A stretch of DNA of 64,000 nt from Tangfeifania diversioriginum (GTDB lineage Bacteria > Bacteroidota > Bacteroidia > Bacteroidales > Prolixibacteraceae), in NCBI GenBank assembly GCA_945873105.1, contig CAMCBW010000008.1:1-64000 (forward strand), read 5' to 3'. Positions 1 through 64,000 of the stretch are shown one piece after another. The notes beneath the pieces are model-generated. The model was not told where the DNA came from. It did not search any database and worked only from the letters and a program-made list of their open reading frames with translations. A program made the translations under genes and the position numbers. The first letter of the stretch is position 1; the number at the start of each line of letters is the position of its first letter.

Positions 1-2716
1 GAACATGTATACGGAGGCCGTCGAGTGATTTGGTTATTTTAAGCTCCTCGTTGCCGGACTCCATTTTCAGCCAGGCTTTTTTTACATCCTTACCAGGAAG
101 GCCGATCTCCGTTGGTTGGTTGCAGGTGATGCGGTATCCTGATGTTTCAACGGTGAGATTGGCTGATCCGTTTGGGATGGTTGATCTTAGTCTGTAGCCA
201 TGACTGGAGATTTCTGTACCAGATCCCAGGTAGAGGGAGAGAAGTTGGCCATTTTCTGTGGTTTGTGTTGCCTGGACGGTTGCTACACCGAAGGCGCCAT
301 GTAGCGTTCCGGATTTGCTACTGTATACATTGTCGGGATCTGTTGATTGGTAGATTTCCTGGGTTGTATTGTTTTTGTTGTAGACTGTAAAGGCTGTGAA
401 ACTTCCGGGATTGGTAGTTTTTTCGAGTAAAATTCTGTCGACAGAGAATCCACCTTTCCCTTTGAAAGGTTCAAAAATTGCGATGAAAGGTTGCGTTTTT
501 GCCTCTGAAGCGGTATGGATGGTAAAAACGGGCAGTGTTTTTCCTGCATAGTATTTTCCGGAAGTCTTTGTTTTGGGCGATTTGGCACGGAAGTAAGATC
601 TGCCTTCCATCCCCGGGACCAGTAGTTGAAGGAAAGTTTCGTTCGATTGATCATCCTGGATGGTGAAGAGGGCGGTCAGGTTCTCTTTGTATCCAGCCAA
701 TTTCTCTACTCCTGTAAAAAATCGGAAGCCAGGGTAATCTTTTTCGGTGCGTGGATAGCTATCTGTTAATGTGGACAGTGGCTGCCGCTTGCTGTCCAGC
801 AAGGTTACCTCATCGCCGATGTTGTGGTAGACATAGTCGTTGCTGGTGGCATTGTCTGACCGGAAGATATCTACATAGTAACCGCTAGTTTCTCCGGTGC
901 GGACGATGGCCAGGGTGCGCGACTGGTTGGTGTTGGTCGATTTGTCGAAATAGCGCGTATCGGAAAATGAGCAATTGGGGGAGACGGCAGGGAGGTTGGG
1001 GAGAGGTTCCATGGAGGCCAGTTCGATCTGTCCGATATCTTTGTTTCCGGCTGATCCGCTGAAGGGAACCGAACTGGAGGAGCCTGCAGCCACCACGGTA
1101 TTGTGGGCAGCCCATTGGCTGTAGTAATTCCGGTGCATCGGATGTTCGTAGTTGGGGCCGGTACCGGCATCGATTCCCAGCACCTCGCCAAGTCCGTAGA
1201 GCTCCATGGCCATGCCATTGCAGTGGTTGTGGTTGTAGGTGGCACCCTGTACACCAATCATCAGGCCGGTTTGGGGATCCATGCCATTTCGCTGGACAAA
1301 GTAGCGGGCAAAATCCAGGGCACCGGTTCTGGGCCATCTAAAAGTATTGTTGGTTGCCGGGAGATCGGGCAGGTAGCAGAGCAGACCGATGAAGCCGGAG
1401 TTCTCCCGCTTGTATTTCCCCCCATCGATCAGTTTGTTCATGGCAGCAAGCATGTCTGGCAACATCGGATCTTTGTACTGCACGGCACCCACGAGCCCGA
1501 TTTCCAGTGATTCGGCACTTTGGGAGGCTCTTCCGGTATCTCCGAAACCCCCTACCGTAAGGTTGGGAAACGAATATTTGAGCATTGCATAGGATGCCTG
1601 AAAGAGGGCTGGAAATTTTCGGAATACTTCATGACCGTTTTTCTCCAGGGCCAGGGCGGAGATGAGCAGGTTGCCCACAGGATAGTTGTGGTAACCACCC
1701 GGCTCCTTCCAGTGACCATCCGGCGTTAGCCATTTTTCGACGGTCGAGGGCAAAGCCAGCTGACCGCAGGCACCATTGATGGTATCTTTTGATAGGATGA
1801 ACTGGAGATAGTAGTCCTGCTTCTGCTTGTTTTCGAGGCTAAGGGCGGCGAAAACCATGGTTGAGCTCTCGGCTGCATACCAGTTGTTGTTCCAGAATCC
1901 CCGGAATGCAAGGGTAGATGCGAATTTTTCAAATACCGTTTCGTACCATTTCAGGTCGTAACCGTTTTGTTTCATGAAGGGTTTCACAAAATCGTAAGCC
2001 AGGATGATGGAGCGGTAACTTGCATCACCAAGGGTTTGCATGTCGAGAAATCCTGTCCGGCAAGGGCCGACGATTGGTTCCTGGTAGTAGGCACCCCTGG
2101 CCCACTGGTCGAGCAGATCGGCGGCAAACCGGGCATATTTTTCATCACCTTTTAGCCAGTAAAGAATGGCAGCATCCTGAGCCAGACGGTTAATCTCGCC
2201 ATTGATATCGGAGATAAATGCCTGCGGATCGATCCAATCCTTCTCTCCTGTTTCGGGATTGAGCAGGTTCATGACCCTGGCGGTATCGTAGGGAACCAGC
2301 TCTTCGATTTTTGGTCTCCTGTAACCGCTTCCTTTTTCAGTGATGGGTGAACGCAGGTAAGTACCAACCCGAACGGTAGGAAACGGCGCGTTTCCGGTCC
2401 ATTTGACCAGCCGTGCACCAGAATTGTCCGAAAAAACGGTGGTATAATGCTTACCAGGAATGCGGTTCATCAGGTATCGGCTCAAAATCCACTGCGGATC
2501 GGTAACATGTCGCTCCACATAGGGGGTGACATTTTCGCTCATCTCATTGAGGATGGTTTTGGCCCATGGCTGCTCTTTCACCTTGGAAAGGACGGATTGT
2601 TTGTCGTTGTTGGTGACTAGGATGTGTGGGTTTTGGGCAAAAAGGACTGATTTGCTGCAGATCAACAGGATCATGATCCAAACAGTCGAAATTCCAGGTG
2701 AGATTTTCATTTTCAT
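1..2716 (-). CDS. Heparinase II/III-like polysaccharide lyase, C-terminus cut by window edge
   Basis: Reading the minus strand from ATG at 2716 gives 905 codons open to the window edge without a stop, so the C-terminus lies outside. The N-terminus is a signal peptide ending near LFAQN. An alpha/alpha-barrel region follows, with NNNWYAAES at about residues 275-283. A later block at about residues 490-530 (YNHNHCNGM, YGLGEVLGIDAG, AHNTVV) is the heparinase II/III-like beta-sheet signature found in PL12, PL15, PL17 and PL21 lyases. These enzymes cleave uronic-acid-containing polysaccharides by beta-elimination, usually in the periplasm. Substrate cannot be set from sequence. It is the last gene of the run in transcription order, about 390 bases after the preceding gene. 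An ATG two codons downstream (2710) is an equally possible start. Confidence 0.8.
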   Translation of the reverse strand, partial: MKMKISPGISTVWIMILLICSKSVLFAQNPHILVTNNDKQSVLSKVKEQPWAKTILNEMSENVTPYVERHVTDPQWILSRYLMNRIPGKHYTTVFSDNSGARLVKWTGNAPFPTVRVGTYLRSPITEKGSGYRRPKIEELVPYDTARVMNLLNPETGEKDWIDPQAFISDINGEINRLAQDAAILYWLKGDEKYARFAADLLDQWARGAYYQEPIVGPCRTGFLDMQTLGDASYRSIILAYDFVKPFMKQNGYDLKWYETVFEKFASTLAFRGFWNNNWYAAESSTMVFAALSLENKQKQDYYLQFILSKDTINGACGQLALPSTVEKWLTPDGHWKEPGGYHNYPVGNLLISALALEKNGHEVFRKFPALFQASYAMLKYSFPNLTVGGFGDTGRASQSAESLEIGLVGAVQYKDPMLPDMLAAMNKLIDGGKYKRENSGFIGLLCYLPDLPATNNTFRWPRTGALDFARYFVQRNGMDPQTGLMIGVQGATYNHNHCNGMAMELYGLGEVLGIDAGTGPNYEHPMHRNYYSQWAAHNTVVAAGSSSSVPFSGSAGNKDIGQIELASMEPLPNLPAVSPNCSFSDTRYFDKSTNTNQSRTLAIVRTGETSGYYVDIFRSDNATSNDYVYHNIGDEVTLLDSKRQPLSTLTDSYPRTEKDYPGFRFFTGVEKLAGYKENLTALFTIQDDQSNETFLQLLVPGMEGRSYFRAKSPKTKTSGKYYAGKTLPVFTIHTASEAKTQPFIAIFEPFKGKGGFSVDRILLEKTTNPGSFTAFTVYNKNNTTQEIYQSTDPDNVYSSKSGTLHGAFGVATVQATQTTENGQLLSLYLGSGTEISSHGYRLRSTIPNGSANLTVETSGYRITCNQPTEIGLPGKDVKKAWLKMESGNEELKITKSLDGLRIHV

Positions 2717-2763
2717 AATCAATCTAGGATGATATTTTTTTCAGCAATATTCCGGATCCGAAC

Positions 2764-2876
2764 CCTTCCGTCCGAAACGAAAATTCTCGTTTTTTGGGTA
2801 TTCGATCGCGGACGGCTTTCTTCACTTTCTTTATTTTCTACCAACAGATCGCCCCTCCTGGGCTGGATTCGTGAGG
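2764..2876. repeat. Dispersed intergenic repeat, copy 1
   Basis: This stretch matches 16994-17108. Shared blocks, in the same order, are CCTTCCGTCCGA, TCGCGGACGG, TTTCTACCAACA and GGCTGGATT. CCGTCCG and CGGACGG are inverted, so the left half could fold back. Both copies lie in the two longest gene-free stretches of the window (2717-3108 and 16725-17148). It resembles the degenerate palindromic repeats common between Bacteroidota genes. No coding potential is evident. Confidence 0.6.
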
Positions 2877-3030
2877 CAGGAATAGGATGGTCAAAAATCG
2901 AAACTGAAGATACAATTTGCCTGATTCCATCCCGGAATCTTTTGACCCATCGGCAAGTTCAGCGCAGTACCACTTTGGAACCATATATGTTCATGGTCTG
3001 AAACCGTATCATTGAAAGAGTTCGAATCAT

Positions 3031-3114
3031 TCCCTAAGTCCCCTAGTCCCTAAGTCCCCTAGTCCCTCAGTCATTCTTCCGTCTCTCTGTCATTTTTCCG
3101 TCCCTCCGTCATTC
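3031..3114. repeat. C/T-rich short degenerate tandem repeat
   Basis: The stretch repeats a unit of about nine bases, CCCTAGTCC / CCTAAGTCC, then drifts to TTCCGTC / CTGTCAT variants. It begins in the gene-free interval and its last bases reach the stop region of the gene ending at 3109. It accounts for the distal third of the 2717-3108 gap; apart from the repeat at 2764-2876 I see nothing else there. Confidence 0.6.
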
Positions 3115-4317
3115 CTTTCCTTCTTTCAGCCAAATCACCGGATGTCTTACCGGCAAATTCCGGATGACCTCAGGATGGGTAGGATTGGCGGGAAGGCTCA
3201 GGAAGGTTTGGATCCATGCTTCGTTTGCATAGGCTATGCCGGCAAAAAGTAGGCTCGAATGGCGAACAGGCCACTCTTCCCAGATATAGATGTCTTTGGC
3301 AAAAGGCCAGGTGGCTTTGTCCCTTATGTAGGGAAAGATGTATTCCATCCCCTTTTTCAGCGACTTGCCATCCGGGGTGGTAAACGTCCAGAGATTATCG
3401 GCCGGGGTCGACAGGATTCTTGCAACATTGCAGAAGGCATCGATGTTGAAGAGCGAATATCCGTATGGTTTTGTCCTTTTGAGTTCCAGTGGGAAACTGC
3501 CGTCATCCGCCATTTGGGAGGGCAACAGTATCGTTTTAAAGCGGTCTACGCACATTTGGCGGACCTTCTCATCCCCAACCAGGGTGGCCATGGAGGCTGC
3601 AGTTGCCACCCAGCAGGTGCCATGGTTGTTTTTGGCATTCATCTCGTCGATGCCATATTGGTGGGTGGTCATCCAATTCAAAAATTGGGTGAACCAGACT
3701 TTGATTTTTTCTGCGTCAGCCTCCGGTACCGCTTTGGCCTCCATCAGTAATTTAGCAGATTGTGCAACTTCAACCAGGTGGTAGGCATCGATCAGACCGA
3801 TACCCCTGCCGGTGAAACGGCCCCAAATGGCCTGTGCATAAAGAAGATTTGGATTCATCCGGGTAGCCGGATCGACAAACCAGGCTTTGAGGTGTTCGAG
3901 TGCTTTGGCAGCATATTTTTTATCCCCGGTCAGCAGCCAGGCAGAGGTGAGGGTAGCGGTGATTTCGCTGAGCCTGATCATGGCCAAACGGTGATCCGAA
4001 AAGTTATCCGGATTGCTCTGGCCATCTTTCTGGAGGTAAGGACCGTCGGGTTTGGCCGGATCGGGCCACCAATAGTCTCCTTCCGAGTAAAAGTCATGCA
4101 CGCCGCCGGCACTGCGCTTGCAGGAGGTGGCGGTGACGGTTACAGGTTTCGCTCCCAAAAATTCTTTTGCGTGAGCGATCGTCTCATTTTGGATATTGTC
4201 CAGCACCAGCTTTGACAAATTTCCAACCGCTTTACCGGCTGAAGATGTTTCCGCGAGTAGTGGTCCTGGGATCAGCAAAAACAGGGCAATCAGCCAACAG
4301 ACAGAAGATTTGATCAT
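3109..4317 (-). CDS. Alginate_lyase-superfamily (PF05426-like) polysaccharide lyase
   Basis: The product is 402 residues with a signal peptide ending around PLLAE. The body is an alpha/alpha-toroid typical of the alginate_lyase superfamily (PL5/PL38-like): HDFYSEGDYWWPDP near residue 75, NPNLLYAQAIWG near 160, NAKNNHGTCW with His at about 232, and PYGYSLFN with Tyr at about 285-287. Asn-His and Tyr are the usual elimination residues in this fold. Family members cut beta-1,4-linked uronic acids (mannuronate or glucuronate). PL38-type glucuronan lyase is as likely as alginate lyase. A paralogue lies at 36705-37934. A 13-bp hairpin lies just upstream of the start. Confidence 0.85.
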   Translation of the reverse strand: MIKSSVCWLIALFLLIPGPLLAETSSAGKAVGNLSKLVLDNIQNETIAHAKEFLGAKPVTVTATSCKRSAGGVHDFYSEGDYWWPDPAKPDGPYLQKDGQSNPDNFSDHRLAMIRLSEITATLTSAWLLTGDKKYAAKALEHLKAWFVDPATRMNPNLLYAQAIWGRFTGRGIGLIDAYHLVEVAQSAKLLMEAKAVPEADAEKIKVWFTQFLNWMTTHQYGIDEMNAKNNHGTCWVATAASMATLVGDEKVRQMCVDRFKTILLPSQMADDGSFPLELKRTKPYGYSLFNIDAFCNVARILSTPADNLWTFTTPDGKSLKKGMEYIFPYIRDKATWPFAKDIYIWEEWPVRHSSLLFAGIAYANEAWIQTFLSLPANPTHPEVIRNLPVRHPVIWLKEGKE

Positions 4318-4329
4318 CGGTAAAAATTT

Positions 4330-4360
4330 ACACCTGTCAGGTGTAAAACCTGACAGGTGT
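4330..4360. repeat. Intergenic hairpin ahead of the lyase start
   Basis: ACACCTGTCAGGT (4330-4342) and ACCTGACAGGTGT (4348-4360) are perfect 13-bp arms around a five-base loop. On the transcribed minus strand the stem is followed by AAATTTTTACC and then, a few bases later, the ATG at 4317. It could be a weak attenuator, an mRNA-stability hairpin or simply a dispersed palindrome. Confidence 0.7.
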
Positions 4361-4368
4361 GAGGGATA

Positions 4369-5811
4369 TTAGAGTTTGTAGTATTGCTCCCAGCCCTTGC
4401 GTGGTGGCGCACCTACGAGCAACTCGTTGGCAATCTTGTTGTTGGTGATCTGCTTGGTTTCGCGGTCGAACAACAGTTTGGTCTTGAGTTGTTGTGACAA
4501 AACGCCGAGGTTGAATACCTGGCTGAGCGGACCGGCAATTTCGAACCTTGAACGGCAAACCTCTTCGCCTTTGCAGCCCAGCAGGAAGTTGGCATAGTGG
4601 TTGGAGGGGCTCTTTGGAACCTCGGGAAGTTTGGAGGCCATCTCCTTGGCTTTCGCTTCAGGGATAATGGAGAGAATACTTCCATGTGAACCACCTTTGA
4701 AAGTCAGCTCCTTGCTGTAGATGATCTTGCCGGGATTCAGCCTGGATTCCTGAATTTTGCCATTGCTTGCAGCGGGGATATTTGGATCGAGAGATGCTGT
4801 GCCTCCATATCCTTCTGGAAGTGGAGGTTTGTTGTTTACACCGTCGTACCAGGTGATATCCAGTGCCGGCATATTGCCGCGTTTGGGGAATTTGAAGGAG
4901 AGGGTGGTGGTCTGAGGGAAGTAGTAGGTGTTGTACCCTTCGCTCTTCAGGCAATCCACTTCGTAGGGAAGTCCGAGGTCGAGGAATTCATGGGCAGTAT
5001 CGATGATGTGCGCACCCCAGTCGCCAAGGGCGCCCATGCCGAAATCGTACCAGCAGCGCCATTGACCCAGGTGGTAATCCTTGTTGTAGTCGTGGTGCAG
5101 TTTGGTCGCCATGTGCCAGGTTTCCCAGTCAAGGGTAGCAGGAATATCTTGTTTTTCAGGATATTTGGCATTTTTGAAATCCCAGCCGTGCCATCTTCTG
5201 GCGGAGTTCATGTGGGCAGTAATGGCGGTGACATCCTTGATGATACCGGCCTCTTTCCAGGCTTTGAATTGGAAATAGTTGGCCTCTGAGTGACCCTGGT
5301 TTCCCATTTGGGTGGCTACCTGGTATTTTTTGGCCCCCTGGATCATCAGTTCCACCTCGTTGAAGGTGCGTCCCATGGGTTTCTCGGTGAAGATGTGTTT
5401 GCCCATCTTCATGGCGTGCATCACAATCGGAAAGTGCGCAAAGTCTGGGGTACCAGCAGAAACGGCATCAATCTGGTTACCCATCTTGTCCATCATCACC
5501 CTGAAATCCTGGAAACGGGGAACATCCGGAAACATCTTGAGGATCTCCTGGGTGTGAGGAGCTCCCATGTCGACGTCGCACAAGGCCACGATGTTGCAAA
5601 GACCCGTTTTGTAGAAAGATTTAATGTCTGATCCCCCCTGGTTGCCGATGCCGCAGCAGGCCAGGTTGACCTTGTCACTGGCAGCTACTGGCTTCGGTGC
5701 AGGATTGGCTCCTGTGGCACTTTGGGTGAGGATGGTCGGCAGTGAAACCGCAGCGGTGAGTGCGGCAGCGTTCTTTAGAAAAGAGCGTCTTGAAGCTTCA
5801 TTCTGATTCAT
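4369..5811 (-). CDS. Tat-exported Gfo/Idh/MocA-family oxidoreductase
   Basis: The product is 480 residues. The N-terminus carries RRSFLKNAAALTAAVSLP, a Tat-type signal, so the enzyme is probably exported folded with its NAD(P) cofactor. The Rossmann motif is GIGNQGG near residue 53. EKPMG (the family's EKP lysine motif) and a GDWGAHIIDTAH block follow. Family members oxidise or reduce sugar hydroxyls, often at C3. In several Bacteroidota, exported members work with xylose-isomerase-like TIM-barrel proteins and DUF1080 proteins in 3-keto-glycoside cleavage; both partner types are present here (17149-18099 and 28894-29661). A second member lies at 18254-19660. Substrate is unknown. Confidence 0.88.
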   Translation of the reverse strand: MNQNEASRRSFLKNAAALTAAVSLPTILTQSATGANPAPKPVAASDKVNLACCGIGNQGGSDIKSFYKTGLCNIVALCDVDMGAPHTQEILKMFPDVPRFQDFRVMMDKMGNQIDAVSAGTPDFAHFPIVMHAMKMGKHIFTEKPMGRTFNEVELMIQGAKKYQVATQMGNQGHSEANYFQFKAWKEAGIIKDVTAITAHMNSARRWHGWDFKNAKYPEKQDIPATLDWETWHMATKLHHDYNKDYHLGQWRCWYDFGMGALGDWGAHIIDTAHEFLDLGLPYEVDCLKSEGYNTYYFPQTTTLSFKFPKRGNMPALDITWYDGVNNKPPLPEGYGGTASLDPNIPAASNGKIQESRLNPGKIIYSKELTFKGGSHGSILSIIPEAKAKEMASKLPEVPKSPSNHYANFLLGCKGEEVCRSRFEIAGPLSQVFNLGVLSQQLKTKLLFDRETKQITNNKIANELLVGAPPRKGWEQYYKL

Positions 5812-5871
5812 AAAGTTTTGTTTTTGAGATTGGTAATTCTATACATTTGATTGCAATTGTTCAATTTGGGT

Positions 5872-5899
5872 CACGCAAAGTACGCAAAGTGACGCAAGG
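5872..5899. repeat. CGCAAAG-type repeat half-site
   Basis: CACGCAAAGTACGCAAAG followed by TGACGCAAGG resembles one arm of the larger inverted repeat at 18162-18232 and of the copy at 60998-61051. It lies in the 5812-5991 gap, where I see no gene. Confidence 0.5.
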
Positions 5900-5991
5900 A
5901 AGTGGTCTATTTTCCACCATTCGCCTGAGATCTTCGCGGATTATTCCAAGATATCTTCCTGTTTGACTGCTGAAAGCATAAATAGTTTATT

Positions 5992-7833
5992 CTACTTTAG
6001 TTTTATCTCAATTTTATTGATCCCTGCTTTTAATTTCAGGATATCATCGGTCAGGGTGACGGATTTTCCGTTCAGCAGCACCACCTTTTTAGCAGCACCA
6101 TCCACTTTGAATTCCCCGGCCATCCCGGTAGGGATTTCAATGGAATAGGCAGTCAGTGCGTCGCTGATTTTTTTGTAATCCCCCTTTACCGATCCCTTTG
6201 GGGTAGGGGTTTTGATGGTACTGAACTTCAGGTCGCCCATGCGGGGATAGATCAATACCGTGCCAAATCCTGGTGTTTTGGGTTGAATGCCCCACAACTG
6301 CCTTGGAATGATGTTGGCCGGGACGGCTCCCCAGGCGTGGTTGAGGTCTGAGTTGGGCTTGTATTTCATGTCCCAGGCTTCCATGGCAATGGTTGAACCA
6401 AAACGGATCATGTTCCACCAGCTACGTTCGGAAGTTGAGCGCATCAAGTCTAACGCATACTGGGTTTCTCCATAATTGTACAGGCCATCCATCAGGAACT
6501 GGGCCCCATAAACGCTGCAGGCCATCCCGCGGGATTTGACAAAGTCGGTGACGGATTTGATCCGATCAGCAGGTACGATGCCGAATGCCAAGGCCAGCAT
6601 GTTCGAATGGATGGAGGAGTGGCTGGATCCCTCTCCATCGACATAGATCCCTTTGACGGGATCCAGAAGTTTCTGGTTGATGGAGGCTTTTACCTTGGCC
6701 GCCATTGCTTCGAAGTAGGCCTTGTCCGGTTGGTTGAGCACATCTGCAATTTCTGCCATGAACCTCATGTTCTCGTAGAAGAAGCAGTTGACCACCGTGT
6801 TGATGGGCATCATTTCGTGTCCGTCTCGTTCTCCCTCGGGCCGTGCCAGCTTCCATCCGGTATCTTTTTGTCCGGGCGGCCAGTCGACGATGTCCCTGAG
6901 CCTTTGCTTTGAGTCGGTGAAGCCTAGTTTCTGCATCAGTTCATCCGTTACTTTTCCGGAGGTGGTGCTGATGAGGCCATCTTCGCGGGCCAGGTCTACC
7001 AGTGTTTTGTTCCTGAGCGGACCGTAATACTTCTTCAGCAGGGTAAGATCTCCCGAGTAGTAATAATCCTGGTACATCATCAGGGCGGTATGCAGCAACC
7101 ATTCGGTAGGCCAGGTTGGGTGGCTCATAAAGTGGACGATGGTTCGCTGTGCCAGCTCATACTCCTGGTCGGTACAATAGTGTCCGAGTTGGTTGATGTA
7201 AGCGTCTGCCTCATAGGGAATTCGTTCTCGGTCGCCATCGATGTAGAGCCCGGCGAAGGAGGTGGCCTTCATGGTGTATTTGCAGAGCTCCCAAACCTGG
7301 TTGAGGATCGAATCAGAAGAGGTAAAACTGCTCTGGCTTTCATCAAAGCGCCAGAAATAGGCCTTTTGTCTGAGGTCTGCGGTGGTAACCGGTTGTGCGG
7401 CATTCCTGATTTCGACGTACCTGAAGGGGGTAATTACCCCGAAGGTATCGGGCAGCAATATGGCGGCCCCGGAAGTGTTCCGCTTGTCGGCAGGAAGTTT
7501 GAGGGTATAGCTGCCTTGGGAGGGGGAAACTTCCAGTTTGACCTCCTGGTAGCGGATGGTCCCCCCCGGTTTGGGGTCGATCCGTCCGTTCAGCAGTGTC
7601 TCACCCAATGCGATGACAAGGGTTTCCGGTTTGGATGCCATGTATTTCAACTCCAGGGTCCCGAAGGCATCCTTGCCAAAATCGGCCAGCCATGTTCCAT
7701 CGACTACTTTGGTCAGTTTGACGGGAGCGATTCGTTCGAGCTGGAAGGGATTCTTTGAATTGTCCTGTATTATTCCAAAACTTTGGGCCATGAAAGCAGC
7801 AAGCAGTAATTGGAGGAGTATTATTTTTCTCAT
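5992..7833 (-). CDS. GH78-type alpha-L-rhamnosidase
   Basis: The product is 613 residues with a signal peptide ending near QSFG. The central (alpha/alpha)6 barrel carries DGDRERIPYEADAY from residue 199, matching the acidic GH78 catalytic loop, then DWPPGQKDTG and LNHAWGA. A C-terminal beta-sandwich follows (KTPTPKGSV, then a run of strands). GH78 enzymes remove terminal alpha-L-rhamnose with inversion of configuration. It is shorter than multi-domain GH78 proteins because the N-terminal lectin-like modules are reduced. It lies 14 bases downstream of the GH31 gene, so the two are probably co-transcribed. Specificity for rhamnose itself is inferred from the family only. Confidence 0.85.
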   Translation of the reverse strand: MRKIILLQLLLAAFMAQSFGIIQDNSKNPFQLERIAPVKLTKVVDGTWLADFGKDAFGTLELKYMASKPETLVIALGETLLNGRIDPKPGGTIRYQEVKLEVSPSQGSYTLKLPADKRNTSGAAILLPDTFGVITPFRYVEIRNAAQPVTTADLRQKAYFWRFDESQSSFTSSDSILNQVWELCKYTMKATSFAGLYIDGDRERIPYEADAYINQLGHYCTDQEYELAQRTIVHFMSHPTWPTEWLLHTALMMYQDYYYSGDLTLLKKYYGPLRNKTLVDLAREDGLISTTSGKVTDELMQKLGFTDSKQRLRDIVDWPPGQKDTGWKLARPEGERDGHEMMPINTVVNCFFYENMRFMAEIADVLNQPDKAYFEAMAAKVKASINQKLLDPVKGIYVDGEGSSHSSIHSNMLALAFGIVPADRIKSVTDFVKSRGMACSVYGAQFLMDGLYNYGETQYALDLMRSTSERSWWNMIRFGSTIAMEAWDMKYKPNSDLNHAWGAVPANIIPRQLWGIQPKTPGFGTVLIYPRMGDLKFSTIKTPTPKGSVKGDYKKISDALTAYSIEIPTGMAGEFKVDGAAKKVVLLNGKSVTLTDDILKLKAGINKIEIKLK

Positions 7834-7847
7834 CTTGGGTAAGTTAA

Positions 7848-10004
7848 TTATCGTGTCATGAATTTCCAGGTTACATTGCCAAGATTATCCGGCAACCCTT
7901 TCAACGGCTTGGAAACAGACCCCGCTAATTTACCTTTTTTATCGATGGCAACAGTAATTCTCCGCCACGAATAGAGACCTTTTTCGTAGTCAAAAGTTTC
8001 TCCGTCATCGTCGTAGAGTTCATAGCTGGCTGGTTTGTTTCCATAACAACGGATTTCGAGGTCGAACTTCTCACCCTTGGCCGGTGAATGGAGCACTGGC
8101 GGCATCATGGGAATGATTCCTCCCTCCTTGACAAATACCGGAATTTTATCCAATCCGGCAGTGACCTTGATTACCTCGCCCTCACCTGCCAGTATGCCCG
8201 TGTAGAAATCGTACCATTTGCCTTGCGGCAGGATCACGGTTCTCTCGGTCTGACCCTTGAAGAGCGGGGCAACCAGCAGGTATTCGCCCGCCATGTACTG
8301 GTCTTTGACCTCTTTTGTGACAGCTTCGGCATAGGGGTTTTCGCTCAGGTTACTGTTTTTTAGCTCTGTCTGGACTTTTGCAGCAAAACCAGGTTCGAGG
8401 TTCATGGCACGGAAGGGAGGGGTACCTTCGAAATGGTATTTGGCAAATTCGGAGTAAAAATAAGGCATCAGCTGCATCCGCAGCAGGGCAATGGCCTTTA
8501 CCTCCTTCTCTACTTCCGGGAATGACCAGGGTTTGGTGCCATCCGACCAGGCATTGATCATTGCCATGGGGGAGAAACAGACGCTTTGCATGCGGCGCAC
8601 CCACTCTTCGCCGGTCTTGGACCCACGCACCTCAGGTGTCCAGAGAACACCCGAGAAACTACTGTTGATCAGTGCCGTGATGAAATCTTCGTGGCTGTAG
8701 TAGTCGTTGTAGATCACATAGGGAAGTGATACTCCTCCGGCATTGGAGGCCCGAACCAAACCAAAAGTCCGGCTGTTTTGCCGGCGGTAGAGATCGGATG
8801 TCATCTTCTGCAGCATGACTCCATAGGTCTGGCGCAGCTGTTCGGCACTATTCCCTGAGGGAAATTTGGCGACATCGGGCCACAGCCAGCGGTCGTATCC
8901 GTCGCATTCATCTACCTTGTAGCCACTTATGCCGATGCTTATCTGATCTTTCAACAGTTGATCGGAATAAATTTTTCTGGCTTCAGGAAGGGTCAAATCA
9001 GGGACAATTCCTCCCCAGACGGTATGCGTTCCCGACAAGGATTTTAGATTCCCGTAGATTGGGGAGTCGGGAGAGAGGTAGGGATTGGTCCAGAGGTTGA
9101 GCCGGATACCCATCGCCTGCATGGTTTTTACGAATCCAACCGGATCGGGAAACCTGCTCTTGTCCCACTCCAGGGTACAGGGATAGGATTTGCTTTGCCA
9201 GCCTGGTTCCAGACCAATAAAATCGAGTGGATAACCTTTTTCAGCAAAGGCTTTGGCCTCTTCCATTACCTGATCGGCTGTAAACAGGGATCTTACCCTT
9301 TGGGTGAAGCCCAGTCCCCAGCGGGGAGGGAGGCACCCTCCGCCATTGAACAGGTTGAAGCGGCGCACCGCATCGAGTGGAGTGGGGCCGGCAAAGAGGT
9401 AGATGTCGGTCCCGGTAGTCGGAACCACCATCTCCACCGCATCGGAGTAAGGCTGTGAGTTCCATTTTTTATCGGTATTGCGGTCTTTTGGCTCCGGGGC
9501 ATTGGGACTATCCTTCCGGACGGCCGTGCCTGCATAGACTGTGATGTACCTGGCGCTGTTGACAAAGACGCCATAACCCTGGCTCGAAACGTAAAATGGA
9601 ACCGGGGCATGGGTACGGCCGTTGTCGGTGCCACCATAGTGGTCGACATGTAGTTGCAGGATTTTACCCCTTTGCTGCACCGTTTTAAAATTCAGTCCAA
9701 AACCATAGAGTCTCTCCTCCTTCATCAGGGGGAAGCGGAGCATGGTTTTTCCATCTATGATTTCGGCTGCAATCTCCCCTTTGGGCAGAGGGAAGGTACC
9801 CGTGCCAAGTCGGCCCAGCGCTTCCATTGCAGGTTTTGACTCAGCTGCTGACAGCAAATCAAACTTATCGGGAATTCCGGCAGTCGCTTTCCATACGCCG
9901 GGTGCAACCTCCGTCCAGGTTAGATCCTGGGATTTTCCAACGGTTGAACAGAGGAGGATAAGTACAAGTAGATAAGTGCGTAGTCTTTTAGATTTATTAT
10001 ACAT
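7848..10004 (-). CDS. GH31-family alpha-glycosidase
   Basis: The product is 718 residues with a signal peptide (LLVLILLCSTVGKSQ). An N-terminal beta-sandwich precedes the (beta/alpha)8 barrel, which starts about PPRWGLGFTQR. The predicted nucleophile is Asp365 in GYKVDECDG, an atypical setting because classical GH31 has W-x-D-x-N-E. A C-terminal beta-sandwich follows (VILPQGKWYDFYTG, FVKEGGIIPMMPP, YELYDDDGETFDYEKG). Known GH31 activities include alpha-glucosidase, alpha-xylosidase, alpha-galactosidase and sulfoquinovosidase; I cannot choose among them. It sits between a fucosidase/esterase group and a rhamnosidase, which suggests side-chain trimming of a heteropolysaccharide. Confidence 0.85.
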   Translation of the reverse strand: MYNKSKRLRTYLLVLILLCSTVGKSQDLTWTEVAPGVWKATAGIPDKFDLLSAAESKPAMEALGRLGTGTFPLPKGEIAAEIIDGKTMLRFPLMKEERLYGFGLNFKTVQQRGKILQLHVDHYGGTDNGRTHAPVPFYVSSQGYGVFVNSARYITVYAGTAVRKDSPNAPEPKDRNTDKKWNSQPYSDAVEMVVPTTGTDIYLFAGPTPLDAVRRFNLFNGGGCLPPRWGLGFTQRVRSLFTADQVMEEAKAFAEKGYPLDFIGLEPGWQSKSYPCTLEWDKSRFPDPVGFVKTMQAMGIRLNLWTNPYLSPDSPIYGNLKSLSGTHTVWGGIVPDLTLPEARKIYSDQLLKDQISIGISGYKVDECDGYDRWLWPDVAKFPSGNSAEQLRQTYGVMLQKMTSDLYRRQNSRTFGLVRASNAGGVSLPYVIYNDYYSHEDFITALINSSFSGVLWTPEVRGSKTGEEWVRRMQSVCFSPMAMINAWSDGTKPWSFPEVEKEVKAIALLRMQLMPYFYSEFAKYHFEGTPPFRAMNLEPGFAAKVQTELKNSNLSENPYAEAVTKEVKDQYMAGEYLLVAPLFKGQTERTVILPQGKWYDFYTGILAGEGEVIKVTAGLDKIPVFVKEGGIIPMMPPVLHSPAKGEKFDLEIRCYGNKPASYELYDDDGETFDYEKGLYSWRRITVAIDKKGKLAGSVSKPLKGLPDNLGNVTWKFMTR

Positions 10005-10043
10005 ATAATGAGGTGATTAAAAAATCTGAATCATTGCTTTTCA

Positions 10044-10192
10044 TTGCCCGGAGGGCATTAATATCCATAGAAAACAAATGTACATTAACCGATTGTCCGA
10101 CAGGACATAAATTAGAAAGGGTTGATTCCCTCGCGGGAAATCTGTCTTCAAGAATTCATTTTCTATGGATATTAATCTCCTCCGGAGAATAG
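10044..10192. repeat. Long intergenic palindromic element
   Basis: An 18-base sequence ATTAATATCCATAGAAAA (10057-10074) recurs exactly inverted at 10159-10176. Small GC hairpins flank and fill it: GCCCGGAGGGC on the left, TCCCTCGCGGGA inside, CTCCTCCGGAG on the right. This modular build is like the MITE/REP-type repeats of Bacteroidota. It fills most of the 10005-10206 gap between the GH31 gene and the upstream esterase gene. No gene is evident in it. Confidence 0.75.
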
Positions 10193-10206
10193 CCGAATTG
10201 AATTAC

Positions 10207-11037
10207 CTATTGGTTTGTTAGTCGGAGTAACCCATAGATAAAACTGGCAATCTTCACCGAGAAATCAGCATAATATTTCACCGGCGTATGTTCCCCTCCT
10301 TCGATGGTGACGAGTTCATTCCTTATTTTGTTTTTATCGAGTTCCTTCGTCAGCTGAAGGGAGTTTTCGTAAGGCACCAGTTTGTCGGCAGTCCCGTGCA
10401 CCGTGATGATAGGCGGATCATTTTTATCGATCCCGGCAAACATATAGGTTGAATCGGGGCTTCCCCAAAGATTGACAAGGCCGATGATGCCGGATTTGTC
10501 CCATTTCTCGGCTGTACTATTGTCCTTGCAGCCAAAGTTTACCGCCAGCATGCCACCCGCAGAACCACCTCCGACGATGATTTTTTTGGTGTCAATCTTT
10601 AATTTCTGCTGGTTGGATTTGATCCAGTTGAGCCCTGTCATGGCATCCTGAATGGCATCCCCGATGGTTCCCTTTTTGTCTTCCCTGGGCGCATTCCTGA
10701 TGCGGTAGTTGATGGAGACACATACGTAACCTCTTTGTGCAAAATCTTTTGCAAACTTTACGATGTAACTCTGTTTCTTGTCGTTACCTGGTCTGAAACC
10801 TCCGCCATGAAACAGCAGGATGACGGGCCGCATGGTTTCAGTATCTCCTTCCGGAGCATAGATGTCCAGCAACAATTTTTCAGATTTTCCTTCAAAATTG
10901 ACTACTTCGCCAAATTCGACATCTTCCTGGATAGCCACTTTTTCGAAAATGGGCTGCAGGTAGCGGACGGAATTCTGTCCTTCAGATTTATATCCTTGCA
11001 GGATCAACACTATAATAATTCCAATTATCTTTTTCAT
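10207..11037 (-). CDS. Secreted alpha/beta-hydrolase esterase
   Basis: The product is 276 residues with an N-terminal hydrophobic export segment. It has the HGGG oxyanion motif (LLFHGGGFRPG, about residue 77), the nucleophile elbow VGGGSAGGM (Ser at about 159), an Asp-containing TVHGTADKLVPY segment and a late GGEHTPV histidine. This is the BD-FAE / carbohydrate-esterase-like layout seen in hemicellulose and algal PULs. It probably removes acyl groups from a glycan, but acyl type and sugar are unknown. It follows a GH29 gene across a 33-base hairpin. A similar esterase is at 48014-48901. Confidence 0.8.
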   Translation of the reverse strand: MKKIIGIIIVLILQGYKSEGQNSVRYLQPIFEKVAIQEDVEFGEVVNFEGKSEKLLLDIYAPEGDTETMRPVILLFHGGGFRPGNDKKQSYIVKFAKDFAQRGYVCVSINYRIRNAPREDKKGTIGDAIQDAMTGLNWIKSNQQKLKIDTKKIIVGGGSAGGMLAVNFGCKDNSTAEKWDKSGIIGLVNLWGSPDSTYMFAGIDKNDPPIITVHGTADKLVPYENSLQLTKELDKNKIRNELVTIEGGEHTPVKYYADFSVKIASFIYGLLRLTNQ

Positions 11038-11050
11038 ATTTTGCTTTTTT

Positions 11051-11083
11051 AGACCTTCAAGGTTTTCAAAACCTTGAAGGTCT
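11051..11083. repeat. Perfect intergenic hairpin between fucosidase and esterase
   Basis: AGACCTTCAAGGTTTT and AAAACCTTGAAGGTCT form a stem of about 15 bp with almost no loop. On the transcribed minus strand the stem is followed by A residues rather than T residues, so it does not look like an intrinsic terminator for this operon. It may affect relative expression of the flanking genes. Confidence 0.75.
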
Positions 11084-11090
11084 GTTAGTA

Positions 11091-12524
11091 TTAATCCAGC
11101 GCCCCGGTTTTCATCTTCTTCTTAGCCCCTTCGGAAAGATTGGCTACGGCGCCTTTGACGGTGACCTTGATCACTGTGGCGATGGCATCCGGAGCATTTT
11201 CAGGCAGTGCAATGGTCATGCCATCGGGGGAGCTTTTGCTTTTCAATGCAGATCCGCTGGCAAGGATTACAGCTGACTTTACCGGTTGGTTCAATCCGGG
11301 TATGACCAGTTTGCCATCTTTCGGCCAGTCGAAGACCGAGAAATAGAGGAGGGTGTTTCCGTCGGACTCCTTTTTCGTACAACGGCCCCAGGGCAATATC
11401 CCGAAAGGGGAGGCCTTGGTGGCATAGATTGCTTCGCTGTTGACTTTCATCCAGGCGCCCACCGCTTTCAATCTGTCGATACTGGGTTGCGGAATCTGTC
11501 CGAGGGCATCAGGGCCGACATTGAGCAGGTAATTACCTCCCTTGGAGGCAATGTCGCAAAGGTTACGGATCAGCGTTTCCGGTGATTTCCATTTGTCGTC
11601 GTTGGTTCGGTAGCCCCAGGTTCCGTTCATGGTCATGCAGGTTTCCCAGTCCCTGCCATCCAGTTCGTCAGCTCCGGGAATTTTTTGCTCCGGTGAACCT
11701 GTATCGCCCGGGAAATTGGGCCGTTTCAGCCGGTCGTTGGTGATAATGCCTGGCTGAAGTTTCAGCAGTTCCTGCAGCTTCAGGGCATTTTCATCGGTCA
11801 TCCCGGTAGGGGTGTCCCACCACAACACCGCCACCTCTCCGTAGTTGGTCAGCAACTCCTTCACCTGCGGAATGGCGACCCTGTTGACGTACTCGTCCAT
11901 GGTAGAGGTTAGTTGTGCAGGATCCCAATGCCCCTTGTTGGCGGCAGTATAAGCATCAATTCTTGTTGAATCGGGATTTTCCCATCCTTCGGCTGAAACC
12001 TTTCGGGCTACAGCGCCGCCTGGATTGTTCCAGTCCTGGGCCTGGGAGTAGTAGAATCCCAGTTTCATGTCGTGTTTTTTGCAGGCTTTGGCCAGGGCCT
12101 CAAGGACATCCTTTTTGTAGGGGGTGAAGTCGGCAATGTTGAATGTGCTGGCACTGGATTTGAACATGGCAAAACCATCGTGGTGCTTGGAGGTGATGAC
12201 GATGTATTTCATGCCGGCCTCTTTGGCCAGCAAGACCCAGGATTCGGGGTTGTATTTCACCGGATTAAAGGTCGAGGCAACCTGTTGGTATTCGGCCACC
12301 GGTATTTTGCAGCGGTTCATGATCCACTCTGCACCACCTCTTTTCTGCTGGTGTCCGTGGTATTCACCACCGAAAATGGCATAGGGCCCCCAATGGATAA
12401 AGAGACCGAAGCGGGCTTCGCGCCACCACTGCATCCGCTTGTCACGGGATTCTTTGCTCTCCTGGGAGATGGCTCCCTGGATCAGGAACAAACCGATAAA
12501 TAGGATCAACAGGCACTTCTTCAT
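11091..12524 (-). CDS. GH29 alpha-L-fucosidase
   Basis: The product is 477 residues with a signal peptide ending near GAISQ. The GH29 barrel begins at RMQWWREARFGLFIHWG. The motif SKHHDGFAMF follows, and the predicted nucleophile is Asp237 in VLWWDTPTG. GH29 enzymes release terminal alpha-L-fucose with retention, in the periplasm or at the cell surface. The C-terminal domain is a short beta-sandwich. A second, larger GH29 enzyme is at 19670-21559. Two GH29 genes and a GH95 gene point to a fucose-rich substrate. The gene lies about 60 bases after the SGNH hydrolase gene and is probably in the same transcript. Confidence 0.92.
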   Translation of the reverse strand: MKKCLLILFIGLFLIQGAISQESKESRDKRMQWWREARFGLFIHWGPYAIFGGEYHGHQQKRGGAEWIMNRCKIPVAEYQQVASTFNPVKYNPESWVLLAKEAGMKYIVITSKHHDGFAMFKSSASTFNIADFTPYKKDVLEALAKACKKHDMKLGFYYSQAQDWNNPGGAVARKVSAEGWENPDSTRIDAYTAANKGHWDPAQLTSTMDEYVNRVAIPQVKELLTNYGEVAVLWWDTPTGMTDENALKLQELLKLQPGIITNDRLKRPNFPGDTGSPEQKIPGADELDGRDWETCMTMNGTWGYRTNDDKWKSPETLIRNLCDIASKGGNYLLNVGPDALGQIPQPSIDRLKAVGAWMKVNSEAIYATKASPFGILPWGRCTKKESDGNTLLYFSVFDWPKDGKLVIPGLNQPVKSAVILASGSALKSKSSPDGMTIALPENAPDAIATVIKVTVKGAVANLSEGAKKKMKTGALD

Positions 12525-12588
12525 CTGGATAGTATCGTTTTAGTTTAATCTTCGGTCAATCGATAAACATCAATGGTCTTGTTGTCCC

Positions 12589-13233
12589 CTATTTTTGAAG
12601 AACTGAACGGATGGTTTCCACCAGTGGTGCAGCCAAAAGTTCATAGCCGGCATCCGAATAATGGACATTTCCCGGTTTGGAATTTTGTGGATGGATGGTT
12701 TGCGATGCGGTATAAAGATCGATCACCTGAATGCCATTCTTTTTCATCACCTCCAGGGCTACCTGGTTGTATTGTGCCGGATCCTCCACTTTTCTGCCGG
12801 CAGAGTTTTCAGGAACCACAGTGGTGGTCACAAAAACCAGTACTGCGGTGGTCTCCTTTAATTTTGCCACAATTTTCTCAAGGTTGGTGCGGTATTGATC
12901 GAGGGTTACCGAGACCTTTCCGGTTACATCGTATTTGTTCTGGGCATCCTTGTGTACCAGGTCGTGCAAGCCGAAGTTGAACAGGACCATGTCCCACTCC
13001 CGGTTGCCGAGCCACACCTCCAGACTGTCGACTCCCCGGACCGTAGAACCGCCATTCCCCGGGTTGTGTGCCACATTAATGGCCGGTGCAAGGGCTTTTT
13101 GAACATAGGGGGTGTACCCGATGGAGATTGAATCGCCTATGATCAGTACATTTTTGACTTGGTCGGTGGTGGCGGCCAGGCAGACCACACTTAGCAGGAT
13201 CAGGGCCGTTCGGAAAATGGATTTCGTACTCAT
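12589..13233 (-). CDS. SGNH/GDSL-family secreted hydrolase
   Basis: The product is 214 residues with a signal peptide ending near CLAAT. The block I motif is IIGDSIS with Ser at about 35. An oxyanion Gly lies in NPGNGGSTVRG. FNFGLHDL occupies the block III position, and the terminal Asp/His pair is probably within NVHYSDAGY. Length and domain order match SGNH acetyl- or other acyl-esterases of PULs. It may deacetylate the same glycan that the neighbouring fucosidase trims. The block III Asn normally seen as GxND is replaced by GLHD, a mild deviation. Confidence 0.8.
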   Translation of the reverse strand: MSTKSIFRTALILLSVVCLAATTDQVKNVLIIGDSISIGYTPYVQKALAPAINVAHNPGNGGSTVRGVDSLEVWLGNREWDMVLFNFGLHDLVHKDAQNKYDVTGKVSVTLDQYRTNLEKIVAKLKETTAVLVFVTTTVVPENSAGRKVEDPAQYNQVALEVMKKNGIQVIDLYTASQTIHPQNSKPGNVHYSDAGYELLAAPLVETIRSVLQK

Positions 13234-13266
13234 TTTTTGTCTGGATAATTTTAGATTTGACTTATT

Positions 13267-14160
13267 CTAGTCCGGCTTATTGGATAATTGGTTTACAGCT
13301 TTGAAATTTTTATTGTTTATCAATGATCTCATCTGTGTAATGGCAATGCGGTTGAGTTGTGTTAAACGCTCACTTTGGGTCAATTGTTGATGGATTAAAA
13401 CCGCATTGATACTTTCCATATTTGAGAGTACCACCAACTGTTCGATGGTAGCATTATCGCGGATATTTCCTTCGCTATCAGGATTTTCGTTTCGCCATTG
13501 CTGTGCCGTTTTTCCAAACAAGGCAACATTAAGCATGTCAGCCTCATTGGCGTAGACAAAATTGATTTGTTGCCTGGTCAATTCGGCAGGTACCAGGTTT
13601 TCTCTGATTGCGTCGGTATGAATGTGGTAATTAATTTTGGCCAAGGTCCGTTGAAGACTCCAACCTAATTTCAGCCGGTCATTCTCATCATCTTTTAAGC
13701 GTTGAAATTCTTTGATTATAAATAACTTGAATTCAATAGATATCCATGAGGCAAATTCAAAAGCAATGTCTTTGTGTGCAAAAGTACCACCATATCTACC
13801 GGATTTAGAAACGAGTCCGATTGCGGCAGTTGATTCAATCCACTTCTTTGGTGTCATCGTAAAACTATTAAGTCCGGCTTGTTTTCTATACCCGTCGAAT
13901 TCGACGGGTTTAAAATCGGGATTATGCATTTGTTCCCAAAAACCCAAGAGTTCGATGGTATTCCTATTTCTAAGCCAATTTTTAATGATATCATCCGTAT
14001 GCTCAGCATCTTTATATCTTGCGATGTCAGTAAGTGATAAATAATCTAGAAGCCCACCTTGAAAAACGATTATCTCAGTCCCTTTCACATTAATCACTCT
14101 ATTTTTTGCCATATCAGTGATTTTTTCTGGCGGACGAATTTGACCGCTGTCTTGCAGCAT
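13267..14160 (-). CDS. KilA-N domain-containing protein
   Basis: The product is 297 residues with no signal peptide. An N-terminal KilA-N-like DNA-binding domain (GLLDYLSLTDIARYKD, NWLRNRNTIELLGFWEQ, GRYGGTFAHKDIAFEFASW) is followed by a helical C-terminal part. Such proteins are widespread in Bacteroidota as stand-alone genes of unknown role, related to phage anti-repressor proteins. ATG at 14160 is the longest start; ATG at 14112 (MAKNRVINVKG) fits homologues better. It is the only gene here unrelated to glycans and is cytoplasmic. It separates the enolase-superfamily gene from the esterase group. An AT-rich gap of 170 bases lies upstream. Confidence 0.82.
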   Translation of the reverse strand: MLQDSGQIRPPEKITDMAKNRVINVKGTEIIVFQGGLLDYLSLTDIARYKDAEHTDDIIKNWLRNRNTIELLGFWEQMHNPDFKPVEFDGYRKQAGLNSFTMTPKKWIESTAAIGLVSKSGRYGGTFAHKDIAFEFASWISIEFKLFIIKEFQRLKDDENDRLKLGWSLQRTLAKINYHIHTDAIRENLVPAELTRQQINFVYANEADMLNVALFGKTAQQWRNENPDSEGNIRDNATIEQLVVLSNMESINAVLIHQQLTQSERLTQLNRIAITQMRSLINNKNFKAVNQLSNKPD

Positions 14161-14330
14161 TAAGTTAATGAATTTTAATGAATTATTGGCAAAATTTTAA
14201 CGAAATATTCTTTGTTTGCATCGAATTTTAATCTGTTGCCGCTTTGTCATTTTTGAAAGATGCATTTCACTGAAGTTATCCATCCTGCTGGTAGCAATAG
14301 TCCTGAAAATATCAAATGCACTTGAAATTG

Positions 14331-15737
14331 TTATTTTTTCTGAGCCGCAAACATCTCCTCGTAATGGGGCATGGGTTCAAAGATTCCGCCACTGGTTCTG
14401 TAGAATTCGTCTGTCAATTCATAGACCCCTTTGGTGGCCTTCACCCAGGCGCCCTCCTTACCAGGATGATAGCCCATCATGGTGTTCCAGTTCTTGTAGT
14501 TCTGGTGCCCATTGCTTTCGATCAAACCGAGATTTTCCAGTCCGGGGAAGGAGCCTAACCTGGCTGCTACATTTTTGTTCCAATCCACCAGGATGGGATT
14601 CACAGTCAGGTCGGCGCAGAAGCAGGGGATGTTCCGCTCGTGGGCGGCTTGGGCGATCTTCATGGTCATGCTCAGGGTTTTGGCAATGGCTTTCAGGGCG
14701 ATGGCTTTGTAACCCATTTGTATGCGCTTGATGGCATCTTCATCGGTATGGGCGCTCTCATCGGAAGCCAACCTAACGGGAATGTCCGATACATCGAATT
14801 CCAGCTCTTCAGCAAAAGGTTCCTCGATGATCGCAATCTGGTCGAACGCCCCGATTTTTCGGGCATGGTCGATCAGTTTCAGCAGGGTCTCCTTCTTTTC
14901 GTACCGGCCATTGGCATCAAAATAGTAGGGCAATTTGCCATCTTTGGAGTAGGAAGTCCTTACCATTCCGATGGCCTGGTGGATGGCCGTGAGTCTGGCC
15001 TTGTCCTTTTCGAGCATCTCCTCCTGTGTGCCTGGTTGGCCGATCTTGATTTTCATGAAGAAATATCCTTGTTCGACAGCCTCCCGGATTTCACCTACCG
15101 GGATGCTGTAGGCCATCAGGGGTATCGCTGCTGCTTGTTTGTGGTGGTTGGAGAGGGCCGGCAAGTAGGCTTTCGGGATGATTTCGTCAAAGGTTTTCAA
15201 TCCATTCTCTGCGGCATAGAGCAACCAGGCTGCGTTGTCGGTACCTACGAGCGCATTCAGGGCGAAGGTCTTGCGGAGTTGCTGATTGGCGGTGATTTTC
15301 TGTCCGTAGGCATAGACTTCCGGAAGAATGTTGTCGAGCAATTCGATGGGAGTGGTGAAGCTCTGCCCCTTCATGATCTGGAGTACCCGCTCTGTCAGGG
15401 CAAACATCAGGGCATTGCCGCCACTCTCGGAATGGGCTGCAAAAACCTGCGCGTCCGACCAAAGCACATTCTGGGTACATAGTCCTATGGAATGTTTGCC
15501 CGAACTGCTCTTCAGGTAGTTGACGGTTTGCCAGATTTCGGTCATAAATCCGCCCTTGAAACCGAAAGGCCGGATCAGTGGTTCCCGCTCAAAATTGGAG
15601 CCAACGTCGGAGATGGTGATAGATTTGGCTTTGGCCTGAAGTGCCGGACTGCCCATTGCTTCAAATCCGGCCAAAGTAGCAGTTCCTGCAACACCGGTAG
15701 TTCTCAAAAATTCTCTTCTGGAGGTTGGTATAGTCAT
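14331..15737 (-). CDS. Tat-exported enolase-superfamily (mandelate racemase-like) protein
   Basis: The product is 468 residues. The N-terminus has SRREFLRTTGVAGTATLAG, a Tat-type signal. The C-terminal barrel shows the superfamily pattern: MKIKIG (barrel lysines), YFDANGR (first metal Asp), IIEEPFAEE (second metal Glu), LASDESAH (third acidic ligand) and ALKAIAK. Characterised relatives dehydrate or racemise sugar acids such as fuconate, rhamnonate or galactonate, normally in the cytoplasm; export is unusual. A possible role is processing of an oxidised sugar released outside the inner membrane. It lies 18 bases after the VOC gene. Substrate is unknown. Confidence 0.82.
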   Translation of the reverse strand: MTIPTSRREFLRTTGVAGTATLAGFEAMGSPALQAKAKSITISDVGSNFEREPLIRPFGFKGGFMTEIWQTVNYLKSSSGKHSIGLCTQNVLWSDAQVFAAHSESGGNALMFALTERVLQIMKGQSFTTPIELLDNILPEVYAYGQKITANQQLRKTFALNALVGTDNAAWLLYAAENGLKTFDEIIPKAYLPALSNHHKQAAAIPLMAYSIPVGEIREAVEQGYFFMKIKIGQPGTQEEMLEKDKARLTAIHQAIGMVRTSYSKDGKLPYYFDANGRYEKKETLLKLIDHARKIGAFDQIAIIEEPFAEELEFDVSDIPVRLASDESAHTDEDAIKRIQMGYKAIALKAIAKTLSMTMKIAQAAHERNIPCFCADLTVNPILVDWNKNVAARLGSFPGLENLGLIESNGHQNYKNWNTMMGYHPGKEGAWVKATKGVYELTDEFYRTSGGIFEPMPHYEEMFAAQKK

Positions 15738-15755
15738 TGGTAATTCGCTTGATTG

Positions 15756-16724
15756 TTAATTGGTTACTGCTACATATTTCAAAGGTGGCGCATCAGAAGA
15801 TGGAACCTTCTTCCCATCCACCGTTTTGGCCTCCATGATCTCCACCCTGGTGCCATCCGCATCGTAGCAGTTGATCTGCCGTTTCCGGTTGATACCGGTT
15901 TTCAGGGCGGTGGTGGGTTTCAAACCTTCGGGCAGTTTCCTGGTAGCCAACGTGGCTTCTGAAACAGCTACGTCATTTACTTCTAAACAGATATGGTTCA
16001 TGGTCCCCATCGAATTTGCAGTGGGTTCCTTGTCGTAGAGCATCAGTTCGATGTAGTCGTTGCCATCGGGAACCTTCAAATTGACCCAGGTCACATTTTT
16101 CCCATCCCGGCTTCCCCGCCAGGTCTCCTTGAAGCCAAGTATGCCGCAATAGAAGGCGATGGCCTTCTCCAGGTCGGGAACCATGAAACCAACGTGGCTC
16201 ATCCGGGTGGCGATTCTTGTGTCGGGCATATCCTTGCCAAGCGATTTGGCCGACATGCTGTTGGGTTCGTATTGAACCATCTCGCAGATGGTACCATTGG
16301 GATCCGTTACGAAATAGTTGGAGTTGCCTGTCCTACCTTTGGGTGTTGTTTCCGGCACCTTTATCCCCTTTGATGCCAGGTATTTGCGCATAGCTTCAGC
16401 ATCGCTGGTCTCCACCGAAAAATGGTACATGCGGTTGCCCCCTTGTTTCCTTTCGGGAAAAATCTCCACAAACTGACGGTCATTGATCTTGATAAAGGCA
16501 AGGGCCAGCTCTTTCCCGTTAGGGGTCATCAAGGAGAAGGCTTCGGCAAATCCCAGGTATTCCTTGTAGAATTGGCGGGTGCTCTCCACATCTTTGGTAA
16601 AGAAGGCAGCATGGGCAATTCCGGTAATGGGTGGCCGTTTGATGCCCTTCTTTGCCTGGAGGGATGTAGTAATAAAACAGGCAGATAATATCAAAATTAT
16701 AAGGATAGGAGATATTTTTTTCAC
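15756..16724 (-). CDS. Exported two-domain VOC (glyoxalase/dioxygenase-fold) protein
   Basis: The product is 322 residues and starts at GTG. The N-terminus (ILIILILSACFITTSLQA) is a signal peptide and could also be read as a lipobox. Two VOC domains follow: one from GIAHAAFFTKDVE to FVTDPNGTICEMVQYE, the other from MSHVGFMVPDLEK to YDADGTRVEIME. Metal ligands of the family (His on the first strand, Glu on the last) appear in both. VOC enzymes catalyse isomerisation, epimerisation, C-C cleavage or lyase reactions. Being exported next to an enolase-superfamily enzyme and an exported TIM-barrel protein, it may act on a keto or enol sugar intermediate. Confidence 0.8.
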   Translation of the reverse strand: MKKISPILIILILSACFITTSLQAKKGIKRPPITGIAHAAFFTKDVESTRQFYKEYLGFAEAFSLMTPNGKELALAFIKINDRQFVEIFPERKQGGNRMYHFSVETSDAEAMRKYLASKGIKVPETTPKGRTGNSNYFVTDPNGTICEMVQYEPNSMSAKSLGKDMPDTRIATRMSHVGFMVPDLEKAIAFYCGILGFKETWRGSRDGKNVTWVNLKVPDGNDYIELMLYDKEPTANSMGTMNHICLEVNDVAVSEATLATRKLPEGLKPTTALKTGINRKRQINCYDADGTRVEIMEAKTVDGKKVPSSDAPPLKYVAVTN

Positions 16725-16807
16725 TCGTAAATAGTTTAATAAATGAAAATTTAGTTCAATAAATGCTTAAAAAGCAGCATCCCATTTTCCAATTTACCCC
16801 TAAATCC

Positions 16808-16825
16808 TCCCGATCTAGATCGGGA
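16808..16825. repeat. 18-base perfect palindrome in a gene-free interval
   Basis: TCCCGATCTAGATCGGGA reads the same on both strands. It sits inside CCCCTAAATCC...CTGAAGGGGACTTC, a layout like a common Bacteroidota intergenic repeat. The 16725-17148 interval otherwise holds the dispersed repeat at 16994-17108 and a doubtful 101-codon ORF. Confidence 0.7.
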
Positions 16826-16993
16826 CAGGCTCTGAAGGGGACTTCCAGCATCTATCAAAATTTCAGATAATTGCAGCAATCCAGCCCCTTCATGGGTTTG
16901 TGGTATAAAAACACGACAATAATTTTTATAAGGCTCATCTGGAATTTCTTGCGTTTTTACCTGTTTCAGAATGTTCTTTTTTCCTGATTTGTG

Positions 16994-17108
16994 CCTTCCG
17001 TCCGATACGATCCAATCGCTTTTCTGAATGATGGTTCGCGGACGGGTTTCACACACAACCTTCTCTTTCTACCAACATGCCGCCGCTATGCGGCTGGATT
17101 TGTTAAGG
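16994..17108. repeat. Dispersed intergenic repeat, copy 2
   Basis: This is the partner of 2764-2876, with the same ordered blocks (CCTTCCGTCCGA, TCGCGGACGG, TTTCTACCAACA, GGCTGGATT). This copy also has a compact CCGCCGCTATGCGGC hairpin. It ends about 40 bases short of the TIM-barrel gene stop. Confidence 0.6.
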
Positions 17109-17148
17109 TGTTTTAAAGTGGTTGAAGAAGATTAAGGATCCTGAAATC

Positions 17149-18099
17149 TCAAAGTTCAATTTGGTTTTTCTTCATGCTTGCACGAAGCCAATCCAGGTCT
17201 TTCTTCATCATGGCATAGATCTTCTCAGGATCCATGGTAGTGGTTTTCTTGCCGGATTCTGCGCCGCCGAGGTCGTATTCGAAATGGATGCTGACCGGAG
17301 CTTCTACTTTCAGGGTGGCATACTCCTTGAAAAATTCCTTGAAGTTGACCATTCCTTCACCCAGCAGCACATTCTGGTGCTTCCAGGCACCCTTGGCATC
17401 TTTTCCCCATACAAAGTCCTTGATGCAGATGGACCTGATCCAGGGTGCAACCCTTTTCATGCCCAGCAACCAGCAGTAGCCCCCTTCGGTAGTGGCATGC
17501 CTGATATCGTACTGCACCCCAAGGTATTTTGGATCGACCTCCTTGACCAGGTCGTACAAGTCCCAAACCGGCGCGCCAACATGCAGTCCGGAGTGGTTCT
17601 GGTAGCCTCCGTGAATGCCTAACTTCTCATTCAGTTTGGCCAGTTTTTCAAAGGAGCCTTTGTAGCCGTCAAGGTTTTGCTGGATGGTCTTTTTGAAATC
17701 GTAGGAGAGCCATCCCATCCGGTAGTGGGTAATCCCCGCATCCGCAGCGACCTTTAAGGTCTCAATGGAGAGCGGATCGGCAGCGTCAGTGACAGCGGTA
17801 ACCATCAATGGAACTGCAATTCCTGCCTTTTGGAGCGTTTTAACTGCCTTGGGCAATTCTGCCTTCACGTTGGCTGGCTCAATCTGACCGTCCGGCCTGA
17901 CAGTAATGTCTGCTCCGTCAAATTCGAGACGTGCCAGCACTTCACCGATCTGCTCGAAGTTCAGAAACTGGAGGCATTTGGTGAATGCACACAAGGGTCT
18001 TTTGGGTGATTTCGCTGCTGGAATGGCCATGCCATTGCCTGCCAGCGTGATACCGGCTGCAGAAAGTCCGGTAGTACTGATAAAGTTGCGTCGTTCCAT
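17149..18099 (-). CDS. Exported xylose-isomerase-like TIM-barrel protein
   Basis: The product is 316 residues. The N-terminus (MERRNFISTTGLSAAG) is a short Tat-type signal. The rest is an AP-endonuclease-2/xylose-isomerase-like TIM barrel: LEFDGADITVRPDG, GITHYRMGWLSYD, LGIHGGYQNHSGLHVG, GVQYDIRHATTEGG, SICIKDFVWGKD and a late HFEYDLGGAE. The His, Asp and Glu residues on strand ends fit a metal site. Family members include sugar epimerases and the lyases that cleave 3-keto-glycosides after a Gfo/Idh/MocA oxidation. It is about 150 bases after an exported Gfo/Idh/MocA gene, which supports that pairing. Confidence 0.83.
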   Translation of the reverse strand: MERRNFISTTGLSAAGITLAGNGMAIPAAKSPKRPLCAFTKCLQFLNFEQIGEVLARLEFDGADITVRPDGQIEPANVKAELPKAVKTLQKAGIAVPLMVTAVTDAADPLSIETLKVAADAGITHYRMGWLSYDFKKTIQQNLDGYKGSFEKLAKLNEKLGIHGGYQNHSGLHVGAPVWDLYDLVKEVDPKYLGVQYDIRHATTEGGYCWLLGMKRVAPWIRSICIKDFVWGKDAKGAWKHQNVLLGEGMVNFKEFFKEYATLKVEAPVSIHFEYDLGGAESGKKTTTMDPEKIYAMMKKDLDWLRASMKKNQIEL

Positions 18100-18161
18100 G
18101 GGTTCGGATTTTATTATTTGGTATTTTAATCAAAAGTTCAACTGATTAACAACATTAATTG

Positions 18162-18232
18162 GTCTCGCAAAGCACACAAAGAAACGCAAGGGAAAAATTC
18201 TTCTTTGCGTTTCTTTGCGTGCTTTGCGAGAC
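18162..18232. repeat. Large CGCAAAG inverted repeat
   Basis: GTCTCGCAAAGCACACAAAGAAACGCAAG-type sequence (18162-18190) is mirrored at 18203-18232, giving near-perfect arms of about 29 bases and a short AT-rich loop. It fills the space between the Gfo/Idh/MocA gene and the TIM-barrel gene. No T-run follows the stem on the minus strand, so it is more a stability element or mobile palindrome than a terminator. Confidence 0.8.
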
Positions 18233-18253
18233 AATTAAGATCTTGCATAGTGC

Positions 18254-19660
18254 CTACAATTTCCAGGGCTTCCGGTATTCGTAATGCAGCATTTTGTTGG
18301 CTTCCTCCGAATTGGTAAAGAGCTCCTTGTCGGGATCCCACTGGAGCCGTTTGCCGGTAGCCAGCGCGATGTTGGCCAGGTGTGCAAAGCTGGTCGAGCG
18401 GTGTCCCTCTTCCAGGGTACAGAGCGGAATACCCCTGTTTTTGATGCAATCCAGGAAGTTTCGGATCACATTGGCAGTGGCATAGGAATTGCTTCCATCT
18501 GTTAAATTTTGAGTAGGAACATTCATCTCTTCCGTCTTGATCAACTCCTTCTCCTTCCAGTTTTGAAACTGTCCTTTTTTGGAAGGAACGATCTTGTAAC
18601 CATCCTGACTGGCATAGAGATTTCCCTTGGTACCCCGGAGTTCAATTTCCCCGTAAGGGAACAGTTCGCCACCACTTGCTTCAAATATGCTGAAAGAGAT
18701 CATCTTTTTGGAAGCAAATTCGTAGGTAACCTGCATGGTATCCGGAATGTCTCCGTCGTGGTCCAGCACATATTTTCCGCCGTGTGCTGAGATCGCAACC
18801 GGTGCTACTTCGCCCATCATCCAGCGCATGGCATCCATGTAGTGAACTCCCCAGTTGCCCATCTGGCTGGAGAATTCGCCCCACCACCTGAACATGTAAG
18901 GGGCAATGTTGTATTTGTAGGGCCGGAATGCACGGGGCCCCAGCCACATATCCCAATCGAAATCCTTGGGTGGTTGTTCTGCTTTCAGCTTTCCAATCCC
19001 GTCGGGGAACATGTTGCTCACCCTGGCAGCCCTCGCGGAGGTAACCTGACCGATTCTTCCGGCAGGAATCTCTTTGGCAAGTTTTTGGTACACTTCATTG
19101 CCCCTTCGGTTGAGACCTACGGCTACCACCCTGTCGCTGGCTTTCCACATGTTGACCATGGTCCGGCCCTCCTTGATGGTTTGGGTCAGCGGTTTCTCCA
19201 CATAGACATCTTTTCCTGCCTTGACCGCATCGATCATTTGGATGGCGTGCCAGTGGTCGGGCGTTGCGATGCAAACCGCATCGATGCTCTTATCCTCCAA
19301 TAATTTTCGGTAGTCACTGTACAGTTTGGGTTGGACCGGGAATTTTTCGCCCATTTTTGGCACCTGACCTGCGCGGTCTGCCAGGTAGCGGGGATCCACT
19401 TTTGCCCGGTTGCGCTGCAGGTAGGGTTCGTAGATGTCGCACAAGGCCACTACTTCCACATCACTTTGCTGCATAAATAGCTCCAGGAGTTGGGAGCCCC
19501 TGTTTCCGATGCCGATAAACCCCATCCTGATCTTGTCGTTGGGGCCAACGGTTCTGCCTAATCCAGGTGCACTCACGGCATTCAGGGCAACTGAAATTCC
19601 GCCAACAGTCAGTGCTGTTTTTTCAATAAAACCGCGTCGGGTTTGGTCTGTTTTTTCCAT
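18254..19660 (-). CDS. Tat-exported Gfo/Idh/MocA-family oxidoreductase, second copy
   Basis: The product is 468 residues. The N-terminus (QTRRGFIEKTALTVGG) is a Tat-type signal. The nucleotide-binding motif is GFIGIGNRG near residue 49. CIATPDHWH, YVEKPLTQ (EKP motif) and GNWGVHYMDAMRW follow in family order. It is only distantly similar to the copy at 4369-5811. Such enzymes use NAD(P) to oxidise sugar hydroxyls; because the protein is exported, the cofactor must be held tightly. It sits 9 bases downstream of a GH29 gene and upstream of an exported TIM-barrel gene, so it may oxidise oligosaccharides released by the fucosidase. Confidence 0.88.
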   Translation of the reverse strand: MEKTDQTRRGFIEKTALTVGGISVALNAVSAPGLGRTVGPNDKIRMGFIGIGNRGSQLLELFMQQSDVEVVALCDIYEPYLQRNRAKVDPRYLADRAGQVPKMGEKFPVQPKLYSDYRKLLEDKSIDAVCIATPDHWHAIQMIDAVKAGKDVYVEKPLTQTIKEGRTMVNMWKASDRVVAVGLNRRGNEVYQKLAKEIPAGRIGQVTSARAARVSNMFPDGIGKLKAEQPPKDFDWDMWLGPRAFRPYKYNIAPYMFRWWGEFSSQMGNWGVHYMDAMRWMMGEVAPVAISAHGGKYVLDHDGDIPDTMQVTYEFASKKMISFSIFEASGGELFPYGEIELRGTKGNLYASQDGYKIVPSKKGQFQNWKEKELIKTEEMNVPTQNLTDGSNSYATANVIRNFLDCIKNRGIPLCTLEEGHRSTSFAHLANIALATGKRLQWDPDKELFTNSEEANKMLHYEYRKPWKL

Positions 19661-19669
19661 GTTTAAATT

Positions 19670-21559
19670 TTATTTTTGGTTTGTTGGTATCAATTGTACT
19701 TCAAGCAGTTTGATAAGTTCTTCCTTCCCAAAAGAGAGCGGCATCAGTCTGATTTGGCTGGTGCCCTTGTTTAGTTTTATATTTCCCGGCGAAAGGGTGT
19801 TGACTTCATTCAGTACCTGATCCACTGGGATGGCAGCATCCAGCTTCACGCTTCCTGCTTCCAATCTGATTTTTCCGCCTGAGCCCTTGGCTCCAGCATA
19901 TTTCAGCTCAACTTTGTACGTTGCCGGCTCGTTAAGTCTTACTTCCCAACTGAACCACTGGTCGCCCGTTTTCCAGTTTTCGACAAAGAACCTTTTGGCC
20001 TTGCCATCCCCATATTTCAATCCATTGCCATGAAGGGTGGCATCGAAAGCCAGTAGTCTGTTGGGATGATCTCCTGCCAGCAACCGAACCGGGTCACAGG
20101 CTATTTCCCCTTCTGTTTCCAAAACGATTACCGTATTGACAGTGTCTGGTGCAATCTTTGGCACAGTCAGGCGAACAGTAAATTCATTCAAACGCCTTGC
20201 AGGAATTGACTTTTCCCCTTCTTCCACCAGGAAATAGGCACCCTTGAATTTGCTTTTTAGTCCACCCAGATCCAGGATTCCATTTTCCGGCCAGTCGAAC
20301 ACGTGAAGGTACAATTTTTTATCTTTCTGCGTCACGACTCCCCAAAATTGCAATGGCAGCGGTGAGGAGTTGGCGCCGTGGAAACTTTCACCGTTTTTTT
20401 TCATCCAGTCTCCAATCCCCTTCAGTATTTCCAGGTCTTTAGTATCCATTCTGCCATTGCCCATCGGACCGATGTTCATCAGCAGATTCCCGTTACGGGA
20501 TACTGATTTGGCCAATAATTGGATGAAGAAGGAGACAGGTTTGTGGCTTTGGTCGAATTTGCTGTATCCATACGATTCGTTGGTGGTGGGAATGGCTTCC
20601 CAATCGCCTTCGACCGGGAAGAATTCGGCAGGACGGTCGGCCGTATTCTTGTAATCGCCGAACATTACGGCAGAGCTGCGAGCCAATCGGCCATTGACCA
20701 CCACATTGGGATCGGTTTCGCGGATCGCCTTGAGGATGCGGATGTTTTCTGAAAGCGGAATTTTGTGAGGGGTATCGAACCACAGTATGTCGGGATGGTA
20801 TTTGTTGATTAGCTCTTTGATTTGGGGAATGGCTTTTCCATTGACATATTTGACCGCTTTGGGCAGCCGTTGTGGTTCCGCATCGAACCAGTTGGCGCCG
20901 CCATGGAGCAGCAGGTCACCGCCGGGATTGTCGTACTCCCAATCGTTGCCGGGGGCATCTGGATGTTCCCAGTCGAATGCATGGGAGTAGTAAAATCCGA
21001 ATTTGACCCCGTACTTTTTGCAGGCTGCAGAGAGTTCTGCCATTGGATCGCGCTTGAATGGGGTCTGTTTCGTCAGGTTAAAATCCGAAACAGCAGAGGG
21101 ATACATGGCAAAACCGTCGTGGTGCTTGGCGGTGATGATGAAATAGCGCATCCCGGCATCCCTGGCCGTTCGGATCCACTCATCGGCATTGAATTCCAAC
21201 GGGTTGAACCGGTGAGCCAGCTCCAGGTATTCGGCCCTGAAAATCTTCTCTTTTCGCATCAGGTGTTCAGCATAACCACTCACCACCTTGCCTTTCCATT
21301 TCCCTCCTGGTAAGGAGTATACCCCCCAGTGCACGAACATGCCAAAGCGGGCATCGCGCCACCAGGCAATGCGCTGATCACTGGTTTTCATGGACTGGCT
21401 CCACCAGCCATTCACTGCATCGTCGATGGCTTGCTGGTCACGTAGTTTGGCCCGGTTGAACATCTCCGCGTCTTCATCCCCTTTTTGGGCAAACAAAGAA
21501 AATGAGCAGAGCAGGAGCAGGTTGAGAAGAATGGGTATCAGGGTAAATCTTCTCATCAT
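19670..21559 (-). CDS. GH29 alpha-L-fucosidase with C-terminal beta-sandwich
   Basis: ATG at 21559 overlaps the preceding gene's TGA in ATGA, giving 629 residues; an upstream extension to 21631 would lie wholly inside that gene. A signal peptide (LLLLCSFSLFAQ) leads to the GH29 barrel (QRIAWWRDARFGMFVHWG, TAKHHDGFAMYPS). The predicted nucleophile is Asp262 in DILWFDTPH. After the barrel come a Greek-key domain and an additional beta-sandwich of about 130 residues (WFSWEVRLNEPATYKVELKY) like those that bind carbohydrate. It probably removes fucose from the side chains of a heteropolymer. Translational coupling to the beta-helix gene is likely. Confidence 0.9.
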   Translation of the reverse strand: MMRRFTLIPILLNLLLLCSFSLFAQKGDEDAEMFNRAKLRDQQAIDDAVNGWWSQSMKTSDQRIAWWRDARFGMFVHWGVYSLPGGKWKGKVVSGYAEHLMRKEKIFRAEYLELAHRFNPLEFNADEWIRTARDAGMRYFIITAKHHDGFAMYPSAVSDFNLTKQTPFKRDPMAELSAACKKYGVKFGFYYSHAFDWEHPDAPGNDWEYDNPGGDLLLHGGANWFDAEPQRLPKAVKYVNGKAIPQIKELINKYHPDILWFDTPHKIPLSENIRILKAIRETDPNVVVNGRLARSSAVMFGDYKNTADRPAEFFPVEGDWEAIPTTNESYGYSKFDQSHKPVSFFIQLLAKSVSRNGNLLMNIGPMGNGRMDTKDLEILKGIGDWMKKNGESFHGANSSPLPLQFWGVVTQKDKKLYLHVFDWPENGILDLGGLKSKFKGAYFLVEEGEKSIPARRLNEFTVRLTVPKIAPDTVNTVIVLETEGEIACDPVRLLAGDHPNRLLAFDATLHGNGLKYGDGKAKRFFVENWKTGDQWFSWEVRLNEPATYKVELKYAGAKGSGGKIRLEAGSVKLDAAIPVDQVLNEVNTLSPGNIKLNKGTSQIRLMPLSFGKEELIKLLEVQLIPTNQK

Positions 21560-23070
21560 TTTTTGGATTGATATTTTTGTGCCATGAACAATGATGCAGG
21601 CTGAAGCCCAGGCTGATTCAATCCTTCCCACTCCCCATCCATTCTATCTTTGAACCTGCCCGTAGCTTTTTCGCCCGTGAGTCCGATGCACCAGTTGTTG
21701 GCAGAGACCCAGGGTTTTTGAACAGCGGCTTTCTTGACTTTGCAGTTCCAGAGCACCTGGTTGGCCCCTGCCCATCCATGTCCGGAGCCTGAGTTGCCCC
21801 GGTCCTGCACATTGATTTCCCCATCTGTGGTGACGTTGTCGTACAGGGTACCGACACACCAGCGGTGGTGCGGACCAATATCGGCATGGGTTTTGGATGC
21901 TTTACAGTTGTAGAAGACATTGGGTCCGCATACGCGGGAGCTGGTCACATAATCGTGCCGGCCTTCGGTGGTTTCGCAATTCATTACCAGGCACATCTGT
22001 CCGCTGATGTTGAAAGAGTACCGCCTTCCTCCCGTGATGACAGATTTGGCCTCCAGGCATTTTGAATCGGTAACGGTGATGTATTTGCTGCTACCGGTCA
22101 TGGTGACACAGCCATTGCCAAAATATTTGGCCACGACATTCCTGACCCAACCATCCCTTGAGTTCTGAAAAGCTATGGCATACCAACCATGGTCCTCGTC
22201 GGTTTCGGAGGTATAGTCGGATAGAATAAGCATATTTTCAATCCCGTTTTCTGAGATTCTGTTGTCAAGTATCCGGTTAACCGAGCCGCCACCATACTCC
22301 TTTTGCATGGCCATTACCACCGGTTGGTCGATCCAGATTTTGTTCTCCTCGATTTTGGTAATCACCCTTTCAAATTTGAGATCATACTCCTTTGCTTTCC
22401 ACTGTTTGGTGCCAGATTTCTCCTCGATCTGATCCATCTTCAGCTCGTTGATCCATTTGTCAGTACCCGGCCTTAACAAGACAATGGGATCACCTGCCTT
22501 GAATCCGCTGGCGTTTTCCAATTGGAAGGAAAAACTGCCTACCGGGATGTATGCGTCAGCGATAGCAACTTTGGTCCCTTTTATCTCAACAGTAGCGCTA
22601 CTTCCGGAAATATTCAGCAATGTTCGCTGCCCTTTGCCAGATGCCACCAGGATGGTGCCCTGCTCATCCGTACCTTCTCCCCTCAGGACAATTCCACCAG
22701 TCCCGATGTTGATCTTTCCGGGTATCCGGTAGGTTCCTTTTTTTAGCAGGATGGCACCACGGAATCCTTTGTTGTTGAGGGGCATTTTAGCCACCTCGTC
22801 AATCGCACTTTGAAGCAACTCCTGCGCCTCCCCTGTAGCTGGAGGTGCAATTGTCCTGACAACAGCTACATCCGGTATTTCCACCTCTCCCTTGTGGTAG
22901 CCCACTTTGCTGAAATCGGGCAGCTGGTCCCCCTTGGCATCAGGGGCATAGATCAGCTTGCCGTTGGATTCAGTTACAAATTTGGATTGCCAGGTTGCAG
23001 GCTGGAAACCTGTTGAACCAATTGCCAGCGCAATGGTGACACTTAATAGGGCTAATGTTCGATAGTTCAT
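21556..23070 (-). CDS. Secreted right-handed beta-helix protein, pectate-lyase-like
   Basis: The product is 504 residues with a signal peptide (LLSVTIALAIGSTGF). An early pectate-lyase-type entry (AILLKKGTYRIPGKINIG) precedes repeated helix rungs such as VTMTGSSKYITVTDSKC and SSRVCGPNVFYNCKASK. Asp, His and Arg clusters (GPHHRWCVG, GRHDYVTSSR) near residues 390-430 could form an active site, but I cannot assign a family. The fold occurs in lyases, hydrolases and epimerases acting on uronic-acid polymers. Its start codon directly abuts the paired-arm leader at 23071-23162. Confidence 0.72.
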   Translation of the reverse strand: MNYRTLALLSVTIALAIGSTGFQPATWQSKFVTESNGKLIYAPDAKGDQLPDFSKVGYHKGEVEIPDVAVVRTIAPPATGEAQELLQSAIDEVAKMPLNNKGFRGAILLKKGTYRIPGKINIGTGGIVLRGEGTDEQGTILVASGKGQRTLLNISGSSATVEIKGTKVAIADAYIPVGSFSFQLENASGFKAGDPIVLLRPGTDKWINELKMDQIEEKSGTKQWKAKEYDLKFERVITKIEENKIWIDQPVVMAMQKEYGGGSVNRILDNRISENGIENMLILSDYTSETDEDHGWYAIAFQNSRDGWVRNVVAKYFGNGCVTMTGSSKYITVTDSKCLEAKSVITGGRRYSFNISGQMCLVMNCETTEGRHDYVTSSRVCGPNVFYNCKASKTHADIGPHHRWCVGTLYDNVTTDGEINVQDRGNSGSGHGWAGANQVLWNCKVKKAAVQKPWVSANNWCIGLTGEKATGRFKDRMDGEWEGLNQPGLQPASLFMAQKYQSKK

Positions 23071-23162
23071 CTGTTTATAATTTGTTTTTTAATGGCCAGA
23101 TGGAATACCCACATAATCATTTTCGGTTGGTGAGCATATTGTCTCATGGGTATTTCATGGAT
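23071..23162 (-). promoter_or_regulatory. Paired-arm leader element, copy A
   Basis: This approximately 90-base leader directly abuts the ATG at 23070. It is strongly similar to 62362-62451 and more weakly to 24561-24655. Arms are GGAATACCCA (23102-23111) and TGGGTATTTC (23147-23156). On the minus strand it ends ATTAAAAAACAAATTATAAACAG just before the ATG; this tail is shared with copy C. See the finding on compensatory changes. Confidence 0.6.
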
Positions 23163-23171
23163 GTTCCGTTT

Positions 23172-24560
23172 TTATTTTGATTCTATTGGACTATAACTAA
23201 TTTTTACCGGATTGTTGTATTCCAATGCGCTGGCTTTCACATAGTTTTTGAACAACTCTGGGGTATTGTAGACCACTCCTTCGCTCCAGGCTCCGGCAAT
23301 CATGTATTCAAAAGTATGGTCGGATGTAACCGGTATTCTGAAAATATGATTGTCACCAAACGATTTGATCCGCTGATATTTTGGTTGATATTGATCTTTC
23401 ACCACCAGCGCAGAGCCTGCAAATTCCACTTTGTGTGAGCGCAGTCCCAGATCATCGTCGGGATCGGCAGCCAGTTCTTCGCCGCTGCGGATGGCAATCC
23501 CTTTGGCCACGTAGTTCTCCTTTTCAATTTCGTTGGCCCTGATTCCGCACACAAAGCTCACCCCATTCTGGTGCGGGAAAAAGCTGGTAAACTTCACCTT
23601 GCAGGTGGAATAGCTTTGGTTGGTGTAGGCGGTATAATCCTGCGTGAGTTCATAAAATCCGTTTCCACTGTTCCAGTTCATGGTTTTTACCCTGATCATG
23701 CTCCGGAGTGGCCCATTCACCACCACCTCGAAGGCATAGCGTGTATCGGTCAGCTGATCTTCATTGAAATTGGCTTCTGAGATTTTCTTTGCCTCCAAAG
23801 GGGCAAATCTTGGCAATGACAGCGAATCCGGATACTCTGCCAATTCAAGCAAGCCGATGCCTCCGGCACCAAATGAGTTGCTCACCCGCATCACGTCGGA
23901 TCCATACTCCCAATTTACCTTGTGGACTCCGGAATAACCGCATAGATTGTCCTGGCACATCAGGTGCGAAATCAGGTGAGGTTTGCGTTTCCCGTACATA
24001 TCCACACTGGTCGGGAACCACAATTTCCAGCCAAAGTTCTTCGATTCCCACCAGGCAATCTGGTGGCGGCAGTAGCTGCCAATGGTGGCATAGGTACCCG
24101 AAGGATTCCAGCCCCTGCCTGAAAAACCAAAATAGAGGTAGAGGATTTTGGTCTCTTTCGCCTGGAGGTCGGTTTGAAAATAGAGTTCATCCCAGATGCC
24201 ATCCTTGTCGAGATCATCGAGCTGGTAAAATATCTGGTGGCCATTGGTCTCTTCCCTGATCCCATGTCCGCCAACAAATGCCAGTTCTTCGTCGGTGGGT
24301 TTCGCCTTGGCAGGCAAGCTTTTATCCACCACTGTCACCCACATTTCGTGCAGCTTTTTTACCGGAAATTCCTCCCGGGAGATCACCACCGGACAATCTT
24401 TCCGATCCACATTCAAGGGATTCCGGAGCTCTATTTTGATGCGCTTCGAAGGGGCAAAATCGCCTTCAGTATACCAACCGGTTTGCGCAAAACTTATGGC
24501 AGGCAATAAGAAAGCTACCAAAATGGCAACTGTTTTCAATGGTTGTAAGTCCGATTTCAT
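23172..24560 (-). CDS. DUF4861 domain-containing secreted protein
   Basis: The product is 462 residues with a signal peptide ending near AISFAQ. It starts with a beta-sandwich-like entry (RIKIELRNPLNVDRKDCPVV) and shows DDLDKDGIWDELYFQTDL at about 125. The long C-terminal part (RYAFEVVVNGPLRSMIRVKT, FFPHQNGVSFVCGIR, TFEYMIAGAWSEGV) fits the DUF4861 family, which recurs in Bacteroidota PULs for uronic-acid polymers. Biochemical role is not something I can derive from sequence. It is flanked on both sides by leader elements and lies between two beta-helix genes, so it probably takes part in the same degradation step. Confidence 0.72.
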   Translation of the reverse strand: MKSDLQPLKTVAILVAFLLPAISFAQTGWYTEGDFAPSKRIKIELRNPLNVDRKDCPVVISREEFPVKKLHEMWVTVVDKSLPAKAKPTDEELAFVGGHGIREETNGHQIFYQLDDLDKDGIWDELYFQTDLQAKETKILYLYFGFSGRGWNPSGTYATIGSYCRHQIAWWESKNFGWKLWFPTSVDMYGKRKPHLISHLMCQDNLCGYSGVHKVNWEYGSDVMRVSNSFGAGGIGLLELAEYPDSLSLPRFAPLEAKKISEANFNEDQLTDTRYAFEVVVNGPLRSMIRVKTMNWNSGNGFYELTQDYTAYTNQSYSTCKVKFTSFFPHQNGVSFVCGIRANEIEKENYVAKGIAIRSGEELAADPDDDLGLRSHKVEFAGSALVVKDQYQPKYQRIKSFGDNHIFRIPVTSDHTFEYMIAGAWSEGVVYNTPELFKNYVKASALEYNNPVKISYSPIESK

Positions 24561-24655
24561 ACGTGAATAATTTGCTTTTTAATGGTCGTATGGAACTCGC
24601 ATGAGGCCATTCTCATAATCTTAGATGTAAGTATTTTACATGCTCGTTTCATCAT
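24561..24655 (-). promoter_or_regulatory. Paired-arm leader element, copy B
   Basis: The element abuts the ATG at 24560. Arms GGAACTCGCATG (24592-24603) and CATGCTCGTTTC (24639-24650) pair at about 9 of 12 positions. The 3-prime part (AATTTGCTTTTTAATGG read on the plus strand) is shared with copy A. The loop differs in length and sequence. Confidence 0.5.
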
Positions 24656-24662
24656 CATTCCA

Positions 24663-26447
24663 TTATTTGACAGGTTTAATCATCAACTTTATGCTATTCC
24701 TACCCTTTCTTAAATCTTCCAAAGGTCCGGCTACCGGGTATTTCAAGCTTCTTGGATTGCCAACTAGGTCAGTCGAGACAGCAAACCGGTTTCCTTTCCA
24801 ATCATCGAGTCCCTGCCGGGTTATCTCATTAACGCCTGCAAACTCATAATCGATCAAGGGTGACTTAACCTTATGCGGCGATTTATCTACTGAAAAGAGG
24901 ACTTCTACTCCATTGGGTAAACTCCTGAAAACAACATTCGCAACAAAATCATTTTTGATGATGCTTTTTTTATCTCCAAAGGGATAAGCGGCAGCCTCCT
25001 GGTAGAACACATTCTGATTGAAACGAAACCCGGGATAATCCGGGATCTTGTCAGTACCCAACTGCGTGTAAATGTTGTTGCAGTTGATATCGTTCTGGTA
25101 GGCTATCGGAATTTCGCCGGCAACAATCCCTGTGTGAGGCTGATAATATACAGGAGAGAACTTCTCGAACTGATAATTCCATTTACAATTCTCAAAAAGA
25201 TTGTGCACATACATACAGTTTGACATGGAAGTCCGAATCTCTCCTGAAAATACATTGTTATCAACCAAGACCGTTCCTCCATGTCCGTTCTGAAGAAATA
25301 GCGCGGGCGCCGTACAATCGTAAACCACATTTCCTGTAATGCGTGTTCCCTGCGCCGACCAATCGATCCAGATTCCGGCATACTGGCCAACATCGCCGAT
25401 ACAAACTCTCCGGATCACATTGTTTCTGATGGTCAGGTCTACGGCGTTGTGAATTTTCATTCCGCCGGTTTCGAAACCTCCGAACTCATTTTTTGTGTTG
25501 ATATCTTCGATTAGGTTACCTTCTATGAGGCTTCGCGCCCATCCTTTAAATCCGTGAATGGCAGCCTGTCCGCAATTTCTGATCACGTTGTTCCGGACAA
25601 CATGATGCCCTACGGACTCCACATCAAAGCCTTCATTTTCACCAGAAGCATCGTTCCCGCATACAATGGCAGAACAACGTGCATCTGAAATGACATTGTT
25701 TTCGATGATCCAGTACTTGCCCCAATAAGTGCCAATTAAACCATGCTGAAACGCCCTAAAATAAGCCCAATTGGCGGCGGCATGCATTAGTTTAAAACCG
25801 CTCACGGTAATGTATTGTAATCCTTTTATTTCCGGGAAAAACAAGCACTCGCGCACGTTGATTTCGACCAGATCTTTCTTCGGGTCATATCCCCTGAAAT
25901 TGGCATATATTTTTGTCGCATTCTCTCCATCTTCGATGTAGAATGCCCCGGGACTGGCCTCCATGTCGAGTTTGTTGATGCGTTCTTTGAAAGAAACGCC
26001 ATTTACATAAACATCGCCAAGATGATAATCCCTTCCGTAGCGGATATAATTTCCACTGATATTTGTTTTGAAGGGGTTGAAACTTCCGAAAAATGAATCA
26101 GGTATTTCGGCAAACCAAACATTGCCATCTTGTTTTGTCCAATTTGTCACCTGCTCAGAACCTTTTAAGATGACCTCTTCTCCCGGAGCGGCTTTGTAAG
26201 TAATGCGCTGCGTCTCTGAAACTCCGCCCCTTGGTGGTTTTACCCACTCACGATAAGTTCCGGCACGAACCATACAAACATCGCCGGGCAACATCACATC
26301 AGCTGCTCGCTGGATCGTACGGAAAGGCAATTCACTGGTTCCGGGATTCTGATTGCTGCCATTTACCGAAACAAAGTATTCTGTTGCTGCCACTTGGAGC
26401 GCAACAAGTAACATTGTCGATGTAAATAAGAGTTTTATTCGTTTCAT
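24663..26447 (-). CDS. Secreted right-handed parallel beta-helix protein
   Basis: I place the start at ATG 26447, giving 594 residues. A longer frame to 26702 lies inside the preceding gene, and the 26447 start gives a clean signal peptide (LLFTSTMLLVALQVAATEY). The N-terminal segment FVSVNGSNQNPGTSELPFRT is the usual opening of DUF1565/beta-helix CAZymes. Rungs such as IENNVISDARCSAIVCGNDA, VVRNNVIRNCGQAAIHGF and LTIRNNVIRRVCIG run through residues 220-400. The fold is shared by PL6, GH28, GH120 and GH141-like enzymes. I cannot identify the catalytic set. Confidence 0.75.
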   Translation of the reverse strand: MKRIKLLFTSTMLLVALQVAATEYFVSVNGSNQNPGTSELPFRTIQRAADVMLPGDVCMVRAGTYREWVKPPRGGVSETQRITYKAAPGEEVILKGSEQVTNWTKQDGNVWFAEIPDSFFGSFNPFKTNISGNYIRYGRDYHLGDVYVNGVSFKERINKLDMEASPGAFYIEDGENATKIYANFRGYDPKKDLVEINVRECLFFPEIKGLQYITVSGFKLMHAAANWAYFRAFQHGLIGTYWGKYWIIENNVISDARCSAIVCGNDASGENEGFDVESVGHHVVRNNVIRNCGQAAIHGFKGWARSLIEGNLIEDINTKNEFGGFETGGMKIHNAVDLTIRNNVIRRVCIGDVGQYAGIWIDWSAQGTRITGNVVYDCTAPALFLQNGHGGTVLVDNNVFSGEIRTSMSNCMYVHNLFENCKWNYQFEKFSPVYYQPHTGIVAGEIPIAYQNDINCNNIYTQLGTDKIPDYPGFRFNQNVFYQEAAAYPFGDKKSIIKNDFVANVVFRSLPNGVEVLFSVDKSPHKVKSPLIDYEFAGVNEITRQGLDDWKGNRFAVSTDLVGNPRSLKYPVAGPLEDLRKGRNSIKLMIKPVK

Positions 26448-26455
26448 TTTTGTTT

Positions 26456-28897
26456 TTACAACGGTACAACCCTGTATTTTGCGCCCGCTTTGGCCTCGAA
26501 TTCCAGCACTTCGCTGTTGAGATTCAAAGTTTTTACTACCTGATTTCCAGATAGCACTTTCACCGGTTGTTTGGTGCGTATTCGGCATTTGTTGGAACTT
26601 TTTGCGGCAATGACAGACTCTTTCAGTTTCCCATTTTCCCAGCTCAGGTCGACTCCATATCCGCCACGTGCCTGTAATCCAGCGATATTTCCGGTTTTCC
26701 ATGCCTTAGGCAGCGCCGGAAGCAGGGATATTTCACCCGAATGACTTTGCAGGAGCAATTCTGCGATTCCGGCAGTTACCCCCTGAATGGCCTGGTTTCC
26801 TTCGAAAGAGGGGGTGATTTTGCTGTCCTCCTCCCGTGGATGGATGCTGACATCCACCAGCATCCGGTTCAATATGTCGTAGGCCGCTTCCGGTTTTTGG
26901 AGCCGTGCATAGAGGTTAATCTTCCAGGCACCTGACCATCCGAGGTATTTGTCGTCCTTGCGTTCCAGTACTTTTTCGACTGCTTTGGCCAATTCAGGAG
27001 TTTTGTATATGGTGATGTCATCGTCGGGATAGAAGGCGAAAAGCTGCGACATGTGCCGGTGTTTTGGGTCAGCCTCCTCGAAATCGTAAATCCACTCTTG
27101 TATCTGGCCCAGTTTTCCGACCTGGTGGGGCGGCAGTTTTGCCAGCGCCTTTTCGAGGCTTGTCAGCATTTCATTGTCATATCCCAGTTTCTTTCCGGCT
27201 TGGATGGTATTTCTGAAAAGATTTCGGATGATTTGATTGTCCATCGAAGAGCCCATGGAGAGCGCCGTCTGCTTTTTATTGCCTGACAAGAACCAATTTT
27301 CAGGACTCGATGAGGGGCAGGTCAATAACCAGCCACTTTTAGGGTCGGTAATCATGTAATCCAGAAAGAACTGGGCAGACCCTTTGAGCAAGGGATATAT
27401 TCTTTTCAGGTAGGCAAGGTCCGGATTAAAGAGGTAATGATCGTACAACTGCTGCATGATCCAGGCTCCACCCAATGGCCACATCGATGCATTGGGATGT
27501 CCGTCGGTGGGAGCGGTATTGAACCACACATCGGTGCCGTGGTGGGCGACCCATCCCCGGCAGGCAAACATCTCTTTGGCAGTGCGTTCCCCGGCCTGGG
27601 CCAGTTGCTCCGTGAAAGTCAGCAGTGACTCGTTCAGTCCTGAAAGATTGGTGCTTTCGACCGGCCAGTAACACTCCTGGATGTTGATGTTGAGGGTCCA
27701 ACGTCCCTGCCATCGCCCCTCCATGTTGTTGAGCCAGATGTTGTGGTTGTTGAAGGCCATTGTTTTTTCGCGTGCACCGGCCAGCATCAGGTACCGGCCG
27801 TATTGAAAATATTGCGAGATAAATTGTGGGTCGGTCCCTCCTTTGCGCAGGAGCTCCATCCTTTCGGAGGTATTTTGGGCAGCAGCATTGTTGGAACCAA
27901 GATTGATCCGGCAACTACTGAACAAGGGACAATAGTCGTCGGTGTGCCTTTTTTTCAGCGTTTCAAAGCTCTTGCGCGAGGCATTGGTCAGGTAGTTGTC
28001 ACAACGCTCCTTCTCATTTCCGCTTACATCTTTCCAGTTTACCCAGTTGGTGGCACCCGCCATGACAAAGGTCACGGCATTGGCTCCGGAAATTTTTATT
28101 GCGGGGAGATTTTGCGCTTTTGTAATGGTAGGATAGGATACTTTTCCTCCTTCATTTTGTACCCGAATCCTGGCCTGCCATTTTATTTTTCCTGGAATTA
28201 CCCGGGCAGCATAGCTCTCCTCCGTAAGTTCCCTGGTTCCACCTGTCAGGATCAGATCCTGCTTTTCCGTTTTGGAAACGGCAGATGGCTGAAGACTGTT
28301 CATCCATCCCGTTACATTGATACTTCCTGGTTTGCTGCTGGTTAACCGCATCACAATGACCTGGTCGGGATAACTGGCAAATATTTCTCTCTTGTAGGAA
28401 ATGCCTTCCAGTTGATAGGAAATGGTTACCATCGAGCTATCCATACTCAGTTTACGTTGGTAGTTCCTGATTTTGGATTCATCGTGGTTGTCGAAAATGA
28501 GGTTCAGATTCCCCATGGGCTGGTAATGCTGCACCCGCATGGGCTTGCTGTTGAATTGGGTGCTGATGGAATCGGCTTTCAGGTATTCCTGGTTTAGAAT
28601 GCATTGCTGCATCTCTTTGAGCAACCGGGGTCCATCAGGATTGTTCGGGTTGTTGGGCCCGCCCGACCACAAAGTCTCCTCGTTCAACACGATTTGTTCC
28701 TCACTGGTTTTCCCCAGTACCATGGCGGCAAATCTTCCGGTAGCAATGGGCATACCTTCCCAGTATTTGGAGGCCGGTTTGTCGTACCACCAGCTCATTT
28801 CATTGGCAGGGGCTGGTGCTGGTTGGGAAAAGAGGTTTTCGCCAAAGAAAAGGCAAATGATGAAAAGAAAGAGCGAGAGCAAAAAAGGGCGTTTCAT
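26456..28897 (-). CDS. GH95-family fucosidase/galactosidase
   Basis: The product is 813 residues with a signal peptide ending near NLFSQ. The N-terminal beta-sandwich opens with WWYDKPASKYWEGMPIATGR and the GH95 hallmark LNEETLWSGGP. The (alpha/alpha)6 barrel carries WTLNINIQECYWP (conserved Asn pair) and the acid Glu601 in IQEW. The segment normally read as QIDGNFG, carrying the catalytic Asp, is here SFEGNQAIQGVTAGIAE with Glu699, so the base residue is changed or moved. Characterised GH95 enzymes remove alpha-1,2-fucose or alpha-L-galactose with inversion. Its ATG overlaps the preceding gene's stop by four bases. Confidence 0.85.
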   Translation of the reverse strand: MKRPFLLSLFLFIICLFFGENLFSQPAPAPANEMSWWYDKPASKYWEGMPIATGRFAAMVLGKTSEEQIVLNEETLWSGGPNNPNNPDGPRLLKEMQQCILNQEYLKADSISTQFNSKPMRVQHYQPMGNLNLIFDNHDESKIRNYQRKLSMDSSMVTISYQLEGISYKREIFASYPDQVIVMRLTSSKPGSINVTGWMNSLQPSAVSKTEKQDLILTGGTRELTEESYAARVIPGKIKWQARIRVQNEGGKVSYPTITKAQNLPAIKISGANAVTFVMAGATNWVNWKDVSGNEKERCDNYLTNASRKSFETLKKRHTDDYCPLFSSCRINLGSNNAAAQNTSERMELLRKGGTDPQFISQYFQYGRYLMLAGAREKTMAFNNHNIWLNNMEGRWQGRWTLNINIQECYWPVESTNLSGLNESLLTFTEQLAQAGERTAKEMFACRGWVAHHGTDVWFNTAPTDGHPNASMWPLGGAWIMQQLYDHYLFNPDLAYLKRIYPLLKGSAQFFLDYMITDPKSGWLLTCPSSSPENWFLSGNKKQTALSMGSSMDNQIIRNLFRNTIQAGKKLGYDNEMLTSLEKALAKLPPHQVGKLGQIQEWIYDFEEADPKHRHMSQLFAFYPDDDITIYKTPELAKAVEKVLERKDDKYLGWSGAWKINLYARLQKPEAAYDILNRMLVDVSIHPREEDSKITPSFEGNQAIQGVTAGIAELLLQSHSGEISLLPALPKAWKTGNIAGLQARGGYGVDLSWENGKLKESVIAAKSSNKCRIRTKQPVKVLSGNQVVKTLNLNSEVLEFEAKAGAKYRVVPL

Positions 28898-29661
28898 GGG
28901 ATGTTGCTATTTTGTTGCGTTAGTTGTGGCTTTGATGGCCTCCAAGTAGGGTTTAGCGTCGCTTCATATACCCTGAAATTCCGAAGCTCATGCTTGCAGG
29001 TGCCTACCCCCAGGGAGATGGAGTTCTTTGGAATTCCAAACAGCTCATGGGTACCAAAAACTGTCACTCCGTTGCAGGTTGCCTGGGCATTGTTGCCGAT
29101 CAGTTCAAGTCGCAGGGTATACCATTTGTTCGGTTGGTAGGTAGCCATCAGCGAGTCGACGGTGGTTATCACCCCCGGTTTCCATTCGTCGTGTTCCAGG
29201 ACCATCCCCAGGGCGCGTGCTTTGTTGTCGGAGTTGGCCCAGACAGAGGCCGCATAGGCGCGGGGATTCAGCTCAGGATTGGCAGCAGAGATACGGCAGG
29301 CGGCCCACTTCCCCTCCTCTTTTTGGAAACGGAAATCAACCTCTATCACGGCATCCCTGAAAGTGCCACTGTAACCCAGCACCGGCATGTGCCCTGTTTC
29401 CCATACACTCTCAACCCCTTTGCCACTTTTTACCCATTTGGCATGACCGGCTTTTACGCTCCATCCCTCCTTCGTTGGCTGAAAATCCTTGGTGTAGACG
29501 GAAGGAGTTGTAAAATCTTCTTCCAGCAATACTTTCCCCTTGATGGCCATATTTGTATCCCCTTTACCCGGTTTTTTGCGGGCAAAACTGTTTGAGGAGG
29601 CGGCAACAAGAACCACCAAAACTGAGAACATGACAACCCTTGCGAACGTGTTTTTTTTCAT
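28894..29661 (-). CDS. DUF1080-like concanavalin-fold secreted protein
   Basis: I take ATG 29661 (MKKNTFARV) as the start, giving 255 residues with a signal peptide; a longer start at 29685 adds eight residues. The body is a jelly-roll: LLEEDFTTPSVYTKDFQ, DAVIEVDFRFQKEEGKW, KWYTLRLELIGNNAQATCNG and HELRNFRVYEATLNP. This resembles DUF1080 / 3-keto-disaccharide-hydrolase-like and LamG-type lectin folds, with no catalytic residues that I can point to. DUF1080 proteins are partners of exported Gfo/Idh/MocA oxidoreductases in keto-glycoside cleavage, and two such oxidoreductases lie downstream. It may instead be only a binding protein. Confidence 0.65.
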   Translation of the reverse strand: MKKNTFARVVMFSVLVVLVAASSNSFARKKPGKGDTNMAIKGKVLLEEDFTTPSVYTKDFQPTKEGWSVKAGHAKWVKSGKGVESVWETGHMPVLGYSGTFRDAVIEVDFRFQKEEGKWAACRISAANPELNPRAYAASVWANSDNKARALGMVLEHDEWKPGVITTVDSLMATYQPNKWYTLRLELIGNNAQATCNGVTVFGTHELFGIPKNSISLGVGTCKHELRNFRVYEATLNPTWRPSKPQLTQQNSNIP

Positions 29662-29685
29662 TTTTTTCAAGTTGTTAATTAGCAT

Positions 29686-29883
29686 CTGTCCTTACCTGGT
29701 GAATTATCCCAATTTTCAGCGGGTCACCGTTGTTGATACTAGATGCACTACGGTACTGATTCCCTGTACCAGAAATTGTTTTTTTTCAGCTCTTTGCTAC
29801 CACTCCTTCTTCCGTGTTGACCCGGGAAGTGTCCAAAGGAGTCAGACTGGATGGGAAGATTATTTTACTGCCAGGTAAAGTTG
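29686..29883. other. Gene-free interval
   Basis: The 198-base interval between the GH2 start region's far side and the DUF1080-like gene has no open frame of note, no convincing hairpin with a T-run and no repeat shared elsewhere in the window. It is one of the few places where a promoter for 28894-29661 and downstream genes could sit, but I see no clear promoter motif. Confidence 0.4.
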
Positions 29884-32352
29884 CTAAAGTTCGATCGTTG
29901 CAGTATTTATCCCTGCAGATTTTACCGAAGCTACATTCTTTCCCTTGTTGGTATTGATTTTGATGATGGCACGGCCATTGTACAGCTCTACCTTGCGGGA
30001 GCCTGAAGAGGTGCCCAGGTTATCAAGCAGTTTCCCGTCACCTGTCAGCCCAAAAGTGACGATGTTTCTTGCATCCAGGCAGAGGATTTTGTTGGCATCC
30101 AGTAATTTAACCTCGATGGTGGCAATATCCCCCTGCTGGTCCGTTTTTTGAAGCACCAGTTGCGCCGGTGCGCCCCATTTTTCCGTCTGGTAACGCTGTT
30201 TGATTTCATCAGTCACGGTAGTTTTTCCTTTTCTGGCAACTACTTTCAGTTGATTCTCCCCGTTGGCATACACCACATTCCACCGGAGTCCGGCCGCCGG
30301 GAAATCCTGGCTGTTACGTTTTTTGATGCCGCAACTTTTGCCGTTGAGGAAAAGTTCAGCCTCCTCACAGTTGGAGTAGACTTTTACCATTTTCTCTTCT
30401 CCTGCCTCACCCCAGCGTACCGGCCAACTGTGACCGTAAATGCGGGCCATGGGGGTTTGCGTCCACCACGACTGGAACACATACCAGGCCTCTTTTTTGG
30501 TAAAATCACGCTCGATCACCCCTTTCTGGTTCATGTAAGGGACCGGATTGTCGGGTCTGACAGGGGTGGAGAAATCCTTGAAAGGCCAGTAAGCGGTGCC
30601 AGTCAGGTAGGGCATGGTCTCCTGCTCCTTCAAATGCCAGTCGATCAGGTTGCAGATATAGGATTCGCTCCAGTCGCCATCCTTCGATACACGGGCAGCC
30701 CCTCCGAAAAGGGAGGCATCCCCTTGTCTTTCATCAGCACCGCCGCCTGCTTTCACCTGCTGCAGGCTCTTGTCGGGGCTCTCTGAATGCCGCATGGCAT
30801 GACTGTCGCCACCCCATTCTACATGGAGAAAGTGTTTGACCCTTGCGATTTCCTTTTCGGTGTTTTCCCTGTATTCGGTGTAGATGCCCCGGTACCAGCC
30901 AGCCCAGATGGAGGGGGAATAGACATCGACGATGTCGCGGCAAAAATCACACCGCCGGATGGCTGTCTGGCGGGAGGGATCGAGCCGATGGGACAAATTG
31001 TTCAGTTCGGTCATGAAGGCCCTGATCTTGTCGGTATCAAATTCGGGGAAGTCGCCCGGCCAGTCGTTCTCGTTGCCCAAGCCCCAGATAATCACCGAAG
31101 GATGATTGCGGTGCTGGGTGATCATGTTGGTGAGCATATTTTTGGCTTGTTGCTGGTATTTTTCGCCCCCAAGTCCGCCACGGCACCAGGGGATTTCTTC
31201 CCATACCAGGATACCCAGGCTGTCGCACAAATTGAGTACGATGCGGGATTGCTGGTAATGTCCCAGCCGGATGAAATTGACCCCCATCTCCTTCATCATC
31301 TTCATTTCAGTTCGGATCATCGGTTCGGTCATTGCAGCAGCAACCCCTGCATGGTCCTCATGCCGGTGCGTTCCCCTTAGCAGGAGCCGTGTTCCATTGA
31401 GTTTAAAGGGACCATTGTCGACAAACTCGAAATGGCGGAAGCCAAATTTCTCCGTAATGGTCTGTTTACCTGCAGCTGATTCCAGGGTCATGGTAAAGGT
31501 ATAGAGGTTGGGCTGGACGGGTGACCATAGCAGCGGTTTTTTGACCATCTGTGCAAAAACAGGCTGTGCCTCCTCAGATGGCTTTGTATCCTTCTCCATT
31601 TCGGCCAACAACTTCCCGGTAGGGTCTTTTAACTCAATTTTGAGCTTGGCACCCAAAAGAGAAGTCTTGTTGCTTAATTTCACCAAAAGATCAACTTTCC
31701 CTTCGACTCCTTTTGAATCTACGGAGGCATTGACCTGAAGCTGCTCAACAGAAAAAGCAGGCCGGTAGACAAGGTTCAGGTACCTGTAGATTCCCCCATA
31801 TACATTGAAGTCTGATAAATCGGAGGGGATCATCTCCAGGTCGCGGGAGTTGTCGCACCGGATCGAAACCGGGATCTTGCCATTGAATAGATCAGCGGTT
31901 TTCTTGTCTTTCAGGAAGATATTTATAGCATCTGTGATGTCCACACTCCATTCGTCGTAACCACCCACATGGCTTCCAACCCGGGTGGTATAAACATATA
32001 CCTCGGTTTTTTGCCCGGCTCCTTCGAAGTGCAGCAGGGTACGTCCGGCAGGATAAGGGTTGTTGATGTTCAGTCGGTTGGTATACCATCCGGGTCCCTG
32101 GTAGTAGTTTACATCCGGATCGACGGCATCTTCCGCATTGAAACAGTGGGGAAGGGTCACAGCTTCCCAAAGTGGCACACTCTCCGGGTTACCTTCTTTA
32201 ACAGGCCTGACGGCTTCCCAAATACCGCCAAGGTCGCTTTTCAGGAACTTCCAGTTGTCGTTTAGCCTGACTTTGTTTTCATGCTGTGCATGAAGATTAT
32301 TGGAGAGGCTCATCCCAATTAACATCAGGCAGATTACAAAAGTACGTTTCAT
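29884..32352 (-). CDS. GH2-family beta-galactosidase/beta-glucuronidase
   Basis: The product is 822 residues with a signal peptide ending near NLHAQ. It has an N-terminal sugar-binding jelly-roll (WYTNRLNINNP, TEVYVYTTRVGSHVGGYDEW), an Ig-like domain and a TIM barrel. The acid/base is predicted as Glu428 in GLGNEND, and the nucleophile as Glu512 in HVEWGGDS. The C-terminal Ig-like domains include VYSNCEEAELFLNGKS. GH2 enzymes remove terminal beta-linked galactose, glucuronate, mannose or related sugars with retention. The fucose- and uronate-rich context suggests beta-glucuronidase or beta-galactosidase; neither can be chosen. Confidence 0.9.
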   Translation of the reverse strand: MKRTFVICLMLIGMSLSNNLHAQHENKVRLNDNWKFLKSDLGGIWEAVRPVKEGNPESVPLWEAVTLPHCFNAEDAVDPDVNYYQGPGWYTNRLNINNPYPAGRTLLHFEGAGQKTEVYVYTTRVGSHVGGYDEWSVDITDAINIFLKDKKTADLFNGKIPVSIRCDNSRDLEMIPSDLSDFNVYGGIYRYLNLVYRPAFSVEQLQVNASVDSKGVEGKVDLLVKLSNKTSLLGAKLKIELKDPTGKLLAEMEKDTKPSEEAQPVFAQMVKKPLLWSPVQPNLYTFTMTLESAAGKQTITEKFGFRHFEFVDNGPFKLNGTRLLLRGTHRHEDHAGVAAAMTEPMIRTEMKMMKEMGVNFIRLGHYQQSRIVLNLCDSLGILVWEEIPWCRGGLGGEKYQQQAKNMLTNMITQHRNHPSVIIWGLGNENDWPGDFPEFDTDKIRAFMTELNNLSHRLDPSRQTAIRRCDFCRDIVDVYSPSIWAGWYRGIYTEYRENTEKEIARVKHFLHVEWGGDSHAMRHSESPDKSLQQVKAGGGADERQGDASLFGGAARVSKDGDWSESYICNLIDWHLKEQETMPYLTGTAYWPFKDFSTPVRPDNPVPYMNQKGVIERDFTKKEAWYVFQSWWTQTPMARIYGHSWPVRWGEAGEEKMVKVYSNCEEAELFLNGKSCGIKKRNSQDFPAAGLRWNVVYANGENQLKVVARKGKTTVTDEIKQRYQTEKWGAPAQLVLQKTDQQGDIATIEVKLLDANKILCLDARNIVTFGLTGDGKLLDNLGTSSGSRKVELYNGRAIIKINTNKGKNVASVKSAGINTATIEL

Positions 32353-32360
32353 GTTTATTG

Positions 32361-33464
32361 CTATTTTTTTATAAAAAGCTTCTTTGCAAGTTGAGTTTTT
32401 CCTGTTGAGAGGCAGACCAAATAGATCCCCTCCTCCAGCCCTGAAACATCAATGTTCTTCTGATAGCTTCCCTTTGGCTGGTGTTCATGATATATTGTCA
32501 TTCCTGAACTGCTGCCAAAAAGATTATTGATGACAATTTGAACATAGGTTGTTTCTGGTAAGTAATATTCGAGGGCTACTTTGTAGGATGCTGGATTTGG
32601 AAATAGTTGAATTTTACTCTTATCCTGGATTTGGTACAAATTGGCTGAAGTGGTTTTCTCCTCAGCGATGGAAAAACCGGCAAAACGCATGGCTTCATCC
32701 CTAAGTATGGCCGGAGAATTCAAACTTCTGTAGATGCCCCATTTGGGGCGGATAAAGCTATTATCAGGCCGGATGGTCATCAGGTCATTGTTGGTATAGG
32801 ACAAGATGGAGGTTCCATCGGCAACTTTCTTGATTGTCATCGAATAGCTTCCATGAAGAGGGTCTATTTTTATTCGTTCTGTGGCTTCCACCCATTTTCC
32901 CTCGAAATTGGATAAATCCATAATGGCTACTTTTGTTGTATTGTTATGAATCAACTCCATTTTATTGGGAGTACCTTTTCTTGGAGTCAGCGTGAAAATT
33001 GGATCCCCATCATCGCCCCCGACAGCCTTCACCTGGTGAATATGGGTAAAACTCGAGGAGGGCTGGAATCCTGCAGGAACCTTAAACCACCATTTGTAAA
33101 TAACCGTTTCTCCCACGGTGCCTTTCAGATTTTCAGGGGAAGATTCATAGGATTTAATTTCCACCCGCTGACGGTCGAAATTGATGCACCGGTCATTGTC
33201 GGGTGTTACATGGATGTAAAATTCAAATACATTTTTCTTTAAATCATCGTCCCATACTTCAGCGATGTGACGGCCGAACTGAGGATGTGCACATTCCGGA
33301 TTTTCAACGGCATCGTAACCCGGTGCCAGAACACTGTTGATCAGTTCGTAGGTATTACCTGGCCCATCCGCTTCCAGCAAAGTCTGAGAAAACGACGTTG
33401 CTGGAATTGCGGATAGCAGGCAAACGAAAAACAAACGTTGAATGTTCTGAAAGTGCACCTTCAT
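32361..33464 (-). CDS. Lyase-like concanavalin-fold protein with type IX secretion domain
   Basis: The likely ATG at 33464 gives 367 residues, with a signal peptide ending near TSFSQ; the frame runs back to 33527 but that part lies inside the preceding gene. The main domain resembles the polysaccharide-lyase fold of PF14099 (PL13/PL20-like): VIYKWWFKVPAGFQPSSSFT, HIHQVKAVGGDDGDPIFTL and WGIYRSLNSP. The last 75 residues form a type IX sorting domain: IQLFPNPASYKVALEYYLP near the middle, and GLEEGIYLVCLSTGKTQLAK ending in KKLFIKK. It should therefore be secreted or surface-attached, unlike the Sec/Tat-exported neighbours. It starts 4 bases after a sulfatase stop. The exact substrate is unknown. 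Confidence 0.78.
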   Translation of the reverse strand: MKVHFQNIQRLFFVCLLSAIPATSFSQTLLEADGPGNTYELINSVLAPGYDAVENPECAHPQFGRHIAEVWDDDLKKNVFEFYIHVTPDNDRCINFDRQRVEIKSYESSPENLKGTVGETVIYKWWFKVPAGFQPSSSFTHIHQVKAVGGDDGDPIFTLTPRKGTPNKMELIHNNTTKVAIMDLSNFEGKWVEATERIKIDPLHGSYSMTIKKVADGTSILSYTNNDLMTIRPDNSFIRPKWGIYRSLNSPAILRDEAMRFAGFSIAEEKTTSANLYQIQDKSKIQLFPNPASYKVALEYYLPETTYVQIVINNLFGSSSGMTIYHEHQPKGSYQKNIDVSGLEEGIYLVCLSTGKTQLAKKLFIKK

Positions 33465-33468
33465 CCTT

Positions 33469-34809
33469 CTATTTCTTTTTCTTTTTCTCCTTGTTGGCAT
33501 GACGACCGGTGCCGTCTCCCTTGTCAATATATCCTCCGGCAGGATTTAAACGGTCGAGTTCGGCCTGCAGCATTTTTCTTGCTGCCATTGCTTTGGCATC
33601 TTTGGTCTCTGTGGCAGTGGCAATCTCCTCGAAGGGTGCCTTGCTCATGTCGAACAATTCGCCCGATTGGTTGAGCTTCCATCCGGCACTGCGCACATAA
33701 TAGTTGTTTGCGAGCTGAACGAAAATGGTTGAACGGGGATTGCCTTTTTCGCCATGAAGCTGTGCATTGAAGCTTTGACCATCCAAAATCTTCTCTTTGG
33801 GAAGCTGTGCTCCGGCAATTTCAGCAAAGGTTGGTACAAAGTCAGTTGCACTGATTAAATCGCTGGAAACCTTGTTTTTTGGGGTAACTCCCGGCCAGTA
33901 AACAATGAGAGGAACCAAGGCACCTCCTTCGAGCATGGAACCCTTTTGTCCGCTCAAACGTCGGCCACCAATGGTTGCAGCATCGGCCTTGCCGCCGGCA
34001 GTTCCATTGTCTCCGAAGAAAATTAAAATGGTGTTGTCGCTCAGTTTCAGTTTGTCCAATTCGGTTCTTAATTGGCCGACAAGCTTATCCATATAGTTAA
34101 TGTTGTCGTTGTAGAGGTTCTTACTGTCAGGTTTGCTGTCGGGTGTCGGCAGTATTTCACCATGGACATGCGACAGGGAGTAATAGGCATAGAATGGTTT
34201 CTCCTTGTTTTTTGTTAAGAAATCCACCATCCGTTTGTGCATTACATCGGGCATGTATTCCTTGTCTTTCAATTCTGTTTTAGCGCCGTTGAGGGTGTAG
34301 GTTTTGCCCTTTTCCTGGGTATTCCAATAGATTCCACTGCCTTGAAATTTTAAATAGTCATCGAATCCCCAATCGGATGGTTCTAAATCCATTTGTCCCT
34401 GTTTGCCAATGAGCGTGCTTACATAACCTGCTTGTTTCAGGTAGGTAGGCATCAAAGTTTCTGCGGATGGTTTTATCAACAGGCAAGCATCCTGGTTGGT
34501 ACCACCGGTGCGGAACAGATGACGCCCGGTTAGGATTGTAATCCGGGATGGTCCGCACAGAGGAGCCGTGTAAGCGTTGGTAAAGCGCATGCCGTCTTTG
34601 GCCAGTTTGTCGATATTCGGGGTTTTGTAATTGTCGGCACCATAGCAGCCAACATCGCCAATCCCCAGATCATCGGCCAGGATGAAAATGATATTCGGCT
34701 TTTTTACAGGACTCTTGTCGGGAACAGTGGAAGACATTACTGCCGTTGTTGTTGCCAACAAGCCAATACTGAGCATCCCTGCAGAATGAAAAAATTTGAA
34801 TGTTTTCAT
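33469..34809 (-). CDS. Sulfatase, family S1 (CGPSR)
   Basis: The product is 446 residues with a signal peptide. It has NIIFILADDLGIGDVGCYG (metal-binding Asp pair) and the formylglycine motif LCGPSRITILTG with Cys85. Further alkaline-phosphatase-fold elements are YYSLSHVHGE and IFFGDNGTAGG, the latter holding the second metal site. Activation requires an FGE or anaerobic maturase, which is not in this window. It removes sulfate esters from a sugar in the periplasm. It is followed by the type IX lyase gene with a 4-base gap. The lysine-rich C-terminus is a common feature of these proteins. Confidence 0.92.
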   Translation of the reverse strand: MKTFKFFHSAGMLSIGLLATTTAVMSSTVPDKSPVKKPNIIFILADDLGIGDVGCYGADNYKTPNIDKLAKDGMRFTNAYTAPLCGPSRITILTGRHLFRTGGTNQDACLLIKPSAETLMPTYLKQAGYVSTLIGKQGQMDLEPSDWGFDDYLKFQGSGIYWNTQEKGKTYTLNGAKTELKDKEYMPDVMHKRMVDFLTKNKEKPFYAYYSLSHVHGEILPTPDSKPDSKNLYNDNINYMDKLVGQLRTELDKLKLSDNTILIFFGDNGTAGGKADAATIGGRRLSGQKGSMLEGGALVPLIVYWPGVTPKNKVSSDLISATDFVPTFAEIAGAQLPKEKILDGQSFNAQLHGEKGNPRSTIFVQLANNYYVRSAGWKLNQSGELFDMSKAPFEEIATATETKDAKAMAARKMLQAELDRLNPAGGYIDKGDGTGRHANKEKKKKK

Positions 34810-34863
34810 TGATAATAATTATATTAAATATTTAAACTAATTGATATACTGAACATTGATTTT

Positions 34864-36579
34864 TTACTTGTTCCAGGGCCAAGGTTTCGCCTTGGTACGC
34901 AGTGCCTCCGTTTCCCAAAGCTCTGCCATCTCTTTTACCTTACCAGGAAACTTCTGGGCAAGGTTGGTGGTTTCGGATGGATCATTTTCCAGGTTGTAGA
35001 GTTCCCATGTACTTTCGCCGGCATTGAATTTCATTTGGGCAGCCACCCTGGATACCAATTTCCACGCTCCTTTGCGAATGGCGCGATTGCCCGAATGTTC
35101 CCAGAACATCAGTTCACGCTCGAAATTTTTTCCTGCAAAGGCAGGCACCAGACTCTTTCCCTCTACCGGAATAATTGTCTTCCCTTCATAGGTTTTTGGA
35201 TAGGCAATTCCCGCCAGGTCGATGCAGGTAGGGAGTATGTCCATCAGGTGGGAGAGTTGCAGGTTAATAGTCCCCTTGCTGCGGATGCCAGCCGGCCAAT
35301 GCACGATCAAGGGAGTAGCAATTCCACCCTCGTGTGTATACTGCTTGTACGACCTGTACGGAGTATTGCTCACATTGGCCCATTCGGGCCCATAGGCCAT
35401 CCATGCCTCTGCCGGTCCGGCCATCACCCCTCTTCCGCTCCGCACAAAACGGCCTTCCCGCGTGTAAGGAGGTTTTTTGTTCAGATTGACTACGTCATAG
35501 GAGGTTGGTTTCAATACCAGCTGTTCGGCCGTTGGCGGGACTTCCGGCTTTTCTGATCCCTGTGGTTCGGCACATCCGCCATTGTCCTGCATGTAAAAGA
35601 TGGCGGTGTTTTCCAGTTCACCCCGCTCCTCCAGGACAGAGATGATCCGGCCAATTCCCTGGTCCATCACATCGATCATGGCAGCGTAGACCTCCATCCG
35701 GCGCAATTGCCAGGCTTTCATCGGTTCATCTTTCCACGCCGGAACCTCCACACTTCTTTCGGAAAGAACGCAGTTGCTTCCGATGATGCCAAGTTTCTGC
35801 AACTTTTTGAAACGGATTGCCCTGAGAGAATCCCAGCCAATGTCGTATTTCCCCTTGTATTTGGCCACCTCCTTTTCAGGGGCATGCAATGGCCAGTGTG
35901 CTGCGGTATAGGCTACATAGCAAAAGAAAGGCTTTCCCTTCGGATGTTGCCGGATGAACTTCACGGTAGTGTCGCTGATGGCATCGGTATAATAGAAATT
36001 CTTACCGGGCGCCACAAAAGTGTTGTTGCTGGTGAGCGTTCCCGGATCATAAAAGCTGCCGGATCCATTGAGTGTTCCGAAAAATCGGTCGAAGCCGCGC
36101 TGCCGGGGCCAGTTGCTTTGATCGCCAGTGGCGGTCATCTCCTTGGCCAGGTGCCACTTGCCGGTCATGTAGGTGGAGTAGCCTGCCTGGTGGAAGAGTT
36201 CGGCCATGGTCACTGCATTTCGGTTGAGATCATCGCGGTAGCCCGGTTCCGGAAAATTGTTGGAGGAGAGGTGCCCCATCTCCGCCTGGTGCGGATAGAC
36301 ACCGGTCAGCAGGGAAGCCCGGCTCGGACTGCAGCGTGCTGTATTGTAAAATTGGGTAAAACGAATTCCCTGGTTTCCCAGCCTGTCCAGATTTGGCGTG
36401 TTGATCTCCGAGCCATAGCAGCCTATGTCGGAGTAGCCAATGTCGTCGCTCAGTATTACCAGGATGTTGGGCCGTTTAGCCTTGCTGTTTTGGGCCGACA
36501 GGGTCATGGAACCCAACAGGAGAACGGAAGCCGAAAGTAGGGTTATTCCTGCTGCTGAAATTGCGGTCTGTTTATTCAT
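34864..36579 (-). CDS. Sulfatase, family S1 (CSPSR)
   Basis: The product is 571 residues with a signal peptide ending near TLSAQ. RPNILVILSDDIGYSDIGC leads the metal site. The formylglycine motif is ARCSPSRASLLTG with Cys83. FCYVAYTAAHWPLHAPE, TGKWHLAKE and the second metal motif FYMQDNGGC follow. It is longer than the neighbouring S1 proteins because of a middle insertion. This layout is common among arylsulfatase A-like enzymes. It lies about 125 bases after an alginate_lyase-superfamily gene, across a hairpin. It desulfates an unknown sugar. Confidence 0.92.
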   Translation of the reverse strand: MNKQTAISAAGITLLSASVLLLGSMTLSAQNSKAKRPNILVILSDDIGYSDIGCYGSEINTPNLDRLGNQGIRFTQFYNTARCSPSRASLLTGVYPHQAEMGHLSSNNFPEPGYRDDLNRNAVTMAELFHQAGYSTYMTGKWHLAKEMTATGDQSNWPRQRGFDRFFGTLNGSGSFYDPGTLTSNNTFVAPGKNFYYTDAISDTTVKFIRQHPKGKPFFCYVAYTAAHWPLHAPEKEVAKYKGKYDIGWDSLRAIRFKKLQKLGIIGSNCVLSERSVEVPAWKDEPMKAWQLRRMEVYAAMIDVMDQGIGRIISVLEERGELENTAIFYMQDNGGCAEPQGSEKPEVPPTAEQLVLKPTSYDVVNLNKKPPYTREGRFVRSGRGVMAGPAEAWMAYGPEWANVSNTPYRSYKQYTHEGGIATPLIVHWPAGIRSKGTINLQLSHLMDILPTCIDLAGIAYPKTYEGKTIIPVEGKSLVPAFAGKNFERELMFWEHSGNRAIRKGAWKLVSRVAAQMKFNAGESTWELYNLENDPSETTNLAQKFPGKVKEMAELWETEALRTKAKPWPWNK

Positions 36580-36632
36580 TTGAGTGATCTTTAAAATTTG
36601 TTTACTGGTATCCAGGGTGTTAGATTTTTATT

Positions 36633-36702
36633 GGGTTATGAGTTATGAGTTATGGATTCATTCAACTCATAACCTATAACTCATAACCCATAACCCATAA
36701 CT
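36633..36702. repeat. GGGTTATGAGTTATGAG inverted tandem repeat
   Basis: GGGTTATGAGTTATGAGTTATGG (from 36633) is mirrored by CATAACCTATAACTCATAACCC (to 36689), followed by two further CCATAACCC / CATAACTC units. The two arms could form a long AT-rich hairpin between the lyase gene and the sulfatase gene. No T-run follows on the minus strand. Confidence 0.7.
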
Positions 36703-36704
36703 CT

Positions 36705-37934
36705 TTAGTTGTTTATCCAGATGAGTGGATTTTTCAGCATCATGGAGCGGCGGCTTGCGTCGCTGCTGTTTTTTTCAACCAGTGATTTCCACAAATCAAA
36801 CCATGATGAATCATTGCCTTTTATGGCTGCAAACAGCATGAACTGGCGCGATTCCGGTTGCTCTTCCCAATGATCTACATCTTTGCCTCCTGTCCATTTG
36901 GTTTTGTCTTTCAGGTAGGGCAACATGTAATCCAAACCTTTCCAGATTCCCCGCCCATCGGGGAGGGTGAAATTCCAGCCATCAAAGTTTTTGTCAGTGA
37001 TGATCCAGAGTAGGGAGGCTGTGGCATCCAGGTTAAAAAGGGAGTAGGAGTAGGGCTTGGTGCGTGCAAGTTCCTCCGGATAGCTTCCGTTCAATGCCAT
37101 TTGGTTGGGCAATAAGGTATTCCTGTAGCGATCACGGCACAGTTGCAGCACCTTTTCATCTCCGACCAGGCGGGCGTAAGAGGCTACCTGGGCATACCAC
37201 CACGAACCGTGGTTGTTTTTTGCGTTCATCTCGTCGATGCCATAGGGATGGGTTGTCAGCCAGGTTATGAATTGGATAAACCAATTTTTGATCTGCTGGA
37301 TCTCCTTGGCCGAGACATAGGGGGATTTCTCCAACACCAGAACTGACTGCGCGATATCCATCAGCTGTCCTGCATCGATGATTCCCACCCCTCGCCCGGT
37401 ATTGATCCCGCGAATCGCCTGTGCATAGAGCATGTTTGGGTTCATTAGGGTGGTAGTATCAATGAACCAGGCCCTTAGGTGCTCCATGGCAGCCTTTGCA
37501 TATTTCTCTTTTCCGGTTAAAAGCCAGGCAGAAGTATGTGTACCTACAATCCAGGAGACATTGCGGAGATCATCGTCGTGGGTCACAAACCGTCCGGGAA
37601 ATCTCAACCCGTCGTGCCGGATAAAGGGTCCGTTGGGATTGGCAGGATCCGGCCACCAATAGGGACCTTCCGAATAGAAATCGTGTTTTCCGCCCGCACT
37701 GCGGGGGGAGGAGCTGGCAGTTACCGTTCTTGGTTTTTCGGCCAATAACTTTTCGGACCTTTGGATGGTCCGATCTTTCTCAACCTCCTTTACTTTTTGC
37801 AGGAAAGAGGCAGAAGACTCTTTTTGACCTCCCTTGCCTGCAACCCTGAATATTCCGGATGCAAAGACGGAGCTGGTAAAAAGGGAGCCTGCCAGGATGA
37901 CAACGGATAGTTTAAAAATTTGTTTTGCCTTCAT
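36705..37934 (-). CDS. Alginate_lyase-superfamily (PF05426-like) polysaccharide lyase, second copy
   Basis: The product is 409 residues with a signal peptide ending near SSVFAS. It matches the 3109-4317 protein along its length, with HDFYSEGPYWWPDP, NPNMLYAQAIRG, NAKNNHGSWW with His at about 242, and PYSYSLFN with Tyr. The proposed catalytic Asn, His and Tyr are preserved in both copies. The GEGDYWWP/GPYWWP stretch and the loops around it differ, so the two may cut different linkages or patterns. The ATG overlaps the upstream sulfatase's stop by four bases (ATGA), so translation is coupled. Confidence 0.86.
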   Translation of the reverse strand: MKAKQIFKLSVVILAGSLFTSSVFASGIFRVAGKGGQKESSASFLQKVKEVEKDRTIQRSEKLLAEKPRTVTASSSPRSAGGKHDFYSEGPYWWPDPANPNGPFIRHDGLRFPGRFVTHDDDLRNVSWIVGTHTSAWLLTGKEKYAKAAMEHLRAWFIDTTTLMNPNMLYAQAIRGINTGRGVGIIDAGQLMDIAQSVLVLEKSPYVSAKEIQQIKNWFIQFITWLTTHPYGIDEMNAKNNHGSWWYAQVASYARLVGDEKVLQLCRDRYRNTLLPNQMALNGSYPEELARTKPYSYSLFNLDATASLLWIITDKNFDGWNFTLPDGRGIWKGLDYMLPYLKDKTKWTGGKDVDHWEEQPESRQFMLFAAIKGNDSSWFDLWKSLVEKNSSDASRRSMMLKNPLIWINN

Positions 37935-39547
37935 TGTCTGTATTTGTTTTGCTGGCTTGCCAGGAATTTCACCATCTTTTTATTCAACTCTTTCGAAACG
38001 GCCGCATATTCCTTCTCCCCAACCACATTGGTGGTCTCGTTGGGATCCTTGCTGTAGTCGTAGAGCTCTGTGACTGCAACAAGCTCTTCGCTGTATGGCT
38101 TGTAGCTCCTGAAGCTGTTTTTTAACCAGACGGTATAGCGGTATTTTTCTGTCCGGAGGCTGTAGCCCATGTATTCCCCGTCAGACCATCCCAACCTGGC
38201 ATTTTCGAGTTTGTTGGAAGGCCGCGGATACTGACTGACTGAAAATTCCTTTACAACAGTGCCGGGATTTTTCATCACAGGTACCAAACTTTTCCCATCC
38301 AGATGTCCGGGTATCTTTGCTCCTGTCAATTCACAGAGCGTCGGGAAAATGTCGATGAATTCGGAGGGTGATTTTGTTTTGGAAGGATTTATGCCCGGAG
38401 CAGAGATCAGCAACGGGGCATGGGTGGCCTGCTCGAAATTGGTATGCTTGCACCACAAATTGTGGTCTCCCAGGTGCCAGCCATGGTCTCCCCAAAGCAC
38501 TACGATGGTATTTTGGGAAAGTCCCAGAGAATCAAGGGTATTTAGCAGGATTCCCACCTGTGCATCGGTATAGGAGGTTGCTGCGTAGTAACCATGAATC
38601 AATTCCCGTTGCTTTGCAACAGGTAAATCCATGCCTACTTTTTGGTCTGAAAAGGAGGCAATGGGCGGAATGTCGGAATAGGCCAACAGCTCTCCGGCTG
38701 TATGATAACCAATCTCCGGACCGTTTTTTGCCTTCTGCTGGTATGCGGCAAGCGGCATCTCCTCCCGCTTGTACATATCCCAGTATTTTTTCGGGGCCAC
38801 GAACGGAAGATGCGGTTTGCTGAAACCTACTGCAAAGAAGAACGGTTTCCCTTCTTTGGCCAGATTGGCTATTATGTCTTTGGCATAGAGTGTATTGGCA
38901 CCATCGTTGTAGGCATTGTCGGCAACATTTGCGCACTCAACAGAAGGCTTGACATATTTTGCGACATAGTCAGTCAATTCCTTCCCTTTTAGGCCTTTGG
39001 ATACACCTTCCGCACTATATTTTATGTACTGTGCCTTGGTGGCAGGATCCTGGTAACCGCCCTCTGGTTTGCCGGTTAGCCTGGAGATATATTTGTCCGA
39101 TTTCTTGTAGTAGGGAACACTCCAGGAGGGTTTGTCCAGCTCCTCATCTACGCAGCGGGGGTCATAGATCTTGCCAATTCCCTGGGTGGAATAACCCTGA
39201 CTGACCAGGTATTGCGGCAGACTCAGGATACTGGGATTGATGTCGCGCATTTTTGTTTTCAAATCCCATACTCTGGTATAGTCAGGACGCATACCTGTCA
39301 TCAAACTGGCACGTGTTGGGCCACAGACGGCCTGCTGGCAGTAGTTTTGCTGAAATACAGTTCCCCTGGCAGCCAGCCGGTCGATGTTGGGGGTTTTAAT
39401 CATTTTATCGCCGTAACAGCCTAATATTGGTTTAAGATCATCGACGGCGATAAAGAGGATATTCGGCCTGACCGATTTTGCCTGGCTTTGTTGAGCCTGA
39501 ACTGGTATAGTAACCATTCCTAACAGTAACAAAGAGATACTTTTCAT
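37931..39547 (-). CDS. Sulfatase, iduronate-2-sulfatase-like S1 (CGPTR)
   Basis: The product is 538 residues with a short signal peptide ending near PVQAQ. RPNILFIAVDDLKPILGCYG is the metal-binding entry. The formylglycine motif is AVCGPTRASLMTGMRPDYTR with Cys75. AVGFSKPHLPFVAPK and VVLWGDHGWHLGDH are typical of iduronate-2-sulfatase-like S1 proteins. It resembles the protein at 51149-52741, so these are paralogues. It probably removes a 2-O-sulfate, but the specific sugar is not known. Its stop overlaps the next gene's start. Confidence 0.92.
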   Translation of the reverse strand: MKSISLLLLGMVTIPVQAQQSQAKSVRPNILFIAVDDLKPILGCYGDKMIKTPNIDRLAARGTVFQQNYCQQAVCGPTRASLMTGMRPDYTRVWDLKTKMRDINPSILSLPQYLVSQGYSTQGIGKIYDPRCVDEELDKPSWSVPYYKKSDKYISRLTGKPEGGYQDPATKAQYIKYSAEGVSKGLKGKELTDYVAKYVKPSVECANVADNAYNDGANTLYAKDIIANLAKEGKPFFFAVGFSKPHLPFVAPKKYWDMYKREEMPLAAYQQKAKNGPEIGYHTAGELLAYSDIPPIASFSDQKVGMDLPVAKQRELIHGYYAATSYTDAQVGILLNTLDSLGLSQNTIVVLWGDHGWHLGDHNLWCKHTNFEQATHAPLLISAPGINPSKTKSPSEFIDIFPTLCELTGAKIPGHLDGKSLVPVMKNPGTVVKEFSVSQYPRPSNKLENARLGWSDGEYMGYSLRTEKYRYTVWLKNSFRSYKPYSEELVAVTELYDYSKDPNETTNVVGEKEYAAVSKELNKKMVKFLASQQNKYRQ

Positions 39548-39645
39548 GCGATTTTTTTTTAGATGTTAAGGAACTTCAGGCTACTGAAATTAGAATCATC
39601 CCCCTGGATGTTCTGAAGCGAAAGGTTCTTTTCATCGGATGTTTA

Positions 39646-41145
39646 TTAATTTGCGTCGTTGATCCTATAAGTTGGCCCTGTATTATTGATCGTTGCATAG
39701 GGCCCGAGCGAATTCTTTCCTCCTGCCTGGAAACATCCCTGGTCTTTATTTGATGCTGAATCCGGACGATTGTTTCCCATGACATCCAGTTTCAGCTGCG
39801 GATCGTCATTCATCTCCGGAATATCAAAGATGACCAACTTAACAGCTGGCAAATTTGTTGCCGGGATAGGATTGGCAAGCTGAAAATATCCCTGTGGACT
39901 AGATTTTGTGGTAATGGAGGCAGTAGAAAACCCGGTAGGCGAAGGGAGCTGAATTCCTGCCTGAACAATGTTGTTGGCAAAAATCTCCTTTCCGGTTAGA
40001 TCTGTAATGATTGGTATGCTTGAATCTACAATCAGATTGTGACAGAACTGTACCTTTTTTGGCTGAAAATCTCCTTTCCCGCCAAGCTTAATCATTCCCG
40101 ACTGGTAAAAGGTATTGTGAGCGATCACGATATTTTCCAAAGGATCGACCTTGTAGTTTTCGAGGCGGATCGCAAAATAATTTCCTGTGTGGAAATAGTT
40201 GTTGTAAACCATGTTGTTCTGGCCTTCCTTGATACGTATCCCTGCTCCGTTCAGGAAGAAGTTTCCATAGACTACATTGTCTCTCCCATGGCGAAGTGTG
40301 AGGTGTGACTCTCCATTGCCGGCAAAGGTATTGTAGCGAAAGATATTTTCGCGCGCCTTGTTGGATATGATCTCACCGTCTCCGTTGCAACTGCTGAAAT
40401 AGCAGTATTCAGTGGTGGTACGACTGACAAATCGGGACTGATAACTGTATCCGATCCGAAGGGCTTCCATACCATAATCACCCCCTGAATTTTCTGGTGC
40501 AGCATGATTCTTAAATGAACAGAACCGGATGGTATGGTACCCTGGATGGATCGAGTCGACAGCCACCTGAAAAATGGAGCTTCCCTCTTTCCCCTTTGGG
40601 GCGGGAGCCTTGTTTTCAAAGTTGCAATACTCCACGGTATTGTGAGTGCCAGCGGTCGTCAGGTGAAAATAGTAATGAGCGTCGTAGCCTGAAATGTTTA
40701 CCTCCCTTACCAGGACATTGCTCCCGGATATTTCGATGACATTGCCTTTTGTTATGCCATCCCTGAACTGAAATCCTGAAAAGGTAACCTTATCGGCAGA
40801 AATTTTCACAGCCGAAGAACCTCCAAAGGTTACCATTCCTGGTTGCTCTGCCAAAACGACCAATCCATTTTTATCAATGTCCCAATTGATATCAGTATAT
40901 TGCCCATTTTCCCAGAGAATGGTATCGCCGGGCAATATTAATTCTGAAATTTTGGCAAAAGCTGAGGCAGTTTTAATCCTGTATGATTTTGCCTGAGTGA
41001 CCTGAAAACTGAATATGGCCATCAGAACAAGCAGCAAGCAGCGCAGCACTATCTCCTTTGGTAAATAGTTTAATTGCTGCTTAAGTGGAATAGAATTATA
41101 ATTTAACTGTTTGATATTCATATTGTAACTAATTATTGCCTGCAT
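39646..41145 (-). CDS. PL6-family polysaccharide lyase, copy 1
   Basis: The product is 499 residues. A signal peptide (LLLVLMAIFSFQVTQA) follows a charged 30-residue leader; ATG at 41121 is an alternative start. The right-handed beta-helix opens with LILPGDTILWENGQYTDI. The active-site strand NGDGEIISNK carries Lys263 and LRHG carries Arg285, the residue pair of the PL6 elimination mechanism. The family cleaves alginate (M or G blocks) or dermatan/chondroitin-type uronic linkages. With another PL6 at 52927-54357, it fits the alginate theme. It sits between a heparinase II/III-like gene and a sulfatase, so a sulfated uronic polymer remains possible. Confidence 0.9.
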   Translation of the reverse strand: MQAIISYNMNIKQLNYNSIPLKQQLNYLPKEIVLRCLLLVLMAIFSFQVTQAKSYRIKTASAFAKISELILPGDTILWENGQYTDINWDIDKNGLVVLAEQPGMVTFGGSSAVKISADKVTFSGFQFRDGITKGNVIEISGSNVLVREVNISGYDAHYYFHLTTAGTHNTVEYCNFENKAPAPKGKEGSSIFQVAVDSIHPGYHTIRFCSFKNHAAPENSGGDYGMEALRIGYSYQSRFVSRTTTEYCYFSSCNGDGEIISNKARENIFRYNTFAGNGESHLTLRHGRDNVVYGNFFLNGAGIRIKEGQNNMVYNNYFHTGNYFAIRLENYKVDPLENIVIAHNTFYQSGMIKLGGKGDFQPKKVQFCHNLIVDSSIPIITDLTGKEIFANNIVQAGIQLPSPTGFSTASITTKSSPQGYFQLANPIPATNLPAVKLVIFDIPEMNDDPQLKLDVMGNNRPDSASNKDQGCFQAGGKNSLGPYATINNTGPTYRINDAN

Positions 41146-41173
41146 CTTGTAGTATGTGTGTTTTCAAAACCCT

Positions 41174-43204
41174 TTACTGTCCTGCTTTCCCTGATGTCCG
41201 GGTAATACTGTTTGCAGAAATTTCATATTTAACCTCTTTCCCATTGCATTGACAGACGATCAGCTGTTTATCTCCGGTCTCTTTGAGTTCAATTTTTGTT
41301 TTTCCATCGCTAATTGGGATGAAAAGATTTCCGATAAAGTTGTGGTTGGCTTTGGCTTTTCTTTTGATACTGTAATACTTATGCCAGTCAGAGGTTTCAT
41401 TGAATTTTAGTGAAACTTTTGGAATCCTTCCCGTTATGATGCTGTTTTCACCATCACCAAATGGAATCATCTCCATTTGAGATTTTTCTCCCTGTAGAAT
41501 CACTTGATTGGCATTTACCAGAATATCTGCACCAGGTTGAAACCGGACTTCAATTTCTGATCCTTTCGCACAATTAACCTTGTCGACTACAATTGCAAAA
41601 TTGTTCTCCTTGTCCAAAATAATCCAGCGGATCCACTGTTTTAGCTCCTTGCCGGGATAGGCACCGGAAGGATCCATTTTAACATAATCCCAGCTCGTGC
41701 GGGTCTGAAAATCTGTTATCTTTCCGCCAACTCCCTCTTTCCATGGTTGATCCTTGTACTTTGCCTCAACTTGTTCTTCTCCGTTTACCATCACCAGGTT
41801 GTGCCCCTTGCTGGAGGCTTTCGGGTATTCCCAGCGCAATTCGCCAAAATATTTCTCGTCGTAACCTGCCCCTTTTAGTTCTCCGATCATGGATTGGCCC
41901 TGCCAGGTGAGGTTGAATGTTCCGCAATCGAGGTGTCCATGGTGCGGATCATCGTTCATTCCTGCTTTACAGGCTATCGCAATGTTCTCAGGTTCGAAAT
42001 TTTTGCGCATGACCGCCCAGTCAATGCCTGTAAAATGTTTTGAGAATACAGCCGGTTCTTTGGGCTCTACCTTTGTTGCCGGCCAGATAAGGTCAAATAT
42101 ATCCTCCTTTGATGTGACAAAATTTTTGCCATACCAGGCTGCATCGGTTGAACCTGTCTCCTCCGCCAGTTTGTTGATTAGCCAACTGGCCCCTACGGCT
42201 TCCCCACCGCTGTCGCAAAAACCGGCTGTCATTCCGAACAAAGCAAAATCACAGGGATGATGGATGATCTTTGGATGCCTGAAAAGATTGACGTTCCCTG
42301 CGGTCATGCGTTTCAAAGCTTCAGCAAAAATGACACTCTGGTCCATGGCAAAAGACCAATATCCGCGTCCCTCCTGCCATCCGCCATTTTCTTCGATGTT
42401 CTGGTAAACATTCCAAACCCCTTCGTAGGAACGTGCCACTACATCTGTCAACTGAGGATCTTCGTTCAGAAGGGCCAGGGCTGTAATACCCAGGTTGGCG
42501 TGACAGATGGCCGACCAGTTGCATTTGTAAGCAGTGGCCCACCAGTGGTATTCATAATTCCCCCTGGCAAGGGTAATGGCTCGTTCAAGGAGTGCACCCC
42601 TGATCCTGTCCTGCTGGTATTTTGTCATGCCGTTGTAAATCCAGTCGTATACTAGGGCCAGGTTTTTTGCATATTGGCTGGCAGTTATATCAAAGGAGAA
42701 GACCACCTGGTCATCCTTCACATTGTAAGGCCAAACGCGGGGATAGATAATTTCGAAGTAGTGGGCCCTGTTGATCCATGAGTCAAGGTCGCAGATGTTT
42801 TCAGCATATTCATACGCCTTTTCAGCATATTTCCGCTCTCCTGTCATTTGGTACAGAAAGGCCAGCGTCAAGGCTCCATCACTGTTCCAGCTCATGTATT
42901 TCCGGTATTCATCTTCCCCGTAAAACCGTGTGTGAATGTTTTTTTCAGGAATTTTCAACTCTTCCGGTGCATAGAGGTATTTTTTTCCAACCCAGACAAT
43001 TTTTTCAAAGGCTTCTTGTTCAGCCTGAACCGTTTTGATCCTTTCCATCATCTTCTGCTTGTCGCCTGAATCAAAAAGCAAATAGGGATGTGGCCGTTTA
43101 ATCTTTGAAAGGTCTTTCGTTGCTTCTACAAAATTGGGTTGAGCAAATAGTTTTGTCCAAAGCAGGAAAATCAGGACCAGGGAAACAAACTGTTTTCTGT
43201 TCAT
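41174..43204 (-). CDS. Heparinase II/III-like polysaccharide lyase
   Basis: The start at ATG 43204 gives 676 residues; the frame extends to 43255 without a better signal. The signal peptide is LVLIFLLWTKLFAQ. The alpha/alpha barrel includes YHWWATAYKCNWSAICHANLG and EGRGYWSFAMDQS. The C-terminal beta-sheet domain has DDPHHGHLDCGTFNLTWQG at about 415-433, where the His may serve in catalysis. A late region GADILVNANQVILQG is the usual closing beta-sandwich. It could act on heparin-like, alginate or fucoidan-linked uronates. It follows a DUF1593 gene by 16 bases. Confidence 0.83.
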   Translation of the reverse strand: MNRKQFVSLVLIFLLWTKLFAQPNFVEATKDLSKIKRPHPYLLFDSGDKQKMMERIKTVQAEQEAFEKIVWVGKKYLYAPEELKIPEKNIHTRFYGEDEYRKYMSWNSDGALTLAFLYQMTGERKYAEKAYEYAENICDLDSWINRAHYFEIIYPRVWPYNVKDDQVVFSFDITASQYAKNLALVYDWIYNGMTKYQQDRIRGALLERAITLARGNYEYHWWATAYKCNWSAICHANLGITALALLNEDPQLTDVVARSYEGVWNVYQNIEENGGWQEGRGYWSFAMDQSVIFAEALKRMTAGNVNLFRHPKIIHHPCDFALFGMTAGFCDSGGEAVGASWLINKLAEETGSTDAAWYGKNFVTSKEDIFDLIWPATKVEPKEPAVFSKHFTGIDWAVMRKNFEPENIAIACKAGMNDDPHHGHLDCGTFNLTWQGQSMIGELKGAGYDEKYFGELRWEYPKASSKGHNLVMVNGEEQVEAKYKDQPWKEGVGGKITDFQTRTSWDYVKMDPSGAYPGKELKQWIRWIILDKENNFAIVVDKVNCAKGSEIEVRFQPGADILVNANQVILQGEKSQMEMIPFGDGENSIITGRIPKVSLKFNETSDWHKYYSIKRKAKANHNFIGNLFIPISDGKTKIELKETGDKQLIVCQCNGKEVKYEISANSITRTSGKAGQ

Positions 43205-43220
43205 TTGATTTATTTTTTCA

Positions 43221-44726
43221 TTATTCAACGTTAATGACCACCCTTTTGTAATCATGCATCACGGCAATCGGGCTATTGTCTGAAACATCAAGTATTAAAT
43301 GGATCTGCTTCCTCTCAGCACCTTTGGGAACTGTAAACGAAATAGCAGGCTTATCACTGTTATTTAATTGACAAATACCATGGTAGGTGCCTGCTTCAGG
43401 ATAGATCCACCAAAAGAAAGAAATACGCTGGTTTTTATCCGGATCATACGAGGCGGAGGCATCCAGTTTGATCTTTTGTCCTGGCTTTGCCTGAACGAAC
43501 ATGATACCCTTCTCTTTGCTTTGATCAATGACCGCCACAGGATTGTGATTGGCCAATTCAAATGGTTGAACACACCAGTCCATGCGGGCTTTAAAATCAT
43601 CAAACTGGTGCTTTCTCCACCTCATCAATGGAGCAAAAATGTCGTCGTATTCCTTTTTTGACAAGGGATCAGTCCATTTGTCAATGGTATCTGCATATAG
43701 GCTAAACCTTTCGTAGCTCCGTTCTTTTTCCGCAATTGTTTTGTGCCTTGACCAGACCGTATCTTTTTTCAAAGAGGTATAGCGTCCGCTCCATCCACCC
43801 CATCCCGGATGCAACAGGTCCGATAAGCCTTTGGAGATAAGCCCTAACCAAGGTGCAGTACCGCCTCCCTCCAAAAATTCGAATTTGTTTTTTAAAATCC
43901 GGTCGGGATACAAAGCCCCAAGGGCTCCATGCCCGGACTGGATGTTCTCCTTTGCCCAGTCCCGCTGTCCTTCGTTACTGTATGGATAGGGTTGCCAGGT
44001 ATAGGGACCTGGATCCTTGCTTATCTTTTCACCCGGTCCGGCATAGGCATAGGTTTGGTAATTGCTTCTGATCCAGTGTATTTTGGGATATTTGCTTACG
44101 ATCCATGCACCGGCATCGTCCTGCGAACCATTTTCATACACTACCAGTTTTTTTACAAAGGCTTCTGTTTCAGTTTTAGTGTGGGATTTTTCAAAATCGA
44201 TTATCGCCTGTGCAAGTGTGTTTGAACCTGCATTTACCACGATGTAAACCGGACGGGGATCATTCCTTGTAACTGCTTTTATGATCAGATCTGAACCGGG
44301 GCTCGATTTCCCCTCTCCTGTAGCCGCCATCCCATAATCTTTCTGACCTGAACTGATAATGCTTTTTAAATAGTCCGGAGTCGGCCAGTGGTTGGCATGT
44401 TTGAGGAGATTGTGATACACTTTTGTGTAACCGGCCAAAAGGGTGTCGAACAATTCGGGGTGCAGGGTACTTTTGTATGCGTTGACTTCCCTGTAACTTG
44501 AATTTAAGAATATCCCGGATACCGCGATAAGTCCCTCCAGATCAAATTCATTGCCATACATCAGCAAGTGCACCATCTGCTGCTCTTCATCCCGTTCATT
44601 GCCCATATCGGCTAGGATGATCAAACGGTGCCTTAACCCGGAAGGGTTACTACTGTTACTGGCTTTGGTAAATTGACAAGAATGGAAAAGTATCAATCCC
44701 AAGAGAATTTGTAAAAGTTTATTCAT
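43221..44726 (-). CDS. DUF1593 (nucleoside-hydrolase-like) lipoprotein
   Basis: The product is 501 residues. LILFHSCQF near residue 17 is a lipobox, so it is probably a lipoprotein. The N-terminal domain (RLIILADMGNERDEEQQMVH, EFDLEGLIAVSG, PRPVYIVVNAGSNTLAQA, GSQDDAGAWIVSKYPKIHW) fits the DUF1593 family, which shares the nucleoside-hydrolase fold. The C-terminal part is an Ig-like beta-sandwich (KLDASASYDPDKNQRISFFWW). The nucleoside-hydrolase D-x-D-x-x-x-D-D ion site is altered here to ADMGNERDEE. It may be a glycoside hydrolase or a glycan-binding protein; no activity is assigned. Confidence 0.75.
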   Translation of the reverse strand: MNKLLQILLGLILFHSCQFTKASNSSNPSGLRHRLIILADMGNERDEEQQMVHLLMYGNEFDLEGLIAVSGIFLNSSYREVNAYKSTLHPELFDTLLAGYTKVYHNLLKHANHWPTPDYLKSIISSGQKDYGMAATGEGKSSPGSDLIIKAVTRNDPRPVYIVVNAGSNTLAQAIIDFEKSHTKTETEAFVKKLVVYENGSQDDAGAWIVSKYPKIHWIRSNYQTYAYAGPGEKISKDPGPYTWQPYPYSNEGQRDWAKENIQSGHGALGALYPDRILKNKFEFLEGGGTAPWLGLISKGLSDLLHPGWGGWSGRYTSLKKDTVWSRHKTIAEKERSYERFSLYADTIDKWTDPLSKKEYDDIFAPLMRWRKHQFDDFKARMDWCVQPFELANHNPVAVIDQSKEKGIMFVQAKPGQKIKLDASASYDPDKNQRISFFWWIYPEAGTYHGICQLNNSDKPAISFTVPKGAERKQIHLILDVSDNSPIAVMHDYKRVVINVE

Positions 44727-44774
44727 GCTCCAAACTGAAAAATTGCAACATTCATGATATGCTTTTTAATGCTG

Positions 44775-46988
44775 TTAGTGGTTATTCAATGGTTTGGATG
44801 TTTTTGCTATCTCCACATCATTTTTGACTTCCTCCAGCAAATTTGCCCACGAAAACCTGGCAAGAGGTCTTGCGTTGCCACTGTTCACGTACCGCTTGTT
44901 TAAATGTACCAATGATATATCGTCGATGTATTTTCCGGTAATTTTTACGACCTGCTCCCAGTATCCCAATGCAGCTTCAAGATATTTGATGCTTTCTTCC
45001 TGTTTTCGGGGATTTCCAGATGTCCTGAATTCCTGTAACGCGGTACCACCCTTTAATTTCTCACCAAAGTAGAGACTGAGATAGCTCCATGTCCTGATGT
45101 CATCCATTTCGTGGAGCAATGTTGGATTTGTACTTTCAATTTTCCGAAGGATTTCAAGAGCCTTTTCACCGTTTTGTTTGAGTTCTGCTGCCAGTCGCAA
45201 TGGTGTTTTTTTGGATGAGCCATTGTATTTTCCCGATACATAATTCTTAATGGACACCATATTTGTATCAAGAGTAACAGTGCCAATAATTTCGTTGACC
45301 GATATGAATGGTGAGACGCTGTCGTACAGGCACTTGAGTCCGGATGGAGCATTGGACAGAAAGCCTTCCGAATAGAGGGTGAAATCCCAGGAAGCTGCAT
45401 AGAAAGAGGCCAGCATCAGTGGCATCTTGTCTGCAAGTTTGTGCGCCTCAATTAGTTTATTCCCTGAAGTAATGCCATATTTTTGGTTGAAGCTGTTGGC
45501 GAAGAGGTCATCCTTTGTTTCCGGACTGTACATCAGCCTTCCCCAAACCTGGTAAAAGAGCCATTGTTTTTCGAAGGCATAGTTCCAGGTAAGGTAGGAG
45601 CCTGGTTTTGTGATGTACTCTTTGGCTGGTATATAGGCTTCTGAACCAATTAAATAGCCACCGACATAATCTTGTGAGTTTCGTTTGATTACCTCCCTGA
45701 CAAAATCAGGTTCTCCCCAGCGGAGCACGAAGAAATCCTCGTTGCGCATGGTGTAGACCATTTTGTAATTCTTTGGGGTCGGTTCCCAGAGTGATTTTGA
45801 CCTGGATCCTCCATGGATGTACATCAGGTCGGGCGTTGCATGACTGTGCGACCAGTTAAATTTCACATCCATGTAAACGGTCCCAAGTCTGGCAGCATTT
45901 TCCTCTACTGCTTTCCTGGTAAGTTCGGGAGCCGGATGTGTGTGTGCCCGTATAATGAATTCGACCGGCCGACCGGCATTTTTTATCTCATCGAAATAGG
46001 TGTCAACGATCCAGTTTTGCCAGACCTGTTCAGCGACACCCTCCATTCGCTCGTTCTGGCTGGCACCAAGGCCGGTAAGTTCGGGATATTCGGCAAGGAG
46101 CTGCCGGATGCTTTCCTGTGTATATTTCTGAATGACTGGAGAATAGTCCCCTTTCCCGATAAAATTCTTGCCAGGATATTCATCCAGACAGTATTCTGCC
46201 AACTTGTATTTTCTGGCGAATGCATCCGAGACCATGATGTTCCAGTTAAAAACATAAGTCTTGATGCCCCGCTCTGCGGCCATTTTGAACAGCCCATGCC
46301 AAAATTTTTGCCACACTTCCAGCTCCGTTTCCGTATAAGGACAGGCATCGGGAAAATTCTTAGCCCTAATCATGTAGGAAAATGGGTGCAAATTCCATAA
46401 AGACAATGCGTTGAATCGATTTTCCGCCATCATATCCAGGAATTTCTCCCAGTATTTGAGATCCTTTATCGTCGCTTCATGAAGCTGAAGGCTCTCATCT
46501 GTCCGGTAGGAATTCCAGGGAAGGTTGAATTTTATTCCCCGGAAGGTTAGTTTGGGCTGGATGGTCTTTTCGTTGATGGTTGCAATATTTTGACCCATTT
46601 GCAATTGTTCTGCAACCTCCATGATGCCATACATGGCCCCGGTCTGGTCGGTTGAAAGAATGGCCAATTTGTTGCCGGGAAGTTTTTTCAACATGAATCC
46701 TTCGGGTCGGAGCTGTGAAAATTCAGTTGCCAGCTTAAGTTTTTCGATATGTTCCCTGGAGGTTAAGATGAGAATATCTGCTGCCTCAGGTGTGCTTTCC
46801 CGGCTAATTTTGAGCTGTAGTTTCAGTTTCTCCATACCAAAACATTGCTGCGGACTTTCTGACAGGTAGAATACCTTTGTGACGGGCGATAGCGACATGC
46901 CCAGGCTGCTGGCATACAGCTGATTGCTGAACAACATCAGGAGTAGCCGAAAAAGTATTTTGCCGAAAGAGCCTGTTTTCCTCTTCAT
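44775..46988 (-). CDS. Alpha-glucuronidase-like secreted glycoside hydrolase
   Basis: The product is 737 residues with a signal peptide ending near NQLYAS. An N-terminal zincin-like domain (AADILILTSREHIEK, NKLAILSTDQTGAMYGIME) of the GH20/GH67 type precedes a TIM barrel starting near KLTFRGIKFNLPWNSYRTDE. GLGASQNERME holds a plausible acid/base or metal Glu. A C-terminal helical region follows. It is like GH67/GH115-type proteins but lacks any family motif that I can identify with confidence. Its ATG overlaps the preceding DUF4380 gene (46985-46988), so the pair is translationally coupled. An enzyme that removes glucuronate residues would fit the locus. Confidence 0.68.
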   Translation of the reverse strand: MKRKTGSFGKILFRLLLMLFSNQLYASSLGMSLSPVTKVFYLSESPQQCFGMEKLKLQLKISRESTPEAADILILTSREHIEKLKLATEFSQLRPEGFMLKKLPGNKLAILSTDQTGAMYGIMEVAEQLQMGQNIATINEKTIQPKLTFRGIKFNLPWNSYRTDESLQLHEATIKDLKYWEKFLDMMAENRFNALSLWNLHPFSYMIRAKNFPDACPYTETELEVWQKFWHGLFKMAAERGIKTYVFNWNIMVSDAFARKYKLAEYCLDEYPGKNFIGKGDYSPVIQKYTQESIRQLLAEYPELTGLGASQNERMEGVAEQVWQNWIVDTYFDEIKNAGRPVEFIIRAHTHPAPELTRKAVEENAARLGTVYMDVKFNWSHSHATPDLMYIHGGSRSKSLWEPTPKNYKMVYTMRNEDFFVLRWGEPDFVREVIKRNSQDYVGGYLIGSEAYIPAKEYITKPGSYLTWNYAFEKQWLFYQVWGRLMYSPETKDDLFANSFNQKYGITSGNKLIEAHKLADKMPLMLASFYAASWDFTLYSEGFLSNAPSGLKCLYDSVSPFISVNEIIGTVTLDTNMVSIKNYVSGKYNGSSKKTPLRLAAELKQNGEKALEILRKIESTNPTLLHEMDDIRTWSYLSLYFGEKLKGGTALQEFRTSGNPRKQEESIKYLEAALGYWEQVVKITGKYIDDISLVHLNKRYVNSGNARPLARFSWANLLEEVKNDVEIAKTSKPLNNH

Positions 46989-48004
46989 TGGTCAGAATTT
47001 GGGGATCTAAGTTTATTGATTCTTGTCAACAACTCCTTCAGGTTGACATTTTTGTCTGCAGGATATAGGCAATCAAAAAGATACCAGTATTCGGTAAATG
47101 CCGACGATTTCCCGGGAGCAATGGTCTCCATCGGGCCAATGGGCTCGATTTCGCAATATTGCGGTTTGTAGTACACACAGGCAGTGCTGGCAGCCATCTC
47201 ACCATAAATGCGTGAAGAATAGACCGGATATTTCTTGATGAAAAGCTGGTTGTCCAAAGTGAGGTAGGCCAACCACCCCGTTTCGGTGTCGGTAATGATT
47301 TTGGGTTGGGAGGGGGGAGCCAAGATCTCCAGAATACCCTCCCGGATACGAATACTCTCTTCGCTTTCGGGCATAAAATTCATGATGTTGCCTGGTCCGT
47401 ATAGGATGTATTTCCTGGGATACCTGCTTTTGGGATTGAGCGGGGAGAGCGAAATACCACTGCCTTTTACAAAAGTACGGCTCCAATGGCAATAGTTTTT
47501 GGCTGAGTTGCTTATATTTTTGATTACCTGGGTGAATTCGAGCTGGCTGCCGGATTTGGCAAGCTTGAATTTGCGGATCAGCTGGACTCCCGTTGCGCTG
47601 TCTTTCTGACTGATCATCTCTGCCTCACGATCACCGGTAACTTTGGCACTCCACTTACCGAGGTAAAGCAGTGGATGTGCCGGAACGGTTTTCTCGGGTC
47701 CGAAATCACACCTTCCTCCGGATGGATGGAGGTTTTTGCCTTCGTAAATCAATCCATCCTGTGTATCATCAACGTACAGCACATTCTTGCCTTTCAGTTC
47801 ATAGGCCAGTACCCTGCCTCCCAGGTTGGGTTCCAATACCACCCGCACCGAATCGTTTGACAATTCGATGCACCCGGGATATTGCCTTTCGGTAAGTAGC
47901 CTGGTTCCCCGAAACTGGGCCATAGCCTGGTTCATCAGAAGCATCAGGGCAACCATTGTTGCAAGGCGAAAATATTTTGGGTGGATGGACAGAAGTATCT
48001 TCAT
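46985..48004 (-). CDS. DUF4380 (aldose-epimerase-like) secreted protein
   Basis: The product is 339 residues with a signal peptide ending near NQAMAQ. LSNDSVRVVLEPNLGGRVLA and PSGGRCDFGPEKTVP resemble the DUF4380 family, a galactose-mutarotase-like beta-supersandwich. QLEFTQVIKNISNSAKNYCH, SRTFVKGSGISLSPLNPKSR and the final segments continue the sandwich. Aldose epimerases keep catalytic His and Glu residues; I see His in NYCHWSR and Glu near EIEPIGP. The protein may act as a mutarotase or lectin for the sugar released by its coupled partner at 44775-46988. This link is inferred only from overlap. Confidence 0.7.
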   Translation of the reverse strand: MKILLSIHPKYFRLATMVALMLLMNQAMAQFRGTRLLTERQYPGCIELSNDSVRVVLEPNLGGRVLAYELKGKNVLYVDDTQDGLIYEGKNLHPSGGRCDFGPEKTVPAHPLLYLGKWSAKVTGDREAEMISQKDSATGVQLIRKFKLAKSGSQLEFTQVIKNISNSAKNYCHWSRTFVKGSGISLSPLNPKSRYPRKYILYGPGNIMNFMPESEESIRIREGILEILAPPSQPKIITDTETGWLAYLTLDNQLFIKKYPVYSSRIYGEMAASTACVYYKPQYCEIEPIGPMETIAPGKSSAFTEYWYLFDCLYPADKNVNLKELLTRINKLRSPNSDQ

Positions 48005-48013
48005 TTTCAGCTG

Positions 48014-48901
48014 CTATTGACGTTGTTGGATGAATTCCTGAATAGTTGGTTTTCCTGTTAAGTAACCCAGAGCTGCAAGAAATAGATCAGCCTGAAAAAC
48101 AGTCTCTCCAAAATAGTGGCTGCCTTCTTTGCTGCTGTCACGGTAGTTGAAAAACCCATGTTTTTGATCCTCATACAAAAAAAGGTCGCAACGGCAGCCT
48201 GCCTCTTCCATTTTTTGTTTGTAGCGCTGAGCCGTCTCAACAGGAATCAAATCATCTTTGGTACCCAAAAATGCGATGGTTGGCGGGGTTCCTTTTTTGA
48301 TGTTGTGCATGGGGGAGATTTCAAGGTATCGATCCCCAAATCTGTCGCTTCCGTACCCGGAAGGTCCGTTGTCGAAAACCGGATTAAACAGGACGAGCGC
48401 ATTGGGTTTGCAGCTGATGGTCAGGTCGTCTTTGCTATCGTTGAGACCCGGAACTGTTGCGGTTGCAGCGGCAAGGTGCCCACCCGCTGAACCTCCGGAG
48501 GCTGTTATTTTTGAGGTGTCAATCTGCAATACCGCTGCATGCTGGCGCAGGTATCTGATAGCCGATTTTGCATCAGCCACTGCATCAAAAGGGGTGGTCT
48601 GGTGACGGCTTTTTACCCGGTAATCGGCCAATACTGCAATCATTCCACGTGAGGCAAAATAGTTGGCATGTAGTTCGAATTGCGAGACCTTGCCTGAGTT
48701 CCATCCCCCTCCGAAGAAAAAAACGATGACCGGATAATTTCTTTTGTTGCTGAAACTTTCCGGATTTTTTACATAAAGTTTTAAAGCGAGGGTGTCGATC
48801 TGCTTGTAGGTATAGGTCCGAAATCCCGGTAAGGGTTGGGATAGAACCTGAAGGCTTATCAGTAAAAAAACAGTGGCTATTGTAAATCTCAGTCTTCTCA
48901 T
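48014..48901 (-). CDS. Secreted alpha/beta-hydrolase esterase, second copy
   Basis: The product is 295 residues with a signal peptide ending near LQVLSQ. The oxyanion motif is FFFGGGWNSG, the nucleophile elbow ASGGSAGGHLA has Ser at about 140, and EDQKHGFFNY supplies the His. It is similar in layout to 10207-11037. The oxyanion motif uses GGGW where the other has HGGGF. Family relatives are feruloyl, acetyl and other acyl esterases. It is 9 bases upstream of the DUF4380 gene, so these four genes (43221-48901) are probably one functional unit. Confidence 0.8.
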   Translation of the reverse strand: MRRLRFTIATVFLLISLQVLSQPLPGFRTYTYKQIDTLALKLYVKNPESFSNKRNYPVIVFFFGGGWNSGKVSQFELHANYFASRGMIAVLADYRVKSRHQTTPFDAVADAKSAIRYLRQHAAVLQIDTSKITASGGSAGGHLAAATATVPGLNDSKDDLTISCKPNALVLFNPVFDNGPSGYGSDRFGDRYLEISPMHNIKKGTPPTIAFLGTKDDLIPVETAQRYKQKMEEAGCRCDLFLYEDQKHGFFNYRDSSKEGSHYFGETVFQADLFLAALGYLTGKPTIQEFIQQRQ

Positions 48902-48926
48902 AGTTGTGATTGTCTACTTAGATTAT

Positions 48927-49613
48927 TTAGCTCTTTTTTGGTAGTTTATATTCTATCACGACATTGAATAGCGGTGTATCCTTGCTTAAATTCTTTACCA
49001 CATGCACCATGGGTTCAGCAAACCTGACCGTATTGGGAACCTGGATTCCTCCTCCGGGTGATCCGTCTGGCTTGGTCCGCGGGTCGGTAAGTTGCACATT
49101 GTTAAGGCGTACCACCACCCGCTGGGCGTGACTGTGGAGTTCACGGGTATCTCCGGGGGCAAGTCGTTCCTCAAAAACCCTGATCTGGTTATCTTCGTAC
49201 ACGATGGTGTTTTTTAAGGGTTCAATCCATTCATCCGGTGATTTAAGCGGCGGATGATTTGTCTTAAAGGCAACTTCAAAATAGGCTCCCACCGGAGTTT
49301 TGTAAGACTCTCCGATGAGGAAGGCGGCTACATTGCCCCGGTTCAAACGAATCTTTCCCTTGCTGCTTTCAATGGTAATCTGCTCAAGTGCGACAATGAC
49401 ACGAGTTCCAAAGCCGGAAGTCTTTGCGTTGGAGCAAGCAGTCGAATTAGCCATAATTTTCACAAATTCATTTTCCAGCGCGACGGAGTCAGCAGAAATT
49501 GCCATGCTTTCCGGATGATTCCCAATCATTTTTTGCCCGGCGAAGGGCCCCATGGAAAATGATGACACAGTGAAAAATGAAGAAATTAAAATAAGAAAGA
49601 ATAATTTTTTCAT
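48927..49613 (-). CDS. Secreted cupin-like protein
   Basis: The product is 228 residues with a signal peptide ending near SSFSM. The body has AFLIGESYKTPVGAYFEVAF, ERLAPGDTRELHSHAQRVVV and PLFNVVIEYKLP. GDTRELHSHAQR is the cupin HxH core and the preceding Glu supplies another ligand. It differs from the KdgF-like cupin at 62453-62827 because it is exported and longer. Possible roles are sugar binding, isomerisation or ring opening of an unsaturated uronate outside the cytoplasm. I cannot assign one. It lies between a sulfatase gene and an esterase gene in the same direction. Confidence 0.62.
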   Translation of the reverse strand: MKKLFFLILISSFFTVSSFSMGPFAGQKMIGNHPESMAISADSVALENEFVKIMANSTACSNAKTSGFGTRVIVALEQITIESSKGKIRLNRGNVAAFLIGESYKTPVGAYFEVAFKTNHPPLKSPDEWIEPLKNTIVYEDNQIRVFEERLAPGDTRELHSHAQRVVVRLNNVQLTDPRTKPDGSPGGGIQVPNTVRFAEPMVHVVKNLSKDTPLFNVVIEYKLPKKS

Positions 49614-49630
49614 CCTAGGATCAATAAATT

Positions 49631-51088
49631 TTATTCCTCACTACTCTTTCCTTTGCCCTTCGTCCCTTTTCCCTCGTTCTCCTGTTTCCGAAGGTTTTCG
49701 ATAGTCCGGTCCTGGGCCAACGGAGTTAAGCCTCGCTTAGACAAGTTGGCCATCAGTTCCTTTTTCAAGATCGCTTTAGCTTCTTTGCAGGCCGGATCAT
49801 GGGCATAATTGATGGTTTCTCCGGGATTGGTTTGTAAATCTGTCAGAATTTCAGGATTTCCAGGCAATTCATAGATGGTATATTTATACCTTCCATCGGT
49901 TATTTGATAGCCATTGTAATCTTCAGTGACAATGTATTTCCGTTCCGGATTCTTTCCGGTACCTGTAAGCAAAGGCCTTAGCGATATGCCGGGCAATCCT
50001 TTCGGTACTGCGATTCCAACGAGATCACAAATGGTGGGGATAAAGTCCAATCCATTGCATACCAGTGTCGACTTGTCAACGAAATTGGATTTGATTCCTT
50101 CCCCGGAAAAGATCAATGGCACCCTTTGGCACTCTTCGAACAGGACATTTTTGAGTATCAGCCCATGGGATCCGTTCATATCTCCATGGTCTGAAGTGAA
50201 AACTAGGATGGTATTTTCTTCCAATCCGGCATTTTTCAAGGCAGCAAGCACACGCCCAATTTGGAAATCAACACTTTCGGTTAAACGGTGGTACATCCAG
50301 TTATAGAGATCCAGCTGATCATTGTTCCAGCTTCTTGGGAAAATATCCATGGAAACCATATCGGGATGTTCATCGTTAATGGGGGCAGAATTTGATGCCT
50401 TAGGCGGAATTTGTTTCCGGTAGGCTTCCGGAGATAGAGTCTTCTGAAAGGTAAGTAATCGTGCGGTTTCGCGTGTATTGGCTTCCGGCAGACCGGCAGG
50501 AAAGCGTTTGTCCATACCTGCTTTGTAGCAGATGTCGTGGGGATTCAGGAAGGATAAAAACAGCAAAAAGGGTTTGCTATTTTTATCCTTACCTATATCT
50601 GAAAGGATTTGTTCTGCATAAATGGCCGGACCGTCGTATGGATCTGTGTTGTTGATCTTAAAACCGTATTCAGATACATCTTTTGTCCCATAAAGATGCG
50701 TCTTCCCCGAATAAAGTGTTTCATAACCTGCCTTCCGAAAAATCACACCCAGCGCATCTTCAGCCACAATTGCCTGAACCCTGGCTTTATCATATGCCTG
50801 GGTGTTTTCTTTCACCCCAACTTCTGACGCGTAATGTCCGGTAAGCAGCGAAAACCGGGAAGGCATGCAGACAGGATTGACACAATAGGTTTTATCGAAC
50901 CGATAACCCTTGTTGGAAATCTTATCCATATTTGGCGTACTGAGCCATTTGTTTCCCATGCAGCTCATCATGTTGTACGACTGCTGGTCGGTCATGATAA
51001 AGAGCACATTGGGCTTCGTCTGAGCCATTATGGAGCTACCTCCTCCAATGATCAGAGCAAACAACACCAAAAACAACTTCTTGTTCAT
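49631..51088 (-). CDS. Sulfatase, family S1 (CMPSR)
   Basis: The product is 485 residues with a short signal peptide (LVLFALIIGGGSSIMAQ). KPNVLFIMTDQQSYNMMSC is the metal-binding entry. The formylglycine motif is PVCMPSRFSLLTGHYAS with Cys74. LFLSFLNPHDIC and LVFTSDHGDMNGSHGL complete the metal site. The C-terminus is Lys- and Glu-rich (KGTKGKGKSSEE). It probably removes a sulfate ester from an oligosaccharide, before or after lyase action. It lies 60 bases after a second sulfatase gene and only 17 bases before the cupin gene. Confidence 0.92.
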   Translation of the reverse strand: MNKKLFLVLFALIIGGGSSIMAQTKPNVLFIMTDQQSYNMMSCMGNKWLSTPNMDKISNKGYRFDKTYCVNPVCMPSRFSLLTGHYASEVGVKENTQAYDKARVQAIVAEDALGVIFRKAGYETLYSGKTHLYGTKDVSEYGFKINNTDPYDGPAIYAEQILSDIGKDKNSKPFLLFLSFLNPHDICYKAGMDKRFPAGLPEANTRETARLLTFQKTLSPEAYRKQIPPKASNSAPINDEHPDMVSMDIFPRSWNNDQLDLYNWMYHRLTESVDFQIGRVLAALKNAGLEENTILVFTSDHGDMNGSHGLILKNVLFEECQRVPLIFSGEGIKSNFVDKSTLVCNGLDFIPTICDLVGIAVPKGLPGISLRPLLTGTGKNPERKYIVTEDYNGYQITDGRYKYTIYELPGNPEILTDLQTNPGETINYAHDPACKEAKAILKKELMANLSKRGLTPLAQDRTIENLRKQENEGKGTKGKGKSSEE

Positions 51089-51148
51089 AGAATTTTATTC
51101 TGGTTATAATACACCTCTATTCCGGAAATATTTCTCAGGTTGTTGATG

Positions 51149-52741
51149 CTATTTCTTCTTGGCTTTGGCTTTAATGTTTGCCGCCTTTTTGGCCTCCGAT
51201 CCTACCAGGATCGGTTCTTTGAAATCTGCCAGTTTGCCGTATTCGGCGCAGCTTTTGTATTCACGTTGCATGCTTTCCGCAAAGAGTTTCTCCAGTTTGC
51301 CTTGCTCCTGAGCGTATTCAGCTTTGCCGATGACGCTTATTTTTTCCAGCGGATCTTTTTCGTAATCATACATCTCACTAGCCATGACAAATTTTTTGTC
51401 ATAGGGCATGTTGGTTCTGTAACTGTCCTTCATCCACTCGGTATAGCGGAACCTGTTGGTGCGTATGGAATAGCCCATAACTTTGGCTCCTTCGCGCGGA
51501 TACTGACTGAAGGCGTAATCACGCAATTGAACCTCAGGATTTTTAATCGCCGGTGCCAAACTGATGCCATCGAGATATTTTGGAACAGGAATCTTTGCCA
51601 GATCGCAAAGAGTTGGATATACATCCGTGAATTCACACAAAGTGACCGGTCTGATGCCAGGTTTGCCGCCTGGGACACTCATCATCAGGAAGGCATTGGT
51701 CGCCTCCTCGAAGTTGGTGTGTTTGTTCCATAGTCCATGGTCTCCCAAATGCCAGCCATGGTCTCCCCACAATACAATGATGGTATTTTCCCGGATTTTG
51801 AGTCGGTCTAGTTCCTTGAGCAGCTGGAGGATCTGGGCATCGGTGTAGGACATGGCTGCATAATAACCGTGCAACAACTCTTTTTGCTTGTCGGCAGGCA
51901 GGTGGTCGAGTTCCTTCTCCGAATAACTGTCAAACTGTGGGATATCGGTATAGCCTTTCAGCTCACCCGAAACATGGTAGGCAATATCCGGACTGTTGGC
52001 AGCTTTTTGCTGGAAAGGTGCAATCTCAAACTTATTTCGGTCATAAAGATCCCAGTATTTTTTGGGGGATACAAAAGGAAGATGAGGTTTCAGGAAGCCT
52101 ACGGCCAGGAAGAAGGGTTTGTCCCCTTTGCTCAGGCTATCCATTAGCTGAATGGCCATGCCGGTCATTTTACCATCGTGGTAGGTGTCATCCGGAACAT
52201 CCGCACATTCAGTAGCTTTCCCTTTCCCTTTTGGGTTGGTCGCATCAGAAAGTACATACGTTTTGCATTTGGGATCCCGGTAGGGGACACTCCAGGAGGG
52301 GGCATCGTGACCAGGACCTGTGCTGCCCATGTGGAAGATTTTACCCATGGCGGCTGTTTCGTAGCCCATTGATTTGAAGTATTGCGGCATGGTCACCACA
52401 TTGGGATTTACCTGCCTGAAATCGGTCACCAAATCCCAAATGCGGGTCTTGTCGGGGCGCATACCTGTCATGATGCTGGCCCGGGTGGCGGCGCAGATGG
52501 CTTGCTGGCAATAGCTCCTTGTGAAAATGACTCCTTCGTTGGCCAGACGGTCCATGCCCGGAGTTTTGGCCAGTTTGTCGCCATAGGCACCAGCATTGGG
52601 TTTAAGATCATCCACGGCGATAAACAAGATGTTTGGTTTGGAAGGTTTATCTTTTGGATTACCCGCCAGGGAAGGGAATGCGACCAAACTTGTCATGGCC
52701 ATTCCAATGGCTGTCCGGTACAATAGATGTGTGTAATTCAT
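51149..52741 (-). CDS. Sulfatase, iduronate-2-sulfatase-like with CAATR motif
   Basis: The product is 530 residues with a signal peptide ending near SLAGN. KPNILFIAVDDLKPNAGAYG starts the metal site. The maturation site is AICAATRASIMTGMRPDKTR with Cys83: it reads C-A-A-T-R, replacing the common Pro with Ala. AVGFLKPHLPFVSPK and IVLWGDHGWHLGDHG match iduronate-2-sulfatase-like S1 proteins. It is paralogous to 37931-39547. It is the first gene downstream of the PL6 at 52927-54357, with a 185-base gap containing the GATTGTCAATTATC motif. Confidence 0.92.
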   Translation of the reverse strand: MNYTHLLYRTAIGMAMTSLVAFPSLAGNPKDKPSKPNILFIAVDDLKPNAGAYGDKLAKTPGMDRLANEGVIFTRSYCQQAICAATRASIMTGMRPDKTRIWDLVTDFRQVNPNVVTMPQYFKSMGYETAAMGKIFHMGSTGPGHDAPSWSVPYRDPKCKTYVLSDATNPKGKGKATECADVPDDTYHDGKMTGMAIQLMDSLSKGDKPFFLAVGFLKPHLPFVSPKKYWDLYDRNKFEIAPFQQKAANSPDIAYHVSGELKGYTDIPQFDSYSEKELDHLPADKQKELLHGYYAAMSYTDAQILQLLKELDRLKIRENTIIVLWGDHGWHLGDHGLWNKHTNFEEATNAFLMMSVPGGKPGIRPVTLCEFTDVYPTLCDLAKIPVPKYLDGISLAPAIKNPEVQLRDYAFSQYPREGAKVMGYSIRTNRFRYTEWMKDSYRTNMPYDKKFVMASEMYDYEKDPLEKISVIGKAEYAQEQGKLEKLFAESMQREYKSCAEYGKLADFKEPILVGSEAKKAANIKAKAKKK

Positions 52742-52794
52742 GAACTGAGAGTTTAATTATTTGTGTTGGAAAGGTAGTAATATCGGCAGATATA

Positions 52795-52808
52795 GATTGT
52801 CAATTATC
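52795..52808 (-). promoter_or_regulatory. Shared GAT(T/A)-type upstream motif, copy 1
   Basis: GATTGTCAATTATC lies 54 bases upstream of the sulfatase ATG at 52741. It matches 60123-60136 upstream of SusC at 13 of 14 positions. It could be a regulator or sigma site; the short length means chance is possible. Confidence 0.3.
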
Positions 52809-52926
52809 CTTCAATTATTTGAAAAAACAGTTCAAAATAGCGTTTGAGTTGCGAATGCAGAGAAATCATTCAACTATTTCATGAAACAGCCAGGCCAAAA
52901 TTGAATTTGCCATCTAACCAATCAAG

Positions 52927-54357
52927 CTACTTTCGCTGTTTGTACCAATGCGGACCGCAATTCTTAGCGGTTGCCAGCTTAATCAGGGGATCTCCCACCT
53001 TGTCCTGAAAAGCGCCAATCACAGGTTGGCTGCGGTCTCTGCCTGTGATATCCGTGATTACAAAGGGCAGAATCTTTGCTTCCTTGTTGGTTGTAAGTAC
53101 CTCTATACCATGAATTTTACTTCGTTTGGCCTCTCCGTTGACAGATCCCAGTTCAGAGCAAAATCCTTTGCCGTAAATCAGCAGGTTGTTTTCGGTTGCA
53201 ATGCCGCTTCGGTTGTCTGAAGCTACAAAAAGCAAGGATTCTTTGGGGGAATAGACCAGGTTATTGACCAGTAGCGTACTTTCGGGGATCACAGTTCGAC
53301 CTCTGTCATTGGCGCCTGCACAGAAATTCCAGGGCAGACTACAGTCAAGGAAGGTATTGTTGGCCACGATTACATCCTTTACCGGGGCGTATCCGTTGGC
53401 GGGTGAATTTGGTATGGCATTCATGATGGAGAGTGCCGAAAAGAACTCCTCCCCCCTAAGTTGATAGAAGAAATTGTTGTAAATCCGGTGACCTTCGTTG
53501 ATGATGCGGACGCCGCCTGTATTTTTCCTGTTGTTGCCAATAAACCAGTTTCCGGCTACGACGGCACGGTTCCCATGCCGCAAGGTCAGGCAACCTTCAC
53601 ACTCATAAAAGGTGTTGTTCAGATATTGGTTGTCGCACGACTTGTTGGAGATTATTTCAACTTCACCGTTACACTGCTCGAAATAATTGTTGCTGATAAT
53701 GGATGCCGAAACATTGGTACACACATCACTGGTGCCAACACGGATGGTCTCACCCCCGTTGACACCTAGCGCCGGACGATGGCCGAAATAGTTGTACCGG
53801 ATCAAATGGTTATTGCTGGTACTGTTGGCATCGTTCGGCCAGATTACCAGGGTGGTACCCTCGTTGGTTTTTCCGCCAAAATAGCAATACTCTACCCGGT
53901 TGTTTTTGCCCCATAGTTCCACCCAATGATCTGCGGTAGTTTTGGCCGGCTGATTGTATTGGTCGATTACACAGTTGGATAATACTGAGTTGAAGGCATA
54001 CTCCTTGGATCCGGTCCTGAAATCGATCACTGTTTTTTTAAGGGTATAGCCATTGGTAAAAGTCAGTCCTGAGACCCACAGCCATTCACCCGATAACTGC
54101 AGCGACGAAGTTCCTTCCAGGGATACCTTGCCGGGTGTTTCGGCTATCAGGCAGATGTATCGTTCTTTTTCACCTTTGCCTTTAAATGTAAGTTGTACAT
54201 CTTTCCATTTTCCGTTGGATAAAACAATGGTGTCGCCCGCCAGCAACGTTTTGACCATTTTATTGAAACCTGCGACATCATTTACCAGGCTGCTACGGCC
54301 GGAAGCAAAAAGAGCGCACACTGAAAAACATACAACTATCAAAACCTTCAGGTTCAT
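52927..54357 (-). CDS. PL6-family polysaccharide lyase, copy 2
   Basis: The product is 476 residues with a signal peptide ending near ALFASG. The beta-helix starts at MVKTLLAGDTIVLSNGKWKD. The active-site strand CNGEVEIISNK carries Lys239 and CLTLRHG carries Arg260; this 21-residue spacing equals that of chondroitinase B (Lys250, Arg271). Family members cut alginate or dermatan sulfate by beta-elimination. Position just after the SusCD block argues for alginate. It is separated from the lipoprotein gene by a terminator-like hairpin at 54402-54435, so transcription may partly stop before it or use a further promoter. Confidence 0.9.
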   Translation of the reverse strand: MNLKVLIVVCFSVCALFASGRSSLVNDVAGFNKMVKTLLAGDTIVLSNGKWKDVQLTFKGKGEKERYICLIAETPGKVSLEGTSSLQLSGEWLWVSGLTFTNGYTLKKTVIDFRTGSKEYAFNSVLSNCVIDQYNQPAKTTADHWVELWGKNNRVEYCYFGGKTNEGTTLVIWPNDANSTSNNHLIRYNYFGHRPALGVNGGETIRVGTSDVCTNVSASIISNNYFEQCNGEVEIISNKSCDNQYLNNTFYECEGCLTLRHGNRAVVAGNWFIGNNRKNTGGVRIINEGHRIYNNFFYQLRGEEFFSALSIMNAIPNSPANGYAPVKDVIVANNTFLDCSLPWNFCAGANDRGRTVIPESTLLVNNLVYSPKESLLFVASDNRSGIATENNLLIYGKGFCSELGSVNGEAKRSKIHGIEVLTTNKEAKILPFVITDITGRDRSQPVIGAFQDKVGDPLIKLATAKNCGPHWYKQRK

Positions 54358-54401
54358 TGAGTCTCTGATTTTGGCAATCTATTGCCTTGATTTGTTAAAT
54401 G

Positions 54402-54435
54402 AAAAACCACTGCCAGACGTGTTGTCCGGCAGTGG
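54402..54435 (-). terminator. Intrinsic terminator-like hairpin after the lipoprotein gene
   Basis: CCACTGCC-AGAC and GTCC-GGCAGTGG arms (54407-54435) close a stem of about 12 bp around GTGTT with one mismatch. On the minus strand the stem is followed by TTTTTCATTT. It begins only about 10 bases after the stop at 54446. This is the one hairpin in the window that meets both the stem and the T-run criteria. Confidence 0.72.
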
Positions 54436-54445
54436 AAATTATCAA

Positions 54446-55066
54446 TCATTTGATGATTGCCGCATTAAATGTCGCTGTAGCCGTTTTGAGTTTATCAATT
54501 GCCTGAGTGATCTGACGATCAATGGTGGTAGTTGTCGCATCTCTTGTCGTACTTGCGGTCTTAATATCAGCAGTATAAGTGGTCTTAGCTGCCAGCGGTA
54601 CAGTGCCGGGCGTTGTTCCGGCAGGAATACTGGCATTTAGGGTATTGGCTGCAGCAATGGCATCGTTCAGCGGACGTTTGTCGCACAGGTTGATACCGGT
54701 CCAGTATACCTTACCAGGAGCACCTAGTGTTTTATTGCCATCAACAAGTTGAGGAATTGTAACTGTTGGAGAAACAAGCAATGCAGAATCGGCTTTCAAA
54801 ACAGCTAAATAGGCTGCTTTGACCACTGTTAAGGCTGTCTTGGAAACGGCATTCAGCGAGACTGAATAATTTCCCTTGTCGTATCCTACGACACAATTTC
54901 TGACAACAGGCAATTCTGTCATCACAAATGGTTTCATATCAGCAATATACTCGCTGAGAACTTTGGGTGTTACCACTATTTCTCCCTCCTTGGTGCATGC
55001 GCTAAATAGGCCACCGATGTTAAAGGAGAGGAAAAGAAGGAGAATTCTTATTTCTGAGGTTTTCAT
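54446..55066 (-). CDS. Small FIVAR-like lipoprotein
   Basis: The product is 206 residues. LFSAC with Cys at about 24 is a lipobox, so it is a membrane-anchored lipoprotein, probably surface-exposed. The C-terminal half is helical and Ala/Thr-rich: NDAIAAANTLNASIPAG, then TTYTADIKTASTTRDAT and TQAIDKLKTATATFNAAI. This FIVAR-like repeat pattern appears in cell-surface and glycan-binding proteins. No CAZyme family is evident. Its place directly after SusD is that usually held by a SusE/SGBP-type glycan-binding lipoprotein, so it may be the surface glycan-binding protein of this locus. A transcription terminator follows it. Confidence 0.7.
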   Translation of the reverse strand: MKTSEIRILLLFLSFNIGGLFSACTKEGEIVVTPKVLSEYIADMKPFVMTELPVVRNCVVGYDKGNYSVSLNAVSKTALTVVKAAYLAVLKADSALLVSPTVTIPQLVDGNKTLGAPGKVYWTGINLCDKRPLNDAIAAANTLNASIPAGTTPGTVPLAAKTTYTADIKTASTTRDATTTTIDRQITQAIDKLKTATATFNAAIIK

Positions 55067-55084
55067 ATTCTGAATTCTAATATA

Positions 55085-56659
55085 TTAATAATCTGCATTT
55101 TGAGGAATTTTCAACTTGTCGTTTGAGTCGATTTCCTGTTGAGGAATCGGAAGCAGCAGACGGCCGGTTGTAAAATAATTGACGGTAGGCGGTACAATTG
55201 GATTGTACAAAGAGTACAATATAGCCCAATCAGTAACAAAAACACTTGTTTTGAGGATGCCGATTGCTTTTTCCGGATCGCCATAGGAAGTATTCATCCG
55301 TAACAGATCAAACCAGCGTTGATTTTCATAGAAAAATTCGAGGCGTCTCTCCTGGTATACGGCATCGAGCGCAGCGGTTGGTGAGGCAAACGAAGCAAGC
55401 GGAGCCATTCCGGCACGAACCCTGATTTTATTTACATCGTTGTGAGCAGTCGCAAAATTTCCATCCTGGGCCATTATTTCTGCATGCAATAATACGATAT
55501 CCGCATAGCGCAATACGATCCAGTCATTTTCGGATTGATTGGCCTGGGTCATGTTGGGGTCAATGTATTTCGATGGATAATAAATAGTCGTTGTTGCATT
55601 TTTTACGTAGATCTTGTAGGAGGTAGTGGTACGGTTATCCAGCGGATTGGAGGAGGCAAGTTTGACAAATTCAGGTGTAGGATTCTGGTGCCCACCGGGA
55701 GTTCCGACTTTCAGAAACAGGTTAGCCGTACCATCCGGTGAAAAAAGTGTCCAGTAGGGAGATCCGATTCCAGTTGATCCGCCCAAATAGCGTACTGCGA
55801 AGATGATTTCCTTGTTCATCTCATTGGAGATATCAAATATTGAGGCAAAAGGAGTGAGTGGAGTGCCGGCCACTGTGATTCCTGTGGTCAGTAAGTTGTG
55901 CTGGTTCGAATTGATGATCTCTTCCAGCAACCCTTTGGCCAGAGCCAAATTGGATGATCCTCCGAGTGTCATGTATGCCTTTGCCAGCAGACCCTTGGCG
56001 GCCCATTTGGTCACTCTACCCAGGTCACTTGAGGAGGAGTAGGAAGAGGGCAATTGAGCGGCTGCCTTGGTTAAATCAGGAATAATGATGTCTTTGTAAA
56101 TCTCTGCGACGGGTCGGCGATCGTAGGTTTTTGCCTCATCCAGCGTCACTACCTTGGTGATTTTAAACATATCCCCCCATAAAACAGTCAGGGTGTAATA
56201 ATGGTAACCGCGCATCAGCAGTAATTCACCTTCGTATTGTGCACGTTTTGTTTCCTGGGTCACATAAGGCTGGCCAGGGGCTACAGACGGGAGGATAGAG
56301 TTGATGTTCATGATATTCTGGAAGTATTTGTACCAGAAATTGTAGAGTGTCGGTTGACTCGTTGGTGTACGGAAAAATTTGATGTCGGTCAGGTCAACGC
56401 GTGGCTGTGAGCCTGTTCCAGTGCTGTTGACACAACCATTGTCACTTCTGTTCTCGGTAAAACGCCATTCGTCGGTCAGTATATTTGCCATTCCGGCATA
56501 ACAGCCGATGATCCCCTCGTTGATGGTCATCTGGTCTTTGTAGAAGCCATCCTGAACCAGTTTTGACTGAGGCTCCTCCACGATAAACTCCTGACAGGAG
56601 GCGAGCAGAATCAAGACTGATAAGGAGAGGAGGATTCTATGTATGTTCTTCATTTTCAT
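55085..56659 (-). CDS. susD: SusD-like glycan-binding lipoprotein
   Basis: I place the start at ATG 56659 (MKMKNIHR), giving 524 residues; ATG 56653 is also possible, and the longer frame to 56704 would need TTG. LILLASCQEF is a lipobox. TPR-type helices (TKRAQYEGELLLMRGYHYYT, KWAAKGLLAKAYMTLGG) and the C-terminal block (YADIVLLHAEIMAQDGN, YQERRLEFFYENQRWFDL) are typical SusD. SusD-like proteins cap the SusC barrel and deliver oligosaccharides to it. It is the only SusD gene in the window. Alginate oligomers are the likely cargo, from its neighbours only. Confidence 0.95.
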   Translation of the reverse strand: MKMKNIHRILLSLSVLILLASCQEFIVEEPQSKLVQDGFYKDQMTINEGIIGCYAGMANILTDEWRFTENRSDNGCVNSTGTGSQPRVDLTDIKFFRTPTSQPTLYNFWYKYFQNIMNINSILPSVAPGQPYVTQETKRAQYEGELLLMRGYHYYTLTVLWGDMFKITKVVTLDEAKTYDRRPVAEIYKDIIIPDLTKAAAQLPSSYSSSSDLGRVTKWAAKGLLAKAYMTLGGSSNLALAKGLLEEIINSNQHNLLTTGITVAGTPLTPFASIFDISNEMNKEIIFAVRYLGGSTGIGSPYWTLFSPDGTANLFLKVGTPGGHQNPTPEFVKLASSNPLDNRTTTSYKIYVKNATTTIYYPSKYIDPNMTQANQSENDWIVLRYADIVLLHAEIMAQDGNFATAHNDVNKIRVRAGMAPLASFASPTAALDAVYQERRLEFFYENQRWFDLLRMNTSYGDPEKAIGILKTSVFVTDWAILYSLYNPIVPPTVNYFTTGRLLLPIPQQEIDSNDKLKIPQNADY

Positions 56660-56704
56660 TTTCAGTGTATTTAAAATTCGCTTAACAGAGTTATAAAAAT
56701 TCAA

Positions 56705-59700
56705 TTAGAAGTTAATATCAACTCCAAGAATGAAGGATTTTGTAAGCGGGTAGGTGCCCCGCTGGTATCCTCCAACCAAAGGGAAGGCATCGGAGTAAGG
56801 ACCTGAGGTAAATCTTGCCTCAGGGTTAACTCCTTTGTAGTCAGACCCCATGAGGTAAAAGAGGTTGGTAGCAGAGAAATAGGCCCTGATGCTGCTGAGT
56901 TTGATCTTTTTTGAGATGACATCTGGAAGTTTATAGCCGAATGTCAGGTCACGAAGCGATAGGTAGGAGGCATCCTGCATCACATAGTCTGTGAGGCAAA
57001 GGTCGCCTCCAGAGGTAGTCTTGTCAAAAGTGGTCTTGCTGTCGCCGGGGAAGGAGGGACTTACCCAACGGTTCTCCAGGTAGTTGGCTACCGTACGCAG
57101 TGTCTCGTTGTAATTCATGTTGCCATCAATGATCTTGCCTCCCTGGACTCCCTGAATCAGGAAGCTTAAATCGAAATCACGGTAGGTGAACAGGTTGGTG
57201 ATACCATAGGTGAAATCAGGGAATGGACTTCCTAGAATGATTCGGTCATCCGGATTGATGGTATTGTCGCCATTGGTATTCACGACTTTCAATCCTCCTA
57301 CGAGTGGTGGATATTTGGTGTAAATGAACGGTTTACCATTTTGGTCAACGACAGCCTTTGCGGCCGCCACTTCCTCAAAGGTGGTCCAGACACCATCGCT
57401 CTTGTACCCATAGTATTGAATCGCAGGTTGTCCGACAATGGCCCTGTAGACCTCACTTCTCTCCCCAAAGTTATCCTGGTAAGTTTTGTCACCATAACTC
57501 TTCAAGGTGTTTTTGTTGGTAGAGAAGTTGGCGGTTGTTTTCCACGTGAAATCCTTCTTGATAATGTTGGTGGTGCTCAATTCAATTTCAACTCCCTGGT
57601 TGTTTACCTTTCCGATGTTGTTCCAGAAGGTCTGGTGACCGGTAATGTACATGGCAGGTTGCTGCAGCAGCAATTGAATGGTATTGGCAGTGTAGTATTC
57701 AGCCGAAATATTCACCCTGCTTTTGAACATTCCCAGATCGATCCCGAAATTGAATTCCTGCGTCTGTTCCCAGGTGATATTTGGATTGCCAATAAATGGA
57801 TCCGAAGCAGCCATCCCCGGCACCAGGGTTCCGTTACCCGAACCAGTCACATAATTGGAGGTGTTCAGCGCATTCAGATAGGAATACTGGGGAATACTGT
57901 TGTTCCCGGTCAATCCATAACTGGCCCGCAACTTCAGGTTGTTGAGCCAGTCATATTTCTTCAGGAATTTCTCCTCTGAAGCGCGCCAGCCCAAAGAGGC
58001 GGCCGGGAAGGTTCCCCATTTGTTGCCTTCTGCAAATTTTGAACTGCCGTCAGCACGCAAACTGGCGGAAAGCAGGTATTTCCCTTTATAGGCATAGGTC
58101 ATACGGGCGATGTAAGAGATCAGTGCTTCTGTATAGTAGAAGGAAGTTGTCCCGTTTGCAGCAGGACTATCCAGGATCAAAGCAGAGGCAAGATTGAATG
58201 ACAACAGGTCGTCTGTTGGGAAGTTGGTTCCCACCATCTGGTTGAATTTGTCATCCGTCTTTTGCAGGGTAAAACCAAGCAACCCGGAAAATTCATGAGA
58301 CCCCTTTTCCTTTGTGTAATTCAGGGTATTTTCAGACAACAACTCCGAGTGCAAAGTCATCTGGCGGGTCAATGTATTTGGATTCCCTGATTTGTTGGCA
58401 GAGGTCTTTTGTTTCATGTTGTACTCCCTGTACTGGACATAGGCCCCGTTGGAAGTTTTGAACTGCAAGCCGGGCAGAATCTTAATGGTCAGATAGGCAT
58501 TGCTCTGCAAACGGTAGTCCTCGGTGCTGATGTCCGTCCGTTCGTTGATTGAAGTCGGGTTTTGGGCGGATGACCCGGAAAGACTGGCGCTCGGAATGTC
58601 CCAGATTTCACCGTTTAATCCAACTCCTGAAATGTTTACTGCCGAGAAATCACCTGCCATGGCATAATCGCCAGCCACTTTTCCTGTCAGTGCAGCTGTG
58701 GCGGCATTGTGACGAACCGGTAACCAGGAGGAACTCCGGGAAACTTCCGATATACCGACTGCGGGTTTCGTCTGTTTGCTATAAGTTGGTGAAAGATTGA
58801 ATCCTATGGAGACCGCCTTTGATAAATTGATGTCCAGTTTGGCCAGGAAGTTGTACTTGTCATAATTGCTATACCTGGCAATACCATCTTCCGCATTGTA
58901 AGTGCCAGATATGTAGTATTTAATCTCTTTGTTTCCTCCCGAAGCGCTCAATTGATAGTTCTGGATAGAACCCCGATCGCGCATCACCTCATCCATCCAG
59001 TTGGTAGGTTGATCGAGGTAGTATTTTGTCAACAGCCAGGCAGCTTTGTCTGCATCGGCCGACAAGTTGAACTTCATGGTAGCTGTAGTCCCATCTACCT
59101 TTGGATCCTGCATACGCATGGCTGCCTCGTCCCACTGAAGCTGCACGTATTGGTCGTTGTTTAGAATCTCAGGAAGCTTTAGGGCTGTCCGGGGACCAGC
59201 ATACATTTTGAAGTTGTATTTGGGTTTGATGCTGTTTCCACTTTTGGTGGTAATGAGAATTACGCCGCCTGAAGCCCGGGAGCCGTACATGGCAGCTGAT
59301 GCAGCGTCCTTAAGTACCTCGATCGATTCTACGTTTCCCATACTGACGGATGACAATCCATCAGGTATTGGAAATCCGTCTACCACCACCAGTGGTTCAA
59401 CGGCAGCACTAATCGAGCCCATTCCGCGTACGCGGATCACGGCAGATTCGCCTGCCATTGGATCGAGCTGCTGGACAGTGACGCCGGCCAATTTTCCCTG
59501 GAGAGCCTGGCTAACGCCGGAAACCGGAATTTCATCCAATCCTTCACTCTTCAACGTCGCGACGGAACCGGTTAAATGCGATTTCTTCTGGGTACCGTAG
59601 CCGATTACTACCACCTCATCGATATTTTTGACCTCCTCTGCCATTACTGCATCCACCACACTCTTGTTTCCTACCGGAAGTTCAGTGACCCTGTATCCGA

Positions 59701-60022
59701 TGAAGGAGAAAGTCAAGGTATTGCTTCCCTTTGGCAGGGCAATCGAATAGGTGCCATCAGCGGCAGAAACGACTCCTGTAGTTGTTCCTTTCACCACAAT
59801 GGTAACGCCTGGAAGGGGCGAGCCATTTTCATCAATGACTTTGCCGGTTATTTGCTTCTGTTGAGAAGCTCCGGATGGAGACTGGCCTGGTTCCTTTGGC
59901 GAACCAGCCTGTACTGTGGCGTAGCTGAACAGTACAATCAGCAAAACCATAAGGCTGGGTAACCTGAAATTGCTGAAATGATGACTGCGTTGATAGTTAC
60001 ATCTTTCTTCTTTTTTTTCCAT
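56705..60022 (-). CDS. susC: SusC-like TonB-dependent outer-membrane transporter
   Basis: The product is 1105 residues. After an export signal ending near TVQAG comes a carboxypeptidase-regulatory-like domain (ITGKVIDENGSPLPGVTIVV), a TonB box region (NIDEVVVIGYGTQKK), the plug (GKLAGVTVQQL, IRVRGMGSI, IEVLKDAASAAMYGSRASGG) and a 22-strand beta-barrel ending FILGVDINF. It imports oligosaccharides across the outer membrane with SusD, energised by TonB. It starts about 180 bases after the SDR gene and ends 45 bases before SusD. It is the sole TonB-dependent transporter here despite the many enzymes. Confidence 0.97.
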   Translation of the reverse strand: MEKKEERCNYQRSHHFSNFRLPSLMVLLIVLFSYATVQAGSPKEPGQSPSGASQQKQITGKVIDENGSPLPGVTIVVKGTTTGVVSAADGTYSIALPKGSNTLTFSFIGYRVTELPVGNKSVVDAVMAEEVKNIDEVVVIGYGTQKKSHLTGSVATLKSEGLDEIPVSGVSQALQGKLAGVTVQQLDPMAGESAVIRVRGMGSISAAVEPLVVVDGFPIPDGLSSVSMGNVESIEVLKDAASAAMYGSRASGGVILITTKSGNSIKPKYNFKMYAGPRTALKLPEILNNDQYVQLQWDEAAMRMQDPKVDGTTATMKFNLSADADKAAWLLTKYYLDQPTNWMDEVMRDRGSIQNYQLSASGGNKEIKYYISGTYNAEDGIARYSNYDKYNFLAKLDINLSKAVSIGFNLSPTYSKQTKPAVGISEVSRSSSWLPVRHNAATAALTGKVAGDYAMAGDFSAVNISGVGLNGEIWDIPSASLSGSSAQNPTSINERTDISTEDYRLQSNAYLTIKILPGLQFKTSNGAYVQYREYNMKQKTSANKSGNPNTLTRQMTLHSELLSENTLNYTKEKGSHEFSGLLGFTLQKTDDKFNQMVGTNFPTDDLLSFNLASALILDSPAANGTTSFYYTEALISYIARMTYAYKGKYLLSASLRADGSSKFAEGNKWGTFPAASLGWRASEEKFLKKYDWLNNLKLRASYGLTGNNSIPQYSYLNALNTSNYVTGSGNGTLVPGMAASDPFIGNPNITWEQTQEFNFGIDLGMFKSRVNISAEYYTANTIQLLLQQPAMYITGHQTFWNNIGKVNNQGVEIELSTTNIIKKDFTWKTTANFSTNKNTLKSYGDKTYQDNFGERSEVYRAIVGQPAIQYYGYKSDGVWTTFEEVAAAKAVVDQNGKPFIYTKYPPLVGGLKVVNTNGDNTINPDDRIILGSPFPDFTYGITNLFTYRDFDLSFLIQGVQGGKIIDGNMNYNETLRTVANYLENRWVSPSFPGDSKTTFDKTTSGGDLCLTDYVMQDASYLSLRDLTFGYKLPDVISKKIKLSSIRAYFSATNLFYLMGSDYKGVNPEARFTSGPYSDAFPLVGGYQRGTYPLTKSFILGVDINF

Positions 60023-60122
60023 GTTGTTTTTGTTTATTTGGAGATTGCTTTGGTATTAGCTGGTCGAAATGAAACAATACCTTTTAGTTTGTCGTGCTAA
60101 GTTAAGGTTCCCTTCTGTCTTT

Positions 60123-60136
60123 GATTATCAATTATC
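60123..60136 (-). promoter_or_regulatory. Shared upstream motif, copy 2
   Basis: GATTATCAATTATC lies about 100 bases upstream of the SusC start, in the 60023-60206 gap. It is 13/14 identical to 52795-52808. No exact TAnnTTTG -7 box could be placed next to it. Confidence 0.3.
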
Positions 60137-60206
60137 ATTCATTCTCTTGAAGAGATAGTTCGAATTTGATTGTTTTGATGCTTATGAACATTATTGACAC
60201 GCCATT

Positions 60207-60959
60207 TCAGGAGAAATACAATCCACCGTTGATATCCACATTCAACCCGGTCAGGAAGGTGGCTTCGTCAGAAGCCAGGTAAGCGACCAGGTCTGCTACT
60301 TCCATGGCATTTCCCTCTCTTCTGAGTGGTGTGCCGGCAGCCACTTTTTCACGAACTTCATCCTTGGTGAAGCGGTCGTGGAAGGAGGTGGCGATCATGC
60401 CCGGCGCCACTGCGTTGACACGTATATTCTTTGGACCCAATTCTTTGGCCATGGAACGGGTGAAAGTCATTACCGCACCTTTGGCTGTGGCATAGGCCGA
60501 AGCCCCGGGTCCACCGCCATCGCGCCCGGCTTGTGAAGAAAAGTTGATAATGGAACTACCCGGTGGCATGTGGGGTACAGCCTCACGGGTGGTCAGGAAT
60601 ACAGATTTGACATTGACGGTCATCAAAAAGTCCCAGAACTCCTCTTCCATTTCGGTGATCAGGTGGCGGCCGACAAGCCCGCCAACCACATTTACCAATA
60701 CATCGACCGATCCGGTATAAGCGGACAAAGACTTCTGGATGAGATTTTTTACCTCTCCGGCCTTGGTCATATCTCCCTGAACTGCGATGGCTGTACCACC
60801 GGCATCCTTAATCATTTGCAGCGTTTCGGCTGCATCACCTTCATTGTCAAAATAGTTGACAACGACCTTTGCCCCTTCGGCGGCAAGTTTTAACGATACC
60901 TGACGGCCAATATCTCTTGCGCCGCCTGTGACAATTGCTACTTTTCCTGATAATCTCAT
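60207..60959 (-). CDS. SDR oxidoreductase, probable DEH (unsaturated uronate) reductase
   Basis: The product is 250 residues with no signal peptide, so it is cytoplasmic. The cofactor motif is TGGARDIG at about residue 11 (TGxxxGxG with an Asp for the second Gly), then NVVGG for the NNAG position. Catalytic residues are Ser in NFSSQAGRD, Tyr156 and Lys160 in AYATAK. In alginate loci such SDRs reduce 4-deoxy-L-erythro-5-hexoseulose uronate to 2-keto-3-deoxy-gluconate. Position next to the MFS transporter and the KdgF-like cupin supports this. NADH or NADPH preference cannot be judged. Confidence 0.87.
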   Translation of the reverse strand: MRLSGKVAIVTGGARDIGRQVSLKLAAEGAKVVVNYFDNEGDAAETLQMIKDAGGTAIAVQGDMTKAGEVKNLIQKSLSAYTGSVDVLVNVVGGLVGRHLITEMEEEFWDFLMTVNVKSVFLTTREAVPHMPPGSSIINFSSQAGRDGGGPGASAYATAKGAVMTFTRSMAKELGPKNIRVNAVAPGMIATSFHDRFTKDEVREKVAAGTPLRREGNAMEVADLVAYLASDEATFLTGLNVDINGGLYFS

Positions 60960-60997
60960 CTGATTAATTTTTTGTTGATTATTTTAAGTTTGTGTTT

Positions 60998-61051
60998 CGC
61001 AAAGCACGCATGGAAACGCAAAGAGGAAGGTTCTTTTTTGCATTTCCCTGC
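60998..61051. repeat. CGCAAAG-type repeat, degenerate hairpin
   Basis: CGCAAAGCACGCATGGAAACGCAAAG (60998-61023) faces an imperfect mirror TTTTTTGCATTTCCCTGCATC (61034-61054). It matches the arms at 18162-18232. It lies between the MFS gene and the SDR gene. No clear T-run follows. Confidence 0.55.
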
Positions 61052-61092
61052 ATCTTTCCTTGTTTAATTTTCAAAGTGAATTCGATGGTGAA

Positions 61093-62361
61093 TTATTTTT
61101 CCTGCACTGGCCCTATTTTTTTGGCTAACAAATAGATGGAGCCAATTCCAAGCGGAACGAATGCCGCAATCATGATAAAGATGGGGATGTAGGATATTTT
61201 GGAGATGACCGGTACCATAAAATTCATCATGATTACCGCAAAGACTCCCACTGTTCCGCCCAATCCTGCCAGTGAACCAACCGATTTCCCGTAAAAAAGA
61301 TCACTTGGAATGGTCTGGATGTTGCCGATTACGAATTGAAATCCGAACAGTACCCCGGCCACGATCAAAACAAATTTGAGCGGTGTGTCTGCCGCAAGGA
61401 TGGTTGTGACCAGGCCCAGAAACATGATTACGCCGCCAATGGTGATGGCCGTCTTCCTTGCCTTGTTGATGCTGGCACCATTCGAAATCATCCGACCGGA
61501 GAAATAGCCGCCGCTGATGCTTCCGATAGCGGCACCAACATAGGGAAACCATGCAAAGAGTCCGATTTGCTTGACATCAAATCCATAAACATCTGCCAGG
61601 TAAAGAGGCATCCAGCCAACGAACAGCCACCAGATTGGCTCCAGGAAGAGACGGGATATTAACACCGCCCACGATTCCCTGAAAGAGAGGATCTGTTTAA
61701 GGCTTAAAGCTTTTTGGTGTTGCGCTGCGGCTTCCTTCTGGTGCTGACCGGCAACGATGTAATCCTGCTCTTTTTGAGTGATCCAGGGATGTTTGGAAGG
61801 TACGGCCTTGTTAATCAGCAGCCACGGAACAATCCACAGAATGCCGAAAGATCCGACGATCATAAAGGTAATCCGCCACCCAAATGCTGCCCAAAGCATG
61901 GCAATCAATGGGGGAGCAATAACAGAGCCAATGGAGGCTCCGGCATTGAACATCCCCTGGGCAATGGCGCGTTCCTTGATTGGAAACCACTCCGCGTTGC
62001 TTTTGGCTGCACCCGGCCAGTTGCCGGCCTCGCCCAGTCCAAGAGTTACCCTGAAAAAGCTGAAGGAGAGAATTCCCCTTGCGAAGGAGTGCATGAAGGA
62101 GGAGACACCCCAAAGGGCAATCGCAATCACATACCCCATCCGGGTACCAACCTTGTCAAACAGTCGGCCCGAAATCAGTTGTCCGACGGCATAGGCCGTC
62201 ATGAATACATTCAGGATAATGGCATAATCGTTTTTCGACATGCCAAGGTCCTTCGAGATGCTCGGCCACATGATCGCCAAGGTACTTCTGTCAATGTAAT
62301 TGATCACAGTTGCCAATCCGATCAGTCCGATAATAGTCCAGCGCAAGCCCTTTATCTTCAT
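61093..62361 (-). CDS. MFS transporter, hexuronate/ACS family
   Basis: The product is 422 residues with 12 predicted membrane helices. The N-terminal region has NYIDRSTLAIMWPSI, the ACS-family signature around helix 1, and GRLFDKVGTRMG is the MFS motif A. A conserved RVTLGLGEAGNWPGAAKSNAEWFP block matches ExuT-like hexuronate and sugar-acid transporters. It probably imports monomeric uronates or unsaturated monosaccharides into the cytoplasm across the inner membrane. It is preceded by the paired-arm leader at 62362-62451 and follows the KdgF-like gene. Confidence 0.9.
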   Translation of the reverse strand: MKIKGLRWTIIGLIGLATVINYIDRSTLAIMWPSISKDLGMSKNDYAIILNVFMTAYAVGQLISGRLFDKVGTRMGYVIAIALWGVSSFMHSFARGILSFSFFRVTLGLGEAGNWPGAAKSNAEWFPIKERAIAQGMFNAGASIGSVIAPPLIAMLWAAFGWRITFMIVGSFGILWIVPWLLINKAVPSKHPWITQKEQDYIVAGQHQKEAAAQHQKALSLKQILSFRESWAVLISRLFLEPIWWLFVGWMPLYLADVYGFDVKQIGLFAWFPYVGAAIGSISGGYFSGRMISNGASINKARKTAITIGGVIMFLGLVTTILAADTPLKFVLIVAGVLFGFQFVIGNIQTIPSDLFYGKSVGSLAGLGGTVGVFAVIMMNFMVPVISKISYIPIFIMIAAFVPLGIGSIYLLAKKIGPVQEK

Positions 62362-62451
62362 CTGTTTATAATTTTATTTTTAATTGCCAGATGGAATAGC
62401 CAGGTAATCATTCCCTTTTGGTGGGAACATTTGCTCATGGCTATTTCATGA
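62362..62451 (-). promoter_or_regulatory. Paired-arm leader element, copy C
   Basis: The element abuts the MFS ATG at 62361. Arms GGAATAGCCA (62393-62402) and TGGCTATTTC (62438-62447) pair; compared with copy A, C-to-G at one arm is matched by G-to-C at the other. It shares the CTGTTTATAATTT tail with copy A on the plus strand and the same arm-to-arm spacing within a few bases. Confidence 0.6.
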
Positions 62452-62452
62452 T

Positions 62453-62827
62453 TTACTTCTTGTTACCAAAGTAGGATACGGCTGTTCCGTCCAGAAAATC
62501 CTCCCTGACCGGACTAAAAACATCGATCAGCAGACCTTCCTCGATGCAGAGGGCCGAATGGAGAATATTGGGCTTGATGTATACTGCATCACCCTGTTGG
62601 ATGAGCTGCTTTTCCTCACCAACGGTAAATTCGAAGGTGCCGGCAGCCACATAGGTGGTTTGTGAATGAAAATGGTGGTGGGGCGAACCAATCGATCCTT
62701 TGTTGAATTTTACCTTCACCATCATGATTTGGGTATTGAAACCTGTTATCTGCCGGGAGACTCCGCCTCCCAGTTCTTCCCATTTCATCTCGTTTTCCAA
62801 TAAAAAAGTCTTGCTTTCCATCATCAT
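62453..62827 (-). CDS. kdgF: KdgF-like cupin
   Basis: The product is 124 residues with no signal peptide. The cupin core has VKFNKGSIGSPHHHFHSQTT (HxH metal ligands plus His/Gln) and GDAVYIKPNILHSA. KdgF-type cupins convert the unsaturated monouronates released by lyases to linear ketouronates (4-deoxy-5-hexoseulose uronate). The start at 62827 is the first of three consecutive ATGs and overlaps the PL17 stop as ATGA, so translation is coupled. Position between PL17 and the uronate transporter gives strong support. Confidence 0.88.
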   Translation of the reverse strand: MMMESKTFLLENEMKWEELGGGVSRQITGFNTQIMMVKVKFNKGSIGSPHHHFHSQTTYVAAGTFEFTVGEEKQLIQQGDAVYIKPNILHSALCIEEGLLIDVFSPVREDFLDGTAVSYFGNKK

Positions 62828-64000
62828 TGTTTTTTATCTGTTAGTAATCTGTAATTTCCTTTCCAACTAAAGTTATCCGAACCTGCACGGATGGTGTGAA
62901 TCTTTTCAGGATCCGGACCGTGCGCAATTCCCATGTTGACAATCGTTCCGTCAATCAGTGAAATTCTGATGAGCGAACAAGTATTTCCTGCGGATACCAA
63001 CTCCAGGTTTTTCACTGAGCCAGCGGAATTTTGCACAATTTCATTGCCCGGATCATAGTCCCCATGGCTTTCCAGCACGGTGACAAATGAGTGGCTGGAC
63101 GATTGGTTCTGCCTTACCAGGATACCTGACTCCTGACGAAGGTTAAAATTGGGATCATTCGCTCCAAGTGAGGTAAAAAGAAGATCCGTCTGTTTATCTC
63201 CCAAAATGGAGAGGGTATAAAAATATTTGTCTTTCATGAAGGTGATGCTGGCAGTCTGATTCACCGAAGGAGCTTTGGCATCCAGCCAAAGGTGCTCGTA
63301 ACCGTTTCGGGAACCAATGGCCTTCTTTGAGCTTAATTCCTTCTCATACTTGAAGTTGGTGGATATGATCTGGCCATTGTAATAAAATGGTAAATCATAA
63401 TTGGCCTTCGACTGGTTTTCAACCCGGAAGAGGTCTACCAGGAACTCTCGCCCGTTTATTTCGATGCGGGTAAGTGTTCTTTGCAGGGTGATCCCTGAAT
63501 AACTGTTGGAATCCGAGGCTGCAATTATTTGACAGGAGGGATTTTCGAAATCCGAGAAAAGCAGCTCCGGATGATATTTCTCAGACTCCTCTACATTGGC
63601 CCCGAATTGAGATTTTTCGTCTGCAACGACGGTATTGTGGGCTACTGTCTGGCAGGCCCAGCTTTTGTTCTCGGCAAGGTATCTCCCTCCATCCTTGCTC
63701 TCAATATTCAGGTACCTGGCAGAACCGTAATCGGTTATTACCTCATTGCCATGATCGTAGAAAATGTAGGACAACCGGTCGAAATGACCGTGTCCCATTC
63801 CCTGGGTTGTAAATTTAAACACTGCAGCACTCTGGTTGGCGCCCTCCCCTGAGCGAAGAATGGCCAGGCCCCCTTGTTTCCCGTCGACTCCATCACGGAG
63901 CAATACCGTTTTCCTGACAAACGGCAAGGTTTGATTCTCCTTGATCATCCTGGCTGCCTTCATCCCATCCGCACTGATCATCACTTGTCCCAACCGGCTG
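62824..64000 (-). CDS. PL17-type oligoalginate lyase, N-terminus cut by window edge
   Basis: The frame is open upstream to base 64000, so at least 392 residues of the C-terminal part are visible; the nominal start at 63993 is a TTG and not the real start. The heparinase II/III-like beta-sheet domain shows GMGHGHFDRLSYIFYDHGNE, VITDYGSARYLNI and AHNTVVADEKSQF. These match PL17 exolytic alginate lyases, which release unsaturated monosaccharides from oligoalginate. It overlaps the KdgF-like gene and starts the alginate block. The N-terminal alpha/alpha barrel lies beyond the window. Confidence 0.88.
   Translation of the reverse strand, partial: SRLGQVMISADGMKAARMIKENQTLPFVRKTVLLRDGVDGKQGGLAILRSGEGANQSAAVFKFTTQGMGHGHFDRLSYIFYDHGNEVITDYGSARYLNIESKDGGRYLAENKSWACQTVAHNTVVADEKSQFGANVEESEKYHPELLFSDFENPSCQIIAASDSNSYSGITLQRTLTRIEINGREFLVDLFRVENQSKANYDLPFYYNGQIISTNFKYEKELSSKKAIGSRNGYEHLWLDAKAPSVNQTASITFMKDKYFYTLSILGDKQTDLLFTSLGANDPNFNLRQESGILVRQNQSSSHSFVTVLESHGDYDPGNEIVQNSAGSVKNLELVSAGNTCSLIRISLIDGTIVNMGIAHGPDPEKIHTIRAGSDNFSWKGNYRLLTDKKQ

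Follow-up and report, generated by a model that had tools for sequence, protein, structure and literature searches.

The window, i.e., the whole 64,000-nucleotide stretch of Tangfeifania diversioriginum DNA that was analyzed (contig CAMCBW010000008.1), contained all six open reading frames (ORFs) that the original prediction had joined into one exported module: two Gfo/Idh/MocA oxidoreductases (GMO1 and GMO2), a xylose-isomerase-like TIM barrel (TIM), a two-domain VOC protein (VOC), an enolase-superfamily protein (ENOL), and a DUF1080-like protein (Table 1). All were on the minus strand with the predicted ends, except for the DUF1080-like ORF, which ended at 29685 and not at 29661. Pfam agreed with the families of the two Gfo/Idh/MocA proteins, the TIM barrel (AP_endonuc_2), the two-domain glyoxalase/VOC protein, and DUF1080. 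For ENOL, no Pfam match was obtained at E 0.001 and the NCBIfam model racemase_DgcA scored 21 bits against a cut-off of 400, but its structure model (mean pLDDT 91.3) matched enolase-superfamily structures, as had been predicted. Export type was judged by eye: a Tat-type RRxF motif lay close to the N-terminus of GMO1, GMO2, TIM, and ENOL, and VOC and the DUF1080-like protein had other hydrophobic leaders without RRxF. The six genes are real and intact, and the set is not a natural unit. It was non-contiguous: GH78, GH31, esterase, GH29, GDSL, and KilA-N genes separated GMO1 from ENOL, and GH29, two beta-helix-type, DUF4861, and GH95 genes lay between GMO2 and the DUF1080-like gene. Since 42 Gfo/Idh/MocA matches were found in the same genome, the presence of two in one PUL was unremarkable.

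Table 1. Coordinates of the features of the window, with the evidence for their assignment.
Feature	Position	Strand	Evidence
Alginate_lyase-domain protein	3109..4317	-	PF05426, 295.1 bits
GMO1, Tat-type Gfo/Idh/MocA, PUL member outside the trio	4369..5811	-	PF01408
ENOL, Tat-type enolase-superfamily protein (MLE/dipeptide-epimerase type), core	14331..15737	-	RREF at 7; fold
VOC, two-domain VOC protein flanked by TIM and ENOL, inserted or accessory gene	15756..16724	-	PF00903
TIM, Tat-type xylose-isomerase-like TIM barrel, core, non-canonical metal site	17149..18099	-	PF01261, 59.8 bits; RRNF at 3
GMO2, Tat-type Gfo/Idh/MocA oxidoreductase, core	18254..19660	-	Pfam PF01408/PF19051; RRGF at 8
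DUF1080-like protein, 9 kb upstream of the trio	28894..29685	-	PF06439, 35.5 bits (cut-off 26.8)
Alginate_lyase-domain protein	36705..37934	-	PF05426, 259 bits
PL6/chondroitinase-B-family lyase, polyuronate context	52927..54357	-	PF14592, 380.8 bits
SDR oxidoreductase	60207..60959	-	61% identical to SDR of L162 (lyase and TIM-kin locus)
MFS transporter, best model hexonate (galactonate) type	61093..62361	-	TIGR00893, 255.9 bits (below cut-off of 395)
Heparinase II/III-family C-terminal part, running off the window	62824..63999	-	PF07940, 90.7 bits; 37–40% identical to lyases of L162 and L170

Of 95 relatives, 80 were kept, and neighbor searches covered 87 ENOL loci (L019–L108, with L119–L122 outside). 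Loci L026, L027, L028, and L123 had no ENOL above 300 bits and were excluded from the counts; L120 and L122, duplicates of L082 and L056, were removed from the sets of 73 and 90 loci and from the lyase and sulfatase counts, and kept in the set of 74. Among these 74 ENOL loci, each with 3.5 kb or more of upstream sequence (the count takes in the window and the two duplicates), a GMO2-family gene occurred within 6 kb of ENOL in 39, a TIM-family gene in 37, both in 31, and neither in 29; with duplicates out, the first three counts were 38, 36, and 30 of 73. The partners were on the same strand as ENOL in every case, mostly in one order and with abutting ORFs, and the three genes were seen together in records labeled Bacteroidota, Verrucomicrobiota, Fidelibacterota, KSB1, and Acidobacteriota. 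The corresponding tree left out L097 because of its short sequence. Their adjacency recurs far above chance expectation. As judged from gene neighborhoods, the natural core is GMO2, TIM, and ENOL, a smaller set than the predicted one, to which VOC, GMO1, and the DUF1080-like protein of the window do not belong. In reverse searches of 395 genomes of the phylum, GMO2 was matched at E 1e-100 in at least three (best four candidates per genome scored); GMO2 lay beside ENOL in the source genome and in G347, and the weaker match in G227 had no ENOL nearby. TIM was matched at E 1e-40 in at least 12 (best five candidates per genome scored), and among the 12 listed it lay beside ENOL in three and without ENOL beside it in nine, which weakens the notion of a strict three-gene unit. 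ENOL may also have another role, since 29 of the 74 loci had neither partner and since it was found in other company, namely a cytochrome-c/DUF7133-like cluster in 17 loci and a sulfatase-maturation cluster in 12.

The predicted co-occurrence of all families stood for the trio and was not supported for the other three members. VOC, a single-copy gene in its genome with gaps of 424 bp to TIM and 18 bp to ENOL, had kin in only 2 of 87 ENOL loci (L042 and L044, both Hyunsoonleella records; 32–35% identical) and was rejected as a core member; its presence beside the trio in two lineages was the reason for keeping it as an accessory. It was matched at E 1e-20 in 5 of 247 genomes of the order, its own included, and the stretches fetched from the other four (G452, with a short contig, G556, G557, and G347) contained no match to GMO2, TIM, or ENOL. 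GMO1, with EKP and G..H..D motifs and 8tdf/8tdh as its best solved relatives, scored 272 bits against BT_2158_fam (cut-off 750) and 24.6 bits against BT_2159_fam (cut-off 650), and was 30–32% identical to true BT2158-type proteins. Among the 90 unique ENOL loci, none other than that of the window had a protein nearer to GMO1 than to BT2158-type proteins or GMO2. GMO1 was rejected as core, as in the nine ENOL loci that looked GMO1-like the proteins concerned were all nearer to BT2158-type proteins of the source genome or controls than to GMO1. Nor was the DUF1080-like protein supported as a partner: phmmer matched it to nothing in the 87 ENOL loci, and blastp did not match it to the DUF1080 protein in the control operon. 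A sequence search of the PDB likewise gave no match at E 0.01.

The best Foldseek match of the ENOL model was the dipeptide epimerase 3jva_B (17% identity, E 3.8e-18, probability 1.00, TMq 0.57, TMt 0.73), and the closest solved folds included dipeptide epimerases and N-acylamino acid racemases. Residues K229, K231, D274, E305, D326, and K349 were invariant in 63/63 aligned sequences, a subset of the ENOLs found (L078, with a stop in the match, and L081 were among those omitted), and aligned to 3jva (whole-sequence E 0.0033). The KxK, the Asp/Glu/Asp, and the opposite Lys correspond to the catalytic lysines and metal ligands of the MLE/dipeptide-epimerase subgroup. Enolase-superfamily enzymes act on carboxylates. 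In GMO2, Lys156 (of EKP), His273, and Asp276, the dehydrogenase catalytic residues, were invariant in 40/40 aligned sequences; its best solved relatives were 8tdf/8tdh, and its NCBIfam scores were 153 bits for BT_2158_fam (cut-off 750) and 51.6 bits for the reductase model BT_2159_fam (cut-off 650).

The TIM barrel (model pLDDT 92.6) departed from the known enzymes. Residues Q167, N168, H169, D198, H201, E205, K227, D228, H272, and E274 were invariant in 38/38 aligned sequences. An Mn site of the AtOGE/PuCGE type comprises His/Glu on β5, Asp on β6, His on β7, and Glu on β8, and the controls L140 and L141 had His, Asp, and His at the corresponding β5–β7 positions. In contrast, β5 carried Gln and β7 a residue other than His in all 38 sequences and in nine further members (47/47). 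The absence of the β5 and β7 metal ligands of known 3-keto lyases is a firm conclusion from the alignments; the β8 Glu was probably replaced by His, as the residue aligned with H272 was Glu in the TIMs of L020, L021, L064, and L091 and in the solved 3p6l/3tva. This last loss is less sure because the L140/L141 controls aligned one column off. In AtOGE, the β7 His is essential according to PMC10628242. For its metal site, TIM was rejected as a BT2156/AtOGE-type Mn lyase; it is not a standard 3-keto lyase and, lacking the canonical site, may not be a lyase at all. The catalytic-base His, two residues past the β5 ligand, was kept as H169 in 38/38. The fold search did not discriminate, with generic sugar epimerases on top and the hydratase AtHYD (8ro4) in 18th place. 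Judged by the criterion set with the original prediction, loss of catalytic residues, the dehydrogenases retained theirs, while TIM lacked the β5 and β7 (probably also β8) metal ligands.

Links to the known 3-keto-glycoside pathway came from kin loci. BT2158-type dehydrogenases (at least 40% identical to references) occurred in 9 of the 90 unique ENOL loci, genes of the DUF1080 (3-keto-disaccharide hydrolase) family in 14, and one or the other in 16. L045 and L047 had DUF1080, BT2158-like, GMO2, TIM, and ENOL genes in one row, and in L086 ENOL was followed by GMO2 and BT2158 (826.6 bits, cut-off 750). Only one of six neighboring dehydrogenases scanned passed its NCBIfam cut-off, and the association came mostly from one ENOL clade and Petrimonas-type loci. 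The BT_2158_fam members of the source genome (856 bits on C45, 755 bits on C25) were on contigs other than that of the window; in the control operon L140, BT_2159_fam scored 715.7 bits (cut-off 650). From these gene associations, an exported, extended oxidize-and-cleave module as originally proposed is plausible, with the recurrence of the trio and the BT2158-type and DUF1080 genes of its kin in favor; the membership, the substrate, and the plain mechanism put forward with it were not upheld.

The substrate had been guessed to be a sulfated or deoxy sugar. Sulfatases were, if anything, rarer by GMO2-bearing ENOL loci (11/37) than by ENOL loci with neither partner (16/29), and lyase-like genes occurred in 9/37 and 0/29, respectively (counts ignore kinship, exclude the window, and place TIM-only loci in neither group). 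The lyase enrichment was driven by Alginate_lyase-domain genes (7/37; PL6 kin 0/37), and four of the nine lyase-bearing loci were the nearest kin of the window and two were from one genus. In two close kin, L029 and L031, the order was GMO2-TIM-ENOL-SDR-KduI/IolB-MFS, with a gluconate-dehydrogenase-like SDR and a hexonate-transporter-like MFS, and in L065 ENOL was abutted by a KduI/IolB-family ORF; none of these KduI/IolB, SDR, and MFS genes reached the cut-off of its best NCBIfam model, and a GH88-like match in L029 (25.0) fell just under its cut-off of 26.6. Where TIM lacked an adjacent ENOL, it lay beside lyases of the window's kinds in 5/9 genomes, in L166 also with PL7-type and PfkB genes. 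An RraA-like ORF adjoined TIM in all five (one confirmed by Pfam, four assigned by eye), and the fetched stretches contained no GMO2 or ENOL match. In the window, the PL6, Alginate_lyase, Heparinase II/III, SDR, and MFS genes belonged to the same PUL, 10–45 kb from the trio; no KduI/IolB-family match was found in it, and one weak match (31.1 bits, L125) lay farther along the contig. Taken together, the neighboring genes suggest uronates over fucosides or sulfated sugars.

Our preferred reading, tentative and at somewhat less than even confidence, is that GMO2-TIM-ENOL is a conserved Tat-exported unit extending 3-keto oxidize-and-cleave chemistry to uronate-bearing fragments from the lyases of the PUL. 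For the chemistry of its steps we infer the following. GMO2 would hold a nicotinamide cofactor tightly, folded in before Tat export, and would oxidize a ring hydroxyl, most likely at C3, of a terminal uronate. TIM, with its rebuilt active site and H169 at the catalytic-base position, would isomerize or cleave the keto intermediate. Using Mg2+ and Lys229/Lys231 paired with Lys349, ENOL would abstract the proton beside the uronate carboxylate, at C5, leading to epimerization or elimination. The products may then be imported by the MFS hexonate-type transporter and passed to KduI/IolB-like and KduD/gluconate-5-dehydrogenase-like enzymes. More doubtful is the further proposal that ENOL founds a secreted enolase-superfamily family for glycan uronates outside the cytoplasm. 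It would be a Mg2+/lysine uronate lyase or C5-epimerase acting on the oxidized (keto) uronoside that GMO2 produces, and TIM, its metal site rebuilt, would be the partner.

Uronates, free or unsaturated, could also be processed without 3-keto chemistry: TIM would act on them as an isomerase, ENOL as an exported C5 epimerase or dehydratase, and GMO2 would oxidize or reduce the product. We consider this rather unlikely: TIM kin in alginate-type loci without adjacent ENOL, the KduI/IolB-family and SDR neighbors, and the enolase fold agree with it, but it leaves unexplained why some operons also contain BT2158-type dehydrogenase and DUF1080 genes. A plain 3-keto pathway, in which GMO1 and GMO2 oxidize neutral fucosides or rhamnosides, TIM and DUF1080 cleave by beta-elimination, and ENOL is a helper, appears improbable to us. 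Both oxidoreductases do match BT_2158_fam and share 8tdf/8tdh as best solved relatives, kin loci join the trio with BT2158-type and DUF1080 genes, and TIM keeps its catalytic-base His; however, both scores (272 and 153 bits) are far below 750 with true members on other contigs, TIM lacks the β5 ligand and the β7 His described as essential in AtOGE, no relative of the window's DUF1080 was matched in the 87 ENOL loci, and an enolase-type enzyme is generally known to require a carboxylate. For ENOL, a role as exported epimerase of dipeptides or N-acyl amino acids, incidental in sugar clusters, is very improbable despite its nearest solved folds, given an identity of only ~17% and its repeated adjacency to GMO2, TIM, and glycan genes. 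Least probable of all is mere hitch-hiking of glycan genes among PULs, which often reshuffle: ENOL is indeed sparse and patchy (strong matches in 6/395 phylum and 5/247 order genomes), but both partners accompany it in 31/74 loci of several phyla, in the conserved arrangement described above.

Among the ways of breaking down glycans, the non-hydrolytic 3-keto route was recognized only recently and is known mainly for glucosides (PMC10628242, PMC13273386). If the preferred reading is true, the recurring operon extends this route to acidic polysaccharides (alginate-like, glucuronate-rich algal polymers), and, under the more doubtful proposal, ENOL acting on a keto uronoside would constitute a new enzymatic route of polyuronate breakdown distinct from polysaccharide lyases and hydrolases. 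The operon adds an exported enolase-superfamily enzyme, keeps company with uronate genes, and offers three purifiable enzymes; the TIM branch, where another invariant residue set replaces the lyase metal site, is well suited to structural and mechanistic work. A literature search outside most subscription papers and the main BT2156/BT2158-pathway paper found nothing on this combination, and no priority is claimed.

The module resembles the Bacteroides 3-keto-glycoside pathway (BT2156–BT2159) in its exported Gfo/Idh/MocA dehydrogenase and exported AP_endonuc_2 TIM barrel, and in some relatives the operon of the trio also contains BT2158-type and DUF1080 genes. It differs in that the oxidoreductases of the window fall far under the equivalog cut-offs, the TIM metal site is replaced, an exported enolase-superfamily enzyme is added, and the neighbors are of uronate type. 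With alginate-type loci of other Bacteroidota (PL6, PL7, Heparinase II/III plus Alginate_lyase, PfkB, SDR), it shares the TIM family, which there adjoins the RraA-like ORF without a GMO2 or ENOL match in the five fetched stretches. ENOL has the fold, KxK, D/E/D ligands, and second lysine of the muconate-lactonizing/dipeptide epimerase subgroup (3jva, 1jpm, 3q45), but differs from it in its low identity (~17%), length (468 vs. ~350 residues), Tat-type leader, and glycan operon. The beta-eliminases of 3-keto-glycosides AtOGE and PuCGE (PMC10628242, PMC13273386) share with TIM the barrel, the catalytic-base His, and a partner Gfo oxidoreductase, whereas TIM has Gln for their β5 His/Glu, other residues for the β7 His, and probably His for the β8 Glu.

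The window covers the opening 64 kb of contig C8 (134 kb); the genome totals 5.36 Mb over 99 contigs. The closest relatives of its enolase-superfamily protein (ENOL) were found in Bacteroidia/Bacteroidales bins. Its polysaccharide-digesting gene cluster (PUL) encodes sulfatases, GH2, GH29 (two copies), GH31, GH78 and GH95, together with lyase-type proteins of the PL6/chondroitinase-B, Alginate_lyase and Heparinase II/III families; SusC and SusD, like four of the five sulfatases, were assigned by eye from translations, and one sulfatase was checked. The original prediction had combined six exported genes into a possible extended oxidise-and-eliminate module for sulfated or deoxy sugars. All six genes were confirmed in the window. 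An RRxF motif was present in the leaders of both Gfo/Idh/MocA oxidoreductases (GMO1 and GMO2), the xylose-isomerase-like TIM barrel (TIM) and ENOL, but not in those of the VOC and DUF1080 proteins, which were of other types.

Coordinates of the features discussed (window positions unless a contig or locus is named)
Feature	Position	Strand	Remarks
GMO1	4369-5811	-	second Gfo/Idh/MocA oxidoreductase
Inverted repeat	about 10030-10190		around 'ctatggatattaat', between GH31 and esterase genes; flanks roughly 100 bases, by eye
KilA-N domain protein	13267-14160		PF04383, 70.5 bits; within the PUL, flanked by ENOL and a GDSL lipase gene
ENOL	14331-15737	-	enolase-superfamily protein
VOC	15756-16724	-	two-domain VOC protein
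TIM	17149-18099	-	xylose-isomerase-like TIM barrel
GMO2	18254-19660	-	Gfo/Idh/MocA oxidoreductase
504-aa protein	21556-23070		70% identical to a protein of related PUL L034
DUF1080	28894-29685	-	DUF1080-like protein
Interrupted ENOL copy	C23:31383-31886		L026, same genome; pieces 79-85% identical, internal stop; downstream of a SusC/SusD pair
Hyunsoonleella VOC proteins	L042:5108-6103, 11784-12719		see text

Among the remaining features of the cluster, the KilA-N domain is typical of phage and regulatory proteins; this gene may travel with the PUL, because the related PUL L031 has a 67% identical relative, flanked there by esterase and GH31 genes. The 504-aa protein had no Pfam or NCBIfam match at E 0.001, and the inverted repeat is possibly a small mobile or hairpin element.

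ENOL relatives were collected from a species-genome collection (95 found, 80 retained), from 7 of 395 genomes of the phylum (six strong, one at E 4e-4) and from 5 of 247 of the order, giving 92 loci, 74 of them with at least 3.5 kb upstream. Within these 74, the GMO2 family was present in 39, the TIM family in 37, both in 31 and neither in 29, in every case on the same strand as ENOL; after removal of two duplicates, with the window counted, the figures were 38, 36 and 30 of 73 for GMO2, TIM and both. Offsets were tight (in most loci roughly 2.4 kb from ENOL for GMO2 and 1.2 kb for TIM, both upstream), and the stop-to-stop reading frames of the trio frequently abutted or overlapped by a few bases. 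More distant Gfo/Idh/MocA proteins lay directly upstream in L051, L055, L071 and L080 (27-31% identical to GMO2 in the four compared), and in L084 by profile score. With 42 Gfo/Idh/MocA proteins in the T. diversioriginum genome, we put the probability that one falls by chance on the same strand, within 3 kb to one side, at the order of 1%. In the ENOL tree, the full set occurred in records assigned to Bacteroidota, Verrucomicrobiota, Fidelibacterota, KSB1 and Acidobacteriota; several of these records are metagenome bins and could be mislabelled. Near their starts, 76/90 ENOL, 39/44 TIM and 41/42 GMO2 reading frames carried a twin-basic motif ([RK]R.[FL]).

Conservation of the neighbourhood thus held for GMO2, TIM and ENOL but did not extend to the other predicted members. 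Kin of VOC occurred in just 2 of 87 ENOL loci searched and kin of the window DUF1080 in none of them, and no other ENOL locus had a protein nearer to GMO1 than to BT2158-type proteins or GMO2. VOC looks like an insertion, as it lies between TIM and ENOL after a 424-bp gap. Hyunsoonleella (L042, L044) is a second lineage with VOC and the trio together; there, two VOC proteins flank an Alginate_lyase-domain gene and GMO2-TIM-ENOL.

A specialisation of the trio on sulfated sugars is opposed by the distribution of sulfatases, which were present in 11/37 GMO2-bearing ENOL loci vs. 16/29 with neither partner. Lyase-like genes followed the opposite trend, with 9/37 vs. 0/29 (Fisher p 0.0036, not corrected for kinship); by type, these were Alginate_lyase in 7/37, Heparinase in 1/37 and PL6 in 0/37. 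Enolase-superfamily enzymes act on a carboxylate bound to Mg2+. In L029 and L031 three genes come after the trio, encoding an SDR, a KduI/IolB-family member (PF04962, about 108 bits in each locus) and an MFS transporter. Their best models in L029 were gluconate 5-dehydrogenase, IolB and a galactonate transporter, every one below its cut-off. L029 also has an upstream GH88-like gene, truncated by the contig end and just under the Pfam cut-off, and in L065 a KduI/IolB-family reading frame abuts ENOL. Where TIM occurred without ENOL, it adjoined lyases of the window's kinds in five of nine further genomes (L162, L166, L167, L168 and L170), L166 also encoding a PfkB kinase and a PL7-type Alginate_lyase2; L164, L165 and L169 gave no lyase match, and resolution was poor for the high-GC L163. 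The substrate of the trio is likely acidic, and its neighbours point to uronates. In the same five alginate-type lyase loci an RraA-like reading frame (PF03737 match in L166, by eye in the other four) adjoins TIM, an adjacency for which a literature search found no paper.

ENOL also recurs in a second setting. Of the ENOL loci, 17 contained a cytochrome-c/DUF7133-like cluster and 12 an FGE cluster; most of these had sulfatases and lacked GMO2 and TIM, as in L088. The chemistry of ENOL must therefore make sense without GMO2 too. In Cyclobacterium, Lunatimonas and their kin, a cytochrome-c/DUF7133-like gene precedes ENOL, accompanied by sulfatases and an FGE-type sulfatase-maturation gene (cytochrome-c/DUF7133-like setting: L088, L090, L093, L096, L098, L099, L101-L104, L107, L108).

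Catalytic residues were retained in part. Lys156, His273 and Asp276 of GMO2 were invariant in 40 sequences, and K229, K231, D274, N276, E305, D326, K349 and K353 of ENOL in 63; the canonical ENOL residues align with dipeptide epimerase 3jva, and structure model and fold search agreed. The Mn lyase AtOGE has His132 (beta5), Asp163 (beta6), His189 (beta7) and, weakly bound, Glu233 (beta8) as ligands and His134 as catalytic base (PMC10628242). At the first three positions TIM has Q167, D198 and, at 225, a residue other than His, while H169 occupies that of the base; the AtOGE-type beta5 and beta7 ligands are thus missing, and probably that of beta8, which would correspond to the invariant H272. 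Glu aligns with H272 in 3p6l, 3tva and the TIMs of L020, L021, L064 and L091, and lies one column off in the control loci L140 and L141. The altered pattern recurs in nine further TIMs, those of the lyase loci included, so TIM forms a distinct branch whose site is conserved in its own right, and is no decayed copy.

BT2158-type proteins (at least 40% identity), one of the families of the 3-keto-glycoside pathway, were encoded in 9 of 90 unique ENOL loci (L037, L045, L047, L049, L055, L066, L079, L086, L089), on the opposite strand in L055 and some 8 kb away, cut by the contig end, in L049. Six of the nine scored 478 to 827 bits against NCBIfam, only L086 exceeding the cut-off of 750 and L045 being scored as a shortened reading frame. 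DUF1080-family genes were present in 14/90 (one member from each of two clusters scored 140 and 53.6 bits against Pfam), and one or the other family in 16/90. The row DUF1080 - BT2158-like - GMO2 - TIM - ENOL occurred in L045 and L047, and DUF1080 - GMO2 - ENOL, without TIM, in L038, L041, L046 and L050. BT_2158_fam exceeded its cut-off in 32/149 genomes of the order, and T. diversioriginum has two members, on C45 and C25, both outside the window. The original prediction had picked up something real and was partly right about its kind, but the unit is smaller, its partners partly differ and its likely substrate is acidic. The layout of the described pathway is exemplified by L140, obtained by family search, with TIM, DUF1080, BT2158-like and BT2159 (715.7 bits) genes; there, as in L141, the beta5, beta6 and beta7 positions of TIM read His, Asp and His. 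For the trio, its recurrence, export motifs, operon links and residue sets are observed here; we infer its three reactions and their order, which would make it a variant of the known 3-keto kind.
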